From Chelativorans alearensis (lineage in GTDB: Bacteria > Pseudomonadota > Alphaproteobacteria > Rhizobiales > Rhizobiaceae): a DNA stretch of 64,000 bases. This document shows, one piece after another, positions 1 through 64,000 of this stretch. Under the pieces are notes generated by a model. It had not been told where the DNA came from and did no database searches. It was given only the letters and a program-made list of their open reading frames with translations. The stretch covers positions 186,001 to 250,000 of the forward strand of contig NZ_WQNI01000010.1 of the NCBI RefSeq assembly GCF_010993735.1, written 5' to 3'. Position 1 is the first letter of the stretch; each line of letters opens with the position of its first letter. The translations under genes were made by a program, and so were the position numbers.

Positions 1-70
1 GCCGCGGCACTGGAATTCGTTCCTCCGTGAGGCAATCGCAATCGACGTATTTTCTATGTAGGCGCAAGCC

Positions 71-1459
71 ATGTCCGCCGTTGCGCGGGCAGATTCCACG
101 GCGAACTGGGAAATGCCGGGCGGCGGCATTCAGAAGCCCGAAGACCTTCTGGCCAGCGCCATTGAGCTTGAGACGATGGTGGAGACTGGCGATCCGACCA
201 AGGCTGGGAATCGCAAGGTCGCGGCGGAATTCTCGCGCCCGTTTCTCGCCCATGCCTTGATTGGAACATGCTGTGCCCTGGCGCTGTGGCAGGACGGCAC
301 CCTGACCGTGTGGAACCATGCTCAGGGACCCTACCAGTTGCGCGCGGGTCTGGCGCAAGCTCTGAATCTCGACGAAACGGCCATCGAAGTGATTCATAAA
401 CCAGCAGCCGGCTGCTACGGCCATAACGGTGCGGATGACGTAGCTTTCGAGGCCGCCTTGCTGGCCCGGGCGTGCTCTGGTCGCCCGGTGCGGCTTGCTT
501 GGCGAAGAGTGGATGAACTGACTCGCGGAGCGCTGGCCCCCGCGATGACGAGCTGGGCCGAAGTCACGCTTTCAGAGGACGGGGAGATCGCGGCGATGTC
601 GCTTGATATTCTCAGCGCACCACACCAGCGCCGGTCCGGCCCCGGCAAACCGAATTTTGCCTCCGGTCCTCTTCTGGCTGATGCCGTGGCGCTTGCCCCG
701 GCGACGGAGCCTCTGCCCGCGAATGGCGGCGGTGCCGACCGCAACGCGGTGCAGCTTTATAGGACCGGCGCTCTCAAAGTCACGCGGCGGATCGCATATG
801 ATGTCCCGCTGCGCACCTCTGCCATGCGGGCCCTGGGGGCCTATGCAAATATCGCTGCGATCGAGTTGGCAATGGAGGCCGCGGCCGACGAACTCGGCGA
901 GGACCCGATAGGATTCCGCCTGCGCCACCTCGACGATGCGCGCGCTCGATGCGTTATCGAAAAGGCCTGCGAGATCTCGGCCTTTACCACCGACACCGAT
1001 GGCGAAACTGCCATGGGCCTTGGCTTTGCCCGGTACAAGAACAAGGCAGGCTACTGTGCCGTGGTGGTGAAAGTCAGCGCGGGTGAGATGTTGGCCGTGC
1101 CCCGGCTATGGGCGGCGGCGGATGTGGGCGAGGTCATCGACCGTGAGGGCGTTCTGGGGCAGGTCGAAGGCGGCGCCATTCAGGCGTTGAGCTGGAGCCT
1201 AAAAGAGGAAGTGCCGATCGTCGGCGGCGCGCCGGACGTCCCGGATTGGGAGCATTATCCGATCCTGCGCTTTTCCGAGATTCCCGAGATTGAGGTGGTG
1301 TTGACCGGCGATCCTCGCGACCCGCCGCTCGGCGCGGGGGAAATCGCGCAGGGGCCGGTTGCCGGGGCGCTGGCTGCGGCGGTGCGGCGGCTCTTCGGGC
1401 TCGACAGTCTGCGGGTGCCGCTGACGCCGGAGGGGCTGGCTGGGCAAATGTTCGGATGA
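71..1459 (+). pseudogene. Xanthine dehydrogenase-family molybdopterin-binding subunit, 5'-truncated
   Basis: The 462-residue frame matches the C-terminal two thirds of the large molybdopterin subunit of xanthine dehydrogenase/isoquinoline oxidoreductase-type hydroxylases. It has the 'GCYGHNGADDVAFEAALLARA' region, 'GGGADRNAVQLY', 'LRHLDDARAR' and the C-terminal 'PPLGAGEIAQGP', which holds the glutamate that serves as catalytic base in the family. Family members are usually 700 residues or more; the missing part is the N-terminal region. A stop codon lies in frame just before the ATG at 71 and no good ribosome binding site is seen. The gene is therefore truncated or frameshifted at its 5' side, in the first 70 bases or outside the window. 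The neighbouring MFS gene is also broken, which supports decay. Substrate unknown. Confidence 0.7.
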
Positions 1460-1502
1460 TGCGACGGATCAGACCGGTATCGGCGCTGCGAGGGGTGCAC
1501 TC

Positions 1503-2680
1503 ATGAGTGGCTCGCGATCCGGATCGCCCGTTGCTGCCGTTGGCTTCGCTTTGGCGGCACAAATCGCGACGATGCTGCCCGTCTTTCTGCTGGGCACACT
1601 GTTTCCGCTTCTGAGGGCCGATCTGGGCATGAGCGAGGCAAGCCTTGGTTATAGCTTCGCCGTCTTCTTCGCCGCCTCGGCGCTCGGTTCGGGAGCGCTG
1701 GCGAGCCATTCCGACCGGTTCGGACCATGGCCCGTGGCGCGCGCTGCCCAGGTGGTAACCGCCGTGCTTTGCCTGATCGTGCCTTTCGTGCCGTCTGTCG
1801 TGCTTTTTCTGCCCATCATGGTGCTGGCGGGGCTGGCCAACGGCAGCATCCAGCCCGCGACCAACGTCGCGTTGTCGCGGGCGGTGTCGCCCGGGCGGCA
1901 GGGCTTTGCCTTCGGGCTCAAGCAGGCGTCGGTGCCGTTGGCTTCGCTTCTGGCGGGCCTCGCCGTTCCGATGATCGCGCTTAGCGGCGGGTGGCGGACT
2001 GCCTATGTGGTCGCGGCCTTGCTGCCGTCAGCGCTGGTTCTGGGCCTGCCTCGCCACCCCTTTTCGCCCGCCGCGGTGCAACCGCGCAATCCGCAACCGG
2101 GATGGTCGCAGGGCACTCTGGTTCTGCTAGGGATCATGTCCGGTGTTGGCGCCGGATCTGCGAATTCCATGGCGGCCTTTCTTGTGACCTCAGTCGAGGC
2201 GCAAGGTATCCCGGTTGGCAAGGCGGGTTCATCATAGCGCTTGGCGGCGGGGGTGTCGATCGCCGTGCGGATCCTGCCGGGTGCGGCCGCCGATAGGTTC
2301 GCTCTGCCGCTTCTGCTGGCCGTCAGCGTGCTTATGCTTGGCGGTGCGGTGGCCTATTGGCTCTTCGCACAGGGAGGCGGCTGGATGGTGCTGGTCCTGG
2401 CCACGACGCTTGCCTTCGGCATGGGATGGGGATGGGCCGGACTGTCGGTCCTTGCCATTATTCGCGGCAATCCCGCGGCCCCGGGCGGGCCTCGGGCATT
2501 GTGCAGTCGGGGCTGTTCATCGGCGCCGTCATCGGTTCGCTGGGCTTCGGCTGGACAGTGTCAGTCCATGGTTTCGGTGTGGCCTGGACCGTACTGGCTG
2601 TCCTCGCCGCCGTCGCGGCAGCGATCCCGGCCTACCTCTCAGCAAGGGTGGCGCGCGAGGTGCGTGGCACCGAGCCGTAA
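1503..2680 (+). pseudogene. MFS transporter, broken by three indels
   Basis: Reading starts at ATG 1503 and gives six clear membrane segments of a major facilitator protein. An apparent one-base deletion near 2222 then leads to a stop at 2235-2237. The coding sense continues in another frame ('FIIALGGG'), returns to the first frame near 2250 after a run of G ('VSIAVRILPGAAADRFAL'), and shifts a third time near 2490 to end at 2680 ('ASGIVQSGLFIGAVIGSLGFG'). Pieced together it is about 390 residues, normal for the family. Three indels, two of them near G/C runs, make a functional product unlikely unless they are sequencing errors. It follows the truncated molybdopterin gene by 43 bases, so both may once have formed one catabolic operon. 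Confidence 0.75.
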
Positions 2681-2729
2681 TGCGGCGCCTAGCACGGCTC
2701 GCAGTGCTTGCACGTCGCGGTAGCGCTCT

Positions 2730-3347
2730 TCACCCATGTCGTGCGTCACGCCCGATGCAGTGTCTGACGCTCCGGCGCATGCAGATTGCGACACGCTTTC
2801 TGTTGAAACGAATGATGAGGTCGCCGCTGGCCTTCGTCCGATCCACTGAGCGCGAGGACGTTTTCTCGATCAGGTCGGGATGGAAAAACGGTTGGATGAA
2901 CCAGTCGTGAGAGAACGCCCCGTAGCTAATACCGAAATCCACTTGATGCGCTTCGGTCTCCGAGAGGCTGATTGGGGTCGACGCCTTGACGATGATCGCA
3001 CCCGTGCCTCTGGCGGCCTCTTCGGCGCTCGGGACCGCAACAGCAGCATTCGTGAAGGCGAATACCCGCCTGTCGACCGTCAGTTCAGCGGTCGCAAGAA
3101 CGTCCGCGCCAAACGCCTGCGCTTCCTCGTCCGAGACTGCCCCATCCCCATCAAGATCGATGTGGGAGAATATGGCGGCGCCGTCTCCCGTTGACGGTAC
3201 GATCACAACGCTCAAGTCAACGACCTCGAGACCAACGGAAAGCTGCACCTGCTGGTCGGTATAACTGTGCGGATGCGCAGCAGCCGCAACGGGAACCGTA
3301 ACGAGCGCCGCGATGAAAAGCCCGCGTATCAATGGGACCCGATCCAT
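2730..3347 (-). CDS. Secreted hypothetical protein with EF-hand-like motif
   Basis: The 205-residue protein starts at ATG 3347, where a signal peptide begins ('MDRVPLIRGLFIAALVTVPVAAAAHPHSY'). It overlaps the end of the upstream DUF3500 gene by 19 bases, so the two are probably translated together. After the signal comes a His-containing N-terminus, then 'DLDGDGAVSDEEA', a canonical EF-hand-like calcium-binding loop. Overall it resembles DUF1007-type periplasmic proteins linked to metal handling, but I cannot assign a family firmly. The last 25 residues are Arg/His-rich and unlike the rest, so a late frameshift may have replaced the native end. Role unknown. Confidence 0.6.
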   Translation of the reverse strand: MDRVPLIRGLFIAALVTVPVAAAAHPHSYTDQQVQLSVGLEVVDLSVVIVPSTGDGAAIFSHIDLDGDGAVSDEEAQAFGADVLATAELTVDRRVFAFTNAAVAVPSAEEAARGTGAIIVKASTPISLSETEAHQVDFGISYGAFSHDWFIQPFFHPDLIEKTSSRSVDRTKASGDLIIRFNRKRVAICMRRSVRHCIGRDARHG

Positions 3348-4426
3348 GCCACGCCATAGTCGTTTTTGGGATCGCGGTACATGTTGTGCGCGTGATCGGT
3401 GGGATCGCCATCCATGTCTTGCGGTGCGTATTCCATGACCAGCGACGGCGCCGTGACGCGGAAATAAGCTGCGCCCAGGGTCCCCACAGGTCCCCACCAG
3501 CCGAAGTAGGTGTCGTCAATTTCGCTCCGGACTGTTTCCATTTTGGCCGCGAAATCGTCGTCGTTGATGAAACCGAGCCGCGCTTCGATGACATCCAGAA
3601 GCAGCAACTTCTGGTCATCGGTCAGGTCGCTGCCCTTCACTCCCTCCGGTGCGAGCACAGTACCGAATTCCCCGGGGCCTAGCAGTAGGTTGATCGCTTG
3701 GTCGTCAATGATGGCCGCTTCCTTCTGATCGGCCGTGAGGGCGTCCATGAGGGCTTGCGCGGCCGCGGTCTCCGCTTCCGTGATGTAGACGTCCTGTCCT
3801 TCATAGGTAGTGTTCAGCGGCTCTCCGCCGGTCAGCATCGGCGAGAAGGAAATCTCCGATCCGAAGACCGTAACATTGATTGCAAGGTGGTGGCCGCCGA
3901 ATTGAAACATCCACGGCTTGGATGTCGAAGGTTCGCCCAGGAAGGAGGCATAGTAGAAATCGCTGCCGAAATTGGGGCCGCCGATGCCGCTATCCAGCAT
4001 GTCCTCCGCTGCCAGCTGATAGGCGATATTACGCACACCATCCTCGCTCAGGACCTCGCCTAGGAGGGCGTTAAGGGCGGCGTTCTGCTCGTCGGAGAGG
4101 TTGCCGCGCATCACGCCGCCGCGCTGAACGGGACCGTCCGGGAAGTTGGACCAATTAGAGCGTTGAGTGTTGTCGGAGAACGGGTACACTGCGGCCTCTC
4201 TCTGTTGGTCGCCCAACCCGTTGAGGAACGCGTCCGCCGCTGCGACGATGGACTCCGTCTTTGCATCGACAGCCGGCAGGTCAAAGCTTTCCTTGATCGC
4301 GATATCCACTGGAGGAGTCTGCAGGCTGCCTTCCTGCGCAGAGAGCGGCCCGTATCTGAGCAGCAAGACACCCGCCGCCGCTACAACGGCGGCAAGTCCA
4401 GCAGCACCGTACAAGCCTCGCTTCAT
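3329..4426 (-). CDS. DUF3500 domain-containing exported protein
   Basis: This 365-residue protein has an N-terminal signal or anchor segment (residues 5-28) and then matches DUF3500 in pattern: repeated 'LSDEQNAALNALLGEVLSEDGVRNIAYQL' type segments, 'MFQFGGHHLAINVTVFG' in the middle and 'YFRVTAPSLVMEYAPQDMDGDPTDHAHNMYRDPKNDYG' near the end. An AGGAAGGAGA ribosome binding site sits just before ATG 4426. DUF3500 proteins are exported and of unknown function; the conserved histidines suggest metal binding (inference). The gene for the EF-hand-like protein overlaps its 3' end, indicating a two-gene operon. No regulator of this pair is evident. Confidence 0.8.
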   Translation of the reverse strand: MKRGLYGAAGLAAVVAAAGVLLLRYGPLSAQEGSLQTPPVDIAIKESFDLPAVDAKTESIVAAADAFLNGLGDQQREAAVYPFSDNTQRSNWSNFPDGPVQRGGVMRGNLSDEQNAALNALLGEVLSEDGVRNIAYQLAAEDMLDSGIGGPNFGSDFYYASFLGEPSTSKPWMFQFGGHHLAINVTVFGSEISFSPMLTGGEPLNTTYEGQDVYITEAETAAAQALMDALTADQKEAAIIDDQAINLLLGPGEFGTVLAPEGVKGSDLTDDQKLLLLDVIEARLGFINDDDFAAKMETVRSEIDDTYFGWWGPVGTLGAAYFRVTAPSLVMEYAPQDMDGDPTDHAHNMYRDPKNDYGVAWIGSH

Positions 4427-4587
4427 GTCATCTCCTTCCTGGAATGCGTCACGCGCCGGTCAGTCCGACTTCTATTGCACAACGTCGGCGCGAATCACCA
4501 GCAAGGAGCATAGATTCAATCCGAGCAATCCACAAAAGCTTGGAGTCTTGTGATCGGAGAGGAAGGGGACTTCTTCCTACAGTGCCG

Positions 4588-5122
4588 TCACTCGGCCCTG
4601 AATGTGTTGATGAGATGCGAGGCATCGCAGAACCCGGTGGCATGAGCGACCTGCGTCACGGTCCGCACGGTGGTCTCCAACATCCGGCGCGCGGCATCGA
4701 GGCGCAACCGAAGCTCCGCCCGTGAAGGGGAAAGACCCAGGTCCGACTGGAATTTGCGCTCGAGTTGCCGCCGCCCGATGCCAAGACCCTGCGCCAGTTT
4801 CCCGACCGTCTCAGGGTTGCCGATGTTGTGCTGCATTCGGATCAGCGCTTTGCGCACCATCGGATCGCGCGCGGTCAGATCGCTGCGAAAGCCGGGCTGA
4901 GGTTCGTCCCCGGCCATCGCCTCGTCGATGATCATGATGCTCAGGCTCTTCGTGGCGGCGACACGGCGAGCGGTCCGCCTCGTCGGCGGCAAGCCGCAAA
5001 ACGTCGACGAAATTGGCAAAGGCGGGCAGGGTGAAGCGGTCTGCAAGCAGGAAGGCGACGCGCAGGCGCTTCTTGCTAGATCTGTTGGCTGAAGGCACGG
5101 ATGTCATGGCGCAGTCATACAA
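4588..5122 (-). pseudogene. GlxA-type AraC regulator with its middle deleted
   Basis: The 5' part (from 5122) encodes 'KKRLRVAFLLADRFTLPAFANFVDVLRLAADEADRS', the start of the DJ-1/PfpI-like domain of GlxA-type AraC regulators. The 3' part, in another frame, encodes the end of that domain and a complete AraC DNA-binding domain ('VGKLAQGLGIGRRQLERKFQSDLGLSPSR...VAHATGFCDASHLINTFRAE'). GlxA-type proteins have about 320 residues; here roughly 150 residues between the two parts are gone and the frames disagree, so no intact sensor can be made. It lies divergent to soxB, where a GbdR/SouR-like activator of betaine-sarcosine catabolism would be expected (known context; its identity here is inferred). 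Confidence 0.75.
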
Positions 5123-5204
5123 TGCCGCCGTCGCATTGTTCCAGTCTTCTCTGCTCCCGTCCGACTAGAACGCCGGAAACCGGACCTGTCGGAGCTGGCC
5201 TCAC

Positions 5205-6458
5205 ATGACGCATTTTTCCGCGCTGTCGCTCTTGAAAAACGCCCTCACGGGCCACAGGAGCTGGACGCCGCAATGGCCCGAAAGTCAACCGAAAGCCGAA
5301 TACGACGTCGTCATCGTTGGCGCCGGCGGGCACGGGCTGGGCGCGGCCTACTACCTTGCCAAGGAGCATGGCATCACCAATGTCGCGGTGATCGACAAGG
5401 GTTGGCTCGGCGGCGGCAATACCGGCCGCAACACGACGATCATCCGGTCCAACTACCTCTACGACGAAAGTGCCCGGCTTTACGACCACGCGCTTGATTT
5501 GTGGGACGGTCTGAGCCAGGAGCTGAACTACAACGTCATGTACTCCAAGCGCGGCGTCATGATGTTGGCGCATAACGTGCACGATGTGCAGAGCTTCCAG
5601 CGCCACATTCACGCCAATCGCCTCAATGGGGTCGACAACCGCTGGCTCACGGCCCAGGAAGCGCAGGCGTTCTGCCCGCCGCTCAACATCTCGCCGAGGG
5701 CGCGTTACCCGGTCATGGGTGCCGCGCTGCAGAAACGGGCGGGAACCGCCCGTCACGACGCCGTGGCCTGGGGCTATGCTCGCGCCGCCGCCTCACGCGG
5801 TGTGGACATCATCCAAAACTGCCCGGTCACGGCAATCCGCCGTGGCTCTGACGGCCGCGTTACCGGTGTCGAGACCGCAAAGGGGTTCATCCGGGCGAAG
5901 AAGGTCGCCGTGTCGGCTGCCGGCAACACCACGGTCGTTATGGATAGCGCCGGCGTCCGCCTGCCGCTTGAAAGCTTCCCGCTTCAGGCTTTGGTGTCCG
6001 AACCGGTCAAGCCGATCTTCCCCTGCGTGGTGATGTCGAACACGGTGCACGCCTATATCAGTCAGTCCGACAAGGGCGAGCTGGTCATCGGTTCGGGCAC
6101 CGATCAGTATACCAGCTATTCGCAGCGTGGCGGTCTGCCGCTGATCGAGCATACGGTTGCGGCGATCTGCGAGATCTTCCCGATCTTCAACCGCATGCGG
6201 ATGCTGCGCAAATGGGGAGGCGTCGTCGATGTGACGCCGGATCGCTCGGCGATCGTCGGCAAAACCCCGGTGCCGGGGCTCTACGTCAATTGCGGCTGGG
6301 GTACCGGCGGGTTCAAGGCCACCCCGGGCGCCGCCCACACACTTGCCTGGACCGTCGCCAAGGACGATCCGCACCCGGCCAACGCGCCTTTCACCCTCGA
6401 GAGGTTCACGACCGGCCGCTTGATCGACGAAGCCGCCGCGGCCGCCGTTGCGCACTGA
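5205..6458 (+). CDS. soxB: Sarcosine oxidase subunit beta
   Basis: SoxB carries the FAD and the FMN of heterotetrameric sarcosine oxidase, which demethylates sarcosine to glycine and passes the methyl carbon to tetrahydrofolate with H2O2 formation. The 417-residue protein shows the FAD-binding 'YDVVIVGAGGHGLGAAYYLAKEHG' at residues 33-55, 'GGGNTGRNTTIIRSNYL' near residue 70 and the C-terminal 'GLYVNCGWGTGGFKATPGA'. Length is normal. It opens the plus-strand operon soxBDAG and is followed by soxD after 11 bases. Upstream is only the broken AraC-type gene, with no glyA. Confidence 0.95.
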   Translation: MTHFSALSLLKNALTGHRSWTPQWPESQPKAEYDVVIVGAGGHGLGAAYYLAKEHGITNVAVIDKGWLGGGNTGRNTTIIRSNYLYDESARLYDHALDLWDGLSQELNYNVMYSKRGVMMLAHNVHDVQSFQRHIHANRLNGVDNRWLTAQEAQAFCPPLNISPRARYPVMGAALQKRAGTARHDAVAWGYARAAASRGVDIIQNCPVTAIRRGSDGRVTGVETAKGFIRAKKVAVSAAGNTTVVMDSAGVRLPLESFPLQALVSEPVKPIFPCVVMSNTVHAYISQSDKGELVIGSGTDQYTSYSQRGGLPLIEHTVAAICEIFPIFNRMRMLRKWGGVVDVTPDRSAIVGKTPVPGLYVNCGWGTGGFKATPGAAHTLAWTVAKDDPHPANAPFTLERFTTGRLIDEAAAAAVAH

Positions 6459-6469
6459 GGAACACGGAC

Positions 6470-6772
6470 ATGCTTCTGATCCATTGCCCCTACTGCGAAG
6501 AGATCTTGCCGGAACTGGAGTTCACGTATGCTGGCGAGGCGCATATCGCCCGGCCTGCCGATCCCTCCGCCATGAGTGATGGTGAATGGCGGGATTATCT
6601 GTTCATACGCAGCAATGTCCGGGGTCCACATTACGAACGCTGGCGGCATGCGCATGGCTGCGGCCGTTTCTTCAACGCCGTGCGGGACACGGTCACTGAC
6701 CGATTCCTGACGACCTACAAGGCGGGCGAGCCGCGTCCTGATCTTTCCTCTATCAAGGAGACTGCGGAATGA
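6470..6772 (+). CDS. soxD: Sarcosine oxidase subunit delta
   Basis: This is the 100-residue zinc-binding subunit of heterotetrameric sarcosine oxidase. Its N-terminus 'MLLIHCPYCEEILPELEF' supplies two zinc-ligand cysteines (C6, C9), and 'HAHGCGRFFNAVRDT' supplies a histidine and a further cysteine. It starts at ATG 6470, eleven bases after soxB, and its stop overlaps the soxA start in an ATGA arrangement. Length and order match soxBDAG operons of rhizobia and pseudomonads. Confidence 0.93.
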   Translation: MLLIHCPYCEEILPELEFTYAGEAHIARPADPSAMSDGEWRDYLFIRSNVRGPHYERWRHAHGCGRFFNAVRDTVTDRFLTTYKAGEPRPDLSSIKETAE

Positions 6773-9762
6773 GCGCCTTCCGCGTTCCCGGGCGTGGCCG
6801 GGTCGATCACAACCGGCCGGTGACATTCACCTTCGACGGTAGGACGATCGAAGGCCGCGCTGGCGATACGGTCGCCTCGGCGCTGCTTGCCAACGGCGTG
6901 CATCTGATGGGCCGGTCGTTCAAGTATCACCGGCCGCGCGGTGCCGTTTCGGCCGGGTCCGAAGAGCCGAACGCGCTCATCGGTACCAGCCGCGGCAAGG
7001 GCCGCTTCGAGCCCAATACCCGTGCCACCATGCAGGAGATCTGGAACGGTCTGGAGACCACCAGCCAGAACAAATACCCGAGCCTCAAATTCGACATCGG
7101 CGCCGTGAACGACCGCGCCTACATGCTGTTCTCGGCCGGGTTCTACTATAAGACCTTCATGTGGCCGAAGAGCTTCTGGGACAAGGTTTATGAGCCTTTC
7201 ATCCGCGCCGCCGCCGGACTTGGCGTTTCGCCGAAAGAGGCAGATCCGGACACCTACGCTTCGCGGTACCTGCACACGGACGTGCTGGTCGTGGGGGCCG
7301 GGCCGGCTGGTCTGGCCGCCGCGCTGAGCGCGGCCCGGTCGGGCCTTAAGGTAACGCTGGTCGATGAGAGTGCGGAAGCCGGCGGAACGCTTCTGAGCGA
7401 GCCGCAGGCGGTGATCGACGGCGTCCCTGCATGGGACTGGCTTTCGGCCATGCTGGCGAAACTGCAGTCGCTCGGTGTGCGTGTCATGACCCGTACCACG
7501 GCCATCGGCTACTACCACCAGAACATGGTGGGGCTTTGCCAGAAGCTGACTGACCATCTGCAGTCACCCCCCCCGGACACGCCGCGCGAGAGGTTGTGGC
7601 GGGTACGGGCCGGGCAAGTGATCCTGGCGCAGGGTGCGCTGGAAAAGCCGCTGGTGTTCGACGGTAACGACCGGCCAGGCGTCATGCTGGCGGGGTCAGC
7701 CCAAACCTATCTCAACCGCTTCGGCGTGCGGGTCGGCAACCGGGCCGTCGTGGTTACCAGCCATGACAGCGCCTGGTACGCAGCCTTTGACCTTGCCGAT
7801 GCGGGCACGAAGATCGAAGCTATTGTCGATACCCGCGTTGAGCCGCAAGCCGGTTTGCTCGCCGAAGCAAAGGCACGCGGAATCGCTGTGCTAACGGGCC
7901 ACACGGTCACCGGCACGACGGGCCGTCTGCGTATCAAGTCGGTTCGGGTCAATCCGGTGCAGGGGGGCAGGGTCGGACCCGCCCGCTCGCTCGCCTGCGA
8001 TTGCCTGTTGATGTCGGGTGGCTGGACGCCGTCACTGCACCTCTTCTCACATACTAAGGGGACGCTCGCCTGGGACGACGAGAAGCAGACCTTCCTGCCT
8101 GACTGCAAGACCGAGGCGTGCCAGCTCGCTGGAGCCGGCCGTGGCCTCTGGGGAATCGAAGCGGCGCTGAACGACGGTGCCGAGATGGGCGCCACGGCTG
8201 TTCGTGAGCTGGGCAAGAATCCCGCAGCGGTCCGTTATGCCGTCACCAATGATCGCACAGGCACCGGCACTAGTCATAAGGAACTGCCCACCGACCGAAC
8301 CCCAAGCCGGGCACGTGCTTTCGTGGATTACCAGAACGATGTGACCGCCAAGGACCTGCGCCTCGCCGTGCGCGAAGGCATGCGCTCTATCGAGCATGTC
8401 AAGCGCTACACGACCAATGGCATGGCCACCGATCAGGGCAAGATGTCCAACATCAACGGGCTCAACATTGCTTCCGATGCGCTCGGAAAGCGCCAGCCCG
8501 AGGTCGGACTGACCACCTTCCGTCCGCCCTATACACCGACGACGTTCGGCACGTTTGCCGGCTATCATCGAGGCGGGCATTTCGAGGTTACCCGCAAGAC
8601 GCCGATCGACAGTTGGGCCGAGGAAAACGGCGCTGTATTCGAACCGGTCAGCCTGTGGCGCCGCGCCTGGTATTTCCCCAAGTCGGGCGAGGATATGGAC
8701 GCGGCCGTTGCGCGCGAATGCCGGGCGACGCGAAAGAGCCTCGGCATCTTCGACGCCTCGACGCTCGGAAAGATCGAGGTCGTGGGCCCAGATGCGGTAG
8801 AGTTCATGAACCGCATGTACACCAATCCCTGGACCAAGCTGGCACCGGGCCGCACCCGCTACGGGCTGCTTCTGGGCGACGACGGTTTCATCCGCGACGA
8901 CGGCGTGATCGGGCGCCTGTCGAAGGATCGGTTCCACGTCACCACCACCACCGGTGGCGCGGCCCGTGTGCTGAACATGATGGAGGACTACCTCCAGACC
9001 GAATGGCCCGACCTCAAGGTCTGGCTAACCTCGATCACCGAACAATGGTCCACCATCGCTCTCAACGGCCCCAACGCGCGCAACCTGTTGGCACCTTTCG
9101 TCGAGGGCCTGGATATCTCGGACGAGGCATTTCCGCACATGTCCATCGCGGAATGCACTGTGGCGGGTTTCCCAGCGCGGCTCTTCCGCGTGAGCTTCAC
9201 CGGTGAGCTCGGCTTCGAGGTGAACGTTCCGACGCGCTATGGCCGCGCGCTCTGGGAAAAGCTCTGGGCGGCCGGACAGCAATACGACATTTGCGCCTAT
9301 GGCACCGAGACCATGCACGTGCTCAGGGCCGAAAAGGGCTTCATCATTGTCGGGCAGGATACCGACGGCACCGTGACACCCTATGACACGGCAATGGGCT
9401 GGGCAGTCGGCAAGAACAAGCCGGATTTCGTCGGCAAGCGCGGGCTTGCACGCCCCGATCTTGTCGCGCAGGGACGCAAGCAACTCGTTGGCCTCTTGAC
9501 CGAGGACGGCAAGACCCGGCTGGAAGAAGGGGCGCAGATCGTACTCGACCCAAAACAGCCCAAGCCCATGAAGATGGTGGGCCACGTCACCTCATCCTAC
9601 AACAGTGTTGCCGCCGGCAGACCGATCGCTTTGGCGCTGGTCGAAGATGGGCACAACCGGACGGGCGAGACCGTCTTCGTTCCAATGCCCGATCGGGTGA
9701 TAGAAGCCGAGATCACGGGCACCGTGTTCTACGACGCGCAAGGCGAACGGCTGAAACTCTAG
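6769..9762 (+). CDS. soxA: Sarcosine oxidase subunit alpha
   Basis: The 997-residue alpha subunit binds NAD+ and tetrahydrofolate in heterotetrameric sarcosine oxidase. Domains in order: a ferredoxin-like N-terminal domain ('TFTFDGRTIEGRAGDTVASALLANG', residues 20-50), an FAD/NAD-binding domain with 'VLVVGAGPAGLAAALSAARSG' around residue 171, and a C-terminal aminomethyltransferase (GcvT-like) domain from about residue 610 that takes up the methylene group. The length is typical. The ATG overlaps the soxD stop by four bases, so the genes are translationally coupled. No frameshift is visible. Confidence 0.95.
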   Translation: MSAFRVPGRGRVDHNRPVTFTFDGRTIEGRAGDTVASALLANGVHLMGRSFKYHRPRGAVSAGSEEPNALIGTSRGKGRFEPNTRATMQEIWNGLETTSQNKYPSLKFDIGAVNDRAYMLFSAGFYYKTFMWPKSFWDKVYEPFIRAAAGLGVSPKEADPDTYASRYLHTDVLVVGAGPAGLAAALSAARSGLKVTLVDESAEAGGTLLSEPQAVIDGVPAWDWLSAMLAKLQSLGVRVMTRTTAIGYYHQNMVGLCQKLTDHLQSPPPDTPRERLWRVRAGQVILAQGALEKPLVFDGNDRPGVMLAGSAQTYLNRFGVRVGNRAVVVTSHDSAWYAAFDLADAGTKIEAIVDTRVEPQAGLLAEAKARGIAVLTGHTVTGTTGRLRIKSVRVNPVQGGRVGPARSLACDCLLMSGGWTPSLHLFSHTKGTLAWDDEKQTFLPDCKTEACQLAGAGRGLWGIEAALNDGAEMGATAVRELGKNPAAVRYAVTNDRTGTGTSHKELPTDRTPSRARAFVDYQNDVTAKDLRLAVREGMRSIEHVKRYTTNGMATDQGKMSNINGLNIASDALGKRQPEVGLTTFRPPYTPTTFGTFAGYHRGGHFEVTRKTPIDSWAEENGAVFEPVSLWRRAWYFPKSGEDMDAAVARECRATRKSLGIFDASTLGKIEVVGPDAVEFMNRMYTNPWTKLAPGRTRYGLLLGDDGFIRDDGVIGRLSKDRFHVTTTTGGAARVLNMMEDYLQTEWPDLKVWLTSITEQWSTIALNGPNARNLLAPFVEGLDISDEAFPHMSIAECTVAGFPARLFRVSFTGELGFEVNVPTRYGRALWEKLWAAGQQYDICAYGTETMHVLRAEKGFIIVGQDTDGTVTPYDTAMGWAVGKNKPDFVGKRGLARPDLVAQGRKQLVGLLTEDGKTRLEEGAQIVLDPKQPKPMKMVGHVTSSYNSVAAGRPIALALVEDGHNRTGETVFVPMPDRVIEAEITGTVFYDAQGERLKL

Positions 9763-9778
9763 AAGCGGAGACGATGCG

Positions 9779-10330
9779 ATGACGGCTCACATGTATGCAT
9801 TCAAGCCCGGCCCGCTCGCCGCAAGTAGCGCGGTGACGGTCACGCTTCTAGCCCCCGTCGGCCGGCTCTCGCTTCGCGCGCGCGAAGCGGATTTGCCCGC
9901 GCTTTCCAAAGCTATCGGTGTCGACCTTCCGCGCAGGATCGGCGGCCGCGCAAGTGCCGGCACGACCGAAGTCCTGTGCCTCGGCCCCGACGAGTGGCAG
10001 GTCCTGGTTGCCGAGGCCGAAGCGCCCCGGCTGATCAAACAATCCGCATCCGTCTACGAGAAGGCGCCGCATAGCCTGACCGAGATATCGGATCGAGAGA
10101 TCACGGTGCGCATCGAAGGCTCGAAGGCGGCGGAGCTGCTGACGCTCGGCTGCCCGCGCGACATCGACCCGCTCCCTGAGGGCGAAGGCCGCCGGACCCT
10201 GATGGACGGTGCGACAGTCGTGCTGTGGCGTGACGGCGCGCAAGACTTCCGCCTCGATATGTGGCACTCCTTCGCGCCGCATGTGATTGCGCTTCTTAAA
10301 ACCGGCTGCGCCGAACTGGCCGCAGAATGA
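9779..10330 (+). CDS. soxG: Sarcosine oxidase subunit gamma
   Basis: The 183-residue gamma subunit closes the sox operon, 16 bases after soxA. It has the pattern of the family: 'LLAPVGRLSLRAREADLPALSKAIGVDLP', 'LCLGPDEWQVLV' and 'LGCPRDIDPLP...WRDGAQDFRLDMWHSFAPHVIALL'. Gamma is a GcvT-related structural subunit at the alpha-beta interface. The usual downstream formate-handling genes (purU, folD) are absent; a convergent broken regulator follows instead. Confidence 0.92.
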   Translation: MTAHMYAFKPGPLAASSAVTVTLLAPVGRLSLRAREADLPALSKAIGVDLPRRIGGRASAGTTEVLCLGPDEWQVLVAEAEAPRLIKQSASVYEKAPHSLTEISDREITVRIEGSKAAELLTLGCPRDIDPLPEGEGRRTLMDGATVVLWRDGAQDFRLDMWHSFAPHVIALLKTGCAELAAE

Positions 10331-10384
10331 ACCGCCCATAGGCGAAGAAGCAGCAGTATTGCTTACCCCCGCGAAATGCATGCA

Positions 10385-11284
10385 TCAGGTCAAGCGTCCG
10401 CGTTGCATCATCGGTGATACGCCATAGGTGGCACGGTAGAGGCGGGAAAAATGTCCAAAATTTTCAAAGCCGCAAGCAAGTGCCACCTCTGTGACTGCGG
10501 ATTCGGTCTGCAGCAACAGATGGCGCGCCCGCTCCAGGCGCATCTCCGTAAAGTACTTCTTGGGTGAGGCATTAAGGTATCGTTCGAACAAGCGCTCTAT
10601 CTGGCGGGTCGATATTCCGAGTTCTTGCGCGATTACCGATGAAGAAATCGGATTGTCGACCCGGTTGCGCATGATCTCGATCGCCTTGGCGAGATGCTTG
10701 TTGCGTATGCCATTCCGGGACTGAAGGGAGACACGCTGTTCAGCCGTGGCGTTCCGCACGGCATTGTAAACCATCTGGTCGGCCACCGCGACCGACAGGT
10801 CATAGCTATGATCACGCTCGATCAGGTGAAGCATCAGATCGGCGGTGGCCGTGCCGCCTGATGCGGTAATGAACTTCGTATCCGCGACGAACACGTTGCG
10901 CACCAGGTTCACGTCGGGAAACTCTTCCATGAAACTATCATGGTATTCCCAGTGAATTGCAGCCTGCATTCCATCGAGAAAGCCAGCCTTGGCCAGAATA
11001 GGCGCCCGAGCACAGCGCGCCGATCCGGGTTCCGCGGGAGCGTTCGCGGCGCAAGGCGGCCAGTAGGCTGCATGTGTCCTTGCGTTGCATGTTGATGCCG
11101 GACAGGACGAACAGCCGTCACAAGGAGGCAATTCGTCAAACCGATGATGGACCAACGTCACTACGCCGTTTGCATCGTGTTCTTGCCGTGCGTTTTCCGT
11201 AGTCATGATGCGCGAAAACGACATTGCGCCGCCAATGCAGATCGAGTTCACGGGATTGCAGGTATGCTGGGTGATCTCTGCCAC
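10385..11284 (-). pseudogene. GbdR/GlxA-type AraC regulator, frameshifted
   Basis: The 3' half encodes an intact AraC/XylS DNA-binding domain ('SSSVIAQELGISTRQIERLFERYLNASPKKYFTEMRLERARHLLLQ...ACGFENFGHFSRLYRATYGVSP') and the end of a DJ-1/PfpI-like sensor ('AIHWEYHDSFMEEFPDV'). The N-terminal half is damaged. After 'NPVNSICIG' a long piece seems missing. Between about 11115 and 11010 the family-like sequence ('LFVLSGINMQRKDTCSLLAALRRERSRGTRIGALCSGAY') sits in another frame, implying two compensating one-base indels. It belongs with GbdR/SouR-type activators of betaine or sarcosine catabolism (known family). A partly working protein cannot be excluded, because the open frame is continuous. 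Confidence 0.65.
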
Positions 11285-11389
11285 CTCGCCACTGGCCTAC
11301 GGCATCCATCCCCGCGACAGGCGAAATCAACAGACGGAATGATCCGCACTCCGAAAAAAGGTGGCAGGCGTAGCCGCCGAGGTCCCAGT

Positions 11390-12268
11390 CTAAGAGCTTT
11401 TGACGAGCCAGTCCGCAAACAGGCGCGCCTTCGACGTGGCCCGCTTGTGGATATTCAGATAAAACGCCATGGGCGAGGGGATACTGTCAGGCACGAGTTG
11501 GACGAGCCGCCCCTCTTGCATCAGGCTTTCAACCAGCCCATCCCAGCCCAGCACCGCTCCGACATCGTCCTGAGCGGCCTGAAGCGCGATCATGTAGTTG
11601 TTCACATAAAAGCTGCGGCCCTTTGGGGCCGGCCGTCCAAGCGCCAGAAACCAGTCGGCCCAGGTCGTCCAGTCGGCTTCCTCGTTACTGGAATGGATCA
11701 ACGGCACCTTGAGAAGATCCTCCACCCGAGCAATGCTGTGTTCGGCGGCGAAGCCTGGTGTTCCCAAGGCGACGATGCGGTCCTGAAAGAGGTCGCGATA
11801 TTCGACGCCATGCTCCTGAGGATTGCCGTAATGGATGCTCAAATCGCAACGATTGGTCATTCCGGATACGTCGCTGACGATCTGCGAGACGGTGATGGCG
11901 GGGTGGATCTTCCAGAAGGCTGCAATCTTCGGTGTGAGCCATAAAGAGCTGATCGCCGTAGTCGTCCGGATGGTCACGTCAACCGTTTCCGGGCGATCGC
12001 GTATCTGGGTAACGGCTTCCGAAATTGCCTCAAATCCGCGCTGTATCGCGAGGAACAGGAACGCCCCTTTCTCCGTCAGCTCGACGCCGCGGCTGCGACG
12101 CAGGAAGAGGCTGCATCCAAGATCGGTCTCGAGCGCCTTGATTTGATGGCTGACGGCCGCAGGCGTCACGTTCATTTCCTGTGCGGCCTTCTTGAAGCTC
12201 GCATTCCGGGCGGCCGCCTCGAAGCAGATGAGGGCGGTCATCGAGGAGAGATCGTACGGTCTTGCCAT
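11390..12268 (-). CDS. LysR-family regulator (GcvA-like)
   Basis: The 292-residue protein has a winged helix-turn-helix at residues 8-66 ('LICFEAAARNASFKKAAQEMNVTPAAVSHQIKALETDLGCSLFLR') and a type-2 periplasmic-binding effector domain. It resembles the GcvA subgroup. It is divergently transcribed from the stc2-like oxygenase gene with a 161-base intergenic region that holds two CTGAG/CTCAG dyads. It is therefore the likely regulator of the demethylase operon (inference from context). The effector may be a betaine or a demethylation product. Intact and of normal length. Confidence 0.85.
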   Translation of the reverse strand: MARPYDLSSMTALICFEAAARNASFKKAAQEMNVTPAAVSHQIKALETDLGCSLFLRRSRGVELTEKGAFLFLAIQRGFEAISEAVTQIRDRPETVDVTIRTTTAISSLWLTPKIAAFWKIHPAITVSQIVSDVSGMTNRCDLSIHYGNPQEHGVEYRDLFQDRIVALGTPGFAAEHSIARVEDLLKVPLIHSSNEEADWTTWADWFLALGRPAPKGRSFYVNNYMIALQAAQDDVGAVLGWDGLVESLMQEGRLVQLVPDSIPSPMAFYLNIHKRATSKARLFADWLVKSS

Positions 12269-12320
12269 CGTCGCCTCTTCGCAGACGTTTTCTGTGCCAC
12301 GGGGATGTGCCCAGGGTGGA

Positions 12321-12337
12321 TCTGAGATTAGCTCAGA
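12321..12337. promoter_or_regulatory. Inverted repeat, probable LysR operator 1
   Basis: TCTGAG-ATTAG-CTCAGA is a perfect dyad with six-base arms, 53 bases upstream of the LysR start codon and about 93 bases upstream of the oxygenase start. A site of this size between divergent genes fits autoregulation plus activation by a LysR protein. Confidence 0.5.
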
Positions 12338-12395
12338 TAAATCTGGATGAAAAAAGATGCTATTGTCAAAGGGGTTTGAGCGAAAGACAATTTTA

Positions 12396-13668
<1,273 letters not shown>

Positions 13669-13671
13669 GGG

Positions 13672-14739
13672 ATGAACGCGATCGCGAGGCCCAAGCTTGC
13701 CTTCTGGACCGACGCAGAGGAACTCGAATGCGTCTCCTTTCTTCCGGAGGCGCCGAATGTCATGACGTTTTGCTTCCAGTCGCCATCCGGGGCGCTGTTC
13801 AGCTATGATCCGGGGCAGTTCCTCACATTGGAGCTGCCCGTCCCGGGCGGGCCGATCTACCGGACCTACACGATCTCCTCGTCTCCCTCGCGGCCGACGT
13901 CCTTGACGGTCACTGTGAAGGCGCAGGCCGACTCTATCGGGACGCGGTGGATGTTCGACCATCTGCGCCCGGGCATGCGCCTACGGGCGGTGGGCCCAGG
14001 GGGGAGGTTCTCCATCGTGCACCACCCGGCCGAGAAGTATCTTTTTATCTCGGCTGGCTCGGGCATCACGCCGATGATGTCCATGGCCATCTACCTCTAC
14101 GATTCCGGGCGCGATCCGGATATCGTCTTCGTCAACTGCGCGCGCCGCCCCTCCGAGATCATCTTCCGCGAACGGCTCGAACACATAGCCTCGCGCGTAA
14201 CCGGCATCGATCTGAAATGGGCGGTCGAGGAGACCGACCTCTACAGGCCGTGGACCGGCTATCAGGGCATGTTCAACCAGCTGATGCTGGGCCTCATGGC
14301 GCAGGACTATCTCGAGCGCGAGGTCTTCTGCTGCGGGCCCGAACCCTTCATGCAGGCCGTGCGCGAGGCGCTGGCCGGTCTCGGCTACGACATGGACCGC
14401 TACCATCAGGAGAGCTTTCACGCGCCGCTGCCGGAAACAGAGCTTGTTCCCGATGACCAGTTCCCGGACGAGACGAGCGAAGCTGTTGTGGAGTTTGCCT
14501 CCTCCGGCATCACGGCAAATTGCACGGAGGCCGACACAATCCTGGCCGCCGCCCGCGCGGCGGGTCTGGTGATCCCCTCGGGTTGCACGATGGGGATATG
14601 CGGGACCTGCAAGATTCTCAAAACGGAGGGCCAGGTGCACATGGTGCACAATGGCGGCATCACCGACGAGGACATCGATGACGGCTACATCCTGGCCTGT
14701 TGTTCCAACCCGATCGGCCGTGTGAAAGTTGACGCATAG
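13672..14739 (+). CDS. Oxygenase reductase: FAD/NAD(P)H and 2Fe-2S ferredoxin domains
   Basis: The 355-residue protein begins three bases after the Rieske gene and supplies it with electrons. It has an FAD-binding domain ('RTYTISSSPS', near residue 63), an NAD(P)H-binding domain ('FISAGSGITPMMSM', and 'FCCGPEPFMQAVREAL' near residue 220) and a C-terminal plant-type 2Fe-2S domain with 'PSGCTMGICGTCKIL' followed by 'ILACCSNPIG'. This arrangement is that of GbcB/StcC-type hybrid reductases. It and the oxygenase form a two-component N-demethylase in the cytoplasm. Intact, normal length. Confidence 0.88.
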   Translation: MNAIARPKLAFWTDAEELECVSFLPEAPNVMTFCFQSPSGALFSYDPGQFLTLELPVPGGPIYRTYTISSSPSRPTSLTVTVKAQADSIGTRWMFDHLRPGMRLRAVGPGGRFSIVHHPAEKYLFISAGSGITPMMSMAIYLYDSGRDPDIVFVNCARRPSEIIFRERLEHIASRVTGIDLKWAVEETDLYRPWTGYQGMFNQLMLGLMAQDYLEREVFCCGPEPFMQAVREALAGLGYDMDRYHQESFHAPLPETELVPDDQFPDETSEAVVEFASSGITANCTEADTILAAARAAGLVIPSGCTMGICGTCKILKTEGQVHMVHNGGITDEDIDDGYILACCSNPIGRVKVDA

Positions 14740-14799
14740 AGGTACAGGCTCACGGCGTATGCCATGGAGGCAGACGTCGCGAGCCGACTCTTTGGACGG

Positions 14800-14997
14800 T
14801 CAGGACCCCTGCCTCATGTCCACCGACTGCTTGAGCGCCTCGGCAAGGCCCGCGGGAAAGCGAGCCGGCTGTTCGCGTCGATACGACAATGCGAGTTTTT
14901 CTGGCGATGGCAGCCCGGTATCGAGGATCGACGCGACGATGGCTCCACCAAGCCACCCGCCTGCGCCAATCACCCCAATCTTCATATCCTCGCTCAT
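14800..14997 (-). pseudogene. Pyrroline-5-carboxylate reductase (proC) remnant
   Basis: About 65 residues remain, starting 'MSEDMKIGVIGAGGWLGGAIVASILDTGLPSPEKLALSYR', which is the NADP-binding start of ProC-family proteins. After about residue 45 the sequence joins a short piece ('AGLAEALKQSVDM') that may be the native C-terminus. Full ProC proteins have about 270 residues, so some 200 are deleted. It is convergent with the oxygenase reductase and lies just downstream of the TetR gene on the same strand. Its presence supports a proline-related substrate for the cluster. Confidence 0.65.
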
Positions 14998-15007
14998 CCT
15001 CGCCCCG

Positions 15008-15634
15008 CTATCCGGAATAGCCATGCCGCGCAAAAAAGCGGTCCAACTCTCTTTGCTCGGGCGCCTGCCCGGTGAAAATTTCCACATATTCCGGGATACG
15101 TTTCATGCGCACGGAGATGTCTTCCTCCGTCTGCATCGAGATGTATCCGATCTGCACCAGATAGATCGTGCGTGCCCGGACATCGGCCCGGCTTTCATTT
15201 TGTCCAAACCCCACGAACATGCGCATCAGAGCATCGAGGCGTTGCTGATCCGCCTCCTGGACCTCGACCAGGATTTCCGGCGACTGAAGAGCCCAACTCC
15301 TGACCGCAAACTCGAATTTCGAGTCAAAGAGCTTGCTGTCTAGCCAGCAGTCAAAGACGTTCAGCATCGCCTCGGCAATCGTCTCTGCGTATGCACCTGC
15401 CTGCTTGACAAGGTTACCCGTGTTCTTCTCGCGCCACCGCGAGACCAGGGCACCAAGCAATTCCTCGCGGTCCTTGAAGAACCAGTAGAAGCTCGTTCGC
15501 GACAAATTGAGCTTCTTTGCCAACGGCATGATCTTGACCGCGTCGACGCCGGATTCAAGCAGGGTCTCGTATGCCGCCCCCAGCCAAAGGTCCGAAGAGC
15601 CGCGCCAGCCGCCATCGTTCAATCTCTGCTCCAT
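15008..15634 (-). CDS. TetR-family regulator
   Basis: The 208-residue protein has an N-terminal helix-turn-helix ('ALLESGVDAVKIMPLAKKLNLSRTSFYWFFKDREELLGAL' type, residues 20-65) and a variable ligand domain with a C-terminal 'FARHGYSG'. It is divergent from the N-methylproline demethylase gene, with palindromes in between, and so probably represses that gene. The start ATG at 15634 is the one that leaves a complete first helix. Intact. The ligand is not known; N-methylproline or a related amine is the natural guess. Confidence 0.85.
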   Translation of the reverse strand: MEQRLNDGGWRGSSDLWLGAAYETLLESGVDAVKIMPLAKKLNLSRTSFYWFFKDREELLGALVSRWREKNTGNLVKQAGAYAETIAEAMLNVFDCWLDSKLFDSKFEFAVRSWALQSPEILVEVQEADQQRLDALMRMFVGFGQNESRADVRARTIYLVQIGYISMQTEEDISVRMKRIPEYVEIFTGQAPEQRELDRFFARHGYSG

Positions 15635-15653
15635 GAGTTACCTTCTATCGGGT

Positions 15654-15726
15654 GTGTACACTTATGTCAATGAAAGGTACTTAGATGACCATCTGATTGA
15701 CACTAGTGTACATTTCAAATTATGCT
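15654..15726 (+). promoter_or_regulatory. Divergent promoter with TetR-type palindromes
   Basis: The region holds the perfect palindromes GTGTACAC (15654-15661) and ACACTAGTGT (15700-15709). The second overlaps a TTGACA -35 box (15697-15702), followed after 18 bases by TATGCT (15721-15726) as the -10 box for the demethylase gene. A repressor at the palindrome would block this promoter. Confidence 0.5.
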
Positions 15727-15758
15727 GCCGATAAGTGTCTAAATCGGGAGCCAGGCAG

Positions 15759-17795
15759 ATGTCGAACGACCCACTCCTTCAGCCCTTTCAGCTCAAGCAC
15801 CTCACGTTGCGCAATCGCATCATCATTACGTCGCATGAGCCGGCCTATCCGGAGGACGGCATGCCCAAGGAGCGTTACCGGACCTACCATGTGGAGCGCG
15901 CCAAGGGCGGGGTCGCGATGACGATGACGGCCGGCTCCGCCGCTGTCTCGAAAGACAGCCCGCCGGTCTTCAACAATCTCCTCGTCTACAAGGACGAGGT
16001 AGTGCCGTGGATGAAGGACCTGACAGATGCGGTGCACGAAGAGGGTGCCGCGGTGATGATCCAGCTGACCCACCTTGGCCGCCGGACGCGCTGGGATAAG
16101 GAATTCTGGCTGCCGGTCGTCTCACCATCGCATCACCGCGAGGCGTCGCACCGTGCATTTCCCAAGAAGATGGAAGAGTGGGATATCGAGCGGATCATCA
16201 AGGATTACGCCGACGCCGCCGAACGCATGAAGGCCGGCGGCATGGACGGCATTGAGTTGCAGGCTTACGGCCACCTCATGGACCAGTTCTGGTCTCCCCT
16301 GACGAACGAGCTCGACAGTCCCTATGGCGGCTCACTCGACAACAGGTTGCGCTTCACCTTCGAGGTCTTGAGAGAGATCCGCAATCGCGTCGGTCCCGAC
16401 TTCATCGTCGGTGTTCGCTATACGGGCGACGAGATGCTCGAAGGTGGCCTTGCCAAAGGGGATGGCCTGGAAATCTCCAAGCGCCTCAAGGACAGCGGCA
16501 TGGTCGACTTCCTGAACGTTGTCAGGGGGCATATCGATACCGATGCCGGGCTGACCGATGTCATTCCGATCCAGGGCATGGCCAATTCGCCGCATCTCGA
16601 TTTCGCGGGCGAGATTCGCGCGGCCACCAATTTCCCAACCTTCCATGCGGCGAAGATTCCGGACGTGGCGACTGCGCGCCACGCGATCGCCTCGGGCAAA
16701 CTCGACATGGTCGGCATGACCCGCGCTCATATGACCGATCCGCACATCGTGCGGAAAATCATCGAGAAACGCGAGGACGACATCCGGCCCTGTGTCGGCG
16801 CGAACTACTGTCTCGACCGCATCTATCAGGGCGGTGCCGCCTACTGTATTCACAACGCGGCGACGGGGCGCGAAATCACCATGCCCCATGAGATACCCAA
16901 GGCCGATGTAAAAAAGAAAATTGTCATTGTTGGCGCAGGACCGGCCGGCATGGAGGCCGCCCGTGTCGCTGGAGAGCGCGGCCACGAGGTGGTCGTCTTC
17001 GAAGCCGCAAACGACCCCGGCGGCCAAATTCGCCTGACCGCGCAGAGTGAACGCCGCAGGGAGATGATCAGTATCATCGATTGGCGCATGGCGCAGTGCG
17101 AAAGCCTCAGCGTCGTCTTTCACTTCAACACGTGGGCCGAAGTCGAGACCGTTCAAGCGGAAGCGCCTGATGTCGTGATCGTAGCGACGGGCGGTCTGCC
17201 GCACACCGAGGTGCTGTCGAAGGGCAACGAGTTCGTCGTTTCTTCCTGGGATATCATTTCTGGCGACGTGAAGCCCGGCAGCAATGTTCTTGTGTTTGAT
17301 GACGCTGGTGATCATGCCGGGCTGCAGGCTGCCGAATTCCTCGCCAATGCCGGGGCGGAGGTCGAGGTCATGACGCCTGATCGATCGTTCGCGCCCGAGG
17401 TCATGGCCATGAACCTCGTGCCTTACATGCGCTCGCTTCAAAAGCTGGATGTAACCTTCACGGTTACATACCGCCTCGAAGCGGTCGAGAAGGACGGCAA
17501 TCAATTGATAGCCCATGTCGGCAGCGACTATGGGGGTGTTGCGAAGCAGCGCACCTTCGATCAGGTGGTGATCAACCACGGCACGATCCCCCTGGATGAG
17601 CTTTACTTCGAGCTCAAGCCCGCCTCCACAAACCTCGGCGAGATGTCGCACGAGCAGCTGATAGCCGGTGTTCCACAGTCGATCGTTCGCAACCCGCAAG
17701 GCGAGTTCCAGCTTTTCCGGATCGGGGATGCCGTATCTGCGCGCAACACGCATGCGGCAATCTATGATGCGCTCCGCCTTCTCAAGGACATCTAA
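15759..17795 (+). CDS. stcD: N-methylproline demethylase-like flavoprotein (StcD/MlpD type)
   Basis: The protein (678 residues from ATG 15759, preceded by GGGAG) belongs to the trimethylamine dehydrogenase/2,4-dienoyl-CoA reductase family. Residues 1-370 form an old-yellow-enzyme barrel that binds FMN. Next comes a 4Fe-4S motif region ('CVGANYCLDRIYQGGAAYCIHNAATG', near residue 348). The C-terminal half is FAD/NAD-binding ('KKIVIVGAGPAGMEAARVAGERG', near residue 387). The rhizobial member StcD oxidatively demethylates N-methylproline to proline, which follows directly on the Stc2 reaction. A GTG at 15735 is an alternative start but has a poorer ribosome binding site. Normal length. Confidence 0.85.
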   Translation: MSNDPLLQPFQLKHLTLRNRIIITSHEPAYPEDGMPKERYRTYHVERAKGGVAMTMTAGSAAVSKDSPPVFNNLLVYKDEVVPWMKDLTDAVHEEGAAVMIQLTHLGRRTRWDKEFWLPVVSPSHHREASHRAFPKKMEEWDIERIIKDYADAAERMKAGGMDGIELQAYGHLMDQFWSPLTNELDSPYGGSLDNRLRFTFEVLREIRNRVGPDFIVGVRYTGDEMLEGGLAKGDGLEISKRLKDSGMVDFLNVVRGHIDTDAGLTDVIPIQGMANSPHLDFAGEIRAATNFPTFHAAKIPDVATARHAIASGKLDMVGMTRAHMTDPHIVRKIIEKREDDIRPCVGANYCLDRIYQGGAAYCIHNAATGREITMPHEIPKADVKKKIVIVGAGPAGMEAARVAGERGHEVVVFEAANDPGGQIRLTAQSERRREMISIIDWRMAQCESLSVVFHFNTWAEVETVQAEAPDVVIVATGGLPHTEVLSKGNEFVVSSWDIISGDVKPGSNVLVFDDAGDHAGLQAAEFLANAGAEVEVMTPDRSFAPEVMAMNLVPYMRSLQKLDVTFTVTYRLEAVEKDGNQLIAHVGSDYGGVAKQRTFDQVVINHGTIPLDELYFELKPASTNLGEMSHEQLIAGVPQSIVRNPQGEFQLFRIGDAVSARNTHAAIYDALRLLKDI

Positions 17796-17806
17796 TCTTC
17801 GGTCAT

Positions 17807-17831
17807 GGCCGTCGCGGAAAGCTACGCGGCC
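17807..17831 (+). terminator. Possible terminator after the demethylase
   Basis: GGCC near 17807 and GGCC near 17828 bound an imperfect GC-rich hairpin 12 bases after the stop codon, followed by TTCTTCC. The stem has a bulge and the U tract is broken. Confidence 0.3.
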
Positions 17832-18181
17832 TTCTTCCACACAAGCGGCGGATGTGGTTTGGTTAGCGCTGCGGGCATTCTTCTGCAACGGCGCTATGAT
17901 ATGGCGACCTGAGATCTTCGTCCTGGGGAGAGGGCCGTTCGACCAGAGTGCCGATGATCTGGTTAGGCATTTTCATGGATCGCGCCTTGGTCGGGATCTT
18001 CAGTCGGCGACGCTGTTTGGTGCGGGGCTGGCTTTGGAGTACGAGGCACACGATCTCGCAAGCTACGGTTATGCAGTGCTGCTGGGAACTCTGCGGCAAT
18101 CCTTGGCTCCCTTCTCGGCACAAGGCTGGGGAGTAGGGAGTCGTTGATGAGAATCCATACCTGAAATAGCAAGGAAGCCAA
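17832..18181. other. Intergenic region without recognisable gene
   Basis: These 350 bases before arsC hold no frame that looks coding on either strand; the longest are Arg/Ser-rich and lack a ribosome binding site. The arsC promoter should lie near the right end. Confidence 0.5.
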
Positions 18182-18604
18182 TTGACCATCACCATCTATC
18201 ACAATCCGAACTGCGGAACCTCCCGCAATACGCTGGCCATGATCCGCCAGTCGGGCGAGGAGCCGGAGATCATCGAATATCTGAAGACGCCGCCGTCTCG
18301 TGAAAGGCTCGTCGAACTGATTGCGGCAATGGGGGGCACGCCGCGCGACTTGCTGCGCGAGAAGGGCACGCCTTATCGCGATCTTGGGCTTGGCGACCCG
18401 AAATGGTCGGATGACGAACTCATCGATTTCATGATGGCGCATCCGATCCTGATCAACCGTCCGATCGTCGCCACGCCGCTGGGTACCAGGCTGTGCCGGC
18501 CTTCCGAGGTCGTCCTGGACATCCTGCCAAATCCGGACATCGGTCCTTTCACGAAGGACGACGGTGAGGTGGTCATCGATGCGGAAGGGCGGCGGGTGCG
18601 CTGA
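18182..18604 (+). CDS. arsC: Arsenate reductase, glutaredoxin-dependent
   Basis: The 140-residue ArsC reduces arsenate to arsenite with glutathione and glutaredoxin. The N-terminus 'ITIYHNPNCGTSRNTL' carries the catalytic cysteine (C11), and the arsenate-binding arginines of 'PILINRPIVATPLGTRLCRP' are present. I chose TTG 18182, preceded by AAGGAAG, because it places the first beta strand correctly. It is followed by an operator-rich gap and then arsH, so arsenite made here would be handled by the downstream genes. Intact. Confidence 0.93.
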   Translation: MTITIYHNPNCGTSRNTLAMIRQSGEEPEIIEYLKTPPSRERLVELIAAMGGTPRDLLREKGTPYRDLGLGDPKWSDDELIDFMMAHPILINRPIVATPLGTRLCRPSEVVLDILPNPDIGPFTKDDGEVVIDAEGRRVR

Positions 18605-18612
18605 AACACAAC

Positions 18613-18628
18613 TTCGACTCTTGTCGAA
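18613..18628. promoter_or_regulatory. ArsR-type operator, proximal to arsC
   Basis: TTCGAC-TCTT-GTCGAA is a perfect dyad with six-base arms, nine bases after the arsC stop. The same arms recur at 18667-18682. Confidence 0.5.
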
Positions 18629-18654
18629 ATAGGGTTGACCGCGCACCCTTGCGG

Positions 18655-18694
18655 CATTATCCATAATTCGACAAAAGTCGAAATATGGATAATG
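18655..18694. promoter_or_regulatory. Long palindrome upstream of arsH, probable operator
   Basis: Two 18-base arms (18655-18672 and 18677-18694) are inverted copies with one mismatch around a four-base AAAA centre; the inner arms are TTCGAC/GTCGAA. A TTGACC -35-like box at 18635 and TATCCA at 18658 place it over the arsH promoter start. The site may also fold into a stable hairpin in the 5' leader. Confidence 0.55.
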
Positions 18695-18726
18695 TGCACC
18701 CGATGCGTGCGCCCAGAAGGACAAGC

Positions 18727-19458
18727 ATGACCGAATCCACTCTTCCCATGGATACGTTCCCCAACATCGTTGACGAGAAGTTCCGGCAAATCGATCCAGC
18801 GGCATTGTTCGGCGCGCCCCGTTCGACGCATGCGCCGCGCATTCTCATGCTCTACGGCTCATTGCGTGAGCGCTCCTATTCACGCTTAGCGACGGAAGAA
18901 GCCGCGCGAATCCTTCGGCGCCTGGGGGCGGAGGTGCGCATCTTCAATCCCGCCGGCTTGCCACTGCCGGACTCCACCTCGGCCGATCATCCAAAGGTGA
19001 AGGAACTACGTGAGCTGTCGCTATGGTCGGAAGGGCAGGTCTGGTGCTCGCCGGAGCGTCACGGCTCGATGACCGGCATCATGAAGGCGCAGATTGATTG
19101 GCTGCCGCTCTCCATGGGTGGCGTCCGGCCAACCCAGGGGCGCACGCTCGCCGTCATGCAGGTTTGCGGCGGCTCGCAGAGTTTCAACGCCGTCAACCAG
19201 CTTCGCGTGCTCGGCCGCTGGATGCGCATGTTCACCATTCCCAACCAGTCTTCGGTCGCCAAGGCTTTCGCGGAGTTCGACGAGGCGGGGCGGATGAAGA
19301 CGTCGCCCTATTACAACCGCATCGTCGACGTGATGGAGGAGTTGATGAAGTTCACGCTGCTTCTGCGCGACTGCACCAGCTACCTGACGGACCGCTACTC
19401 TGAGCGGGTAGAAAGCGTGGAGGAGGTTTCAACTCGAGTGAACCAACGATCACAGTAA
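18727..19458 (+). CDS. arsH: ArsH NADPH-dependent FMN reductase (organoarsenical oxidase)
   Basis: The 243-residue protein is ArsH, a flavodoxin-fold enzyme that oxidises trivalent organoarsenicals and reduces quinones. It shows '[25 protein letters not shown]' for FMN phosphate binding, '[24 protein letters not shown]' and '[34 protein letters not shown]', all typical. The start at 18727 is chosen for its AGAAGGA ribosome binding site; the ATG at 18685 lies inside the long palindrome. It stands between arsC and arsR in the same direction. Confidence 0.93.
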
Positions 19459-19479
19459 CAACAATCAGACCAGCGTTAC

Positions 19480-19501
19480 AATTTCCATGCTTATGGAAAT
19501 T
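19480..19501. promoter_or_regulatory. Perfect palindrome upstream of arsR, operator
   Basis: AATTTCCAT and ATGGAAATT form a perfect nine-base dyad around GCTT. A half copy (ATTTCCATGAAAT) covers the arsR start codon at 19540, and a TTGACC -35-like box lies at 19505. This fits ArsR autorepression. Confidence 0.55.
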
Positions 19502-19539
19502 CGATTGACCTGCCGAAAACGCTCACATAAGCTATTTCC

Positions 19540-19866
19540 ATGAAATACGAAGAAGCCGCCGAGCAACTCGAAGCGCTGGGCAACCCGACCCGGCTCAAGA
19601 TCTACCGCATCCTGGTGCGGGCCGGAGGGGAGGGGATGTCCGTTGGGCAGGTTCAGGGGAAGCTCGGCATCCCTGCCTCAACATTGTCGCATCATTGCAA
19701 GCGCTTGTGCGAGACCGGGCTGGTAACGCAGGAGCGGCAGGCGACGACGCTTATCTGCCGGGCGAACTACGCCGCGATGCAAGCGCTGTTAGGCTATCTT
19801 GCCGACGAGTGCTGTGCGGACGGAACCTGCCCGCCCGCTACCATTGCACGCGCAGGAGCATCCTGA
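19540..19866 (+). CDS. arsR: ArsR-family arsenic-responsive repressor
   Basis: The 108-residue repressor has a winged helix-turn-helix ('RLKIYRILVRAGGEGMSVGQVQGKLGIPASTLSHHCKRLCETGLV', residues 18-63). Near its C-terminus C91, C92 and C97 ('DECCADGTCPP') form a trio like the As(III) site of Acidithiobacillus ArsR rather than the helix-alpha3 CxC site of plasmid ArsR. It probably represses its own gene and the MFS transporter behind it through the palindrome at 19480. Whether it also controls arsC and arsH is open, since their palindrome differs. Confidence 0.88.
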   Translation: MKYEEAAEQLEALGNPTRLKIYRILVRAGGEGMSVGQVQGKLGIPASTLSHHCKRLCETGLVTQERQATTLICRANYAAMQALLGYLADECCADGTCPPATIARAGAS

Positions 19867-19925
19867 AGCCCAGTTTTTTTGCTTTGATAATTCGAATATT
19901 CTGGAAGTATCGAGAAGCGAACAGC

Positions 19926-20213
19926 ATGGCCCATCAAGATCATCCGATTGCCGTCATCCATGCGGGGCCGGTCGGTCTTGTCGCCGTTGCCCATCTCGTG
20001 CAGCGTGGTCTGCGCTCTCTCGTCTTCGAGCGTGGAGCTTCCGTGCAGGACTGTGGCCATGGCCGCGTCTTCTCACAAGGCGTGGACGCATGCTGTGCCA
20101 AGAATGCCGGCGCCAAGGCCCATGGCGAAGAGGGGCGCGGCTGCGCTACAAATGTGGCCCCGACCGAGAGCGCATCGGCGCCTCGGGCCGCCTGTTGCCG
20201 GAGTGCCGCGTGA
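19926..20213 (+). pseudogene. ArsO-like flavoprotein monooxygenase fragment
   Basis: The frame starts 'MAHQDHPIAVIHAGPVGLVAVAHLVQRGLRSLVFERGASVQDCGHGRVFSQ', which fits the FAD-binding N-terminus of ArsO-type flavoproteins that sit next to arsR and an MFS gene in other ars clusters. The family GxGxxG motif is already damaged (HAGPVG). After about 55 residues the match ends, and full proteins have over 400 residues, so most of the gene is deleted. The frame ends in a GTGA overlap with the MFS gene, which may keep that gene translationally coupled. Confidence 0.55.
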
Positions 20214-21448
20214 CAACAAGCGCCATCGAAGGCCAATCCCGAACACGCGATGCCAAGATCGGCTGGCTGATCACGGCGCTCGGTATCGCCCAGATCTGCT
20301 CCTGGGGTTCGCTGTACTACAGCTTTCCGCTGCTGGCCGAAGCGATGCGTCCCGACCTTGGCTGGTCCAAGCCGCAGATCTATGGCGCGGCGACGCTGGG
20401 CATGGCGCTGGCGGGGCTGGCTGCCTATCCGGTCGGTGCGGCGATCGATCGTGGCCAGGGGCGTTATGTGATGGGCGCGGCGGCGGTCGCGGCCGGCCTC
20501 CTACTGGCCGCTTGGTCGCAGGTTTCGAACATCCTCCTGTTCTATGTCATCCTGGCAGGGATCGGCTGCCTTCAGGCAGCCAATCTTTACGAGCCGGCCT
20601 TCGCCGTGATCACCCGGCGCGTGGGCGCGGGCGGGGCGCGGCGCGGCATTACCGCCCTGACGCTCTGGGGCGGTTTTGCTTCCACTGTCTTCATCCCGCT
20701 CATCCAGTTGCTGATCGACGTGTTCGGTTGGCGTGGCGCGCTGATGACGTTGGGCGCCATCAACATCATCGTCTGCGGCGGCCTTTACTTCTTCGCCATC
20801 GACCCGAGGAAGGACCATCCGGTTCCCGTTCGCGAGCCGCACGAGCCATTGCCACTGACCGGGCGCAAAGCTGTCGCATGGACGGTCCGCCGTCCGGTCT
20901 TCTGGGCGCTAATGCTGGCCTTCGTCGCCTATGCCGCGGCTTTCTCCACCCTGACCTTCCACCTCTACCCGTTATTTCTGGAGCGCGGGCTCAGCGCCGC
21001 CGGCGTCGTTACCGTGATGGCGGTGATCGGTCCCGCCCAGGTCGCGGGCCGTATCCTGATCTGGGTCTTCGCCCCGCACGCTCCCGTCCGCTCCATCGGT
21101 TCCATGATCGTCATCATTTTTCCGCTCGCCGTCATCGGTTTCGCCTGGGCGCCGCCGGAAGTGATCGTTATCGCGGCCATCGCCGCCTGCTACGGCGCGG
21201 CGAACGGCATGATCACCATCGTGCGTGGGCTGGCGGTGCCGGAAATGGTGAGCCGGGAAGCCTATGGCTCGATCAACGGGATCCTGGTCGCGCCGATGAA
21301 CCTCATGCAGGCGGTCTCGCCGCTGGCGGCCGCCTGGCTATGGTCAGCCACGGGGGGATATGACGCGGTTCTGATCGCGGTGGGTGTGGGCGCGCTCGTC
21401 TTGTGCATTGGCTTCTGGACAGCGGCGGCTTTGGCCCGGCTGCGTTGA
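20210..21448 (+). CDS. MFS transporter of the ars cluster
   Basis: The 412-residue membrane protein has about 12 segments and the MFS loop motif ('AIDRGQGRYVMG'). I chose GTG 20210, which overlaps the preceding fragment by four bases and leaves a short cytoplasmic tail. MFS proteins next to arsR and arsO-like genes are considered arsenic exporters; ArsK-type As(III) efflux and ArsJ-type organoarsenate efflux are the two precedents. ArsJ normally pairs with a GAPDH gene, which is missing here, so an arsenite or organoarsenical exporter is more likely (inference). No acr3 or arsB gene is in the window. Confidence 0.75.
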   Translation: MTTSAIEGQSRTRDAKIGWLITALGIAQICSWGSLYYSFPLLAEAMRPDLGWSKPQIYGAATLGMALAGLAAYPVGAAIDRGQGRYVMGAAAVAAGLLLAAWSQVSNILLFYVILAGIGCLQAANLYEPAFAVITRRVGAGGARRGITALTLWGGFASTVFIPLIQLLIDVFGWRGALMTLGAINIIVCGGLYFFAIDPRKDHPVPVREPHEPLPLTGRKAVAWTVRRPVFWALMLAFVAYAAAFSTLTFHLYPLFLERGLSAAGVVTVMAVIGPAQVAGRILIWVFAPHAPVRSIGSMIVIIFPLAVIGFAWAPPEVIVIAAIAACYGAANGMITIVRGLAVPEMVSREAYGSINGILVAPMNLMQAVSPLAAAWLWSATGGYDAVLIAVGVGALVLCIGFWTAAALARLR

Positions 21449-21815
21449 GAACAGCGCCAGCGAGCACGCATTTGTGAGGCGGACGATCAAAGATGGATAC
21501 CGATTTGAAGAATCGCGCTGCTACCTGCTTGCTAAACACAACTGTCCGGACGCGGTGAGGTGGGTGTACACATCGACGAGCGCTACCTAAGGCCAGCATC
21601 TTGTCTGCCAGCAGATACGCGAAGAAATCGTTTCCCGGCTTGGGGAAGCGCGCCGACGAGCAGCTCCCGGACAGGCGTTTTCATCAGTTCAGCCAACGTC
21701 ATCGTCGCCACTCAAGCACCATTCGGAAAATCGCTGATCTGAGCGCTCGGCGTTGGCCTTCTTCGACCTGTGCCCGCCAGGCGCGGACCTTCTGGCAGGC
21801 GGCAAACGGCAACAT
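21449..21815. other. Intergenic region without recognisable gene
   Basis: No convincing frame, repeat or RNA element is seen in these 367 bases between two convergent genes. A GTGTACAC palindrome near 21562 matches the one before the TetR gene at 15654 but has no promoter or gene next to it. Confidence 0.4.
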
Positions 21816-22058
21816 TCAACACCGAGCCGTGTAGAGGCGGCCGTTGCGGTCGCGATACTGACAATAGCCGTTTCTAAGGTTTCTAACGAGCAGGCCGCCC
21901 AGCGCGCCGGCTCCGGCACCTACGAGCGCGCCTTCGGTATCGCCTGCTATACCGCCGATGATTGCGCCTGCGGCAGCCCCCACACCAACATCCCGCTCTG
22001 TTGTCGTACAGCCGACCAGTACCAATGCCGCGCTTGCGGCGAAGAGTGCCATGCGCAT
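21816..22058 (-). CDS. Small glycine-zipper lipoprotein
   Basis: The 80-residue protein starts at ATG 22058 with a lipoprotein signal ('MRMALFAASAALVLVGC', lipobox LVGC). A glycine-zipper segment follows ('GVGAAAGAIIGGIAGDTEGALVGAGAGALGGLLV'), then 'GYCQYRDRNGRLYTARC', a short tail with two cysteines found in many rhizobial YMGG-like lipoproteins. It is expected in the outer membrane or periplasm. Function unknown. The neighbouring genes are unrelated. Confidence 0.8.
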   Translation of the reverse strand: MRMALFAASAALVLVGCTTTERDVGVGAAAGAIIGGIAGDTEGALVGAGAGALGGLLVRNLRNGYCQYRDRNGRLYTARC

Positions 22059-22357
22059 TGTCTGGGTCCCTTTCTCGCGCGAAGTTTCCCCTTGGAATAT
22101 TGGCCTCGCCGTCAGAAAGGCAACGTCGCTCAGTCCGTACAGCAGTTCCCAGGAAAGTACTCCGTTAGGGGGCATAAGCTGGACCGCAACAAGGTAAGGT
22201 CCGGTCGCAGATCATCAAGAACAATGACAACGAATTTGGGATGTGTCACGGCGATCGAGCTCTCGCTGGACCTTGCCGTCTGCGCGAAAGCCAATCTAGC
22301 CGCCTATGCCAACGTTTCCGTGCTTCAGGGGTGCTACTAAGGAGCAGGTAAGTTGCC

Positions 22358-22567
22358 TCAAGCCCTGCCCGTGTGCACCTGCTCCGCCTTGCTGCCGGCC
22401 TGTCCGGCGAACCGCGGCGTAGCGCCCGCAGCTTCCTCGCAGAGTTCCACATGCCTCGCCAGTGCTTGGTTTGACAAGACCGCGCTGATGGTGGTGATGT
22501 CACGCCCCTGATATCTGGGCATCTGCTGGACTTCCTTCAGCCTTTCCAGAAGTGCGAGTCGGGTCAC
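22358..22567 (-). CDS. Small hypothetical protein downstream of minCDE
   Basis: The 69-residue frame starts with GTG at 22567 behind a strong AAGGAGGG ribosome binding site. It begins 'MTRLALLERLKEVQQMPRYQGRDITTISAVLSNQALARHVELCEEA', mostly helical, with no known motif. The ribosome binding site and the shared strand with minE, 163 bases away, support it. I do not recognise the family. Confidence 0.5.
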   Translation of the reverse strand: MTRLALLERLKEVQQMPRYQGRDITTISAVLSNQALARHVELCEEAAGATPRFAGQAGSKAEQVHTGRA

Positions 22568-22730
22568 GATATCCCTCCTTTGCTGATCGGGGAGTGGTCA
22601 TTCAGAGCATCGGACCGAACTGAAGGCCCGCGTACCCAAAAACGAAGCCGGTTTCGGATCGCCACGCTCATTCAAAGCGTTAGACCGACGTCCGCACAGG
22701 GACATACGGCGTTCCAACGAGCGGCGGCTG

Positions 22731-22994
22731 TCAGGCCGCCTTCTTGCCCGCCTCGAACGGGATCTCGATGTCGACTGCCAGCGTCGTGACCTGAGCGCCG
22801 CGCTCCATCTTGACGCTGACCTTCTCGTCATCGATCTGCATATGCTTGGAGATGACACGCAGGATTTCGTCGCGCAGCTTGGTTACGAGATCCGAATCGC
22901 CCGCCGAAGCACGCTCATGGGCGAGCAGCACTTGCAAGCGCTCACGCGCGGCCGGGGCCGATTGGGGGCGAGAGAAGAGGCGAAAGAAGTTCAT
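22731..22994 (-). CDS. minE: Cell division topological specificity factor MinE
   Basis: The 87-residue MinE stimulates MinD ATPase and drives pole-to-pole oscillation that keeps the division site at midcell. The N-terminal membrane/MinD-binding segment 'MNFFRLFSRPQSAPAARERLQVLLAHER' and the topological domain 'LRDEILRVISKHMQIDDEKVSVKMERG' are complete. The start overlaps the minD stop by four bases. A GGCGGC/GCCGCC hairpin covers the stop codon and may help termination. Confidence 0.95.
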   Translation of the reverse strand: MNFFRLFSRPQSAPAARERLQVLLAHERASAGDSDLVTKLRDEILRVISKHMQIDDEKVSVKMERGAQVTTLAVDIEIPFEAGKKAA

Positions 22995-23806
22995 GCCGCT
23001 TTCCTCCCGAAGATCTTGCCGAAGAAGCCTCGCTTTTCCCCCGGGATGGCGACCGGCAGGTTCTCGCCTTTGAGCCTGCGTGCGGCATCGAAATAGGCGA
23101 TCGCCGGCGCGCTGTGGCCATCCGCCAGTGTGACGGGTGAGCCCACATTGGATGCGCGCAACACGTCCATGCTTTCCGGTACGATACCGAGCAGCGGGAT
23201 CGACAGGATTTCGAGAACATCGTCCACGTTCAGCATGTCGCCGCGCTCGGCGCGAGCCGGGTCGTAGCGCGTGAGAAGCAGATGCTTCTCCATGCACTCG
23301 CCGTTCTCGGCCTTGAGCGTCTTGGAATCGAGCAGGCCGATGATGCGGTCGGAATCGCGCACCGAGGAGACTTCCGGATTCGTCACGACGATGGCCACGT
23401 CCGCATGGCGCATAGCAAGCGTCGCGCCGCGCTCGATGCCCGCCGGGCTGTCGCAGATGACCCAGTCGAAGGCCCTCTTCAGGGCGGTAATGACCTTCTC
23501 GACACCCTCCGGTGTGAGATTGTCCTTGTCGCGTGTCTGCGAAGCCGGCAGCAGGTAGAGCGTCTCCAACCGCTTGTCGCGGATCAGCGCCTGAGTCAGC
23601 TTGGCTTCGCCCTGGATCACGTTGACGAGATCGTAGACCACCCGTCTTTCAGCGCCCATGACGAGGTCGAGATTGCGCAGACCGACGTCGAAATCCACGA
23701 CCACGACCTTCTCGCCATTTTGTGCAAGGGCGGCGCCCAGTGCGGCGGAAGACGTCGTCTTGCCGACCCCACCCTTGCCCGATGTAACCACGATTACCTT
23801 GCCCAT
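22991..23806 (-). CDS. minD: Septum site-determining ATPase MinD
   Basis: The 271-residue ParA/MRP-type ATPase shows the deviant Walker A motif 'TSGKGGVGKTTSSAALGAAL' at residues 8-27, 'DWVICDSPAGIERGATLAMRHAD' (Walker B) and a C-terminal amphipathic helix ('EKRGFFGKIFGRKAA') for membrane binding. It recruits MinC to the membrane and is displaced by MinE. It lies between minC (34 bases upstream) and minE. Confidence 0.96.
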   Translation of the reverse strand: MGKVIVVTSGKGGVGKTTSSAALGAALAQNGEKVVVVDFDVGLRNLDLVMGAERRVVYDLVNVIQGEAKLTQALIRDKRLETLYLLPASQTRDKDNLTPEGVEKVITALKRAFDWVICDSPAGIERGATLAMRHADVAIVVTNPEVSSVRDSDRIIGLLDSKTLKAENGECMEKHLLLTRYDPARAERGDMLNVDDVLEILSIPLLGIVPESMDVLRASNVGSPVTLADGHSAPAIAYFDAARRLKGENLPVAIPGEKRGFFGKIFGRKAA

Positions 23807-23840
23807 TGACCTCTCCTCTTTGTACGGACACGCCCTCGGC

Positions 23841-24575
23841 TCAGCCGAGTGTTCCCAATTTGATCGTTTCGCCTTCGAGCCATATCTGGACGGCCTTCCC
23901 GCGCAGATCGGGCTCCATTTCCTCGGCCGTCTTATAGAAACCGTCGATGGCGATCAGCTCCGCTTCGAGCTTGCGGCAGAAGATGCGTGCCGAGGCACCG
24001 CCTGTCGTGCCAGCCATCGCTCTTCCCCGCAGCGTGCCGTAGATGTGGATCGATCCGCCGGCGACGACTTCCGCGCCCGATGCCACCGAACCGACGACCG
24101 TCACGTCCCCTTCGGGCACGAAGAGCGACTGCCCCGAGCGCACGGGCCGTGTGACGATGATCGAAGGCGTGGCTTTGGTCGGCAGCGGGTCGGAAGGCAC
24201 GACGCTCTCGGCAGCATCGACTTCATCATCCTGCTCCGCGATTGGCGCTTCGAAGTCTGAGGCCGGGCGCCCGTCGGTCATCGCGGGCGGCAGGTCGGAA
24301 CAGAGCAACGATGGGCGCGCGCCTTCGATGCCCATGATCCGCACACTGCGGGTGCCGAGCTGATCGACGAGTTTGCGAAGTTGCGAACGGTCGATGTCCA
24401 GTCCTTCGACATCGAGCACTACGGGTCGGCGCAGGAAAAATCCAGCGGAACGGGCAGCGAGATCGTCGAGCCGCGCCAGCCAGTCATCGAAGGGCGGCTC
24501 CGGGGTCAGTGCGAGCGCAAGAAAGGATCGCCCCTTCAGGCGGATCGGCCGGGGTTGGGTTAACACGTCGGTCAT
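23841..24575 (-). CDS. minC: Septum site-determining protein MinC
   Basis: The 244-residue FtsZ-polymerisation inhibitor opens the minCDE operon. Residues 1-95 are the MinC_N domain ('IRLKGRSFLALALTPEPPFDDWLARLDDL'). A Pro/Asp-rich linker follows, then a right-handed beta-helix MinC_C domain from about residue 140 ('RSGQSLFVPEGDVTVVGSVASGAEVVAGGSIHIYGTLRGRAMAG'). Length is typical for rhizobial MinC. A CtrA-like box lies 43 bases upstream. Confidence 0.93.
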   Translation of the reverse strand: MTDVLTQPRPIRLKGRSFLALALTPEPPFDDWLARLDDLAARSAGFFLRRPVVLDVEGLDIDRSQLRKLVDQLGTRSVRIMGIEGARPSLLCSDLPPAMTDGRPASDFEAPIAEQDDEVDAAESVVPSDPLPTKATPSIIVTRPVRSGQSLFVPEGDVTVVGSVASGAEVVAGGSIHIYGTLRGRAMAGTTGGASARIFCRKLEAELIAIDGFYKTAEEMEPDLRGKAVQIWLEGETIKLGTLG

Positions 24576-24617
24576 CTTCGTAAATTTTTCGTTGCCACGG
24601 TGGTATCGAGGAAATGG

Positions 24618-24632
24618 TTAACAACTGGTAAA
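24618..24632 (-). promoter_or_regulatory. CtrA-like box upstream of minCDE
   Basis: On the minus strand TTTA-N7-TTAA followed by C differs in one base from the CtrA consensus TTAA-N7-TTAA. It lies 43-57 bases before the minC start. Control of minCDE by CtrA is known from Sinorhizobium; here it is inferred from the site. Confidence 0.45.
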
Positions 24633-24648
24633 TCTCTGAAGCGTTTCG

Positions 24649-24937
24649 AAGGGAACGCGATCCCTTGGAAATTCAATAATCTGGGGGAAATGCATTTTTC
24701 ATCAATTGGTTATGCGGAAATGGAAGCTGAAATCAAAAGTTACCGCGACTGAGATCGAGGCGTAATCAAGCCGCCCGCGAAGCCACCTTCCTCGGTTGGA
24801 CTGCAGTGGACGACTTTACAGACGCCCGAGGTGCTGGCGCTAAGCCCGAAAGCTGCGGTGAAAGCACCGGCTCCTCATAAGAAGTCTAGGGATGTTCAGT
24901 ACGTGATCGCCTCGGGGAGTTACTGATCTAAAGTGGT
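24649..24937. other. Intergenic region upstream of minC
   Basis: It starts with an AAGGGA-N6-TCCCTT dyad at 24649-24666. The left half is AT-rich and would hold the minC promoter; the right half shows no gene or repeat that I recognise. Confidence 0.35.
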
Positions 24938-25342
24938 CTACGCACTCTCACGTATGACAAGCTCTGGCTCGATCAGTCTAACATCGGGAGCGTGTCCGGA
25001 TTCGCGGCTTCCGATATGCTTCAGGATCCGGTCGACGCCGATCCGGCTGATCTCGTCCGCGGCATAGTTGACGGCCGTCAGCGGCAGCGTGCCGTACCGG
25101 GAAATTTCCGTGTTGTCGTAGCCGACGATTGCCAAATCGCCGGGTACGGCCACGCTGTTTTCCCGGCACCAGTGGAGCGCGCCGACGGCGAGCGAGTCGG
25201 TCGAGGCGAACAACGCGGTGGGAGGCGGACTGCTTTTCATGATCCGCGCCATCGCAGCAAAGCCATGCGCCGGTGCGTGACCCTCGCGCGTCGATCTGCC
25301 CGAAACCGGGACGCAGCGCGGCAAGCAGTTTTTCTCAGGCAT
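24938..25342 (-). pseudogene. LacI-family regulator, C-terminal fragment
   Basis: About 110 residues match the C-terminal sugar-binding lobe of LacI-type repressors ('GFAAMARIMKSSPPPTALFASTDSLAVGALHWCRENSVAVPGDLAIVGYDNTEISRYGTLPLTAVNYAADEISRIGVDRIL'). Full proteins have about 340 residues. The DNA-binding domain and the first lobe are missing; the sequence before the match is unrelated. No sugar transport genes are nearby, so this looks like a leftover of a deletion. Confidence 0.75.
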
Positions 25343-25448
25343 CCGTGGTCGGATGCAGTCTGATGCCCTGTGTCGCGGGGGCTTTTTAGGACGAAAACGG
25401 GGTCCTTATTCCAGGAAAAATCACAGGCATCTTCGACGGAGCTGCCAT

Positions 25449-26249
25449 CTACAGTGCTTTCGCTGCGCGTTGCCTCTCCCGCGCCAGACGTTCCTCAGGA
25501 ACGGGGCAGAGTACGCCGCAACCACCGACGCCGGGCAGCATGTAACGCAGGCAGCACAGGCGTCGCCGCCGGTGGATGTGTCCCTGGCTTTCGACGTTGC
25601 ACAGAAGTCCGGACAGTGGGTTGACGCTGCCATCGGCAAGGTGCGGCTCATCGAGCAGCACCCGCCCTTCCGCCTCTAGGCGCCCGTCCACGTGCCGGCC
25701 GGCTTCTTCGACCGCCCACGAGAGATAGGAGGCGACGTTGCTCCACAGAAGTTTCGGGCTCAGCCCTGCGTGCCCCTGTAGGAAGTCGATGAGAACTTGT
25801 GCATGGCCCCGTATCACCGGGCACATGCGGTCGTGGATGCCGGTGGTTCCGCCGGCGCGTGGCGTATCGGACATAATGAAGCTTTTCGGCGTGCCCTTCG
25901 CCACATCGAAGACGATGCGTGTCTCATCGAGCGCAAGAGGCGGGCGCATCCCCAGCACCAGCGCGAAGACGGTCGCCGGTATGACCAGGGTGCTGAAATA
26001 ATAAAGGCTCCACATCGAGATGACTGCGCGCCGGTCAGCGTCGGGATAGGCGGCTGCAAAAGGCGCGAGGATCCCGTCGAAGCACCTGGCATCGGTCAGA
26101 TCCATTCCCGTCATGGAGATGGTCCCGGCGGGCTGCTGCGAAAAGATGCGTTCGCTGCAATACGAGAACTTGTCCCTAGTGTGCGCCGGCAGGGCTGCAA
26201 ACAGCGGGTCATGGACCTGCCGATGATATACGGAAGACGTGCCGCTCAT
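25449..26249 (-). CDS. fhuF: FhuF-type siderophore-iron reductase
   Basis: The 266-residue cytoplasmic protein ends with 'CCLRYMLPGVGGCGVLCPVP', the CC-x2-Y-x2-P-x4-C-x2-C pattern that holds the unusual 2Fe-2S cluster of FhuF reductases. It would reduce ferric iron in imported hydroxamate siderophores and so release it. The start at 26249 overlaps the fhuB stop by four bases. It is the last gene of the receptor-fhuC-fhuD-fhuB-fhuF operon. A longer upstream frame is only the shadow of fhuB. Confidence 0.85.
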   Translation of the reverse strand: MSGTSSVYHRQVHDPLFAALPAHTRDKFSYCSERIFSQQPAGTISMTGMDLTDARCFDGILAPFAAAYPDADRRAVISMWSLYYFSTLVIPATVFALVLGMRPPLALDETRIVFDVAKGTPKSFIMSDTPRAGGTTGIHDRMCPVIRGHAQVLIDFLQGHAGLSPKLLWSNVASYLSWAVEEAGRHVDGRLEAEGRVLLDEPHLADGSVNPLSGLLCNVESQGHIHRRRRLCCLRYMLPGVGGCGVLCPVPEERLARERQRAAKAL

Positions 26250-28228
26250 TCCGTCCGCCTCGCAAGCAGCCACATGAGCGGGGGGCTGGCCAGCAGCGTG
26301 GCGATGAGCCCCGCCGGCAACTGCCAAGGAAAGTCGATCGTGCGCCCCAGCCAGTCGGCCGCAAGCATCATCATCGCCGCGAGGACCGCCGCCGCCAGAA
26401 GCTGCGGGCGCGCATGGACGAAGCCCATCTGCCGCGCAAGATGCGGAGCCATCAAGCCGACAAAGGTAAGCGGACCGACCAGCAAGGTCGCCGCCGCCGT
26501 CATGGCTGCCGCAAGCACGAGCAGGACGATGCGGCTTGCCTGGAGATGCAACCCCAGGCTCTGCGCGGCCTCCGCACCGAGAGGGAGGATGTCGAGCCAG
26601 CGCGCGACAAACGGCGTGACGAAGAGGAAAAAGACGGCGGCAGCCGACGCAAGCACCGCTTCCTGCGGCAGTACGTCGTAGGTGGAACCCGACATCCAGG
26701 CGAGAAGCCGCAGCATGCGTGGGTCGCCCGTCGCCATCAGCACGGCAAAAAGGGTGGAGAGAAAAGCTGTGAGAGCGACACCGACGAGCAGAAACTGCGA
26801 AGGGCTGCGCCGGGCACCGCTGGAGAGCCAAAGGATAAGCACCAGAGAGAGCCCGGCTCCAAGAACAGCGAACAGCGTCTGCGATACAAAGCCAGCCTCC
26901 GCAGTAACAAAGAGTGCAGCGACAAGGCCGAGACCGGCACCCGACGTGATGCCGAGGACTTCCGGGCTAGCCATAGGATTGCCCGTGTAGCGCTGCAGGA
27001 TAACGCCGGCGAGCGCCAGCATGGCGCCGGCGGAGGTGGAGCCGAGAACACGCGGCCAGCGCCATGGCAGAAGCTCGTTCCAGAGCAGCCCCCTGGCAAG
27101 CTCCCACCCGCCGTCAGGCGTGCGGCCAAGGGAAAGCGCGAGCCAGGCCATAAGGCCGAAGGCCGTCAGCATAAGTGCGATTCGCACCGACGATCCGGCA
27201 ATCGCTCGGCGGCCGGGAGCACGGCTTGCCGTCGGAGGAATGCCCCGCGCCTTGAAGTCCCGAAGGAGCCACAAGAGCACCGGCGCCCCGAGGAAGGCGG
27301 TAACAGCACCCGTCGGCAGGAAGACGCCGATGCGATCCGAGAGGAGTTGCACAACGAGATCCGTCACCGTCAGGAGCAGCGCGCCGGCAATGGGCGCCCA
27401 TACGAGCCTCTCCCAAAAGCGTCTCGCGCCAGCAGCACGCACGAAGGCGGGTGCAGCCAGCCCCACGAACCCAATGACGCCGAGATGGGCTGCCACGACC
27501 GCCGTCAGCGCAACGGCGACGGCAAGCGCGGCAAGGCGCGTGAGAAGGAGATTGACGCCGAGCGCGCCAGCGACCGTATCGACATCGAGCATGGCGAGCG
27601 GGCGCAGCATGAGGACTGCGCAGAAACAGGCGAGAAGCAGGCGCGGCCACAGCACGCCCGCTATATGCCAGTCATATTGGGTCAGCGCGCCGCTGCCCCA
27701 CAGGAACAGCCCTTCGAGATAGCGCTCGTTGTGCAAAACGAGCGCGGCACTCGCAGCCGAAAGGGTAAGCCCGACCACCAGCCCTGCAAGCACGACGGAG
27801 AAAGGCTCCAGCCCGCGCCGCCAGGAGAGCGCCAGCACGATGCCTGCGGCCGCCGCTCCGCCGGCGACCGCGGCCAAATCACGCCCCGCCTCGATGAGCG
27901 AGGGTGCCCACAGCAATGCCAGCGACAGCGCAAACTGGGCGCCGGCCGATATGCCGAGTGTGGAGGGCGATGCCAGGGGATTGCGCAAGACCTGCTGCAG
28001 CAGCGCACCGGCAAGCCCCAGCGCCGCGCCCGCCTGCAGGCTGACGGCAAGCCGTGGCAGTACACTGTAGTGCACCCGCATCTCGCTTGCCGAGGAAGGA
28101 TCTGGCGCGACAAGCGCTTCCCAATAACCGCCCGAGGAGAGGTAACCTGCCACGACGGTCGCCAGCAGGCCGCCTAAAAGCATGAACAGAAGCAGTGAAA
28201 TCGATGCCAGGCGAAACCTAGGCTGCAT
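26246..28228 (-). CDS. fhuB: Fe3+-hydroxamate ABC permease, fused double-length FhuB
   Basis: The 660-residue inner-membrane protein contains two FecCD-type permease halves in one chain (residues 1-330 and 345-660), about 20 membrane segments, as in E. coli FhuB. Both halves carry the conserved ATPase-contacting Gly-rich loop, for example 'FVGLAAPAFVRAAGARRFWERL' and 'FVGLMAPHLARQMGF'. It works with FhuC and FhuD. Its start overlaps the fhuD end by 11 bases and its end overlaps fhuF, so the operon is tightly coupled. Confidence 0.93.
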   Translation of the reverse strand: MQPRFRLASISLLLFMLLGGLLATVVAGYLSSGGYWEALVAPDPSSASEMRVHYSVLPRLAVSLQAGAALGLAGALLQQVLRNPLASPSTLGISAGAQFALSLALLWAPSLIEAGRDLAAVAGGAAAAGIVLALSWRRGLEPFSVVLAGLVVGLTLSAASAALVLHNERYLEGLFLWGSGALTQYDWHIAGVLWPRLLLACFCAVLMLRPLAMLDVDTVAGALGVNLLLTRLAALAVAVALTAVVAAHLGVIGFVGLAAPAFVRAAGARRFWERLVWAPIAGALLLTVTDLVVQLLSDRIGVFLPTGAVTAFLGAPVLLWLLRDFKARGIPPTASRAPGRRAIAGSSVRIALMLTAFGLMAWLALSLGRTPDGGWELARGLLWNELLPWRWPRVLGSTSAGAMLALAGVILQRYTGNPMASPEVLGITSGAGLGLVAALFVTAEAGFVSQTLFAVLGAGLSLVLILWLSSGARRSPSQFLLVGVALTAFLSTLFAVLMATGDPRMLRLLAWMSGSTYDVLPQEAVLASAAAVFFLFVTPFVARWLDILPLGAEAAQSLGLHLQASRIVLLVLAAAMTAAATLLVGPLTFVGLMAPHLARQMGFVHARPQLLAAAVLAAMMMLAADWLGRTIDFPWQLPAGLIATLLASPPLMWLLARRTE

Positions 28229-29105
28229 CGCGTTCTCCGAACTCGGCCAAAAGGTTGGCGAAGCGGCTCATGGCCGGCAAGGCGCCGAACATGAGGACAG
28301 AGGGAAAGCGATCGATCCGCCCGCTGCGCACGAAGGGCATTTGCTGCCACAGCGGGCTACGCCCGAGACTTTCGAGAACGTCCGGCGGCACCGGGTCCAA
28401 GTAGAAAAGATGACTGTTCTCGACGCCCGCCAGTTGCTCCACGCCGATGGTTGCGAAACCCCAGCCATTGGTGGGGCGATCCCACGCATTGGTGAGCCCC
28501 ATCCGGTCCATTACGTCCTGAAAGATGCCGTTCCGGCCATAGACGCGGACATGATAAGGATCCATGAAGCTGACGAAGAAGAGGCGGCGGTCGCGGAGCG
28601 CGCCGCCGCGCGCCGCCGCGGTTTTGAAGGTTTCGTGCGTGCGTTCGATCAGCGTGTCGGCCGCCGCGTCCTTGCCCAGCAATTGGCTGATCTCCCGCGT
28701 CGCCTTGACGATCTCGGGAAAGGGCGAAGAGCCAGTGTTGTGGACGGCAAAGCTCTTTACCGGCGCGATGCGTTCCAGATGTGGCCGAAGAGCCTCCAGA
28801 TAGGGGGAAGAGAAGATGATATCCGGCGAAAGGCTCTGCAGTACCTCGAAATTCACCTCGTTCATGGAGCCGAGATTGACCGTCTCAGGCGGCAGGCGCG
28901 GCTCCACCACCCAGACATCCCAATCGGGCGTGCTGGGAACGGCAACGGGGGGCACGCCCATCTCGATCATGGTGGAGGCCACGGCGTAGTCGAGGGAGAC
29001 AACTCGCGGGACGGCGGCGGCCGAAACATGCGGCAGCCAGGCGGACGCGGCGGCGGTGAGAAAAGTGCGCCGCGACAGCCCGCTATGAAGGCCGCGAAGC
29101 TTCAT
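28218..29105 (-). CDS. fhuD: Fe3+-hydroxamate periplasmic binding protein
   Basis: The 295-residue protein has an N-terminal export signal with a Tat-like 'SRRTFLTAAASAWL' and a class III helical-backbone binding fold ('RVVSLDYAVASTMIEMGVPPVAVPSTPDWDVW', 'VLQSLSPDIIFSSPYLEALRPHLERIAPV'). It delivers ferric hydroxamates from the periplasm to FhuB. The stop overlaps the fhuB start, and the start touches the fhuC stop in the same way. Confidence 0.9.
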   Translation of the reverse strand: MKLRGLHSGLSRRTFLTAAASAWLPHVSAAAVPRVVSLDYAVASTMIEMGVPPVAVPSTPDWDVWVVEPRLPPETVNLGSMNEVNFEVLQSLSPDIIFSSPYLEALRPHLERIAPVKSFAVHNTGSSPFPEIVKATREISQLLGKDAAADTLIERTHETFKTAAARGGALRDRRLFFVSFMDPYHVRVYGRNGIFQDVMDRMGLTNAWDRPTNGWGFATIGVEQLAGVENSHLFYLDPVPPDVLESLGRSPLWQQMPFVRSGRIDRFPSVLMFGALPAMSRFANLLAEFGERDAA

Positions 29106-29938
29106 CAGCGAGCAAAGCCCAACGGAGCGCCGCTGTCGGGATGCGTGACCACGCGCATGGGGAGGCCGTAAACCTCCTCCAGCACTTGCGGCGTCATCAG
29201 TTCGGCGGGGGCGCAGTCCTGGATGACACGGCCGCCCCTGAGGGCGACAATGCGGTCGCAGAAGCGTGCGGCGATGTTTACATCATGCAGGACGACGACA
29301 ACGGCCATGCCGCGCTCGCGCGCGCACGAATGTACGAGCTCCATCACACTGACCTGGTGAACGAGGTCCAGAGCCGCGATCGGCTCGTCGAGAAGCATGC
29401 ATTCCGGCTGCTGGGCTATCAGCATGGCCAGCCATGCCCGCTGCCGCTCGCCGCCCGAAAGCGTATCGACCAGCCGGTCGGCGAAGGGCTCGATACCTGT
29501 CGCTGCAATGGCCTTGTCGCAGGCCCGTTGATGCTCCGCCGAAAAGCGCCCCAGCGCTCCGTGCCAGGGATAGCGGCCGAGTGCCACCAACTCGGCCACC
29601 GTCAGGCTCTCTGCCGCCGGCAGCGCCTGGGGAAGCCAGGCCACCTGGCAGGCATATTCCCGCGCGCCGAAATCGGAAAGCGCCTGTCCGCCGTAGAGGA
29701 TCGTCCCCTCGTCCGCCTTGATCTGCCTTGCCAGGAGCTTCAGGAGCGTTGTCTTGCCCGAGCCGTTGTGCCCGATGAGACCGCACAGTTCTCCAGGGCG
29801 GAAAGACAGACCCTCAATGTCGAGAAGCGTGCGCCCCTCGGCGCGGACCACCGCCCTTTCGACAGCGAAGCCGGGGGACGGCGGCCGCTCGTCGGTCCCG
29901 GCCTTGCTGCGCTCGAAAAGTGCTGCGGCCGCTGTCAT
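29105..29938 (-). CDS. fhuC: Fe3+-siderophore ABC transporter ATPase
   Basis: The 277-residue ATPase shows Walker A 'GHNGSGKTTLLKLLA' (near residue 54), the signature 'LSGGERQRAWLAMLIAQ' and Walker B 'CMLLDEPIAALD'. It powers FhuB. It is four bases behind the receptor gene and overlaps fhuD. Normal length for FecE/FhuC-type proteins. Confidence 0.92.
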   Translation of the reverse strand: MTAAAALFERSKAGTDERPPSPGFAVERAVVRAEGRTLLDIEGLSFRPGELCGLIGHNGSGKTTLLKLLARQIKADEGTILYGGQALSDFGAREYACQVAWLPQALPAAESLTVAELVALGRYPWHGALGRFSAEHQRACDKAIAATGIEPFADRLVDTLSGGERQRAWLAMLIAQQPECMLLDEPIAALDLVHQVSVMELVHSCARERGMAVVVVLHDVNIAARFCDRIVALRGGRVIQDCAPAELMTPQVLEEVYGLPMRVVTHPDSGAPLGFAR

Positions 29939-29941
29939 CGT

Positions 29942-32143
29942 CTACCACCTGTATTTCAGCGATCCGACCACGCTGCGCCCTTGCCCCAGATAGCAATAGC
30001 CCTCGTTGCAGACCGCCGGTCGCTCGTCCGTCAGGTTGGTCGCGGAGACGGAGAGCGAGAGCCCGTCCCACTCGGGCCGCCCCTTGCCGAAATCATAGGC
30101 GACTGACGTGTCGAGATAGGTGACGGCCTCGTTCTTCGAGGTGTTGGCGCTGCTGGTGAAGGTCTCGCTCAGATAGCGCACGCCGGCACCGAGCGAGAGG
30201 CCGGCAAGCGGCGTGTTCTCGTCGAAGGTATAGTAGCCCCACAGGGATGCGACATGCTCCGGGGTGACGGCGGGGCGGTTGCCCACGAGGCTGGTGTCGG
30301 CAGCGCCCGTGATCTCGGCATCGTTATAGGTGTAGGCGGCAACCACGTCGAAGCCCGCGGCCAGCGAGGCGCGCGCCTCGATCTCCACGCCCTTCGTCGT
30401 CACCTCGCCGACCGGAGCGTAAATGAACAGGCCGTTCTCGATGCCTACGAACTCCGGCCTGTCGGTTTCGGTGATGTGATAGAAGGCAGCGGCGATAGAG
30501 AAAGGCGATCCCTCCGGCTGGTATTTCACGCCGACCTCGAACTGCCTTGCCGTCTGCGGATCGAGCACTGTTCCGTTAGCGCCTTTCTCCGTGACCGGCA
30601 GAAAGGAGGTTGCGAAGCTCGCATAGGGGGAGAACCCGTTGTCGAAGCGGTAGAGGGCACCGACCTGCCCGGAAAACGCGCTGTTCGTTTCATTGACGGT
30701 CACGGCTCCGGTCATGTGGTTTCTATTCTTCTGCTTCACCCAGTCGTGGCGCCCGCCCAGGGTGAAGCGCCAGCGGCCAGCCTCGATCTGGTCCTGCGCG
30801 TAAAGGCCGATCTGGCGCATGTCGGCGGCGCTGTGGAGGACGAGCGTCTGAGGCGTCGGCCCGCTGATGCCTGACACCGGGTCACGGATGTCGAGGTCGT
30901 AGTCCGGGTTGAGGCCATCGGTGCGGTAGCTGAACTCCGACCCCACATCGGTGAAATCGAGGCCGGCCAGCACATTATGCATCAGGCCTCCGAGTTCGAA
31001 TGCCCTCGACAAGCGGTTGTCCGTCTGGAAGACGTTCATCCGGTCGGCGATGGCATGGGCGCCGCGGCGATAGATATTGGGGTCGACGGCGTCCCATGCC
31101 CCGGAGAGATATCGGGCGTCGAGGTCCAGATAGGAGTAGCGGACGTGCTGGTTGAAGGTCACGTCATTGTCGAAGGTGTGCTCGAACTCGTAGCCCACCT
31201 GGTACTGCTCCACTTTCTGGTGGTCGTATTCGGGATCGCTCGCCCGTATGTCGAGCGCCACGCCGTTGCGGTTTAGCGCCGCGGCCGAGGCTGACGTCTT
31301 GTCCTTCTGGCCAAGTGCATAGACGGTCAGAGACGTGGTGTCGTCCGGCCGCCATGTCAGCGAAGGCATCAGCATCAGGCGGTCGTCATGCATGTCGAAA
31401 TTGGTGTCCGCATCGCGCGCCACGCCGACAATCCGGTAGAGGAGCGTGCGGTCCTTGTTGAGCGCGCCGCCGACGTCGAAGGCGGCTTGATAGCGGTCGA
31501 CCGTTCCGTATTGCAGCTCGACCTCACGGTGGTCCCCGCCCGTCGGCCGCTTGGAAATCTTGTTGACGAGCCCGCCGGGGGTGCCGCCGCCATAGAGTGT
31601 CGAGGCCGGCCCCTTCAGGATCTCCATGCGCTCGAGGCTGTAAGGCTCGGTGCGGAAGGTGCCGTAGTTCATGTAAGGCTGGCGCAAACCGTCGCGGTAG
31701 TCGCCGAGCGTCGTGAGGTTAAAGCCGCGGATATAGATCTGGTCGAAACGGGGATCGAAGCCGAAGCTGCCCGTGGTGACGCCCGCCGAATAGCGCACCG
31801 CCTGGATGATGTCCTGGACCCCTCGCTCCTCCATCTCCTTTCGCGTCACGACCGAGACCGAGCGCGGCGTCTCGGCAAGCGGCGTTTCCGTCTTGGTGGC
31901 CGATCTGGCTTCCTTGGGAGCGACGGTGTCGTTGTCTTCGTCCTCCGCTTCACCCGTCTGGCCGCGCACTTCCAGCCGCTCCAGGCGCGTCGTGCGCTCC
32001 TCGGGAGTCTGCGCCGCCGCCGGCATGGCCTGTACGCCGAGGGCAACCGTGGAAAGCGCGCTCGCTGTCAGCAGGAATGCCGCTCTCGCGGAAATTTGGA
32101 AGTGTGGCCCGCTCCTGTCAGCAATCGCCATAGATGCCCCCAT
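29942..32143 (-). CDS. fhuA: TonB-dependent ferric siderophore receptor
   Basis: The 733-residue outer-membrane receptor has a signal peptide ('FLLTASALSTVALGVQAMPAAAQ'), a plug domain with 'KTETPLAETPRSVSVVTRKEMEERGVQDIIQAVRYSAGV' and 'IYIRGFN...LKGPASTLYGGGTPGGLVNKISKRP', and a 22-strand barrel ending in 'VVGSLKYRW' with a terminal aromatic residue. It resembles FhuA/FpvA-type receptors for hydroxamate siderophores. It heads the operon. A TTG at 32224 and an ATG at 32131 are alternative starts; the ATG at 32143 is chosen. No clear RirA or Irr box was identified upstream, though iron control is expected. Confidence 0.9.
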   Translation of the reverse strand: MGASMAIADRSGPHFQISARAAFLLTASALSTVALGVQAMPAAAQTPEERTTRLERLEVRGQTGEAEDEDNDTVAPKEARSATKTETPLAETPRSVSVVTRKEMEERGVQDIIQAVRYSAGVTTGSFGFDPRFDQIYIRGFNLTTLGDYRDGLRQPYMNYGTFRTEPYSLERMEILKGPASTLYGGGTPGGLVNKISKRPTGGDHREVELQYGTVDRYQAAFDVGGALNKDRTLLYRIVGVARDADTNFDMHDDRLMLMPSLTWRPDDTTSLTVYALGQKDKTSASAAALNRNGVALDIRASDPEYDHQKVEQYQVGYEFEHTFDNDVTFNQHVRYSYLDLDARYLSGAWDAVDPNIYRRGAHAIADRMNVFQTDNRLSRAFELGGLMHNVLAGLDFTDVGSEFSYRTDGLNPDYDLDIRDPVSGISGPTPQTLVLHSAADMRQIGLYAQDQIEAGRWRFTLGGRHDWVKQKNRNHMTGAVTVNETNSAFSGQVGALYRFDNGFSPYASFATSFLPVTEKGANGTVLDPQTARQFEVGVKYQPEGSPFSIAAAFYHITETDRPEFVGIENGLFIYAPVGEVTTKGVEIEARASLAAGFDVVAAYTYNDAEITGAADTSLVGNRPAVTPEHVASLWGYYTFDENTPLAGLSLGAGVRYLSETFTSSANTSKNEAVTYLDTSVAYDFGKGRPEWDGLSLSVSATNLTDERPAVCNEGYCYLGQGRSVVGSLKYRW

Positions 32144-32224
32144 TGCGTGGAAAAGAGCGGGGGCTGGATCATTCCGTCTGGCTGCCGCGCTGCAACCAAC
32201 TATAAAGCTTCTGAAATTTGTCAA

Positions 32225-32555
32225 GTTTTTTCGATTACAGTTCGCAGCGCATCACACGAGCCATCCGGGCAAAGCCCTGATCATCGCCGTGCTGTCGAAA
32301 GCGCCTGCGCGACATCCGCCCATGTGAGCCCCATATCTTCGAGGCCGGCAGAAAAACGGATCGTCCGCGGACGCCTTCATTCCACCAGGCGAACAGGATG
32401 GAGGTGCTTGTTAATTCTCGGCCGGACCGCTCAGGAAGGGCCAATGAGCAGAGGATGCGACCGGGAGCGATCGCGGCCAAAGCGCTGGCGGACGGTCGCC
32501 GCGATCAGGCCTGATACGCCTGTGCCAAGATTGAATGCAGTGCGGGTTTTCTGCC
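32225..32555. other. Intergenic region upstream of the siderophore receptor
   Basis: A minus-strand TTGACA (32219-32224) with an AT-rich stretch behind it is the likely receptor promoter. The remaining 300 bases hold only short frames without ribosome binding sites. I see no gene. Confidence 0.4.
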
Positions 32556-32586
32556 GCCGAAGGCCGCTGGTCTGGCGGCCTTCGGC
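32556..32586 (-). terminator. Strong hairpin terminator after the dioxygenase gene
   Basis: GCCGAAGGCCGC and GCGGCCTTCGGC form a perfect 12-base stem with a seven-base loop, 11 bases after the stop of the minus-strand dioxygenase gene. There is no U tract, so it may act with Rho or protect the mRNA end. Confidence 0.6.
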
Positions 32587-32597
32587 GTCACTACCGT

Positions 32598-33596
32598 TCA
32601 ATGCTTAGCGAAGTTTGCAGCAATGCGCTGCTGCAGGTATTCGTGCGCGGTGATCGGGTCGTAGCGTTTCTCCGGCCCCTGGATGATAGCGTCCTTGTTG
32701 GCCTGGCAGAAGAAGGCCATGGAATAGCGCGAGCCTTTGCTCTCATGCTGCTTGGGCATGCGGACGCGGTGCAAGGTGGAGAGCAGCTTGTCGTCGCTCC
32801 AGCGCATCAGCATGTCGCCGATGTTGCAGGTGACGACGCCGGGGGCGGGCTCGACGTCGGTCCATTCGAGCTCACCGGCTTCTTTGCCGGGGCAAAGCTG
32901 CAGCCCTCCCTGGCCGGGGCGCTGGTGGAGCAGGGTGAGGCAGTCGAAATCGGTGTGCGCGCCTGCCCGCCACATCTTGAAATCGTCGGGCTTGGCGTTC
33001 TCCATGCCGAGATAGTGCAGGAGGCGGAGCGTGCTCTGGTATTCCGGCGACTGCGGGTCATGACAGTCGGTGAAGAAGTCCGGCGCGAAGCCGAGTTTCA
33101 GGCGGAAGCAGTCGAGCACCTTCATGCCGAGCGCCCAGTTCGCCCGCTCGAAGGCGAGCATCACCGCCTTGAAACCGGAAAGCTCTGCACCACTCGGCCA
33201 GAGCGCGCCCATGCGCGGCAGGGTGATCTGGTAGGATTCCTTGTGGTCGGCGGTGCCCGTAGATGGGCGCACCTGCGCCTTGTATTCCCAGCCGGCATTG
33301 GTGCCGCCGGCGAGCGGATATTTTTCCTTCACTTCCGCCGGCAGGGCGAAGAAGCGTTCGGACATTTCGAAGGCGTCGTCGACCTGCGCCTGCGGGATGC
33401 CGTGATTGACGAGCTGGAAGAAACCGATCTCCGTTGCCGCCGTCCAGAGCGCGTCTGCGATCTCCAGCTTGCGGGCTTCGTAGTCGCTCATGTCGATCTT
33501 CGGCACATGGCGCGGTTTTTCGCGCCCTTCGCCGCCGAAGGTGGTTTCCTTGTTCAGCTCGGCAAGGCCGTAGTCGGCTTTTGCTGTGGTCTGCAT
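32598..33596 (-). CDS. 2-oxoglutarate/Fe(II) dioxygenase, isopenicillin N synthase-like
   Basis: The 332-residue protein has the DIOX_N region ('VPKIDMSDYE...IGFFQLVNHGIP') and the 2OG-Fe(II) oxygenase core with iron ligands H214, D216 and H276 and the 2-oxoglutarate-binding pair R290/S292 ('SRYSMAF'). Such enzymes hydroxylate or demethylate small molecules; plant flavonoid enzymes and thymine hydroxylase belong here. It stands last in the minus-strand set with the amidohydrolase and the NMT1-type ABC importer, 174 bases behind the former. A purine or pyrimidine-like substrate is my guess from context. The start at 33596 has a GGAG site. Confidence 0.85.
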   Translation of the reverse strand: MQTTAKADYGLAELNKETTFGGEGREKPRHVPKIDMSDYEARKLEIADALWTAATEIGFFQLVNHGIPQAQVDDAFEMSERFFALPAEVKEKYPLAGGTNAGWEYKAQVRPSTGTADHKESYQITLPRMGALWPSGAELSGFKAVMLAFERANWALGMKVLDCFRLKLGFAPDFFTDCHDPQSPEYQSTLRLLHYLGMENAKPDDFKMWRAGAHTDFDCLTLLHQRPGQGGLQLCPGKEAGELEWTDVEPAPGVVTCNIGDMLMRWSDDKLLSTLHRVRMPKQHESKGSRYSMAFFCQANKDAIIQGPEKRYDPITAHEYLQQRIAANFAKH

Positions 33597-33770
33597 GACA
33601 ACTCCGTTTGTTGAAGCGCGGCCCACGCCGCAAGTTTCCAAAAGGAGCAATGACCGGCGCCTCTCTGCTTTGCCGCATTTTGCGCGACGCCGGGTGCTTG
33701 CCACCTGGCTGCAGAATGCTCTGGGCGTTGACTGCTTCTACTCCCGAACTGTCGCGGGACGGGCGCTCCC

Positions 33771-35165
33771 TCACATACTTGCCCGGAGCCTCCTTTCCTC
33801 CCGCGGTGCTGTGATGCGCGCCACGACGCGGGCCGCATCGGCGGCGAGCTCATCCATGTCGAGCCAGGGCAGGCGGCCGTTCTCCACGATCTGGCGCCCA
33901 GCGACGAAGCTTGCGCGGACATGCGCCTGCCCGCCGGAGACGATGAGGCCGAGCGCGCGGTCGTGCTGGCCGAGATAGCGCGGGGCGCTCAGGTCGAAGA
34001 TGGCGATATCGGCCTGCTTGCCTGGCTCTAAGGTGCCGATCGTCTCGAAGCCGAGCGCGCGGGCTCCGCCGGCGGTCGCCCAGTGGAGGATGGTCTCGGC
34101 GTCTGCGGCGCCGACACCCTTATGCGCACGGTGCAGCGAGAAGGCGGCGTAGAGCGCGGAGACCATGTCGGCCGCTTCGTTTGCCGCAGCACCATCGACG
34201 GCGAGCGAGACAGTACCGCCAAGTCCGTGGAGCCGGTCGGCGGGCGCGATGCCCGATCCAAGGCGTGCATTGGCCTGCGGACAGTGGGCCATGGCCGTGC
34301 CGGTGTCGGCGAGGAGGCACAGTTCGTCCTCATCGCTTTCCACCAGATGCGCGAACCAGACATCCGGGCCAAGCCAGTCATGCTCGGCCAGCCAGTGGAC
34401 CGGACGCTTGCCGTGGTGAGCCAGCGTGTGATCCACATAGTCCATGTTCTCGGATAAGTGCGAATGGAGCCTGAGGCCCATGGCGCGGGCAGCCGCGGCG
34501 ACCTCCTTCAGCTCCGGCTCGTTGAGCGAGAAGGTCGGCGTGGTGGGGGCAAAGGCGACGCGCCGCATGGATGCGGGGGAGGGGTCGTGCCATCGCTTTG
34601 CCGCAGCTTCGACGGACGCGATCATCCGGTCGAGCGGCTCGACGGGAAGCTGTGCCGTCTGGTCGGCATCGAAGGACCGCCCCTTGGTGGCGCCGCCCCG
34701 TGCCAGCAAGAAGCGCACGCCGAAGCGTTCGGCAGCCTCAAACAGCACATTGACGGGATCGAAGTCGTAACGGTCGGAGAAGAAGTAGTGGTGGTCGGCG
34801 ACGGTTGTGGCGCCCGAAAGCGCAAGTTCGGCAAGGCCGATCGTGGCAGACACGCGCAGCGCCTCTTCGTCGATGCGATCCCAAAAGGTGTAAGGCACTA
34901 GCCGGAGCCACGCCGCCAGCGCCTCGTTCATGCCGGCAGGCACGGCCTTGAGCACGCTCTGGAAAAGGTGGTGGTGGGTGTTGACGAGGCCGGGAGTGAC
35001 CACCGCGCCTGAGGCATCGACAACGCGCTCACCGGGACGCGCGGCAAGGCTTCCGATCTCCGCGATCATGCCGCCACGCACGCGGATGTCGCCTTCGGCA
35101 CGTGCCGCCGCGCCCGATCGGCCGGTCAGGATGCCGAGCGCGCCTTTGATGAGGAAGTCGGTCAT
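33771..35165 (-). CDS. Amidohydrolase, 8-oxoguanine deaminase/hydroxydechloroatrazine hydrolase-like
   Basis: The 464-residue metal-dependent hydrolase has the paired metal-binding 'GLVNTHHHLFQSVLKAVP' (near residue 58), 'HSHLSEN' (near 240), 'FAHLVESDEDE' and 'VSLAVDGAAANEAADM' with the late Asp. These match the ATZ/TRZ-like branch that includes 8-oxoguanine deaminase. It would deaminate a purine or triazine-like ring. The start at 35165 has AAGGAG and overlaps the permease stop by four bases, so enzyme and importer are co-expressed. Substrate not proven by sequence. Confidence 0.82.
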   Translation of the reverse strand: MTDFLIKGALGILTGRSGAAARAEGDIRVRGGMIAEIGSLAARPGERVVDASGAVVTPGLVNTHHHLFQSVLKAVPAGMNEALAAWLRLVPYTFWDRIDEEALRVSATIGLAELALSGATTVADHHYFFSDRYDFDPVNVLFEAAERFGVRFLLARGGATKGRSFDADQTAQLPVEPLDRMIASVEAAAKRWHDPSPASMRRVAFAPTTPTFSLNEPELKEVAAAARAMGLRLHSHLSENMDYVDHTLAHHGKRPVHWLAEHDWLGPDVWFAHLVESDEDELCLLADTGTAMAHCPQANARLGSGIAPADRLHGLGGTVSLAVDGAAANEAADMVSALYAAFSLHRAHKGVGAADAETILHWATAGGARALGFETIGTLEPGKQADIAIFDLSAPRYLGQHDRALGLIVSGGQAHVRASFVAGRQIVENGRLPWLDMDELAADAARVVARITAPREERRLRASM

Positions 35166-36007
35166 GTCCGCTCCTTCGGCAGGCTCCAGGGAAACCAGAT
35201 GCGCTGGGCCAGCGTGACGATCTGGAACAGGATGAGCGACAGAAGGACGAGGACCACGAGCCCCGCCCAAGCCTGCTGCACCTGGAACATGGAAGTGGAA
35301 AATTGGATGAAGTACCCGATGCCCTTTTCGGCGGCGACAAACTCGGCGACGACGGCCCCGATGACGGCAAGCGTCACCGATATCCTGAGCGCGGAGAAGA
35401 TATAGGGCACGGCATAAGGAAAGCGGATCTGCGTGATCTCGCGGATGACCGGCGCGCGCAGGCTGCGCGACAGTTCGATCAGTTCGGGAGGCGTGGCCAT
35501 CAACCCTGTCGTCGTGGAGACCACCAGCGGGAAAAAGGTGATGAGACAGGTGATGACGACGCGCGGCAGGTCGCCGGAGCCGAGAGCCACGATGATGATC
35601 GGCGCCACCGCTACCACCGGAGTCGATTGGACCACCACCAGGATAGGGTAGATCGCCCGCGACATGATCTCCGACCGGGCGAGCAGGACCGCGATCGGCA
35701 GGGCGATGGCAATGGAAGCAATGTAGCCGATCAGGGCCACGCGGAGCGTCGCCCAGACATGGTCGACCCAGCGCGTGACGGCGATGCTGTCGAAGCCGCC
35801 GAGGATGCGGCTCGGCGCCGGCAGGACGAAAGTCGGGATTTCGAAGAGCCGGCAGGAAGCCTCCCACACGAGAAGGAGGAGGATGAAAGTGGTGGCCGGA
35901 AGCAGGCCGGGCGCGTGGAGCGCCCGCCTTGCGGCCAGCCGCCAGGTGAGCTCCACCTCACGCTGCGCGCTTGAGGAGGAGGCTTCGGAGGTGTCCGACA
36001 TAGTCAT
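35162..36007 (-). CDS. ABC transporter permease, NMT1/SsuC-type importer
   Basis: The 281-residue permease has about six membrane segments and the BPD-type EAA loop ('LRAPVIREITQIRFPYAVPYIFSALRISV'). It belongs to the nitrate/sulfonate/pyrimidine importer group. Its start lies inside the end of the ATPase gene (overlap about 50 bases), which implies translational coupling; an in-frame ATG at 36001 is an alternative start. It probably imports the substrate of the adjacent amidohydrolase and dioxygenase. Confidence 0.88.
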   Translation of the reverse strand: MTMSDTSEASSSSAQREVELTWRLAARRALHAPGLLPATTFILLLLVWEASCRLFEIPTFVLPAPSRILGGFDSIAVTRWVDHVWATLRVALIGYIASIAIALPIAVLLARSEIMSRAIYPILVVVQSTPVVAVAPIIIVALGSGDLPRVVITCLITFFPLVVSTTTGLMATPPELIELSRSLRAPVIREITQIRFPYAVPYIFSALRISVTLAVIGAVVAEFVAAEKGIGYFIQFSTSMFQVQQAWAGLVVLVLLSLILFQIVTLAQRIWFPWSLPKERT

Positions 36008-36734
36008 GCATCATCTTTTCATTGCTCGTATCGATGCCCCGCGGGCGGTCGATCTCTATCGCCAAGTCCTCGATCACCCGGCCCGGGCGCTCGCTCATCA
36101 CCAGCACGCGATCGGCCAGAAGCACCGCCTCGCTGATCGAATGGGTAATGAAGAGCACGGTCTTGGGCTGCGCCTCCCAGATACGAAGCAACTCGAAGCC
36201 CATGTCTTCGCGCGTCAGCGCGTCGAGGGCGGAGAAGGGCTCGTCCATGAGCAGGATGTCGGGATTCATAAGCAGCGCCCGGCCGATGCCGACGCGCTGC
36301 TGCATGCCGCCCGAAAGCTCCGCCGGAAGGCGCTCCTCGAAGCCCGCGAGCCCAACCTTGGCAAGGAGAGCGCGGGCGCGCTCCCGGTCCTGTGCGCCCA
36401 CGCGGCCCATCTTATGGCGGAGTGGGAAGACGATGTTGTCCTCCACATTCGCCCAGGGAAGCAGCGTCGGCTTCTGGAAGACGATGCCGATGTCGTCGCG
36501 CGGTTCCGTCACCTTGAGGCCGAACACCTCCACAGCGCCACGCGTTGGCCGGAGGAGCCCGGCCACGAGCCTGAGCAGCGTGGACTTGCCACAGCCCGAA
36601 GGGCCGAGCACCGCCACGAATTCGTGCCGGGCGATGCTCGTCTCCACTCCGCACAGGGCTTCAAGAGTGCCGGCACCGGTTGCGAACACCTGCCCCACGC
36701 CGGAAAAACGGATGGCCGCGACACCACTCGCCAT
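35958..36734 (-). CDS. ABC transporter ATPase, NMT1/SsuB-type importer
   Basis: The 258-residue ATPase shows Walker A 'LGPSGCGKSTLLRLVAGLL' (near residue 43), signature 'LSGGMQQRVGIGRALLMNPDILLMDEPFSALD' and 'ITHSISEAVLLADRVLVM'. It powers the adjacent permease. It starts four bases before the end of the binding-protein gene region and overlaps the permease start, in a compact SBP-ATPase-permease-enzyme operon. Confidence 0.9.
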   Translation of the reverse strand: MASGVAAIRFSGVGQVFATGAGTLEALCGVETSIARHEFVAVLGPSGCGKSTLLRLVAGLLRPTRGAVEVFGLKVTEPRDDIGIVFQKPTLLPWANVEDNIVFPLRHKMGRVGAQDRERARALLAKVGLAGFEERLPAELSGGMQQRVGIGRALLMNPDILLMDEPFSALDALTREDMGFELLRIWEAQPKTVLFITHSISEAVLLADRVLVMSERPGRVIEDLAIEIDRPRGIDTSNEKMMHDYVGHLRSLLLKRAA

Positions 36735-36737
36735 CGA

Positions 36738-37736
36738 TCAGTTCTCCGGCAGGAAGCTGCGGTCGACCGCCGTCTCGGGATCGAGCGCAGCCGGATCGAA
36801 GCCCTGAGCCTGGGCCACGCGCTCCCATGTAGCCTTGAGCCGTTCCGGCTCGATGGTGCCCAGCCCGTCCTTCTCCGTCACTTCGTTGAAGATGAGGACG
36901 AGCGTATCCCGGAGCGAGCCCTGCACATTCTCTACCTGCAACTCGGGCACCATGGCAGCGACGGCCTCGGCGGCTTCCGCAGGATTTTCCCTCGAGAACT
37001 CGACCGATTTCCTGAAAGCGGCGATGAAGCGCTTTGCGACCTCAGGCCGTTCTTCGAGAAATTTGTCGGAAGCCACCAGCGACGCGGAATAAAGGTCGAG
37101 GCCCGCCGCCGACCAGGGGAGCACGACGAGTTCCTTGCCGGCCTGGCTCGCCTGCCCCTGGTAGCGCGAGAGATCCGTCAGCCAGGCGATGATAACGTCG
37201 CTGGCCCCGGTCATCAGCATGGGGCCCAGTGCGCCTGGATCGGCTTTGGTGAGCGTGATGTCGCTCTCCGACAGGCCGAGATCCTTAAGCACCAGCGGCA
37301 GGTAGACGTTGGATTCGGTGAAGGGCGAGGTGGCGACGGTTTTGCCCTTGACGTTCGCTATCTCTTCCATCCCATTGCCAGCGAGCGTGTAGAAGGCGTG
37401 CGGGCCCTTGTTGAAGATCGACATGACGGCGGTCACGGGCACGTCCTCGGTTGCCTTCGCCGCCATGACCGCTCCCAGCCCCGCCGAGCCGATGTCAGAA
37501 TTGCCGGTGGCGAGTTTAGTGATGGCTTCCGACGAGCCCCGCCCGGATTCGATCGTCACGTCCAGGCCGGCGTCGGCGCAGAACCCCTTTTGGATGCAGA
37601 CATAGATCGGCGCCTTGTCGCCGCCGGGCAGCCAGTCGAGCTGATAAACCACTTTGTCGGCGGCTTCGGCGGTTGCGACCGCCGCACCCGTCGCCACCAC
37701 CACGCCCAACAGGCTCGATGCTACTTTCCTTATCAT
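36738..37736 (-). CDS. ABC substrate-binding protein, NMT1/THI5-like
   Basis: The 332-residue exported protein has a signal peptide ('MIRKVASSLLGVVVATGAAVATAEA') and the NMT1/THI5-like fold ('VVYQLDWLPGGDKAPIYVCIQKGFCADAGLDVTIESGRGSSEAITKLATGNSDIG'). In this family 'DWLPGGDKAPIY' type proteins bind pyrimidine precursors, purines or other N-heterocycles. The neighbours suggest a purine-like ligand. It starts at ATG 37736 after a structured leader; a longer upstream frame would run through the leader hairpins and is not favoured. Confidence 0.88.
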   Translation of the reverse strand: MIRKVASSLLGVVVATGAAVATAEAADKVVYQLDWLPGGDKAPIYVCIQKGFCADAGLDVTIESGRGSSEAITKLATGNSDIGSAGLGAVMAAKATEDVPVTAVMSIFNKGPHAFYTLAGNGMEEIANVKGKTVATSPFTESNVYLPLVLKDLGLSESDITLTKADPGALGPMLMTGASDVIIAWLTDLSRYQGQASQAGKELVVLPWSAAGLDLYSASLVASDKFLEERPEVAKRFIAAFRKSVEFSRENPAEAAEAVAAMVPELQVENVQGSLRDTLVLIFNEVTEKDGLGTIEPERLKATWERVAQAQGFDPAALDPETAVDRSFLPEN

Positions 37737-37740
37737 TCTT

Positions 37741-37799
37741 GTGTTCCCTCTAAACAGGCCAGGGACATCGCAACCCGCCGGTCCTTTCGGACCGGCGGG
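37741..37799 (-). promoter_or_regulatory. Structured mRNA leader, candidate riboswitch
   Basis: Two hairpins precede the binding-protein gene on the minus strand. The first (37774-37799) has a perfect 11-base stem, CCCGCCGGTCC with GGACCGGCGGG, closed by GAAA. In the second (37741-37767) UGUCCCU pairs with AGGGAACA around a one-base bulge and covers the ribosome binding site GAGGGA. This looks like an expression platform that hides the ribosome binding site. NMT1-type transporter genes in alphaproteobacteria often carry xanthine (NMT1-motif) riboswitches; I cannot confirm the consensus here. Confidence 0.4.
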
Positions 37800-38116
37800 C
37801 TGACGACCATCTTGGGAGGATGTTCGTGAGTAGGGCTTCGGCATTGGCGCCTCCTGAAGAAGATCCTTTGTGCCGAGCAATGTCCCGGGCCTTGTTGCCC
37901 TGACCGCTTCTACTCTTCATTTGTTATGCAGGAAGCGTGCCATTTGCCCGAAGCTTTGAAATTCCGGGCTTTTGCCGCAAACCTGACCATGGCACGCCTT
38001 GCAAAAGCGCAAGGGATCATCTCTCTCTGCCTACAAAATATGCATTGTCGCGGCTTGCCTAATTTTTGCGCGGAGCCGATAGTCATCAGCCAGCAGCGAT
38101 CTCCACGAGGTACGAG
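37800..38116. promoter_or_regulatory. Divergent promoter region between ABC importer and deaminase
   Basis: The region holds a nine-base inverted repeat with wide spacing (GCGTGCCAT at 37935-37943 and ATGGCACGC at 37989-37997) and a CCTTGC-N6-GCAAGG dyad at 37997-38014. These are candidate operator sites for a shared regulator. No gene is seen. Confidence 0.35.
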
Positions 38117-38614
38117 ATGACCATGAACCATGAAGACGATCTCGCGCTCCTCCGCCGCACGATCGAACTCGCCGAGGCATCCCGGGCGCGTGGCGACCAT
38201 CCCTTCGGTGCGCTGTTGGCGGATACGGAGGGCAACGTTCTCCTGGAAGCGATGAACACCTGCGGAACAGTCGGAGACCGCACCGGCCACGCGGAGCGCA
38301 ATCTCATGACCGAGGCTTCGCGGAAATACGGGTCCGAATTCTTGGCCGAATGCACCATGTATGCGAGTGCCGAACCCTGCGCCATGTGTGCTGGCTCTGC
38401 CTATTGGGCGGGCGTGGGCCGCGTGGTGCACGGGTTGAGCGAAAAGGCGTTGAAGGCGTTGATCGGGCCGGACCCGGAGAACCTGACGATGGATCTGCCC
38501 TGCCGGGAGGTCTTCGCCGCCGGTCAGCGAAAGGTTGAGGTGGTCGGGCCGCTGCTCGAAGAGGAGACGGCGCACGTGCATGAGGGATTTTGGAAAACTT
38601 CCGGTGAATACTAG
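38117..38614 (+). CDS. Nucleoside/guanine deaminase of the cytidine deaminase superfamily
   Basis: The 165-residue enzyme has the zinc site H58-A59-E60 ('TGHAERNLM') and P87-C88-x2-C91 ('EPCAMCAGSAYWAGVGRVVHGLS') of CDA-fold deaminases, closest in pattern to bacterial guanine deaminases and the 'nucleoside deaminase' group. It would deaminate a purine or pyrimidine base. It starts at ATG 38117 and is followed nine bases later by the racemase-like gene, so the two probably form an operon divergent from the ABC importer. Confidence 0.85.
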   Translation: MTMNHEDDLALLRRTIELAEASRARGDHPFGALLADTEGNVLLEAMNTCGTVGDRTGHAERNLMTEASRKYGSEFLAECTMYASAEPCAMCAGSAYWAGVGRVVHGLSEKALKALIGPDPENLTMDLPCREVFAAGQRKVEVVGPLLEEETAHVHEGFWKTSGEY

Positions 38615-38623
38615 GGCCGCCGA

Positions 38624-39301
38624 ATGAGCGTGCTTCTCGTCAATCCCAACACCAACAGTTCGACAACCGCAGCAATGGTCGAGATCGCGCTTTCCGCGGG
38701 AACCGGCCTGGACTTCGCCGGTCGCACCGCGCCTTTCGGTGTATCCATGATCACTGTACCGGAAGCGCTTGCCACCGGCGCCAGGGCGGTCTTGACGCTG
38801 CTCGAGGAAGCGTTCGCGCGGCGGGAACCTTTGGAAGGCGTCATCATCGCGGCCTTCGGAGACCCTGGGCTCGACGAGGCGCGGCGGCGCCTCACTGTGC
38901 CGGTCTGCGGGATCGGCGAGGCCAGCTTCCATGAGGCCGCCGCCGGTGGCCGGCGTTTCGCCGTGGCGACGACGACACCCGCACTGGAAGATGCGATTGC
39001 CGCCCGGGTGGCGCGGGCGGGCCTTGCTGCGCAGTTCGCCGGCACGGTTTTCACGGAGGCGGATCCCGTTTTGGCCGTCGCCGAAGAGGCACGCCTGATC
39101 GTACTTCTGAAGGTGGCGGTAGAGCGCGCCGCGCGCTCAGGCGCCGAGGCCGTCATTATTGGTGGCGGCCCTCTGGCAAGGGCGGCGGTTCAATTGCACG
39201 GAGTTTCCGCCATCCCCATCATCGAGCCGGTTCCCGCCGCGGCAAGGCGCATCAGCTCTCTGATTGGCGAGCGTGCATCAGGCGCGCCGCTGCCGCAATG
39301 A
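38624..39301 (+). CDS. Asp/Glu (hydantoin/allantoin) racemase-family protein
   Basis: The 225-residue protein begins 'MSVLLVNPNTNSSTTAAMVEIA', typical of HyuE-type hydantoin and allantoin racemases. The usual catalytic cysteines are replaced: alanine A77 in 'IAAFGDPGLDEARR' and glycine G181 in 'VIIGGGPLARAA'. A cysteine remains at C95. It may therefore be a decarboxylase or isomerase variant or have another activity. Its 3' end overlaps the convergent broken amidase gene by 50 bases. The neighbours fit purine or hydantoin breakdown. Confidence 0.8.
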   Translation: MSVLLVNPNTNSSTTAAMVEIALSAGTGLDFAGRTAPFGVSMITVPEALATGARAVLTLLEEAFARREPLEGVIIAAFGDPGLDEARRRLTVPVCGIGEASFHEAAAGGRRFAVATTTPALEDAIAARVARAGLAAQFAGTVFTEADPVLAVAEEARLIVLLKVAVERAARSGAEAVIIGGGPLARAAVQLHGVSAIPIIEPVPAAARRISSLIGERASGAPLPQ

Positions 39302-40262
39302 GCGAACGGTCCGACCCGCGCGGCCCGATCAGCGAGACGCCGAAAGGCGCATCATCGACCCGACCGGCGGGCAGCACGAGCTGCGGCGGACCGGCCAGGC
39401 CGGCAACGCACAGGAGTTTCATTGCCTCGTGCCGGTAGCCGTTGAAGACGGCATCGGGTGCATCCAGGCGGAATGGTGCATCGTGGACCGCCGGTGCAAG
39501 CAGGACGCCGTCAGTGCCGAGAAGTGTGTCCAGTTTCCGCCGCAGCCTTTGACGGAATCTGTCGGCGGCGGCTTCTTTTTCCGCCGTCATGGCACGCGCA
39601 TAGGCGTAGCGCTGGTCGAGCCCGCGCGCCAGCGGGATGCGGGCCGCCGTCATCCAGGGCACGACCGAGCGGTTGCAGTCCGCCGACTGGATGTCGCGGA
39701 ATGCCTCGTAGAGCGCATCCGCGCCGCCCTTGGGATAGACGGTAGCGGATTCGGTACCCAGATGTGCAAAGGCGGCGTCGAATACGGCTCTCGGCTCAGG
39801 CGCCAGCCTTTCGGCCATGTCCAGGGCCAGCAGAAGGCGCGGCTCTTCCGGCAGTACGGCTGTGTCCTCTCCGAACATCACCGCGCCCCGCTTCCATGGT
39901 GGCCGCATCGCGGGCAAAGAAGCCGCAAGTGTCGAGGCTGGCGGCAAGCTCCATGCAGCCTTTGAGGGGGATGCGGCCATGGGTCGGCCGCAGGCCCCAG
40001 ATGCCGCAGAAGCTGGCCGGTGCGCGCACCGACCCGCCCGTGTCCGTGCCGATGCCGATATCCGCGATGCCGGCGGCAACGGCGGACCCGGAAGACGAGC
40101 CGCCCGGGATCCGGTCTGGCGCGGCGGGGTTCACCGGCGTGCCGAAATGCGGGTTCATGCCGTAGAGCGACCAGGCCAGTTCGTCCGTATGCGTCTTGCC
40201 GACGAAGCGGGCGCCGGCGTCGAACACGCGCTGGATGGCGGGAGTCGTCGGGTGCCATTGCT
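39252..40262 (-). pseudogene. Amidase (amidase signature family), truncated and frameshifted
   Basis: The sequence matches amidase-signature enzymes: 'FVGKTHTDELAWSLYGMNPHFGTPVNPAAPDRIPGGSSSGSAVAAGIADIGIGTDTGGSVRAPASFCGIWGLRPTHGRI' carries the Gly/Ser-rich signature with both serines. Near 39893 a one-base insertion in a G run moves the frame; the sequence goes on as 'GAVMFGEDTAVLPEEPRLLLALDMAERL' to the end at 39252. At the 5' side the region with the catalytic lysine is missing and the sequence before 'TPAIQRVFDAGARF' is unrelated. It cannot make a working enzyme. Confidence 0.75.
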
Positions 40263-40362
40263 GTGAGCAATTGGTACGGGCTTTACGGCATGGGGCTGCT
40301 GCCTTGAACTCCGATATATCCCTTGCGGCTGACATAACCCGTGGTTTCCGTGATGCTCGCCG

Positions 40363-40370
40363 TGTATACA
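40363..40370. promoter_or_regulatory. TGTATACA palindrome, probable GntR operator
   Basis: The eight-base palindrome TGTATACA lies 89 bases before the GntR start. The same core occurs inside TTGTATACAA at 45910-45919, upstream of the TRAP operon. It fits FCD-type GntR operators. Confidence 0.45.
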
Positions 40371-40458
40371 GTTCGCCAGCAAAGGGACTGTACGGAATAC
40401 AAAGTTGCATGGTGACGGCGCGGGCGGAAGTGATGATGGCGGGTTCGCGGGGCATCGC

Positions 40459-41112
40459 ATGAGCGGACATGTGAGAACGGTCCACAGCGAATTTATCGCC
40501 GCCCAGCTGGAGCGCGAGATCATCGACCAGCTTTGGCCCGTGGGAGCGAAGCTTGACGAAAGCGCGCTTGCCAAACGCTTTGGTGTATCGCGCACGCCGA
40601 TACGCGAAGCCTTGCATATTGTCGTCTCGCGTTCGCTGGCGCAGCGTGTTCCCTACAAGGGTGTCGTGGTCGTCGATGTCGGGCGCGAGCGCATCGACCA
40701 GATGTTCGAGGCCATGGGCGAAATCGAGGCGACCTGCGGGCGGTTGGCCGCCACGCGTATGACTATGTCGGAGCGAACTGAACTGGAAATGCTGCACCAG
40801 CAGATGAGGCGCATGGCCGAACTCGGCGATTTCCGGAGCTACGACGAGGTGAACACGAAGTTCCACGCGGCCATCTATGCCGGGACGCATAACGCAGATC
40901 TGATGGAAATCGCCGAGATGATGCGGTTGAAGCTGGCGCCGTTCCGAAGCTCGCAGCTTCGGCAGGCCGAGCGTGTCGGCCGCTCTGATGCTGAGCATGA
41001 GACGATCATCTCTGCGATACTGGATCGCAACGCCAAGGAAGCCGAGCGTGCTTTGCGGCGACACTTGACGAGCGCCGCAAAGGCAGTGCTCACCGGCCGC
41101 TCAAAAGCCTGA
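40459..41112 (+). CDS. GntR-family regulator (FCD domain)
   Basis: The 217-residue protein has a winged helix-turn-helix at the N-terminus ('GAKLDESALAKRFGVSRTPIREALHIVVSRSLAQRVPYKGVVV', residues 28-70) and an FCD effector domain with the metal-binding residues D/H ('FHAAIYAGTHN', 'DAEHETIISAILDRN'). It stands between the broken amidase and the convergent gamma-glutamyltransferase-family gene and probably controls the TRAP operon. The start at 40459 gives a normal-length protein. Confidence 0.85.
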   Translation: MSGHVRTVHSEFIAAQLEREIIDQLWPVGAKLDESALAKRFGVSRTPIREALHIVVSRSLAQRVPYKGVVVVDVGRERIDQMFEAMGEIEATCGRLAATRMTMSERTELEMLHQQMRRMAELGDFRSYDEVNTKFHAAIYAGTHNADLMEIAEMMRLKLAPFRSSQLRQAERVGRSDAEHETIISAILDRNAKEAERALRRHLTSAAKAVLTGRSKA

Positions 41113-41223
41113 CGACGCAACGCTCGTTTCCTCACGTCGATCTAGGCGTCCCATACCGGCCGTAAGGGCAATGATTTCGGTGGTCGTCAATGCAGTGTAC
41201 AATGGCTTTTGTCCCGGTAACGG

Positions 41224-42810
41224 CTAATAGGCGAGCGCCGCGCCGTCGGAACGCGGGTCGCTTGCCGCTTCCATCAGGCCGCTTTCGTGGAGGACGACGG
41301 CGCCGGCGTGGCCGGCAAGGTCCGAATATGGTTCGATGAGCTCCACTTCATTGCCGGCAGCCTTGAGCGCGGAAACCAGCGAGGGGTCGAACCGGCTTTC
41401 GAGCTTGAGGGTCGTGGTGGTGTCTCCCCATGTTTTCCCGAGCAGCCAGCGCGGCATGGAGATTGCCTGCTGCAGATCCTGTTTGAACCGGGCATAGCGG
41501 GTGAAGACAGCGGCCTGCGTCTGCGGCTGCCCTTCGCCACCCATCGTGCCGTAGGCCATCACCCGCCCGTCGGCGAGCCTCGCCAGCGCCGGGTTCAGCG
41601 TGTGGAAGGGGCGCTTACCGGGCGCAAGCTGGTTCGGTCCCGGCTTGAGCGAGAATCCAGCGCCCCGGTTCTGAAAAACGACACCCGTGGCAGGGCACGT
41701 GAAGCCGGAGCCGAACTCCCAGAACACGCTTTGGATGAAGCTCACGACCATGGCCTCGCGGTCCACGGCTCCCATCCAGACCGTGTCGCCGTCCTTCGGC
41801 GGGTGAGGCCAGGGGAGGGCTTTTCGGCGGTCGATCCTTGCCGCGAGGTCATCGAGCCGGTTCGCCGCCAGCCAGGCGGCCGCCGGCTCCTCCATGGTGT
41901 CGGGATCGCCAAGCGTGCTGTTGCGGATGAGAAAAGCCTGCTTCGTGGCCTCGACGAGGCCGTGAACATGGTCGAACCCCTCGCCCTGTGTGACGTCGAG
42001 CCTGTCGAAGAGCGCCAGGATCATCAAAGACGAGATTCCCTGCGTGGGCGGGGTCATATTGTACAGAACGCCGTCGGACGTCGTGGCAGACAGCGGCTCG
42101 ACCGTCTCAGCCGTGAACTGGGCGAAGTCGCCGAAACGCAGCGGGCTGCCATGCTCCTCAAGGAAGAGGGCATGCTCGGCGGCGATGTCGCCACGATAGA
42201 ACGCCTCAATCCCTTCTGAGGCGAGAGTCTCCAGCGTCCGCCCCAGCGCGGCCTGCCGCAGCCTGTAACCGGCTTCAGGCGGATTGCCATCCACGAGAAA
42301 GGCGTCCGCGAAACCTGGCACGCCGGCGAGCGATTCCAGCTTGTCGCGCGTGCAGCCGGACTGGTTGCCGGTGACGGCCGTCCCCCCGCGCGCATAGCCG
42401 ACGGCTGCGGACAAGAGGTCGGCAAGGGGAATGCGCCGGGCTTGTGGAACCATATCGAGCGCACGCTGCCAGCCACTCAGCGTGCCGGGCACTGTCAGGG
42501 CGGCCCCGGCCCCCCGAGGCGGAATTGTATGGGTATGGCCGCGATGCGCATACCAGTCGGCGGTTGCAAGTTCTGCCGCACGCCCGCAGCCCGATATGCC
42601 GACCGGCGCTTCGCCGGCGCGTTGGATGATCCAGAAGCCGTCGCCGCCGATGCCGTTCATATGCGGATAGACGACCGCCACCGCCGCCGCCGCGGCGACC
42701 ATCGCCTCGATCGCCGTTCCGCCGCTTTCGAGAATGTCCCGGCCGGCGAGCGCCGCAGCGCGATGAGGGGCGGAAATGCTGCCGTTGTAGCCCAGTGCGG
42801 TGTGAATCAT
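41224..42810 (-). CDS. Gamma-glutamyltransferase-family Ntn hydrolase (HpxW-like)
   Basis: The 528-residue proenzyme has the Ggt fold: 'AIEAMVAAAAAVAVVYPHMNGIGGDGFWII' near the N-terminus and the autoprocessing Thr in 'KDGDTVWMGAVDREAMVVSFIQSVFWEFGSGF', which becomes the new N-terminal nucleophile. No signal peptide is present, unlike true Ggt, and the length fits the oxamate amidohydrolase HpxW or acylase-like relatives. It is the last gene of the TRAP operon, five bases behind dctM, so it probably hydrolyses the imported compound or a product in the cytoplasm. True substrate unknown. Confidence 0.8.
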   Translation of the reverse strand: MIHTALGYNGSISAPHRAAALAGRDILESGGTAIEAMVAAAAAVAVVYPHMNGIGGDGFWIIQRAGEAPVGISGCGRAAELATADWYAHRGHTHTIPPRGAGAALTVPGTLSGWQRALDMVPQARRIPLADLLSAAVGYARGGTAVTGNQSGCTRDKLESLAGVPGFADAFLVDGNPPEAGYRLRQAALGRTLETLASEGIEAFYRGDIAAEHALFLEEHGSPLRFGDFAQFTAETVEPLSATTSDGVLYNMTPPTQGISSLMILALFDRLDVTQGEGFDHVHGLVEATKQAFLIRNSTLGDPDTMEEPAAAWLAANRLDDLAARIDRRKALPWPHPPKDGDTVWMGAVDREAMVVSFIQSVFWEFGSGFTCPATGVVFQNRGAGFSLKPGPNQLAPGKRPFHTLNPALARLADGRVMAYGTMGGEGQPQTQAAVFTRYARFKQDLQQAISMPRWLLGKTWGDTTTTLKLESRFDPSLVSALKAAGNEVELIEPYSDLAGHAGAVVLHESGLMEAASDPRSDGAALAY

Positions 42811-42815
42811 GCAAT

Positions 42816-44141
42816 TTACCAGCCGATAGCCTCCGGCAGCCAGAGCGCCAGAGAGGGAAAGGAGTATACGAGGACGAGAGTTGCGGCCTGGAGGCCGATG
42901 AATGGAACGACGCCGCGGTATATGTCGCTTGTCCTGACCTCCGCCGGCGCCACGCCCTTGAGGAAGAACAGGGCCCAGCCGAAAGGTGGCGTCAGGAAGG
43001 ATGTCTGCAGATTGACCGCCACCAGAATGGCGATCCATGCCATGTCGACGCCCGACTGGGAGAAGATCGGCAGGAAAAGCGGCAGGGCAATGTAGGAAAT
43101 CTCGATCCATTCGAGGAAGAAGCCGAGCACGAAGATCAGGAGCATAAGGAAGAGGATCTGGCCGTCGAGGCCGCCTGGCACAAGCGCGAAGGCATCTTGC
43201 ACGAGACGCTCGCCGCCCAGGCCCCGAAAGGCGAGCGCGAATGGTTGGGAGAAGATAAGAATGAGAAATACCATGGCGCTCGTCGCAAAGCTCGATCGCA
43301 CGACATCGCGCATGGTCGTAAAGTCGAGGCGGCCTGCGAGGAGCGCCAGGACGATGCTGCCGAGTGCACCCATGGAAGCGGCCTCGGTCGGAGCGGCGAC
43401 ACCTCCGATGATGGAGCCCAACACCAGGAAGATGAGGGCAAGGGGCGGAAAGACGACCCTGAGAAGCTTGCCCGCAAGCGCACGACCCGACACCAGATCG
43501 CGCTCCTGCTTGGGGATGGCCGGCATCGTGTCCGGGGAAACGAAGCCTAGCACCAGAACATAGGCGATGAAGATCAGCGCGAGGATGAGGCCTGGAACGA
43601 GGGCGGCGGCAAAGAGTGTGCCGACCGACTCGCCCATGATGTCTGCAAGCAGGATCAGGACCAGGCTTGGCGGGATGATCTGCCCCAGCGTGCCGGAAGC
43701 GCAGATGACGCCGCTCGCGATACCACGGTCGTAGCCGCGGTTGACGATCGGCCCGAGCGCGATGAGGCCGAGCGTGACCACCGTGGCGCCGACGACGCCG
43801 GAGGCCGCCCCCATCAGCACACCGACCAGGATGATGGCCAGTGCCATGCCGCCGCGCAACCCGCCCATGGCAAGACCGATCACTTCGAGCAGGTCTTCGG
43901 CGATCTTCGATTTCTCAAGCATCAGCCCCATGAAGATGAAAAGCGGCAGGGCAAGAAGCGTGTAGTTGGTCACCACACCGAAGACGCGGGCCGGCAGAAG
44001 GCCGAACAGGCTCGTACCGAAGCCCAAATAGCCAAAGACGAAGCCCGTCATACCAAGGCAGACAGCGACCGGAATGCCCGCGAGGAGCATGACGAAGAAT
44101 GCGCCGATCATACACAGCGCCAGAAGCTCTGTATAAGGCAT
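42816..44141 (-). CDS. dctM: TRAP transporter large permease DctM
   Basis: The 441-residue membrane protein has 11-12 segments and typical DctM features: 'GIPVAVCLGMTGFVFGYLGFG', 'IASGVICASGTLGQIIPPSLVLILLADIMGESVG' and 'FLTPPFGWALFFLKGVAP'. Together with DctQ and DctP it imports a carboxylate- or amino-acid-like solute with a sodium gradient. It starts at ATG 44141, four bases after dctQ. Confidence 0.92.
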   Translation of the reverse strand: MPYTELLALCMIGAFFVMLLAGIPVAVCLGMTGFVFGYLGFGTSLFGLLPARVFGVVTNYTLLALPLFIFMGLMLEKSKIAEDLLEVIGLAMGGLRGGMALAIILVGVLMGAASGVVGATVVTLGLIALGPIVNRGYDRGIASGVICASGTLGQIIPPSLVLILLADIMGESVGTLFAAALVPGLILALIFIAYVLVLGFVSPDTMPAIPKQERDLVSGRALAGKLLRVVFPPLALIFLVLGSIIGGVAAPTEAASMGALGSIVLALLAGRLDFTTMRDVVRSSFATSAMVFLILIFSQPFALAFRGLGGERLVQDAFALVPGGLDGQILFLMLLIFVLGFFLEWIEISYIALPLFLPIFSQSGVDMAWIAILVAVNLQTSFLTPPFGWALFFLKGVAPAEVRTSDIYRGVVPFIGLQAATLVLVYSFPSLALWLPEAIGW

Positions 44142-44145
44142 CAGG

Positions 44146-44691
44146 CTATTCCGATTCGACCGAGGAGGCGGGGGCTTCGTCGGTGGGGATCGCGAGCAGA
44201 CCGGCAATGTGCTTCAGGAAAAGGGCCGCAGCCTGTAGTGAAAGCAGCATGAAAGCCACTGGCAGAGCGGCCTTGAGGATGTAGCGATAGGCAAGGCCGC
44301 CAGGATCGGGCGATCCCTCGTTGATGGAAAAACTCTGCTCGACATATCCGATCGACAGCCAGGCGAGCGCCAGCGCCGAAAGCGCCAAGAGGAGCGCCGA
44401 GAGCGTGTCGATGATGCCTTTTGTCCGCGCGTCGAACCGGTCGTAGAATACATCCACGCGCACCTCGCTGCCCTGGTTGAGCCCGTAAGCCATGCCGAAC
44501 AGCGCGCCGACCGCCATCAGGTGCCATTCCATTTCCTGCATCGCCACACTGCTAAGTCCGAACAGATAGCGGCCAAGCACGTTGCCGGCGACGACCAGCA
44601 CGAGCGCCAGCCCGCTCCAGGCTGCAAAATGCCCTACCACCCGGACGGCGCGCGTGGCGCCGTCCGCTGCATTGGTCAAAACCGCACGCAT
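44146..44691 (-). CDS. dctQ: TRAP transporter small permease DctQ
   Basis: The 181-residue membrane protein has four segments and the DctQ pattern ('GRYLFGLSSVAMQEMEWHLMAVGALFGMAYGLNQGSEVRVDVFYDRFDARTKGIID'). It forms the membrane complex with DctM. It sits between dctP and dctM with spacings of a few bases. Confidence 0.9.
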   Translation of the reverse strand: MRAVLTNAADGATRAVRVVGHFAAWSGLALVLVVAGNVLGRYLFGLSSVAMQEMEWHLMAVGALFGMAYGLNQGSEVRVDVFYDRFDARTKGIIDTLSALLLALSALALAWLSIGYVEQSFSINEGSPDPGGLAYRYILKAALPVAFMLLSLQAAALFLKHIAGLLAIPTDEAPASSVESE

Positions 44692-44696
44692 GGGTA

Positions 44697-45779
44697 TCAG
44701 GCTTTCAGGTCGTAAAGCGGCTTCTCGGCGATCGCGGTCCAGCTGTCGTGTTCCGCCTTGAAGGCCATGAAGGCGTCGTGGACCTTGCGGACGGCAGGGT
44801 CCGAAGCGGCGACCTCTTCAAGTGCTGTCGCCGTCGCGGCCTTGAGGGCGGCGACCACCTCCGGCGGCAGGACATTGGCCTGAACGCCGAAATTGTCGAC
44901 CAGATCCTTCAGCGCCGCGGCATTGTTGGCTTCGCACCAGGCATAGCTTTCCAGGTTGCAGGCCATGGCGGCGGTCTGGACGATGGCCTGCAGGTCGGCC
45001 GGCAGGCTTTCCCAGGCGGTCTTATTGATCAGCAGCTCGGTGACATTGCAGGGCTCATGCCAGCCGGTGGTGTAGTAGTATTTGGCCGCGTTCTGCAGGC
45101 CAAGGCGGCGGTCTTGGTAGGGGCCGACGAATTCGGCGGCGTCGATGACGCCGCGCTCGAGCGCAGGGAAGATCTCGCCGCCGGGCAAAAGCTTCACATC
45201 GACACCGAGCGTGGCGTAGACCTTGCCGGCCAGTCCCGGAATGCGCATCTTCAGTCCCCGGAAGTCCTCGATCGATGTAATGGGCTCGCGGAACCAGCCG
45301 GTCATCTGCACGCCCGTATTGCCGATCGGCAGTGCCTTCAGGCCGAGGGATGTGTAGAGTTCATCCCACAATTCCATGCCGCCGCCATGGTAGAGCCATG
45401 CGTTCTGGCCCTGGAAATTCATGCCGAAGGGAACAGTGGTGAAATACTGTGCGGCCGGCAGGCGGCCGGCCCAGAAATAGGCGTTGGCAGAGTTCATCTC
45501 CACTGTGCCGTTGCGCACGGCGTCAAAGCCCTCGAGCGCGGGGATCAGTTCGCCAGCGGCGAAGTGCTGGATCCTGAGCCGGCCGCCGGACATGGCCTCG
45601 ACCTTCTTGCAGAAATCGGTCGGGCTGCCCGGGCCTTCCACATAGAAGGGCGATCCGGGTCCATAGGCATTGGTCATCTTCCAGTTGAAGCTCGTCTGCG
45701 CCCGCGCAACTGATGGGGCGGCGATCGGTGCCGTTATGGTCGCAGCGGCTGCTGCCGTGAGGAAATTGCGACGTTTCAC
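44697..45779 (-). CDS. dctP: TRAP transporter solute-binding protein DctP
   Basis: The 360-residue periplasmic protein has a Tat-like signal ('VKRRNFLTAAAAATITAPIAAPSVARAQ') and the DctP fold ('FNWKMTNAYGPGSPFYVEG', 'GLKMRIPGLAGKVYATLGVDVKLLPGGEIFPALERGVIDAAEFVGPYQDRRLGL'). That group includes binders of mannitol, chloroaromatics and 2-oxo acids. I chose GTG 45779, behind GGAGAG; upstream in-frame codons lack a signal. The gene heads the operon dctP-dctQ-dctM-ggt-like. Confidence 0.88.
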   Translation of the reverse strand: MKRRNFLTAAAAATITAPIAAPSVARAQTSFNWKMTNAYGPGSPFYVEGPGSPTDFCKKVEAMSGGRLRIQHFAAGELIPALEGFDAVRNGTVEMNSANAYFWAGRLPAAQYFTTVPFGMNFQGQNAWLYHGGGMELWDELYTSLGLKALPIGNTGVQMTGWFREPITSIEDFRGLKMRIPGLAGKVYATLGVDVKLLPGGEIFPALERGVIDAAEFVGPYQDRRLGLQNAAKYYYTTGWHEPCNVTELLINKTAWESLPADLQAIVQTAAMACNLESYAWCEANNAAALKDLVDNFGVQANVLPPEVVAALKAATATALEEVAASDPAVRKVHDAFMAFKAEHDSWTAIAEKPLYDLKA

Positions 45780-45861
45780 TGTGTCTCTCCATGGCTTCGG
45801 GAGGATTCGGGCTGGCGGGGACGGCCGCAAGAAACCTACAAGCAACAGCCATGCCAGGAGA

Positions 45862-45919
45862 TCAATGTATTGAATTCATTGAATAATATGAGTACCGCGT
45901 TCTATATAATTGTATACAA
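45862..45919 (-). promoter_or_regulatory. TRAP operon control region
   Basis: TCAATG-N9-CATTGA (45862-45882) and the perfect palindrome TTGTATACAA (45910-45919) precede dctP in an AT-rich stretch. The second shares its core with the site upstream of the GntR gene. Apart from this, the gap 45780-46172 holds nothing that I recognise. Confidence 0.45.
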
Positions 45920-46172
45920 AGTAGCTATTTTAGGCAAAGCATGAATACAAAATAGGCAGCCGCCATATGCCGATGATGTGCCGCCCCCTTTGGTGGATCG
46001 TGGCGAGCAGCGTTCTCGGCTTCCAGGCAGAGGGCAGGTCAACCCGACTCCATCCTCGGATTCCAAATCGTCTCATCGCGAGCTGTGATATGTCGCCGGC
46101 AAGTTTACGATTGATCGGCTTATGCGTGTTCTGAACCATCTCGACCGCAACGTCGCGGTCGAGTGGCATACC

Positions 46173-46928
46173 TCACGCTCCCCCGATCAATCCATGCAGC
46201 ATATCGTATTGCTCTATGACAATGCGCTGGCGGCTGACAGAGATGATCCCCCGCTTCTGGAGCTTGTCGAGCGTCATCGTCACCCATTGTCGCGTCGCGC
46301 CAACGATGTTGGCCAGTTCGTCGTGAGTGATCTTCCTGTCGATATGGAGCCGGTTTCCATCTCTGCGCCCATAGGTATCGGCGAAGATTATCAGGAGATA
46401 GGCAAGCCTTTCGACGACCGAGCGCGTGCCCAGCATTTGCACGAGGGCCGAATAGCACTTGCCCTTGGCCACCAGACCGTCGATCAGGCAGATCGCGAAT
46501 TGCGGCATGGTTTCCACCAGACGGCGGATATTCGTGCCGGTCAGGAAAAGAAGCCGTGCATCCTCCTGCACATCGGCCGACCAGATATGGGCACCGCCGC
46601 CGAAGACTTCCGGCCCGCCGACGAAATGGCCGGAGGTCCAGATGGCGAGCGTGATCTCGCGGCCCGAGGGGCCGACATAGAAGGTGCGCACGATGCCGCT
46701 TTCGATGAGCCAGATGCCGTTGTGTGTGTCCCCCTGGAAGAAGATGCCCTCGCCGCGCCGGGCGGTGCGCGTCGTGCCGGCCGCGCGCAACCGGGTGATC
46801 TCGGCGGGGTCCAGCCGGTCGAGGAAACTGGCGCCCTCGTCGAGATCCAGCTGCACCTCGCTCAGATAGACTGCGGACCTGCGATCGTCATCGTTGCCGC
46901 GCGTATCGGACGGATTTTCCATCAGCAT
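46173..46928 (-). CDS. Crp/Fnr-family regulator
   Basis: The 251-residue protein has a cyclic-nucleotide-type sensor domain ('GEGIFFQGDTHNGIWLIESGIVRTFYVGPSGREITLAIWTSGHFVGGPEVFGG') and a C-terminal HTH ('DRKITHDELANIVGATRQWVTMTLDKLQKRGIISVSRQRIVI'). The cysteine cluster of oxygen-sensing Fnr is missing, so it is not an iron-sulfur Fnr. It overlaps the cytochrome c stop by one base and ends the long minus-strand array. It may report redox or effector state to that array. Effector unknown. Confidence 0.85.
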   Translation of the reverse strand: MLMENPSDTRGNDDDRRSAVYLSEVQLDLDEGASFLDRLDPAEITRLRAAGTTRTARRGEGIFFQGDTHNGIWLIESGIVRTFYVGPSGREITLAIWTSGHFVGGPEVFGGGAHIWSADVQEDARLLFLTGTNIRRLVETMPQFAICLIDGLVAKGKCYSALVQMLGTRSVVERLAYLLIIFADTYGRRDGNRLHIDRKITHDELANIVGATRQWVTMTLDKLQKRGIISVSRQRIVIEQYDMLHGLIGGA

Positions 46929-47593
46929 CACTCGAAATCCCCATTTGGCCGTTCGGTCGCCGCCAGATAATCCGCAAGGGCCTCGCGCTCGGCCGGCTCA
47001 AGGCTCTCGGCCAAGGCCTGCATTACCCCGCCAGGATCGTTGCTGCGCGCTCCGCTCGCGAAATCGGAAAGCTGCTTGAGGAGATAGTCCCGGTGCTGTG
47101 CCTCGAGCCACGGCACATCGGCCGCGCTAGCTAAAGGGCCGTGACAGTCGATGCAGGCGCGCAAGCCTGCCCGGCCGAGCAGGAATAGGTCTCTGCCTTG
47201 CGCGAAGCGGGGGCCCTCCTCCAGCACTGGCGGCGGTGGTGGCTGTTTGGCAAAATATGCGGCGATCTTCGGTAGGGCCTCCGGCTCGATCTCCATCGTG
47301 ACGGTCCCCATCTGCCCGCCGTCGTTGTGGCGCAGGCCATCTCGGAAATCGCGGAACTGCTTTTCTATGTAGGCTGTGCTCTGATGGGCGAGATGCGGGA
47401 AGCGCGGCACAGGGCTCACGCCCTGCAGGCCATGGCACAGGCCGCAAAGCTCCCATGGCTCCATGCCGTCCGTATCCAGCATGTCGGCTCCCGCGATGCC
47501 GGTGCACAGGCACAGAACCAGAAGCGCCTTCGCAAGACTGCTTGCCCAGGACTTCAGGCGGTCCGGTTGCTGTGGCGGTCGGGCGGTCTGCAT
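46928..47593 (-). CDS. Periplasmic dihaem cytochrome c (cytochrome c4-like)
   Basis: The 221-residue exported protein has two haem motifs, C50-G-L-C53-H54 and C147-I-D-C150-H151, with methionines later in each half ('GGQMGTVTM', 'GVMQAL'). This is the pattern of cytochrome c4 and cytochrome cL relatives. It would carry electrons in the periplasm. It lies between the PCu(A)C gene and the Crp/Fnr gene, in the operon with SCO, so a role as electron acceptor of the module is likely (inference). The signal peptide covers residues 18-37. Confidence 0.85.
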   Translation of the reverse strand: MQTARPPQQPDRLKSWASSLAKALLVLCLCTGIAGADMLDTDGMEPWELCGLCHGLQGVSPVPRFPHLAHQSTAYIEKQFRDFRDGLRHNDGGQMGTVTMEIEPEALPKIAAYFAKQPPPPPVLEEGPRFAQGRDLFLLGRAGLRACIDCHGPLASAADVPWLEAQHRDYLLKQLSDFASGARSNDPGGVMQALAESLEPAEREALADYLAATERPNGDFE

Positions 47594-47608
47594 CGGCGTT
47601 GTGCCTTC

Positions 47609-48127
47609 TCAGGATTTCGGCATCGCTGCTCGGTGGCGGTGATTTTCGTGCTGGCCGTCCGCCTCATGAACTAGCGCTTCGAAGGAAAGGCTCGTCCCAT
47701 CCGCGAAGAGGAGGCGGACCGGCAGCGTCTTGTTCTCCTGGTGCTCGGGCCCGGCGCCAGTCAGCATCAGATGCAGTTCTTGCGGGCGGAACGAGGCGCT
47801 TTGGCCGGGCGGCACCGTTAGCTGTTCCACGGGGGTCATGCGGGTCAGCCCGCTGGCTGTTGTCGTCTCGTGAATGACGCCGCGCCTGAAGCCGGGACTC
47901 TCGGCGCCGATAATGACGAGGGGAGCGGTGCCGCCGTTGACCAGCTCGAAATAGACGGCCCGGGTATCCACGCCTGGAACGCCGCGCGGGGACCATGCCT
48001 GCCTGACCTTGACCGGCGCGGCAACGCTGGCAGGGTGGGCGCCATGGTCGTGCGCGGCAGCGGGACGCAGAGGCATGGCAGAGGCCGTGAGGGCTGCCAT
48101 AAGTATTGTCCAGAACGGAAGCTTCAT
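47609..48127 (-). CDS. Periplasmic copper chaperone PCu(A)C
   Basis: The 172-residue protein has a signal peptide and the full copper-binding pattern H86-x10-M97-x21-H119-x-M121 of PCu(A)C proteins, plus His-rich ends ('AHDHGAHP', 'HENHRHRA'). PCu(A)C hands copper to cytochrome oxidase CuA sites with Sco. Here it lies between sco and cytochrome c in an operon with an ABC importer and without oxidase genes, which is unusual. Confidence 0.9.
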   Translation of the reverse strand: MKLPFWTILMAALTASAMPLRPAAAHDHGAHPASVAAPVKVRQAWSPRGVPGVDTRAVYFELVNGGTAPLVIIGAESPGFRRGVIHETTTASGLTRMTPVEQLTVPPGQSASFRPQELHLMLTGAGPEHQENKTLPVRLLFADGTSLSFEALVHEADGQHENHRHRAAMPKS

Positions 48128-48143
48128 TGTCGCGTCTCCCGGC

Positions 48144-48743
48144 TCAGTTGATGCCTTCCATCCCGCGCAACAGCAGATGGAGGTAGTTGGCGGTGCCCTG
48201 CGGATGGAAGGGCGGGGTGATCTTGGCCTTCACCGCGCCCGCGGGATTGACCACGGCGACAGCGGCGCTGTGCACCACGTCATAGGCATCGTCGTCGTCG
48301 CTTTTCTTCTCCAGTCGGTAATAGGCGTCCAGGCCGTGGGCGAGACGAGCGATCTCGCCGGGCTCGCCTGTGATACCGATGAAGGAAAGGTCGAAATGCG
48401 CCACGTAGTCGGCCAACACCGGCCGGTCACGAGCCGGGTCCACGGCGAGGAAGACGATCTGCGGCAGCCGCTCGGGCGGCACCAGCATCGACAGCTGGCT
48501 TCTCACCGCTTCCAGATTGGCGAGCGTGAACGGACACACATCCGGGCAGTGGGTAAAGCCCAGGAAGACCAGCGACCACTGGCCCACGAGATCCTCGAGC
48601 GTGAAGGGCTCGCCCCTGTGGTCGGTGAGTTGGAAATCCCCGAGCTGCGAGGGTTCGTCGAGTATGACACCCTTCACGTCCTGCGCCAGGGCCGGCGCCG
48701 CGACCAGGAGGGTGAGCGCCAGACAGAAGGACCGTATCGCCAT
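48144..48743 (-). CDS. SCO1/SenC-family copper-binding thioredoxin-like protein
   Basis: The 199-residue protein has a signal peptide (residues 1-21) and the Sco copper ligands C66, C70 ('GFTHCPDVCPFTLANL') and H158 ('DVVHSAAVAVV'). Sco proteins deliver copper or reduce disulfides at CuA sites. It begins one base after the ABC ATPase stop and is followed 16 bases later by the PCu(A)C gene, so transport and copper genes share an mRNA. Confidence 0.92.
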   Translation of the reverse strand: MAIRSFCLALTLLVAAPALAQDVKGVILDEPSQLGDFQLTDHRGEPFTLEDLVGQWSLVFLGFTHCPDVCPFTLANLEAVRSQLSMLVPPERLPQIVFLAVDPARDRPVLADYVAHFDLSFIGITGEPGEIARLAHGLDAYYRLEKKSDDDDAYDVVHSAAVAVVNPAGAVKAKITPPFHPQGTANYLHLLLRGMEGIN

Positions 48744-48744
48744 G

Positions 48745-49599
48745 TCAGCGATCTTGCTCTTCGAAAGCCTTCAGGCTCTCGGATCGGATTTGCTCTAGGC
48801 ACTCTTTCTTGATCTCCATGAAATCCGGCGAGGTTGCCATGTCCAGCACGCGCGGCCGGGGGAGCGGCACAGCGAGATCAGCGATGATGGAGCCGGGGCT
48901 GGCGCTCATCACCAGAACGCGGTCGGCGAGGAAAATCGCTTCGTCGACGTCGTGCGTCACGAACACGACCGTTGTGCCGAACTCGCTCCAGATCTTCAGA
49001 AGGTTTTCCTGCATCATCAGGCGTGTCTGAGCATCGAGCGCGCCGAATGGCTCGTCCATCAGGAGCACGCTCGGATAGTTGGCGAGCGCCCGGGCTATGC
49101 CGACACGCTGCTGCATGCCGCCGGAGAGCTCGGTCGGATATTTGTCGGCGAACCTAGTGAGGCCGACCATTTCCAGGAAGGTGTTGGCGATCGAGCTGCA
49201 CTCAGCATAGCCGCGGCCGGCCACCTTGGGGCCGAAGGCTATGTTGTCGCGGATGGTCTTCCACGGAAATAGCGAATATTGCTGGAAGACCATGCCGCGC
49301 TCGGGACCCGGCTCCTTCACCGCCTCACCATCGACCTGGATCGAGCCCGTGCTCGGCATGATATAGCCGGCGATGGAGTTGAGCAGGGTCGACTTCCCAC
49401 ATCCAGAGGGACCCAGGAGACAGACGAACTGGCCCGGTGGGATATCGAGTGAGGTCTCCCTCACGGCCTGATGGGCATCCGCGCCGTGCCCGAAGCGGAC
49501 GGTCACACCCTTGATCTGAATGTGGCCGCGCCCGCCACTCTTGCCGCCGAAGCGCTTTGCCTTGCTGCGTGTTTCAAGCGATACGACTTGGACATTCAT
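48745..49599 (-). CDS. ABC transporter ATPase, sulfonate/nitrate/taurine type
   Basis: The 284-residue ATPase shows Walker A 'LLGPSGCGKSTLLNSIAGY', signature 'LSGGMQQRVGIARALANYPSVLLMDEPFGALDAQTR' and 'VTHDVDEAIFLADRVLVMSASPG', the SsuB/TauB pattern. ATG 49599 follows a GAGG site. It serves the permease and binding protein encoded upstream. It lies between the unknown membrane protein and sco. Confidence 0.9.
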   Translation of the reverse strand: MNVQVVSLETRSKAKRFGGKSGGRGHIQIKGVTVRFGHGADAHQAVRETSLDIPPGQFVCLLGPSGCGKSTLLNSIAGYIMPSTGSIQVDGEAVKEPGPERGMVFQQYSLFPWKTIRDNIAFGPKVAGRGYAECSSIANTFLEMVGLTRFADKYPTELSGGMQQRVGIARALANYPSVLLMDEPFGALDAQTRLMMQENLLKIWSEFGTTVVFVTHDVDEAIFLADRVLVMSASPGSIIADLAVPLPRPRVLDMATSPDFMEIKKECLEQIRSESLKAFEEQDR

Positions 49600-49609
49600 G
49601 CTCGATACC

Positions 49610-50299
49610 TCATGAAGCGTATGGATCGCCGAGGGCGAGGCCATTCACCCCGCGCGGCGCCGATGTCTTGCGTGGAGCCGTTGCGACAACGACGGCTATT
49701 GCCAGGAGGACGAAGCCCGCCGCTGCAAGCCATGGACCGGCGGGCTCCAGCCAGAGCGCGGTGGGTACGCCGAGCCCCAGCATGGTAAGGCCGACAACCC
49801 AGGAAGGCTCCGCGCAGGCCCCGACCCAGTGCATGCTGGCTGACGTAAACGCGCCCAGCAGCACACCGGCTGCGGCGAGGCCGGCAGAGGTGCATCGTTG
49901 GCCCGGGGCGGCCGTGAAGCGTCGATCCAAGAGTAGGACAGAAACCGTGGCGGCCATGGCGCCGAGCACCAGGACCGCGAGCGCCTTGGACGGCATGACG
50001 CTGAATGCCCATTCGGCGATGCCGAGGCCGAAATCGCGGTTCATGTAGCCCGTCTCCAAGAGCCACTCGTCGGCGGCGATGGAAAGGCTGTCGGAAAGCG
50101 ATGGCGTGGATGAAAAGATGATCCAGACATTCTTCGGCCAATTATAGCCGGCCCAATAGTTCGGGAGATGGCCGAACGCAAAGATGAGCGCGGCGAGCTG
50201 GACTGCATGGTGGAGAAGCACGAAACCGAACGCGATCCCCACCCACAGTCCACGCCGGGCCGAGGCGGCCTTGAGCGCAGTCACCGTCCGGCCCTCCAT
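49610..50299 (-). CDS. Membrane protein of unknown function within the ABC operon
   Basis: The 229-residue protein has about six hydrophobic segments. Landmarks are 'FVLLHHAVQLAALIFAFGHLPNYW', 'WPKNVWIIFSSTPSLSDSLSIAADEWLLETGYMNRDFGLGIAEW' and 'GAFTSASMHWVGACAEPSW'. I recognise no family. The ATG at 50299 overlaps the permease stop in TAATG behind GGAGAG, so it is translated with the permease. Conserved His, Cys and Met near membrane ends could bind copper (speculation). It may be an accessory part of this transporter. Confidence 0.75.
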   Translation of the reverse strand: MEGRTVTALKAASARRGLWVGIAFGFVLLHHAVQLAALIFAFGHLPNYWAGYNWPKNVWIIFSSTPSLSDSLSIAADEWLLETGYMNRDFGLGIAEWAFSVMPSKALAVLVLGAMAATVSVLLLDRRFTAAPGQRCTSAGLAAAGVLLGAFTSASMHWVGACAEPSWVVGLTMLGLGVPTALWLEPAGPWLAAAGFVLLAIAVVVATAPRKTSAPRGVNGLALGDPYAS

Positions 50300-51288
50300 T
50301 ACCGGGCTCTCCTCTGCCAGCCAAGGAAGGGCCGCATGAAGAGCCTGACCGCATAGGTGGAGAGCGTCCCGAGCCCACCGATGATCAGCATGCCGACGAC
50401 GATGTCGGGATAGTTGATGAGGGAGTAGGCGTTCCAGGTGAAATAGCCGATGCCATACTGGCCGGAGATGATCTCGCCGGCTAGCAGCGAGAACCAACTA
50501 ACGCCCATGCCGATGGCAAGCCCGGCTGCGATACTGGGCAGCGCGGCCGGCAGGATGACGTGCCACAATATCTGCAAGCGCGTGGCGCCCAATGACCTTG
50601 CCGCACGCACCAGAACCTCCGGCGTCTGCTCTACCCCATGCAATGTGTTGAGTACGACCGGGAAAAGGGCACCGAGGAAGGTGATGTAGATGATCGAGGA
50701 CTCTTCGGTCGGCCACATCAGGATGGCAAGTGGAATCCAGGCTACGGCAGGGATTGGGCGCAGAACCTCGATATAGGGGTAGATGGCGGCGCGGGCGATG
50801 CGCGAGCGCGCCATGGCGACGCCGACGGTGATGCCGAGGCCGGCGGCCAACAGATAGCCCGTCACAATGCGCTGCATGGAAACGCCGATATGGATGTAGA
50901 AATCCTGCGTCGACAGGTGTCCGAGGAAGGATTTGCCCACCTGGACCGGCGAGGGCGTGTTCTCAAAATCGATGTAGAAATTGAATTTGTAGAGCGTGGC
51001 GAGATGCCAGAGCACCAAGCCGGCAAGAAGGGCGCCCAGGCTGACTGTGAAGCTCGGGCCGTGGCTTTGAAGCAGGCCCAAGGCATGTGTAGCGAGGCTT
51101 GGGAGAGATCGCCGGGGCCCGCCTGCTTCGAACGGGGCAGACGGCACGGCGCGGGCCTCACCCGCGCTTATTTCGGCGGTCTCTAGTATCTCCAATTCGC
51201 TGGCGCGGGCTTTTACTGACATGGCGCTTCTGTTCCCCTGTGATGAATCGGCGTTGTGCTGTCGGGGAACACCGGCCGGGGCCGGCAT
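50299..51288 (-). CDS. ABC transporter permease, sulfonate/nitrate/taurine type
   Basis: The 329-residue permease has an extended N-terminal tail of about 75 residues, then six membrane segments and the EAA loop ('VRAARSLGATRLQILWHVILPAALPSIAAGLAIGMGVSW'). ATG 51288 follows GAGGAGG; an internal ATG at 51222 is the alternative. It starts 15 bases after the binding-protein gene. Confidence 0.88.
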   Translation of the reverse strand: MPAPAGVPRQHNADSSQGNRSAMSVKARASELEILETAEISAGEARAVPSAPFEAGGPRRSLPSLATHALGLLQSHGPSFTVSLGALLAGLVLWHLATLYKFNFYIDFENTPSPVQVGKSFLGHLSTQDFYIHIGVSMQRIVTGYLLAAGLGITVGVAMARSRIARAAIYPYIEVLRPIPAVAWIPLAILMWPTEESSIIYITFLGALFPVVLNTLHGVEQTPEVLVRAARSLGATRLQILWHVILPAALPSIAAGLAIGMGVSWFSLLAGEIISGQYGIGYFTWNAYSLINYPDIVVGMLIIGGLGTLSTYAVRLFMRPFLGWQRRAR

Positions 51289-51303
51289 TCCGGGCCTCCT
51301 CGG

Positions 51304-52674
51304 TCATTCGGTCGGAGCAAAGGTGGCCACGGCCGCTGCCATGTCGATTACTTCGCCGCCCGCTTCCGCCGCATAGGCGTCGGCTTCCGGCTTGCGCAGG
51401 AAGGTTTCGTAGCCGCCATCCGGGGTGTGTACGAAGAAGGCGGTCTTGCCGAAAAGCTTCAGTCCCGTCTCCTTGTCGTAGACATAGGTGGCATTGAGCT
51501 TGGCGCCGGTGGCCTCGAGTTCGGCGACCGCCTTCAGGAATTCGGGCAAGGTGCCGAACGTCGAGATGCCGTCGCGGGCATGCCATATCTCGTTGGGTAG
51601 CCCGGAATTGGCGGCCACGGGATCGACCAACGACGCCTTGTCCGCCGCATAATCGTGGCCCATCTCGGCGTAGGCTGCTTTCACGAAGTCCTCGGTGATC
51701 CAGGCTTCGAAATCGAGCGGCGGGATTGCCTGCTCGTGCGCCAGGACCGTGTGGTCGAATTTCAACGCCTCAACCCACTCGTCCTTGATGGTCGGGTCGA
51801 GCGTCAGGTGACCGCCCTTGGAGAAGTAGATGTAGAGCACCTCCTTCTCGACGCCGGTCCATTTCTCCATCTGCTCGACAGCTTTCATGGGGTCGGCCTT
51901 GATCCAGGCTCCGGCATCGATGATCGCCTTCACGAAGGCGGTGACGACCTCTGGATATTCCTTGGCGAAGTCCTCGCGGACAACGACGCCATGGAGATAG
52001 GGAACGCCGGCCTCGCTGCCGTCATAGATCTTGCGGCCAGTGCCGCGGAACTCCATCAGCTCCGACCACGGGCAGAAATCAGCATGGGCATCGATCTTGC
52101 CGGCGGCGATGTTCGCCGCGCCGACGGCGGGGCTCTGGTTCTTGAGCGAGACTTGCTCCACACCGATATCGGAATCCTGCAACGCCTTCAGAAGCATGCC
52201 CCAGGCGGCCGAGCCGACCGGGGTGGAGACCGCCTTGCCCTTGAGATCGTCGAAGCTGTAGATGTCCGATGCGACGGGGACGACCACCGCGTTTCCGCTG
52301 CCCTTCAGATTGTAGCCGGTTCCGGCCACGTAGAGGGTGCGCAGGGACTCCGTCTCCTGGAACTTGGCGCCATTGACGATCAGCGGATAGTCGCCCATCA
52401 CGCCGATATTCAGCTTGTTGGCGAGCATCTGGTTGGTGATCGGCCCGCCGGAGGTATAGTCGCTCCAGCTAATGTTGTAGGTCACGTCGGCATAGTCGCC
52501 GCCCGTGGGGAGGTGCTTTTCCAGAAGTTCAAGTTCCTTGACGACGATGCCGGCCATATAGGTGTCGGTGCACATGCTCTGGTGCCCGATGGCTATGTCA
52601 ATCGTCTTTGCATAAGCCGGAACCGAGACTGTCAGTGCGAGCCCGAGTCCGAGTAAAAGCGAACGGTATTTCAT
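51304..52674 (-). CDS. ABC substrate-binding protein with NosL-like C-terminal extension
   Basis: The 456-residue protein has a signal peptide ('MKYRSLLLGLGLALTVSVPAYA') and a binding-protein fold of the nitrate/sulfonate/taurine group ('IDIAIGHQSMCTDTYMAGIVVKELELLEKHLPTGG...GGPITNQMLANKLNIGVMGDYPLIVNG', 'FCPWSELMEFRGTGRKIYDGSEAGVPYLHG'). The last 65 residues ('LNATYVYDKETGLKLFGKTAFFVHTPDGGYETFLRKPEADAYAAEAGGEVID') go beyond the fold and look like the second half of the copper chaperone NosL; its CxxC-M motif is missing. Proteins of this group without the tail have about 320-340 residues. The ligand is unknown. ATG 52674 follows GAGGAG. Confidence 0.8.
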   Translation of the reverse strand: MKYRSLLLGLGLALTVSVPAYAKTIDIAIGHQSMCTDTYMAGIVVKELELLEKHLPTGGDYADVTYNISWSDYTSGGPITNQMLANKLNIGVMGDYPLIVNGAKFQETESLRTLYVAGTGYNLKGSGNAVVVPVASDIYSFDDLKGKAVSTPVGSAAWGMLLKALQDSDIGVEQVSLKNQSPAVGAANIAAGKIDAHADFCPWSELMEFRGTGRKIYDGSEAGVPYLHGVVVREDFAKEYPEVVTAFVKAIIDAGAWIKADPMKAVEQMEKWTGVEKEVLYIYFSKGGHLTLDPTIKDEWVEALKFDHTVLAHEQAIPPLDFEAWITEDFVKAAYAEMGHDYAADKASLVDPVAANSGLPNEIWHARDGISTFGTLPEFLKAVAELEATGAKLNATYVYDKETGLKLFGKTAFFVHTPDGGYETFLRKPEADAYAAEAGGEVIDMAAAVATFAPTE

Positions 52675-53021
52675 TGGCTGCTCCTCAGTGCCTGTTTGTC
52701 TTAGGCCGTCATAAGCAAAGCAATTCCTGTGCCAATTCTGTGGGTGCGAGTTGATGGTCTTCGTAACCCACTGATATATAAAAGATAACGGACTGTTGCA
52801 GCGCAACATGCGGTGGCTCCAAGAAAGGGCTGCCGCGAAATTGGAGCCTACGGGGGATGCAGATGCTTTCCGAATCAACAGGAAGAACGGGAAAGAAATA
52901 ATACAAGTTCAGCCATTCGACCTGTGGACAGCCGCATAGATGATCGGCAAAACAACAGGAGCAATGGCAGGTTTCATGCGTCCTGTTCTTTAATTATCGT
53001 GATTTTCGTCTGGCTGCGGGA
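52675..53021 (-). promoter_or_regulatory. Promoter region of the ABC/copper operon with a perfect dyad
   Basis: This gap of about 350 bases precedes the binding-protein gene. It contains TGTTGC-AGC-GCAACA at 52794-52808, a perfect dyad with six-base arms of the size used by GntR/HutC regulators. An AT-rich stretch (TATATAAAAG, about 52774) lies between dyad and gene. No coding frame is convincing. Confidence 0.45.
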
Positions 53022-53555
53022 TCAGGAAGCGCCGAGGTCCAGGAGTTGGGCGCGGACAGCGGGGCTATCCCATTCGAGGCTGCCCATGACTGCGTATGTG
53101 ACCTGGCCGGCGGGATCGAGAACGTAGCTGACCGGCAGCCCGCGAACATGCCAGGCAGAAGCGAGCTTGCTTGCCTGGTCGGTGAGGATCGGCAGCCCGC
53201 TATGATCGACCCGGTCGAGGAAATTGCCGATGCGTTCCGGCCCGTCGCCGAGATTGACGGCTAGGATTGCAAAGCGGTCGGCTGGGAGGCTGCGGCTGAG
53301 CCGGGCCAGTGACGGCATTTCCTTGCGGCACGGCGGACACCACGCCGCCCAGAACGCGACCACGAGCACTTTGCCCTGATAGTCGGCCAGGCGGTGGAGA
53401 TTTCCGGCGAGATCGGGAATGTCGAGCTCGGGCCCGGCGAGCGGTGAGGGAGCCGGCACCAGGGCCGTGGCGGTAGCGGGCCGCGGGATGGCGAGATGGC
53501 ATGCGGCTGCTGCGGCGAGCCGGAGCATCTGCCTTCTGCCGACGCGGCCTACCAT
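53022..53555 (-). CDS. TlpA-like periplasmic thioredoxin
   Basis: The 177-residue protein has a Tat-like signal ('MVGRVGRRQMLRLAAAAACHLAI') and a TlpA/ResA thioredoxin fold with C73-P-P-C76 in 'FWAAWCPPCRKEMPSLARLSRSLPADRFAILAVNLGD'. Such proteins reduce disulfides or copper-protein thiols in the periplasm. The start overlaps the GntR stop by seven bases. Together with Sco and PCu(A)C it suggests a need to keep metal-binding cysteines reduced. Confidence 0.88.
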   Translation of the reverse strand: MVGRVGRRQMLRLAAAAACHLAIPRPATATALVPAPSPLAGPELDIPDLAGNLHRLADYQGKVLVVAFWAAWCPPCRKEMPSLARLSRSLPADRFAILAVNLGDGPERIGNFLDRVDHSGLPILTDQASKLASAWHVRGLPVSYVLDPAGQVTYAVMGSLEWDSPAVRAQLLDLGAS

Positions 53556-54331
53556 CGCGGTACCCGCAGCTTGAACCTGTGGGCATCGGCGCGGCCGAAA
53601 AGATATTCGAAGTCGATCGGACGGCATCGGGAATCGTAGGTCAAGCGCTCGATGCGGATCAGCGTTTCATCGGCGTCGAGTCCAAGCTGGTCGCGCACCG
53701 CCTGCTCGGGCACCACGACATCCATCACGATATCCGCAAAACCGATCTCGACCCGCAGCGAGGTCTCGATCAGCTTGAATATATCTACCTTGGCAAGGTC
53801 GAGGCCGAGAAGCGGTTCGCCGATATCCAGAGGAAAGAAACTGATATCCATCGACATCGCCAAATTTGCCGCGATCCGCAGGCGCTCGATCCTAATTACT
53901 GGCGCGCCGCGCTCCAGCTGCAGTGCCTGGGCCACCTCCGGCGGCGCCTTCACCTGGCTTGTGCCCAGCACCTGCGAGCGAGCCGCAACGCCAAGTGGAG
54001 CCATGATCTCGCCGAAGCCTTGCAGGCGCCCTAGATCCTGGATCGCTGTCAGGTTCCGCACCAAATGGCCCTTGCCCTGATGGCCGTCCACGAGTTGGGC
54101 CTCGCTCAAGAGGTCGAGTGCCATGCGGACGGTGACGCGGCTTACGCCGAAGCGCTTCGCCAGTTCGCTCTCGCTCGGCAGACAGGAGCCGGGCGAATAC
54201 TCGCCCGAAAGGATGCCGTGCATCAGCTCATCCTTGATCTTTCTGTATTTGGGAACCCGGTTGACCTGTTGCGCCGCGGGGCGGCGAGGCACCTTCGGCG
54301 GTGCCGGCTCTGTGCCCATCAACAGTGCCAT
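53549..54331 (-). CDS. GntR-family regulator with UTRA domain (HutC-like)
   Basis: The 260-residue protein has a winged helix-turn-helix ('VPKYRKIKDELMHGILSGEYSPGSCLPSESELAKRFGVSRVTVRMALDLL', residues 25-75) and a UTRA ligand domain to the C-terminus ('ALQLERGAPVIRIERLRIAANLAMSMDISFFPLDIGEPLLGLDLAK...EAYL-type LTYDSRCRPIDFEYLFGRADAHRFKLRV'). It lies between the HEAT-repeat gene and the TlpA-like gene on the same strand and is the obvious local regulator. The dyad at 52794 is its best candidate target. Confidence 0.88.
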   Translation of the reverse strand: MALLMGTEPAPPKVPRRPAAQQVNRVPKYRKIKDELMHGILSGEYSPGSCLPSESELAKRFGVSRVTVRMALDLLSEAQLVDGHQGKGHLVRNLTAIQDLGRLQGFGEIMAPLGVAARSQVLGTSQVKAPPEVAQALQLERGAPVIRIERLRIAANLAMSMDISFFPLDIGEPLLGLDLAKVDIFKLIETSLRVEIGFADIVMDVVVPEQAVRDQLGLDADETLIRIERLTYDSRCRPIDFEYLFGRADAHRFKLRVPRW

Positions 54332-54405
54332 TGCCAATGCTCCTTCCTGGGTAGGCTCCGCTACCTGGGTCGAACAAAATAAAACGATTGCCGGCCGGGG
54401 ACTTC

Positions 54406-55362
54406 TCAGCCGGCGATGCGGCTTAGAGCCCACCGCACATTCTTGCGAACTTCCGGATCAGGATCATCGACGAGCTTTTCGAGATAGACAAGTGCGGCGC
54501 TGTCGGCGATCTCGCCGAGGGCCGCGGCCGCCTCCTTGCGAAGATTGCCGATCTGGTGATCAAGCGCGGCTGCTATCACATGGACGGCCTTCACCGCCTT
54601 CAGTTGACCAAGGCTACGCACGGCCTTCAGCCGGACCTGCCAATAGGAATCGTCGAGCAGGGCCATGAGCGGATCGGCTGCCTTGCGAAAGCCGGACCTG
54701 CCGAGCACCTCGGCTGCCGTTTCGCGCACGGCCCAGTCCTCGTCCCGCAGGGCGCCGACAAGCGCATCGGCGACATGGGGCGAGGCGGAAAAGGCGAGGG
54801 CGCCGACAGCCGTGCGTCTGACCTCGGCAGAGATGTCGCGGCAGCAGCCGATCAGCGCCGGCAGCGCCTCGTCGGGTTTCAGGTAGCCGACCACACCAAT
54901 TGCTTGAACACGAACGCCCGGTTCAGGATCGCCCAGGGCCTTCAGGCCGCACGTCAGCGCATTCGGGCTGCGCAATTCCTTGAGGCCGCGCAGCGCTCCG
55001 GCGCGCACGAACGCGCTGTCATGCCGCGTGAGCGGCAGGATCTGCGTCGCCGCTTGTGGGTCCTTCAACTCGGCCAAGCTGTCGGCCGCCGCCTGCGCGA
55101 CGCGCTGGTCGCCGTCCTGAAGGCCGAGGCCAAGGGCAGCAGCGGCTTCAGGGCCATCAAACTCACCAAGCGCGATGGCGGCCTGCAACCGCACTTCCGC
55201 GCTTTCGTCCCTGAGCGCGCTGCCGATATACTCTATGGCCTCGGGCGCGGCGGTGTCGGCCAGTTCCATCACCGCGACGCGGCGGACGGCCGGATCGTTA
55301 TCCGCCAGCCCGGCCGCCAGATCCTCGACGTCGCTGAAATCCTCGAACGGTTGAAGCACCAT
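54406..55362 (-). CDS. HEAT-repeat protein
   Basis: The 318-residue protein is built almost entirely of about ten HEAT-like repeats of some 31 residues. Each has a 'xxVRxxAxxALGxx' helix: 'DPAVRRVAVMELADT', 'SAEVRLQAAIALGEF', 'DQRVAQAAADSLAEL' and so on to 'DPEVRKNVRWALSRI'. No signal peptide. Such solenoids act as scaffolds or as phycobilin-lyase-like chaperones. It begins seven bases after the AprB-like ferredoxin gene, so it probably serves the AprA/AprB-like complex. Role unknown. Confidence 0.85.
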   Translation of the reverse strand: MVLQPFEDFSDVEDLAAGLADNDPAVRRVAVMELADTAAPEAIEYIGSALRDESAEVRLQAAIALGEFDGPEAAAALGLGLQDGDQRVAQAAADSLAELKDPQAATQILPLTRHDSAFVRAGALRGLKELRSPNALTCGLKALGDPEPGVRVQAIGVVGYLKPDEALPALIGCCRDISAEVRRTAVGALAFSASPHVADALVGALRDEDWAVRETAAEVLGRSGFRKAADPLMALLDDSYWQVRLKAVRSLGQLKAVKAVHVIAAALDHQIGNLRKEAAAALGEIADSAALVYLEKLVDDPDPEVRKNVRWALSRIAG

Positions 55363-55369
55363 GTCGACC

Positions 55370-55603
55370 TCACTTCAGCAGGTAGGGAATGTTGACGGTG
55401 ACGGCGCCGGTCGGGCAGTCCGCCTCGCAGGGCATGCAGTACCAGCACTCGTCATACTTCATGTAGGCCTTACCGGTGAGGTCGCTGATCCTCAGGACAT
55501 CGAGCGGACAGACATCGACGCAGACCGTGCAGCCCTTGTCGGCGATACATTTGTCCTCGTCGACGACGACGGGCACGGATGTGGCTGTATTGGCTAGCGG
55601 CAT
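55370..55603 (-). CDS. AprB-like 2[4Fe-4S] ferredoxin
   Basis: The 77-residue ferredoxin has C-x5-C-x2-C-x3-CP ('CIADKGCTVCVDVCP') and C-x2-C-x2-C-x3-CP ('CWYCMPCEADCP'). It resembles the electron-transfer beta subunit of adenylylsulfate reductase but lacks its C-terminal tail. It starts 24 bases after the flavoprotein gene. It is probably the direct redox partner of that flavoprotein. Confidence 0.88.
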   Translation of the reverse strand: MPLANTATSVPVVVDEDKCIADKGCTVCVDVCPLDVLRISDLTGKAYMKYDECWYCMPCEADCPTGAVTVNIPYLLK

Positions 55604-55627
55604 CGTTTCGGGCTCCCGGGCGGCGCG

Positions 55628-57364
55628 TCAGGCCTGTGCCTGGATACGCTGGTTGTAGTAGGCATCCTTCTCGTCGTCGGCGATTGGGATGATGTAGGGC
55701 TGGATCGGATGCTTCTCGCAGGCCATCGCGCCGTCCTGCTTGGACAGGAGAACGTGGCACTTCCATTGCTCCTCGTTGCGTTCGGGATGGTCCACTCGCC
55801 AGTGGTAGAGGCCCCAGCGGCTTTCCTGGCGGAAGAGCGAGGCAAATGCCGCCATGTCGGCGCAGTCCAGGATGCTTGCAACCTCGGTCGCGCGCATCAG
55901 TTCGTGTGCGTCGCGGGCGATCATGGCGTTCTGCATGTCTTCGCGCACCTCTGCCAGCCGTGACTGGCAGATCTCGTATTTCTTTGTCACCTTGGGCGGC
56001 TGCAGATAGTCGTTCACGAGGCGGCGGATCTTGTATTCGATCTGGTTGGGCGGAATGCCGTCCTCGCGCCTGGTAGGCGCCAGCACCCGTTCCTGTTCGG
56101 CGGCGATGGCTTCGCCGTCATAGTCTTCGAAATCCACCTGCGCCGCGAAATCGATTGCATCCTCGCCGGCGACGGCGCCGTTGGTGAAGGCGCCAAGCAT
56201 GTAGTTGTGCGGCACGCTCGCCATGTCGCCGGCGGCATAGAGGCCGGGGATGGTCGTGCGAGCGAATTCGTCGACATAGACCCCGGATGCGGAGTGGCCG
56301 GAGCAGAAGCCGATCTCGGAGATGTGCATCTCGATCATGTCGCGGGCATATCGCGTGCCGCGCCCATCGTGGAAGCGACCGCGGGTCGGGCGTTCCACCG
56401 TATGCAGGATCTGCTCGATATGGTTCGCGGTGTCCTCGTGCAAATGATTAAGCTTGAGGTAGACCGGACCCTTGCCCGACGTGAGCTCATTGTAGAATTC
56501 CTGCATCATCTGACCGGACCAGTAGTCGCATTCGATAAAGCGCTCGTTCTGGCTGTTGGCCGTGTAGCCACCGAAGGGGCCGGCGACATAGGCGCAGGCA
56601 GGACCGTTATAGTCCTTGATCAGCGGGTTGATCTGAAAGCACTCGAGATTGGCGAGCTTGGCGCCGGCGTGATAGGCCATGGCATAGCCCTCGCCGGAAT
56701 TGGCGGCATTCTCGTAGGTGCCGAAAAGATAGCCGGAGGTCGGTAGGCCAAGCCGCCCGGCCGCACCCATGCACATGATGACGGCCTTGGCTTTGATGAC
56801 CAGGAACTCGCCGCTTCGCGTGTTCACTGCGATGGCACCGGCCGCGCGCCCGCTCTTGCCGGTCAGGAGCCGGGTGGCCATGAAGCGATTGGAGATGAGC
56901 ACACGCATGCGCCGCAACTGGCGGTAAAGCGCCTTCTTGACGGTTTCGCCGTTCGGCATCGGCAGGACGTAGGCCCCCATGTGGTGGACCTTCTTCACGT
57001 CATATTCGCCGTTCTCGTCCTTCTGGAACCGGATGCCGAACTGGTCGAGCTCCTGGATAATGCCGTAGCAGTTCTGGGCATATTTATAAACGGCGGCCTG
57101 ATCGCAGATGCCGTCATTGGCGATGGTGATCTCCTTTGTGTACTGCTCAGGCGTCGAATGGCCGGGAATGACGGCGTTGTTCAGCCCATCCATGCCCATG
57201 GAGATGGCGCCCGAGCGCTTCACATTGGCCTTTTCCAGAAGGATGACCGTGGCGTCCGGGTTCTTCTTCCTGGCCTTGTAGGCCGCCATCGGCCCGGCGG
57301 TGCCGCCGCCGATGATGAGGACATCGCATTCCACTTCGGACAGGCCCGATCGGATATCATCCAT
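55628..57364 (-). CDS. AprA-like flavoprotein (fumarate reductase/APS reductase family)
   Basis: The 578-residue cytoplasmic protein has the FAD-binding 'CDVLIIGGGTAGPMAAYKARKKNPDATVILLEKANVKRSGAISMGMDGLNNAVIPG' at residues 13-67, 'GYLFGTYENAANSGEGYAMAYHAGAKLANLECFQINPLIKDYNGPACAYVAGPFGGYTAN' in the middle and 'GLYAAGDMASVPHNYMLGAFTNGAVAGEDA'. This is the pattern of adenylylsulfate reductase alpha and relatives; it has no transmembrane or haem partner. True AprA proteins have about 620-660 residues, and sat or dsr genes are missing here. The reaction may involve a sulfur compound (inference). Confidence 0.85.
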   Translation of the reverse strand: MDDIRSGLSEVECDVLIIGGGTAGPMAAYKARKKNPDATVILLEKANVKRSGAISMGMDGLNNAVIPGHSTPEQYTKEITIANDGICDQAAVYKYAQNCYGIIQELDQFGIRFQKDENGEYDVKKVHHMGAYVLPMPNGETVKKALYRQLRRMRVLISNRFMATRLLTGKSGRAAGAIAVNTRSGEFLVIKAKAVIMCMGAAGRLGLPTSGYLFGTYENAANSGEGYAMAYHAGAKLANLECFQINPLIKDYNGPACAYVAGPFGGYTANSQNERFIECDYWSGQMMQEFYNELTSGKGPVYLKLNHLHEDTANHIEQILHTVERPTRGRFHDGRGTRYARDMIEMHISEIGFCSGHSASGVYVDEFARTTIPGLYAAGDMASVPHNYMLGAFTNGAVAGEDAIDFAAQVDFEDYDGEAIAAEQERVLAPTRREDGIPPNQIEYKIRRLVNDYLQPPKVTKKYEICQSRLAEVREDMQNAMIARDAHELMRATEVASILDCADMAAFASLFRQESRWGLYHWRVDHPERNEEQWKCHVLLSKQDGAMACEKHPIQPYIIPIADDEKDAYYNQRIQAQA

Positions 57365-57427
57365 TCCCGTTCTCCTGAAGAATAGGCTTCTGCGAGGAGG
57401 CTAGGCGCGAAGGCGTCACGCTGTCAG

Positions 57428-57754
57428 TCAAGTTATTGCCTTCGTGTCGGCCGTAAGTTCCGCGAGGAAACTCCAGGGATAGATCCCGCGGTCGTGGCCG
57501 TCGGAGAAGGCGATGTTGATGGCATAGCTGCCGACGGGATTGACTGCCGCGATGCGGACATCCACGGCGGGGGGAAGGGCAGTGCCCATCAGGCGCAGGT
57601 GCTTGGCCTTGGCCGACTGGCAGTTCTGCCGCAACACCACTGCCTCAAGCACGTCCTCGCGGCCATCGGCCCAGACGAGCGTCAGCCGGTCGCGCTTGGT
57701 GGAAACCCGTATTTCGCGCGGCGGGGCCTGCGGTGATGGCTCATCGGCGGTCAT
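57428..57754 (-). CDS. DUF971 protein
   Basis: The 108-residue protein matches DUF971 (the N-terminal domain of gamma-butyrobetaine hydroxylases, often encoded near iron-sulfur genes): 'LVWADGREDVLEAVVLRQNCQSAKAKHLRLMG' and 'IAAVNPVGSYAINIAFSDGHDRGIYPWSFL'. ATG 57754 follows GGAGGGAGAAGG. It lies 63 bases upstream of the AprA-like gene and may be its first operon partner. Possible role in iron-sulfur cluster handling (inference from family context). Confidence 0.85.
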   Translation of the reverse strand: MTADEPSPQAPPREIRVSTKRDRLTLVWADGREDVLEAVVLRQNCQSAKAKHLRLMGTALPPAVDVRIAAVNPVGSYAINIAFSDGHDRGIYPWSFLAELTADTKAIT

Positions 57755-57810
57755 GCCTTCTCCCTCCGTGTCGGGAAGGAAGAAAACCATTTCGCGGGGA
57801 ACGGGAATAG

Positions 57811-57820
57811 CAACTAGTTG
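57811..57820. promoter_or_regulatory. CAACTAGTTG palindrome in divergent promoter
   Basis: A perfect ten-base palindrome lies between the DUF971 gene (start 57754, minus) and the FdxA gene (start 57886, plus), a position suited to control both directions. It differs from the dyad at 52794 except for the shared CAAC/GTTG core. Confidence 0.4.
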
Positions 57821-57885
57821 ACTGAAGTCCCGGCATCTTCGGGCGCATGGTCGGATCGACTGATGAACGCCTCAAGGGGACAGCT

Positions 57886-58221
57886 ATGACCTTCGTCGTC
57901 ACGGACAATTGCATCCGCTGCAAATATACAGACTGTGTCGAAGTCTGTCCCGTGGACTGCTTTTACGAAGGCGAGAACATGCTCGTCATCAATCCCGACG
58001 AATGCATCGATTGCGGCGTTTGCGAGCCCGAATGTCCCGCCGACGCCATCATTTCCGATGCGGCCGAAAGCGCGGAGGATTGGTTGGCGATCAATGCACA
58101 ATACGCCGCGGTCTGGCCCGTAATCACCGAGAAGAAAGATCCGCTTGCGGATGCTGAAGAATGGAACGGCGTTCCCGACAAGCTGCGCTTCCTGAGCGAG
58201 GAAGCGGCCGAAACCGCCTGA
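57886..58221 (+). CDS. fdxA: Seven-iron ferredoxin FdxA
   Basis: The 111-residue ferredoxin shows '[23 protein letters not shown]' and '[18 protein letters not shown]', the 3Fe-4S/4Fe-4S pattern of alphaproteobacterial FdxA. ATG 57886 follows AAGGGGACAGCT. It is followed by a ferredoxin-NADP reductase and a YeiH-type exporter and faces the AprBA-like operon, so it may carry electrons between NADPH and that complex. Confidence 0.92.
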
Positions 58222-58255
58222 GCGACATCCGCAACTCTTGGGGAATTGCCGAGCC

Positions 58256-59071
58256 ATGAACGTTATCACCAGCCCAGAAACCGTCACCGCCGCGGCACCC
58301 GCCGGGGCCCTCCTGCTCCGCGTCCTCGACGTGCGGCACTATACCGACAGCCTTTTCAGCTTTCGCACGACCCGGCCGGCAAGCTTCCGCTTCCGGTCCG
58401 GCGAGTTCGTGATGATCGGCCTGATGGTGAATGGTAAGCCCCTGTTTCGCGCCTATTCCATCGCCAGCCCTTCCTGGGACGAAGAGCTGGAGTTCTTCTC
58501 AATAAAGGTGCTTGACGGCCCGCTGACATCCCGGCTCCAGAAGATAAAACCGGGAGACGAGATTCTGATGCGCCAGAAGGCCACCGGGACGCTGGTCAAC
58601 GATGCCCTTGTCCCCGGCAGGCGGCTCTACATGCTTTCGACCGGGACCGGGATCGCGCCTTTCGCCAGCCTCATCCGCGATCCGGAAACCTATGAGAAGT
58701 TCGACGAGGTGGTCCTCACCCACACCTGCCGCCAGGTGGCGGAACTCCGCTACGGCATCGATCTCGTGGAAGCCATCCGCGGCGACGAGATGCTGGTCGA
58801 ACTGTTCGATCCCGGAAAGCTCGTGCACTACCCCACCACCACCCGCGAATCCTATCAACGACAGGGCCGCATAACGGACCTCATTCGATCGGGCAGCCTT
58901 TTTGCCGATCTCGGAGTGCCGGCTTTCGATCCAACAGTCGACCGCGTCATGATCTGCGGCTCCATGGAGATGCTGCGCGAGACCAAAGCCCTGGTCGAGG
59001 AGGCTGGGCTCGCCGAGGGCTCCAACAGTCGGCCCGCCGAATTCGTCATAGAGCGTGCCTTCGTCGAATGA
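58256..59071 (+). CDS. fpr: Ferredoxin-NADP+ reductase
   Basis: The 271-residue flavoprotein has the FAD motif 'RAYSIASPSWDEELEFFSIKV', the NADP-binding 'MLSTGTGIAPFASLIRDPETYEKFD' and the C-terminal 'MICGSMEMLRETKALVEEAGL...EFVIERAFVE', typical of bacterial Fpr. It exchanges electrons between NADPH and ferredoxin. ATG 58256 is used; an upstream TTG lacks a better site. It overlaps the exporter gene by four bases. Confidence 0.92.
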   Translation: MNVITSPETVTAAAPAGALLLRVLDVRHYTDSLFSFRTTRPASFRFRSGEFVMIGLMVNGKPLFRAYSIASPSWDEELEFFSIKVLDGPLTSRLQKIKPGDEILMRQKATGTLVNDALVPGRRLYMLSTGTGIAPFASLIRDPETYEKFDEVVLTHTCRQVAELRYGIDLVEAIRGDEMLVELFDPGKLVHYPTTTRESYQRQGRITDLIRSGSLFADLGVPAFDPTVDRVMICGSMEMLRETKALVEEAGLAEGSNSRPAEFVIERAFVE

Positions 59072-60102
59072 AGCGCTCGCGCGTGATGCATCTGGTTCCT
59101 GGCGTCGGCCTATGCCTCGCCATTGCCATAGCGGCCAGCGTTGCCGATGCACTGGGGAAGAGCATCTCCAGGGGGGCAGGGCTGGACGCGTTGGTTTTGG
59201 CGATCCTCCTCGCCGCCGCCGTCCGCGGGTTTCATGAACCCGGCACAAGGCTGCTGCCCGGCATCGATTTCAGCGCAAGAATTCTCCTGGAGGTATCTGT
59301 TGCGCTTCTGGGCTTGTCGATCAGCTTGCATCGGATCGCCGAAGCAGGGCTTAGTCTCCTCGGCATCATCGTCAGCGTCGTCCTGGTGTCGATCATCGCC
59401 AGTTATGTCATCTGCCGGTTGCTGGGGATCGGCAGGCATATGGCCGCCCTGATCGCCTGCGGCAACGCCATTTGCGGCAACTCCGCCATCGCCGCCATCG
59501 CACCCGCGATCCGCGCATCGAGGGAGGATGTTGTTTCAGCCATAACATTCAGCGCCATCCTGGGCGTCGCGGTCGTCGTTTATTTGCCGCTCCTCATCCC
59601 GTTCTTCGATCTTGCCGATCGCGAGTACGGCATCCTGGCCGGGCTGACGATCTATGCGGTGCCCCAGGTGCTGGCCGCCACCGCGCCGGCGGGCCTGCAG
59701 GCGGTGCAGATCGGCACGACCGTGAAGCTCATACGCGTGCTGCTGCTTGGGCCCGTTGTGATGGTCATGTCGGCACTCGCGGCAAGGCATCGCGCGGGGC
59801 AACCGGACGGTGCGGTCGTGCCGTCGGGATGGCGAGGGACTCTGGTTTTCACAAGAATGTTTCCTCCGTTCATCCTGGCGTTCCTGATGCTGGCCACGCT
59901 CAGCACCATGGGCTTTATCCCCACAAGTTTCGCCGCCGGCGCCCTGACCATCCACAAGGCGCTCGCGCTCGTCGCCATGGCTGGCCTCGGCCTCAGTGTC
60001 GATCTCCGGCTTCTCTTCCAAATCAGCGGCCGGCTGACGCTGGCCGTCACCGGATCGCTACTAGTGCTTATCGCGATCAGCCTTGCTGCAATCCGTCTTT
60101 AG
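59068..60102 (+). CDS. YeiH-family putative sulfate/sulfite exporter
   Basis: The 344-residue membrane protein has about ten segments and the family pattern 'RILLEVSVALLGLSISL', 'LIACGNAICGNSAIAAIAPAIRASREDVVSAI' and 'GLTIYAVPQVLAATAPAGLQAV'. Proteins of this YeiH/UPF0324 group are annotated as sulfate exporters and often accompany sulfonate breakdown. The gene is coupled to fpr by a four-base overlap. It is the best hint that the neighbouring module handles sulfur. Confidence 0.85.
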   Translation: MKRSRVMHLVPGVGLCLAIAIAASVADALGKSISRGAGLDALVLAILLAAAVRGFHEPGTRLLPGIDFSARILLEVSVALLGLSISLHRIAEAGLSLLGIIVSVVLVSIIASYVICRLLGIGRHMAALIACGNAICGNSAIAAIAPAIRASREDVVSAITFSAILGVAVVVYLPLLIPFFDLADREYGILAGLTIYAVPQVLAATAPAGLQAVQIGTTVKLIRVLLLGPVVMVMSALAARHRAGQPDGAVVPSGWRGTLVFTRMFPPFILAFLMLATLSTMGFIPTSFAAGALTIHKALALVAMAGLGLSVDLRLLFQISGRLTLAVTGSLLVLIAISLAAIRL

Positions 60103-60950
60103 GGGCGTCTACGTGGCACTTATCACCGGCACGCTGGCAATGTTTGGACAGGGCCAGCGGCCCCGCCCAGCCTAATACCGCCTAAGAAAACACCCACCAC
60201 GGCGAGGCAGCAGGCGCTGCGGCTTCCTATTCTGCCGGTTCAGTTGGTTTCTGTACCGTCCGCATCTTGAGCAGCGGTCGACGCGTACTCGCGCCACACC
60301 TACCAAGTTGCGTATAAGCTACCACGAGCGGCGGAAGGTCACCGCCCATTTCATCGCTGGCCCCAAGTGACGCCCTTGGCGCATATTTGGGCTGCCACAC
60401 CGGCACTTGGTGGGGCGTCGGTTCACTCCCCCGAGCCCCCTGACCCGACGCCCCTCCTTCTTGCGGACAGAGAACTACGCCTATAATCCAAATTTCTACG
60501 AGGCTGCGAAGGGGGCAGAATTGCCAGCCTGTCACGGGGCACAGCAACTCCTTGATACCTCAAATGGCCGGAGAGCCAGCGCGGTATTTATGGTGTGGGG
60601 GAGCGTGGCAGGAAGGGAAGCCCTGGCGAGGACTCGACTAGATGATACGAGTCCGCCGGGGCCCCCGGCCTCATTAGCGGGCCAGGGCGATGATCACCAA
60701 CGCCAGTCTAATGCCAATCTGCTCTACTGCTTCTCAAGAGTTGGAGCCTCCGGCAATCCCGGCGCGTTCAAGCTACTGACGATTGGCTTTTCACAGCTCC
60801 GGCTACTGCATAGCTGCGCCGAATCCGGGTACCCGCTAGATACCGCAAAATGACAGCTTGAATCCTGCCTCGGGAACTCTTTCAGTAACGAGGGCAGTCG
60901 CGGTCGATCTCTACGATAAGATCGCGCTGTATGGGTGGCGGGGAAGTTGA
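60103..60950. other. Long intergenic region without recognised gene
   Basis: These 848 bases have many short frames rich in Arg, Pro and Ser and no good ribosome binding site on either strand. I recognise no transposase or RNA gene. Its GC content seems lower and more even than in the flanking genes, so it may be a worn insertion boundary before the glycosyltransferase pair. Confidence 0.4.
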
Positions 60951-62174
60951 ATGCACCTTTTAATTCTCAACGACGTCTCCGCAGTATGGGGTGGTGCCAC
61001 CAAAGTGGCCATGCGCTGTATGGACGCGGGCCTGGCCGCCGGCATGGAGTGCACCATCCTCGTCGGCGACGATGGTGCCGGATTAGATGCGCGATTTCCA
61101 GGAGCGCAAGTCGAGGCGCTAGGCGAAAGACCGCTGCGGGACGGCGCCACTCTGACAGACGTGTTCAGCAGAAACTTCAACAAACACGCCTATCGGGCGG
61201 TGCGGCGGCTCCTTGAAGCGCGATCGTCTGAAGCCGTCGTTCACGTCCACGGCTGGTCGCAGATTCTCTCGCCATCGATCTTCTACGCGCTGGCCAGGCA
61301 CGACGTGAGGGTGATGGTGACAACACACGACTTCTTCCTAACCTGCCCCAATGGCGGGTACGTCAACTACAGGAAGGGTAGCATTTGCGGCGCCAGGCCG
61401 CTCTCCCTACCGTGCCTCATTAGCAATTGCGACAAGCGCAATTATCTCCACAAACTGTGGCGTTTCGGGCGGTCCGTGACCCAGCGTGGGGCAGGCGAAG
61501 CCTTCTGGAACCGCGTCGGTGTGATCCTCGCGCATGAAAACATGGGCCCTTACCTGAGGGCCAGTCCGCTCAAAAACTTCCTAACCCTCAGAACACCGGC
61601 TGAGCCTTTGTCGCGCAACGGGCCGGTGGCGGCATGGAAGAACGAAAGGATACTTTTCCTGGGGCGGATGACCTGGGAAAAGGGTGTCCGCACATTGGCC
61701 GAGGCTCTAAAAATCACAGAAACCTCGGCGACACTCATTGGCCGAGGGCCATTGCTTCCGGAAATCCGGCAGGCGCTTCCCCATTGCTGGGTGGCGGGAT
61801 GGCTAGCGGACGACGAGGTGGCGCGTATCGCGGCGGAGACGCGATATCTGATCATGCCGTCGCGTATGCCCGAGCCTTACGGCTTGGTGACCGCTGAGGC
61901 ACTGATGAGCGGCTTACCCGTTATCGTCAGCAGCAATGCGCTGATTGCCCAAGAGGTGGCAGAGAACAATGCTGGGCTGGTCTTCGAGAGTGGGAATGCT
62001 CAGTCTCTGGCGGAAAAGATCGCCCTCATGCAGAGCGACGACCTCGTGAAACGCCTCAGCCTGGGTGCGTTCGCCTACGGCAGGAAGATCGCCCCCACCT
62101 GGGAGGAATGGTCGCGGAAAATCATCGATATCTACACCGGCAAGACTCGTTTTGCCGCTCAATCGGGGGGGTGA
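60951..62174 (+). CDS. GT4-family glycosyltransferase
   Basis: The 407-residue protein has a GT-B fold. The N-terminal domain begins 'MHLLILNDVSAVWGGATKVAMRCMDAGLAAGMECTILVG' and includes 'VMVTTHDFFLTCPNGGYVNY'; the C-terminal domain has 'ILFLGRMTWEKGVRTLAEAL' and the sugar-nucleotide site 'MPSRMPEPYGLVTAEALMSGLPVIVSSNALIAQEV'. It would add a sugar to a surface polysaccharide or lipid. Its stop overlaps the epimerase start by one base. The start ATG at 60951 has GGGGAAG before it. Confidence 0.88.
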   Translation: MHLLILNDVSAVWGGATKVAMRCMDAGLAAGMECTILVGDDGAGLDARFPGAQVEALGERPLRDGATLTDVFSRNFNKHAYRAVRRLLEARSSEAVVHVHGWSQILSPSIFYALARHDVRVMVTTHDFFLTCPNGGYVNYRKGSICGARPLSLPCLISNCDKRNYLHKLWRFGRSVTQRGAGEAFWNRVGVILAHENMGPYLRASPLKNFLTLRTPAEPLSRNGPVAAWKNERILFLGRMTWEKGVRTLAEALKITETSATLIGRGPLLPEIRQALPHCWVAGWLADDEVARIAAETRYLIMPSRMPEPYGLVTAEALMSGLPVIVSSNALIAQEVAENNAGLVFESGNAQSLAEKIALMQSDDLVKRLSLGAFAYGRKIAPTWEEWSRKIIDIYTGKTRFAAQSGG

Positions 62175-63187
62175 TGGCACGCGCACTGGTCACAGGCGGA
62201 GCTGGCTTTGCAGGGCGCCATCTTTGCATGAAGCTGCTTTCGGAGGGGTTTGACGTCGTCTGCGTCGATTCGCTGGTGGCCGATACGGGCGCACTGCACC
62301 CCGATCAATGGCCTACTTCGCCAAAGAGCGCCTTTTCATTCCTGCACGAGGACTGCCGGCAGTTCTTCAACCGTTTCCAGACGCGTTTCGACTATGTGTT
62401 CCACTTTGCCGCAATCGTCGGCGGACGCATCAAGCTCGAGACGGAGGCGCTCTACGTCGCCGAGGACCTCGCCATCGATGCGGCGATGTGGCGATGGGCC
62501 GCCCGGACAAGGCCCGGCTGTGTCATCTACTTGAGCTCGAGCGCGGCCTATCCGCTCAGCCTTCAACGCGCCGAGGTGCACCAAAAGCTCTCGGAAGACA
62601 TGATTGACTTCAGAAAGGCGCTCGGCGTGCCGGACCTGAGCTATGGCTGGGCCAAGCTCACTGGCGAATATCTCATGAAGCTCTACGTCGAAAGATACGG
62701 CGGACGCGCCGTCGCCTACCGGCCCTTCAGCGGCTACGGCGAAGATCAGGATCTCGCCTATCCGTTTCCGGCAATCTGCAAGAGGCTTTTGAAGGCGGAG
62801 GGTGCCGAGGAGGTTTTCGTGTGGGGGAGCGGTCATCAATGCCGCGACTTCATCCACATCTCCGACTGCGCAAACTTCATATGGAAAACCGTAGATAGGC
62901 TCCCCAACGGCGCCAGCCTCAACCTCTCCACCGGCATCGCCACCTCGTTCATCGATTTTGCGGGGATTGTGTGCAAGCAGATCGGCTGGAGCCCAAAAAT
63001 TTCCGGCATGACGGACAAGCCTGAGGGTGCGTTCTTCCGCTGTGGCGACACGGCGTTGCAGTCCTCTTTCGGACTCGCCCCAGCCATCGATCTCACTGAA
63101 GGTATCGCTCGTGTCCTCGACCACCTGCGATGCGGTAGGGGGGGCGTCCACCCCAACGGCAAGTGCCAAGTGCAGACGTTGACATAA
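62174..63187 (+). CDS. NAD-dependent sugar-nucleotide epimerase/dehydratase
   Basis: The 337-residue SDR-type enzyme starts 'MARALVTGGAGFAGRHLCMKLLSEGFDVVCVDSL' (NAD-binding GxxGxxG). It has the catalytic Ser region 'CVIYLSSSAAYPLS' and 'LSYGWAKLTGEYLMKLYVERYGG' with the YxxxK pair. It resembles GDP-fucose synthase and UDP-glucose epimerase-like enzymes and probably prepares the sugar for the coupled glycosyltransferase. The start overlaps the previous stop in TGATG. Confidence 0.88.
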   Translation: MARALVTGGAGFAGRHLCMKLLSEGFDVVCVDSLVADTGALHPDQWPTSPKSAFSFLHEDCRQFFNRFQTRFDYVFHFAAIVGGRIKLETEALYVAEDLAIDAAMWRWAARTRPGCVIYLSSSAAYPLSLQRAEVHQKLSEDMIDFRKALGVPDLSYGWAKLTGEYLMKLYVERYGGRAVAYRPFSGYGEDQDLAYPFPAICKRLLKAEGAEEVFVWGSGHQCRDFIHISDCANFIWKTVDRLPNGASLNLSTGIATSFIDFAGIVCKQIGWSPKISGMTDKPEGAFFRCGDTALQSSFGLAPAIDLTEGIARVLDHLRCGRGGVHPNGKCQVQTLT

Positions 63188-63315
63188 AAATGCATCAGTC
63201 CGCTCTGGAAAGATTTGACCGTCGTACTGGCTCGATGACCGCATTGCATAGGTCAGGCTGATAATTGATGCGGAAACACCATGTCGCCGGGACGTGTCGG
63301 CCGGCCGTGCCACAA

Positions 63316-63340
63316 GCAGCCCCGGGGATGCCGGGGCTGC
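63316..63340. terminator. Bidirectional hairpin between convergent genes
   Basis: GCAGCCCCGG and CCGGGGCTGC form a perfect ten-base stem with a five-base loop. It lies between the epimerase end (63187) and the end of the small minus-strand gene (63368) and may stop transcripts from both. Confidence 0.6.
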
Positions 63341-63367
63341 ATTCTTCCGGAAATCCGTTGCCGCCGG

Positions 63368-63679
63368 TCAGCGCGCGATCTGGAAGCGTGGAGCAGGCAA
63401 ATCGTTCTCGTCGCTCGGGCCAAAGCCCTGGGCGGCGGAGAACTTGGGCGTGCCGCCCGACAGGTCCATCGCCGCGCCGGTAGCATAGCCGTACGGCCGG
63501 TGGGTACTCGCGACTCCGGACGTTACCGCTGACCGGTCCACGGGCCCTTCGACCTGGAAGCGCGGAGTCGGCTGGTCATTTCCGTCGCTAGGGCCGAAAC
63601 CCGAAGCGGCGTCGAAGGCAGCCGCGTTGCCGACGCTGAGAAGGCCAAGGAGGGAGGAAAGAATGATGGTCTTATACAT
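63368..63679 (-). CDS. Small secreted protein with duplicated GFGPSD motif
   Basis: The 103-residue protein has a signal peptide ('MYKTIILSSLLGLLSVGNAAA') followed by two copies of one motif: 'GFGPSDGNDQPTPRFQ' right after the signal and 'GFGPSDENDLPAPRFQ' at the very end, with about 50 residues between. I recognise no family. The duplication at both ends of the mature protein suggests a binding or processing tag. ATG 63679 starts the signal. It is convergent with the epimerase gene. Confidence 0.65.
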   Translation of the reverse strand: MYKTIILSSLLGLLSVGNAAAFDAASGFGPSDGNDQPTPRFQVEGPVDRSAVTSGVASTHRPYGYATGAAMDLSGGTPKFSAAQGFGPSDENDLPAPRFQIAR

Positions 63680-64000
63680 GGTAGCCTCTGATGTTGGTTG
63701 GTTTTCAGTGAGGATTTCACTGATAGAAGCCGGACGTAGAAACCAACGTTGATGCAAGCGTGTAATCGTGCGTTGAATCCGCTGGTGTGATGTCTTTTGG
63801 AGGGTGGCAGAGCGCGCAAGACAAATGGCGTAGCCCCTTATCCAATTGCCTGAGAACGTAAGTTAGATGCCAGGCGGCCGGGACCGGCACTGGTCGCCGC
63901 TCCACTTCCAGAATTGTTCCTGATGAAATGGATGCTTCCGGCAGCAGGTTCGAATTGATATATTTAAAAGTTGAGTGGTGGTTGCCGTGTCGCTTGAAAT
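63680..64000. other. Right-end region without recognised gene
   Basis: It probably contains the promoter of the small secreted protein. The last 100 bases are AT-rich for this genome. No coding frame is convincing. Confidence 0.35.

Follow-up and report, generated by a model that had tools for sequence, protein, structure and literature searches.

The window analysed here, a stretch of 64,000 nucleotides from Chelativorans alearensis, carries a gene set that is scattered among bacteria and little described, and whose probable role is to take up a sulfur compound resembling a sulfonate and cleave it with an enzyme related to those of sulfate reduction. The core of this set is an AprA-like flavoprotein, an AprB-like ferredoxin, a HEAT-repeat protein, usually a DUF971 protein, and a TauA/SsuA-type importer with a NosL-tailed binding protein. 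In this genome copper genes are also present, and these look like an add-on to the importer.

A preliminary description of this DNA had set out the gene set as one array beside genes for DUF971, FdxA, Fpr and YeiH, and this is borne out, with all of the named proteins found where it placed them by Pfam and NCBIfam profiles or by reading of the frames and the ferredoxin coordinates corrected to 55370-55603. The array runs on the minus strand from the Crp/Fnr gene at 46173 to the end of DUF971 at 57754, its genes overlapping or lying no more than about 80 bp apart except for 347 bp before the binding-protein gene. The plus strand carries the genes for FdxA, Fpr and YeiH, which diverge from DUF971. 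The starts of the binding protein, membrane protein and ATPase are internal to their longest frames.

The same description had proposed that the importer and the AprBA-like pair with its HEAT protein form one recurrent module, which their distribution supports. By profile scoring of top candidates the flavoprotein is found in 21 of 398 Pseudomonadota genomes. The same sample has 23 with the binding protein, 20 of them strong, and all 20 genomes with a strong binding protein contain the flavoprotein (Fisher 8e-33, kinship uncorrected). The surveys for these two proteins and for the membrane protein were limited in each genome to the top 3-6 candidates, so that weak members could escape, and three weak binding-protein matches (<80 bits; G115, G182, G332) were left out of the counts; genome G382 has a flavoprotein without a binding protein. 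At 80 named flavoprotein loci, the best 80 of at least 593 related stretches and 30 of them Bradyrhizobium, there are 79 ferredoxins, 80 HEAT proteins, 76 DUF971 proteins, 70 binding proteins, 70 permeases, 69 ATPases and 49 Fpr proteins, gene presence at the 80 and 97 loci being set by score thresholds chosen by the analyst. The binding protein is not within reach at 10 of these best 80, some of the stretches being cut by contig ends.

Plasmids also carry the module, with flavoprotein, ferredoxin and HEAT protein on all 12 examined (loci L131-L142, counted outside the 97-locus set) and an unbroken module-type importer on 9 of the 12. Importer subunits were looked for and not found in the Nostoc plasmid stretch, that plasmid having only distant binding proteins, nor was a module importer found in the Mesorhizobium pMLa stretch, and in the A. 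caldus plasmid an insertion sequence interrupts an importer gene. The module is patchy in its occurrence, because the binding protein is in 3 of 61 genomes and in 2 of 16 from the genus. Flavoprotein and binding protein show only a moderate correlation of their pairwise identities (r 0.41, 44 loci; 0/2000 permutations).

The flavoprotein (55628..57364) scores 1052 bits against NF006131 (PRK08275), for which the curated cut-off is 587 and the family name carries no tested function. Against the AprA model TIGR02061 it scores 150 bits and does not reach the cut-off of 641.75, which no gene genome-wide reaches. The active-site residues of AprA we take to be R265 and H398 (A. fulgidus numbering), both with a catalytic role. 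The active-site arginine of AprA and PAPS reductase is replaced by Leu248 in 101 of 101 flavoprotein sequences, therefore APS chemistry cannot simply be carried over, and the active-site His357 is retained in all 101. Judged by its sequence the flavoprotein is not an APS reductase, and reduction of APS or PAPS as the reaction was rejected on the exchange of arginine for leucine (101/101) together with the AprA score below cut-off. The nearest solved structure is the PAPS reductase alpha subunit 8a8o, with AprA next, and the flavoprotein carries a new loop, KVHHxGxYVLPMPxG, that differs from the PAPS-binding loop.

The AprB-like 2[4Fe-4S] ferredoxin (55370..55603, from its reading frame) is only 77 residues long, and its eight cysteines and the motif ECWYC are conserved at 97% or more of 95 alignment rows; the tryptophan adjoining a cluster ligand is presumably a functional feature of the AprB beta subunit. 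Its profile matches are AprB and PAPS reductase beta, with other ferredoxins too. One half of NF010374 matches the HEAT protein (54406..55362; PF13646, E 1.6e-62) and the other half the flavoprotein, and in the actinobacterium Tsukamurella a HEAT match (35 bits) is fused downstream of the flavoprotein within one frame. DUF971 (57428..57754; PF06155), whose place is taken in cyanobacteria by an Mrp ATPase, may be an Fe-S maturation factor.

The substrate-binding protein (51304..52674; NMT1, SsuA_fam below cut-off) joins a TauA/SsuA fold to a C-terminal NosL-like domain, its AF2 model (pLDDT 89.7) having TauA and SsuA as best fold matches (6ssy, 3ksj; E ~1e-20), with the curated cut-offs of TIGR01728 (119/163.5 bits) and TIGR01729 (91/304) not reached. 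A Pfam search of the window's binding protein alone gave no match to PF05573 (NosL); among relatives the G155 protein is above cut-off (E 5.7e-9), those of G170 and G072 are borderline and that of G088 is below, and a profile-profile comparison by hhalign, with 45 tails on one side and 24 NosL sequences on the other, reaches 97.4% (E 1.2e-11). The Cys/Met and GGMG segments of NosL are metal ligands. The tail has no N-terminal Cys/Met segment and no GGMG loop, the alignment beginning after CxM with the GGMG loop gapped. The importer is completed by a permease (50299..51288; PF00528) and an ATPase (48745..49599; PF00005), for which the best nitrate-, Sao- and taurine-type models all fall below their own cut-offs; the Sao models are sub-threshold throughout, with ATPase SaoA at 253/360, permease SaoP at 133/295 and binding protein SaoX at 33/300.

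Copper genes accompany the importer at 14 of 97 loci, mostly marine, where they are mixed with its own genes in three or more arrangements. In the window they encode an SCO/SenC chaperone (48144..48743; PF02630, E 7e-35), a PCu(A)C chaperone (47609..48127; PF04314, E 2e-23), a dihaem c-type cytochrome assigned to the copper accessory set (46928..47593; PF00034, two CxxCH motifs, PdsA-like below cut-off), and there is a TlpA-like thioredoxin (53022..53627; PF00578, TlpA model below cut-off). The full version with copper genes recurs at these 14 loci, in Alpha- and Gammaproteobacteria, as neighbourhood analysis had been expected to show if the module were real. The copper set covaries with the binding protein and not with the flavoprotein, a Met-Cys ligand loop (GHQSMCTDTY in the window) being present in 14 of 14 copper loci versus 0 of 73 others. 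The binding proteins with this loop form one clade, so the association of loop and copper counts as one evolutionary event.

An orphan membrane protein (49610..50299) belongs to no Pfam family, and its fold search gave no match at E <= 0.001. Its relatives have a Cys-Cys-x-x-Pro motif, of which one cysteine is lost in the window copy, and among 385 genomes of the class a full-length match is found in this genome only. Matches of the membrane profile in G072 and G088 span model positions 1-61 only and were discounted, being read as out-of-frame upstream sequence. A share of copper in the common chemistry is not supported, since 83 of 97 loci show no copper set (some of them ending at contig edges) and the membrane protein is missing from 19 of 22 module genomes. 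Of the suggestion that the copper/importer and AprBA/HEAT parts are separable, what stands is that the copper genes occur apart, while the plain importer stays with the AprBA/HEAT part. A copper system as the nature of the whole module was rejected on the same 83 loci. The usual clients of SCO and PCu(A)C are CuA sites. As a reason for these genes, maturation for nitrous-oxide reduction or of a cytochrome oxidase was rejected on there being no NosL match in this genome, on three further SCO genes elsewhere (the window copy being one of four) and on the position of the set among importer genes.

A control site common to Crp-type loci again speaks for one module. The palindrome CAAYTARTTG lies at the control region of 56 of 96 loci, L122 being excluded as a stretch without flavoprotein (its genome, G088, has one elsewhere). 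It is present at 53 of 68 Crp-type loci and missing at the other 15, versus 0 of 21 GntR-only loci, and of 100 such sites in 1.95 Mb, 90 fall in the interval from -1200 to +150 relative to the flavoprotein frame, where 6.6 would be expected. Comparison of the motif across loci placed an operator-like 14-base palindrome, CAACTAGTTG with flank GCTAT, at 57807..57820 on the minus strand, its single copy in the window's genome. In 14 genomes there are 16 occurrences of the 14-base form CAAYTARTTGCTWT, 15 of them within or adjoining the module, compared with 4 for the reversed control, and 4 of the 14 genomes have no copy. Within the window alone the 10-base site is not significant, a one-mismatch search giving 2 matches that are equalled by 12 of 100 shuffles, and a second control site looked for before the binding-protein gene was not found there. 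The Crp/Fnr-family regulator (46173..46928; PF00027, PF13545) is a candidate for this site, and a Crp-type regulator is found at 60 of the 80 named loci, the best 80 of at least 593. A GntR/UTRA regulator (53549..54331; PF00392, PF07702) is also encoded in the array. Two cyanobacterial plasmids have a LysR-type regulator, its gene divergent to the flavoprotein, whose C-terminal half matches the importer binding protein (163 and 154 bits).

Sulfur had been linked to the AprBA-like pair beforehand, a link supported by sulfur-oxyanion exporters that adjoin the module more often than chance. The window's YeiH/TauZ-family putative sulfate exporter (59068..60102) passes PF03601 (182 vs 24.5; E 1.7e-53) and does not reach TIGR00698 (104.7 vs 232.6). 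Within about 5 kb of the module lie 8 of the 28 YeiH genes in 22 module genomes, where 0.15 would be expected in 30 kb, an enrichment that represents three lineages, and YeiH or TauE is found at 38 of 104 loci, among which related Bradyrhizobium are numerous. Beside the exporter are Fpr, a ferredoxin-NADP+ reductase (58238..59071; PF00970, PF00175, PRK10926 below cut-off), and an FdxA-type ferredoxin (57887..58222, from its reading frame), of which a similar cluster recurs at 16 loci.

The flank scan covered 162 of 266 picked proteins and the first 25 of 80 and first 25 of 61 families, so a rarer shared enzyme could escape. Among the families listed no conserved downstream or carbon-catabolic enzyme stood out, a few flanks carry luciferase-like monooxygenases or TauD, and amidases are the commonest (6 of 90 flank proteins). 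These are not treated as core because the copies are mostly about 30% identical, the exception being a group of about 50% in Nostoc, Methylocystis and L128. One copy of the module, in Nostoc, lies near metX, an O-acetylhomoserine sulfhydrylase and YeeE. No MerB-like lyase was found among the 20 window proteins scanned.

It is possible, a little short of an even chance, that the core is a nearly self-contained and often plasmid-borne system for the uptake and reductive cleavage of a sulfonate-like compound. The TauA/SsuA-type binding protein and ABC importer would bring the compound into the cell, where a soluble AprBA-like complex of FAD and 2[4Fe-4S] subunits, matured or scaffolded by HEAT and DUF971 or Mrp, could receive electrons from NADPH by way of Fpr, FdxA and the AprB-like subunit to the FAD. 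A flavin-sulfite step might then free sulfite, by analogy with APS reductase, with excess sulfite or sulfate leaving through YeiH or TauE/SafE. For a sulfonate, reductive C-S cleavage driven by a flavin has no precedent that we know of. Sulfate is plentiful in marine and acid habitats, so a need for sulfur is a weak motive in them. Where the copper genes are present, SCO, PCu(A)C, a TlpA- or DsbA-like thioredoxin, the dihaem cytochrome c and the CC-motif membrane protein may deliver copper to a putative site of His32, Met35 and Cys36 (with Cys202) in the ligand loop, through which the importer would grip its ligand. In bacteria, release of sulfonate sulfur in the presence of air is not known to proceed without oxygenases or carbonyl-activating lyases. 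More doubtful is the fuller proposal of an oxygen-independent release of sulfite, in which an AprBA-type reductase fed by NADPH and ferredoxin would serve one importer on plasmids across phyla, with a mostly marine, copper-loaded importer having its own chaperones.

The flavoprotein falls in the fumarate reductase superfamily and is so named by NCBI, and loss of the AprA arginine with retention of His357 (101/101) would suit a C=C or C=O reductase of an imported sulfonate-bearing compound, from which unlinked enzymes would later free sulfite. This seems unlikely, given that among solved structures the flavoprotein is nearest to PAPS and APS reductases, its AprB-like partner has the ECWYC tryptophan, sulfite/sulfate exporters adjoin, and no downstream enzyme is evident among the flank families listed. 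An S-sulfonate, thiosulfonate, thiosulfate or sulfamate might alternatively be the substrate, giving sulfite with a thiol, sulfide or ammonium and requiring no further enzymes. Such good leaving groups should fit flavin N5 chemistry, no conserved carbon-catabolic gene is evident among the flank families listed, the soft-metal loop of the copper variant would fit a ligand with soft sulfur, and a Nostoc copy of the module is near metX, an O-acetylhomoserine sulfhydrylase and YeeE; set against the closeness of the binding protein to TauA and SsuA, this is given the same low probability.

The sub-threshold SaoA, SaoP and SaoX matches, the NosL-like tail, the copper chaperones and the CC-motif membrane protein might suggest handling of organometals or copper complexes akin to SAO, with a metal-bound thiol imported and its metal or thiol freed by the reductase. 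It is a very improbable reading, as the Sao matches are far below their cut-offs with nitrate or taurine models giving equal or higher scores, 83 of 97 loci show no copper set, the tail has no ligand segments and the 20 window proteins scanned include no MerB-like lyase; membership of SAO itself was rejected on the Sao cut-offs. The least probable account, thought hardly credible, makes the genes chance neighbours, with the copper genes maturing a cytochrome oxidase or other cuproenzyme and the AprBA-like pair unrelated. It would agree with the usual service of SCO and PCu(A)C to CuA sites and with the AprBA/HEAT part and plain importers lacking copper genes in most genomes examined, but the copper set lies among importer genes at 14 loci in at least three arrangements and goes together with the binding-protein loop, three more SCO genes are present in the genome, and the flavoprotein is in 20 of 20 genomes with a strong binding protein.

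If reductive cleavage of a sulfonate-like compound is true, a reductase that is conserved between phyla and passed around on plasmids would be an added route in the organosulfur cycle, and a function would be given to hundreds of genes now named fumarate reductase (at least 593 related stretches). Whether a binding protein can hold its ligand by a delivered metal could be cleanly tested on the copper version, and with the control site and a cyanobacterial regulator that has the importer's ligand domain the substrate could be searched for by reporter assay.

Compared with SsuABC and TauABC, the module shares the binding-protein fold and importer class and differs in its extra NosL-like domain and in a ferredoxin-linked reductase instead of an oxygenase. 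With organosulfonate degraders it shares the adjoining exporter families TauE/SafE and TauZ/YeiH, yet no known sulfonate-degrading enzyme is among its genes. In the literature searched the core module appears as one short prediction for a single plasmid group, a sentence and figure legend in PMC12375680 giving the plasmid cargo 'Ferredoxin/APS reductase/GntR' with a NitT/TauT sulfonate transporter in 'Fervidacidithiobacillus caldus' as predicted organosulfonate uptake. These are the same genes as on pTcM1, and the section of that paper on the cargo leaves HEAT, DUF971, the NosL domain, the operator and the copper version unmentioned. The selenocysteine-assisted organometallic (SAO) system (Haft and Gwadz 2023, as cited in PMC13188914) has an ABC importer of the same broad class, but is defined by selenoproteins and a MerB-like lyase, and its models are sub-threshold in the module. 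With APS and PAPS reductases the module has in common an FAD alpha subunit alignable over nearly its whole length, a small 2[4Fe-4S] beta subunit with its tryptophan, and the active-site histidine. Among them, the assimilatory enzyme of Methanothermococcus thermolithotrophicus (8a8o; PMC10322725), a PAPS reductase of AprBA type, has a PAPS-binding loop and catalytic arginine that are not matched in the flavoprotein. The module differs from all of these reductases in the change of arginine to leucine, scores below the AprA cut-offs, the loop KVHHxGxYVLPMPxG, a beta subunit of 77 residues, and the partners HEAT, DUF971 and importer, and an adenylyl substrate is unlikely.

The preliminary description, made from the sequence alone, had listed the genes of this locus, and its inventory was borne out by Pfam and NCBIfam searches and by direct reading of the frames. 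On the minus strand the searches recovered the Crp/Fnr regulator, cytochrome c, PCu(A)C, SCO, ABC ATPase, permease, NMT1-type binding protein, TlpA-like thioredoxin, GntR/UTRA regulator, HEAT protein, flavoprotein and DUF971, and on the plus strand Fpr and YeiH; the AprB-like ferredoxin (55370-55603, minus strand) and FdxA (57887-58222, plus strand) were found as reading frames. Among the best 80 of 593 matches the closest named relatives of the window flavoprotein are those of Labrenzia alba, a 'Rhodobacterales' strain and Stappia, with 87-88% identity. A gene for a TRAP-type DctP binding protein (44697-45845) adjoins the Crp gene, with clustering placing DctP-like genes at just two other loci, and past YeiH (60951-63187) are a glycosyltransferase and an epimerase/GDP-fucose-synthase-like gene. 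Two more frames, of 429 and 1006 residues, match FAD-binding PF00890 at 5304-5900 and 7279-7392 (E 5e-7 and 6e-8).

That description had also proposed a single sulfur/redox module made up of the ABC importer, the copper chaperones and the AprBA-like complex, and of this proposal the AprA-like flavoprotein, ferredoxin, HEAT protein and binding protein do recur together, but the copper set (SCO, PCu(A)C, thioredoxin, dihaem cytochrome c and a CC-motif membrane protein) accompanies them at 14 of 97 loci. The synteny set was 80 named flavoprotein loci, the best 80 of 593, with 30 from Bradyrhizobium and some ending at contig edges; within it the core genes are nearly constant (ferredoxin 79/80, HEAT 80/80, DUF971 76/80), followed by the importer (binding protein and permease 70/80 each, ATPase 69/80), Fpr (49/80) and YeiH (27/80), with a Crp-type regulator at 60 and a GntR-type at 19 of the 80. 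Gene order differs between loci. Across a sample of 398 Pseudomonadota genomes, with a flavoprotein threshold of E <= 1e-120 and few candidates scored per genome, the flavoprotein was found in 21 and the binding protein in 23 (20 strong, 3 weak), all 20 genomes with a strong binding protein having the flavoprotein (Fisher's test 8e-33, ignoring kinship). One compared genome (G382) has the flavoprotein without the binding protein, and in another (G088) both are present and widely separated.

A palindrome, CAAYTARTTG, marks many of these loci, with 100 copies over 96 loci (1.95 Mb) and at least one copy in the control region at 56 of the 96. Ninety of the copies lie within -1200 to +150 of the flavoprotein open-frame start, where 6.6 are expected, and the palindrome is found at 53 of 68 Crp-type loci, none of 21 GntR-only loci and three of seven with neither. 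The single copy in the window (57807-57820) separates the DUF971-flavoprotein operon from FdxA-Fpr-YeiH. Of 14 whole genomes, 10 contain a longer form, CAAYTARTTGCTWT, with 16 copies in all; of these, 15 are in or adjoining the module and the remaining one, in genome G027, is about 16 kb away, and a reversed control gave 4 copies. All 8 copies of a stricter 15-base form are at the module (control 3). Six genomes of the genus that includes Bradyrhizobium contigs have two copies, placed in the regions that control two divergent operons, those of importer and reductase. From this distribution we infer that at Crp-type loci the reductase, importer, electron supply and sometimes the exporter probably form one regulon with little else in it.

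As a first guess the importer may act on sulfonate-type ligands, since the model of its binding protein (pLDDT 89.7) is closest to TauA and SsuA in both fold and profile searches. The C-terminal domain is NosL-like, although unlike NosL the tail has neither the N-terminal Cys/Met segment nor the GGMG loop. All 14 copper-set binding proteins share the ligand loop GHQSMCTDTY, whereas the other 73 have other residues there (mostly GTQDTT) and none has Met-Cys; Cys202 is common to the 14 and two others. The 14 form one clade (support 0.999), so that the covariation of loop and copper genes counts as one event, and as the matching flavoproteins are not monophyletic the importer genes and the copper genes probably travelled together, as one cassette, from one reductase operon to another. 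In this variant the ligand may be held in the importer via Cu(I). The hosts are Labrenzia/Stappia relatives, Rhodobacterales, a Rhodospirillaceae and a Filomicrobium MAG, and two further MAGs, one alphaproteobacterial and one from the gammaproteobacterial Granulosicoccaceae; going by the named genera, most are marine.

The orphan membrane protein has SWVVCCATPSWVVGL in most relatives, which resembles the Cys-Cys motif of MerT. In the window's own copy (49610-50299) residues 157-166 read MHWVGACAEP against MSWVVCCATP in relatives, with one motif cysteine lost. The window also has a TlpA-like thioredoxin where Rhodobacterales copies carry a DsbA-like one near the module (loci L070, L075, L077, L078, L081, e.g. 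L081:7608-8390, and L116).

The flavoprotein is also found on 51 plasmid records, and the 12 examined all carry flavoprotein, ferredoxin and HEAT protein, with DUF971 on four and a Mrp ATPase at its place on three cyanobacterial plasmids; in Tsukamurella flavoprotein and HEAT are fused in one protein. An unbroken module-type importer is present on nine (Leptolyngbya, Pseudanabaena, Tsukamurella, Methylocystis, Aquabacterium, Methylobacterium, Cupriavidus, Mesorhizobium AR07 and Rhizobium acidisoli). On A. caldus pTcM1 the binding-protein gene (L134:17770-20456) is in two pieces flanking an ISL3-type transposase, in the stretch of the Nostoc plasmid no importer subunits were found and binding proteins were distant ones only, and the stretch of Mesorhizobium japonicum pMLa examined held no module-type importer. 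The Leptolyngbya and Pseudanabaena plasmids have a divergent LysR-type regulator (L132:7391-9454 and L138:9691-11733), the C-terminal half of which matches the module binding protein (163 and 154 bits), thus it may sense the ligand of the importer. Between flavoprotein and ferredoxin Nostoc pNe_5 (L131:13695-21414) carries two HAD hydrolases, a methyltransferase, a GNAT protein and a FosA-like VOC protein; further on come another GNAT, an amidase (51% to a Methylocystis one), metX and an O-acetylhomoserine sulfhydrylase. The literature searched, with few terms and with subscription journals mostly outside, gave one paper on the module core and no experimental work on the module; among the cargo of plasmids that paper names 'ferredoxin/APS reductase/GntR' and a NitT/TauT sulfonate transporter, with organosulfonate uptake as the predicted role (PMC12375680).

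Exporters are frequent neighbours, with YeiH or TauE/SafE close to the module at 38 of 104 loci (L138-L142 excluded) in many genera, Bradyrhizobium predominant, and both directly after it in Pseudanabaena. Eight of the 28 YeiH genes in 22 module genomes lie within about 5 kb of the module, in three lineages (0.15 expected in 30 kb). The flank scan covered 162 of 266 picked proteins, and among the families listed in its result tables were five luciferase-like monooxygenases, one TauD, one sulfur-transport protein, one sulfatase, two TauE and six amidases, with no standout downstream enzyme. Given the adjoining exporters and these flanks, the likely product is sulfite and we read the module as nearly self-sufficient. 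Electrons would pass from NADPH through Fpr, FdxA and the AprB-like ferredoxin to FAD, and FAD would reduce the sulfonate-like compound that the importer brings in, setting sulfite free, every step after import being one we infer; candidate substrates are carbon sulfonates, S-sulfonates, thiosulfate and sulfamate. A flavin oxidoreductase of about 1,150 residues, with Pyr_redox_2 in the scanned copy, may take the place of Fpr as electron donor. Copies of it (43-46% identical) are found close to the module in Burkholderiales/Hydrogenophilales MAGs (L095:17196-20780, L100, L105 and L093) and on the A. caldus plasmid (L134:10574-14035).

The flavoprotein is above the NF006131 cut-off (1052 bits against 587), and among solved structures it comes closest to the PAPS reductase alpha subunit of M. 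thermolithotrophicus (4e-58), followed by AprA. For that reductase PMC10322725 gives a proposed attack of FAD N5 on the substrate sulfur, with a flavin-sulfite intermediate. An alignment of 101 flavoproteins, among them five from plasmids (Nostoc, Leptolyngbya, Tsukamurella, A. caldus and Aquabacterium), shows no variation at 157 of 578 positions; His357 is retained in all, and KVHH, CDYWSGQMM and CSGHSASG are among the motifs fully or nearly invariant. Against an identity as APS or PAPS reductase, the flavoprotein falls below the AprA cut-off (150 against 641.75) and the position aligned to AprA Arg265 is Leu248 in 101 of 101. The beta subunit retains the eight cysteines and the ECWYC tryptophan. 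In build the enzyme thus looks like an AprBA-type reductase, though on the tests applied here it is neither an APS nor a PAPS reductase.
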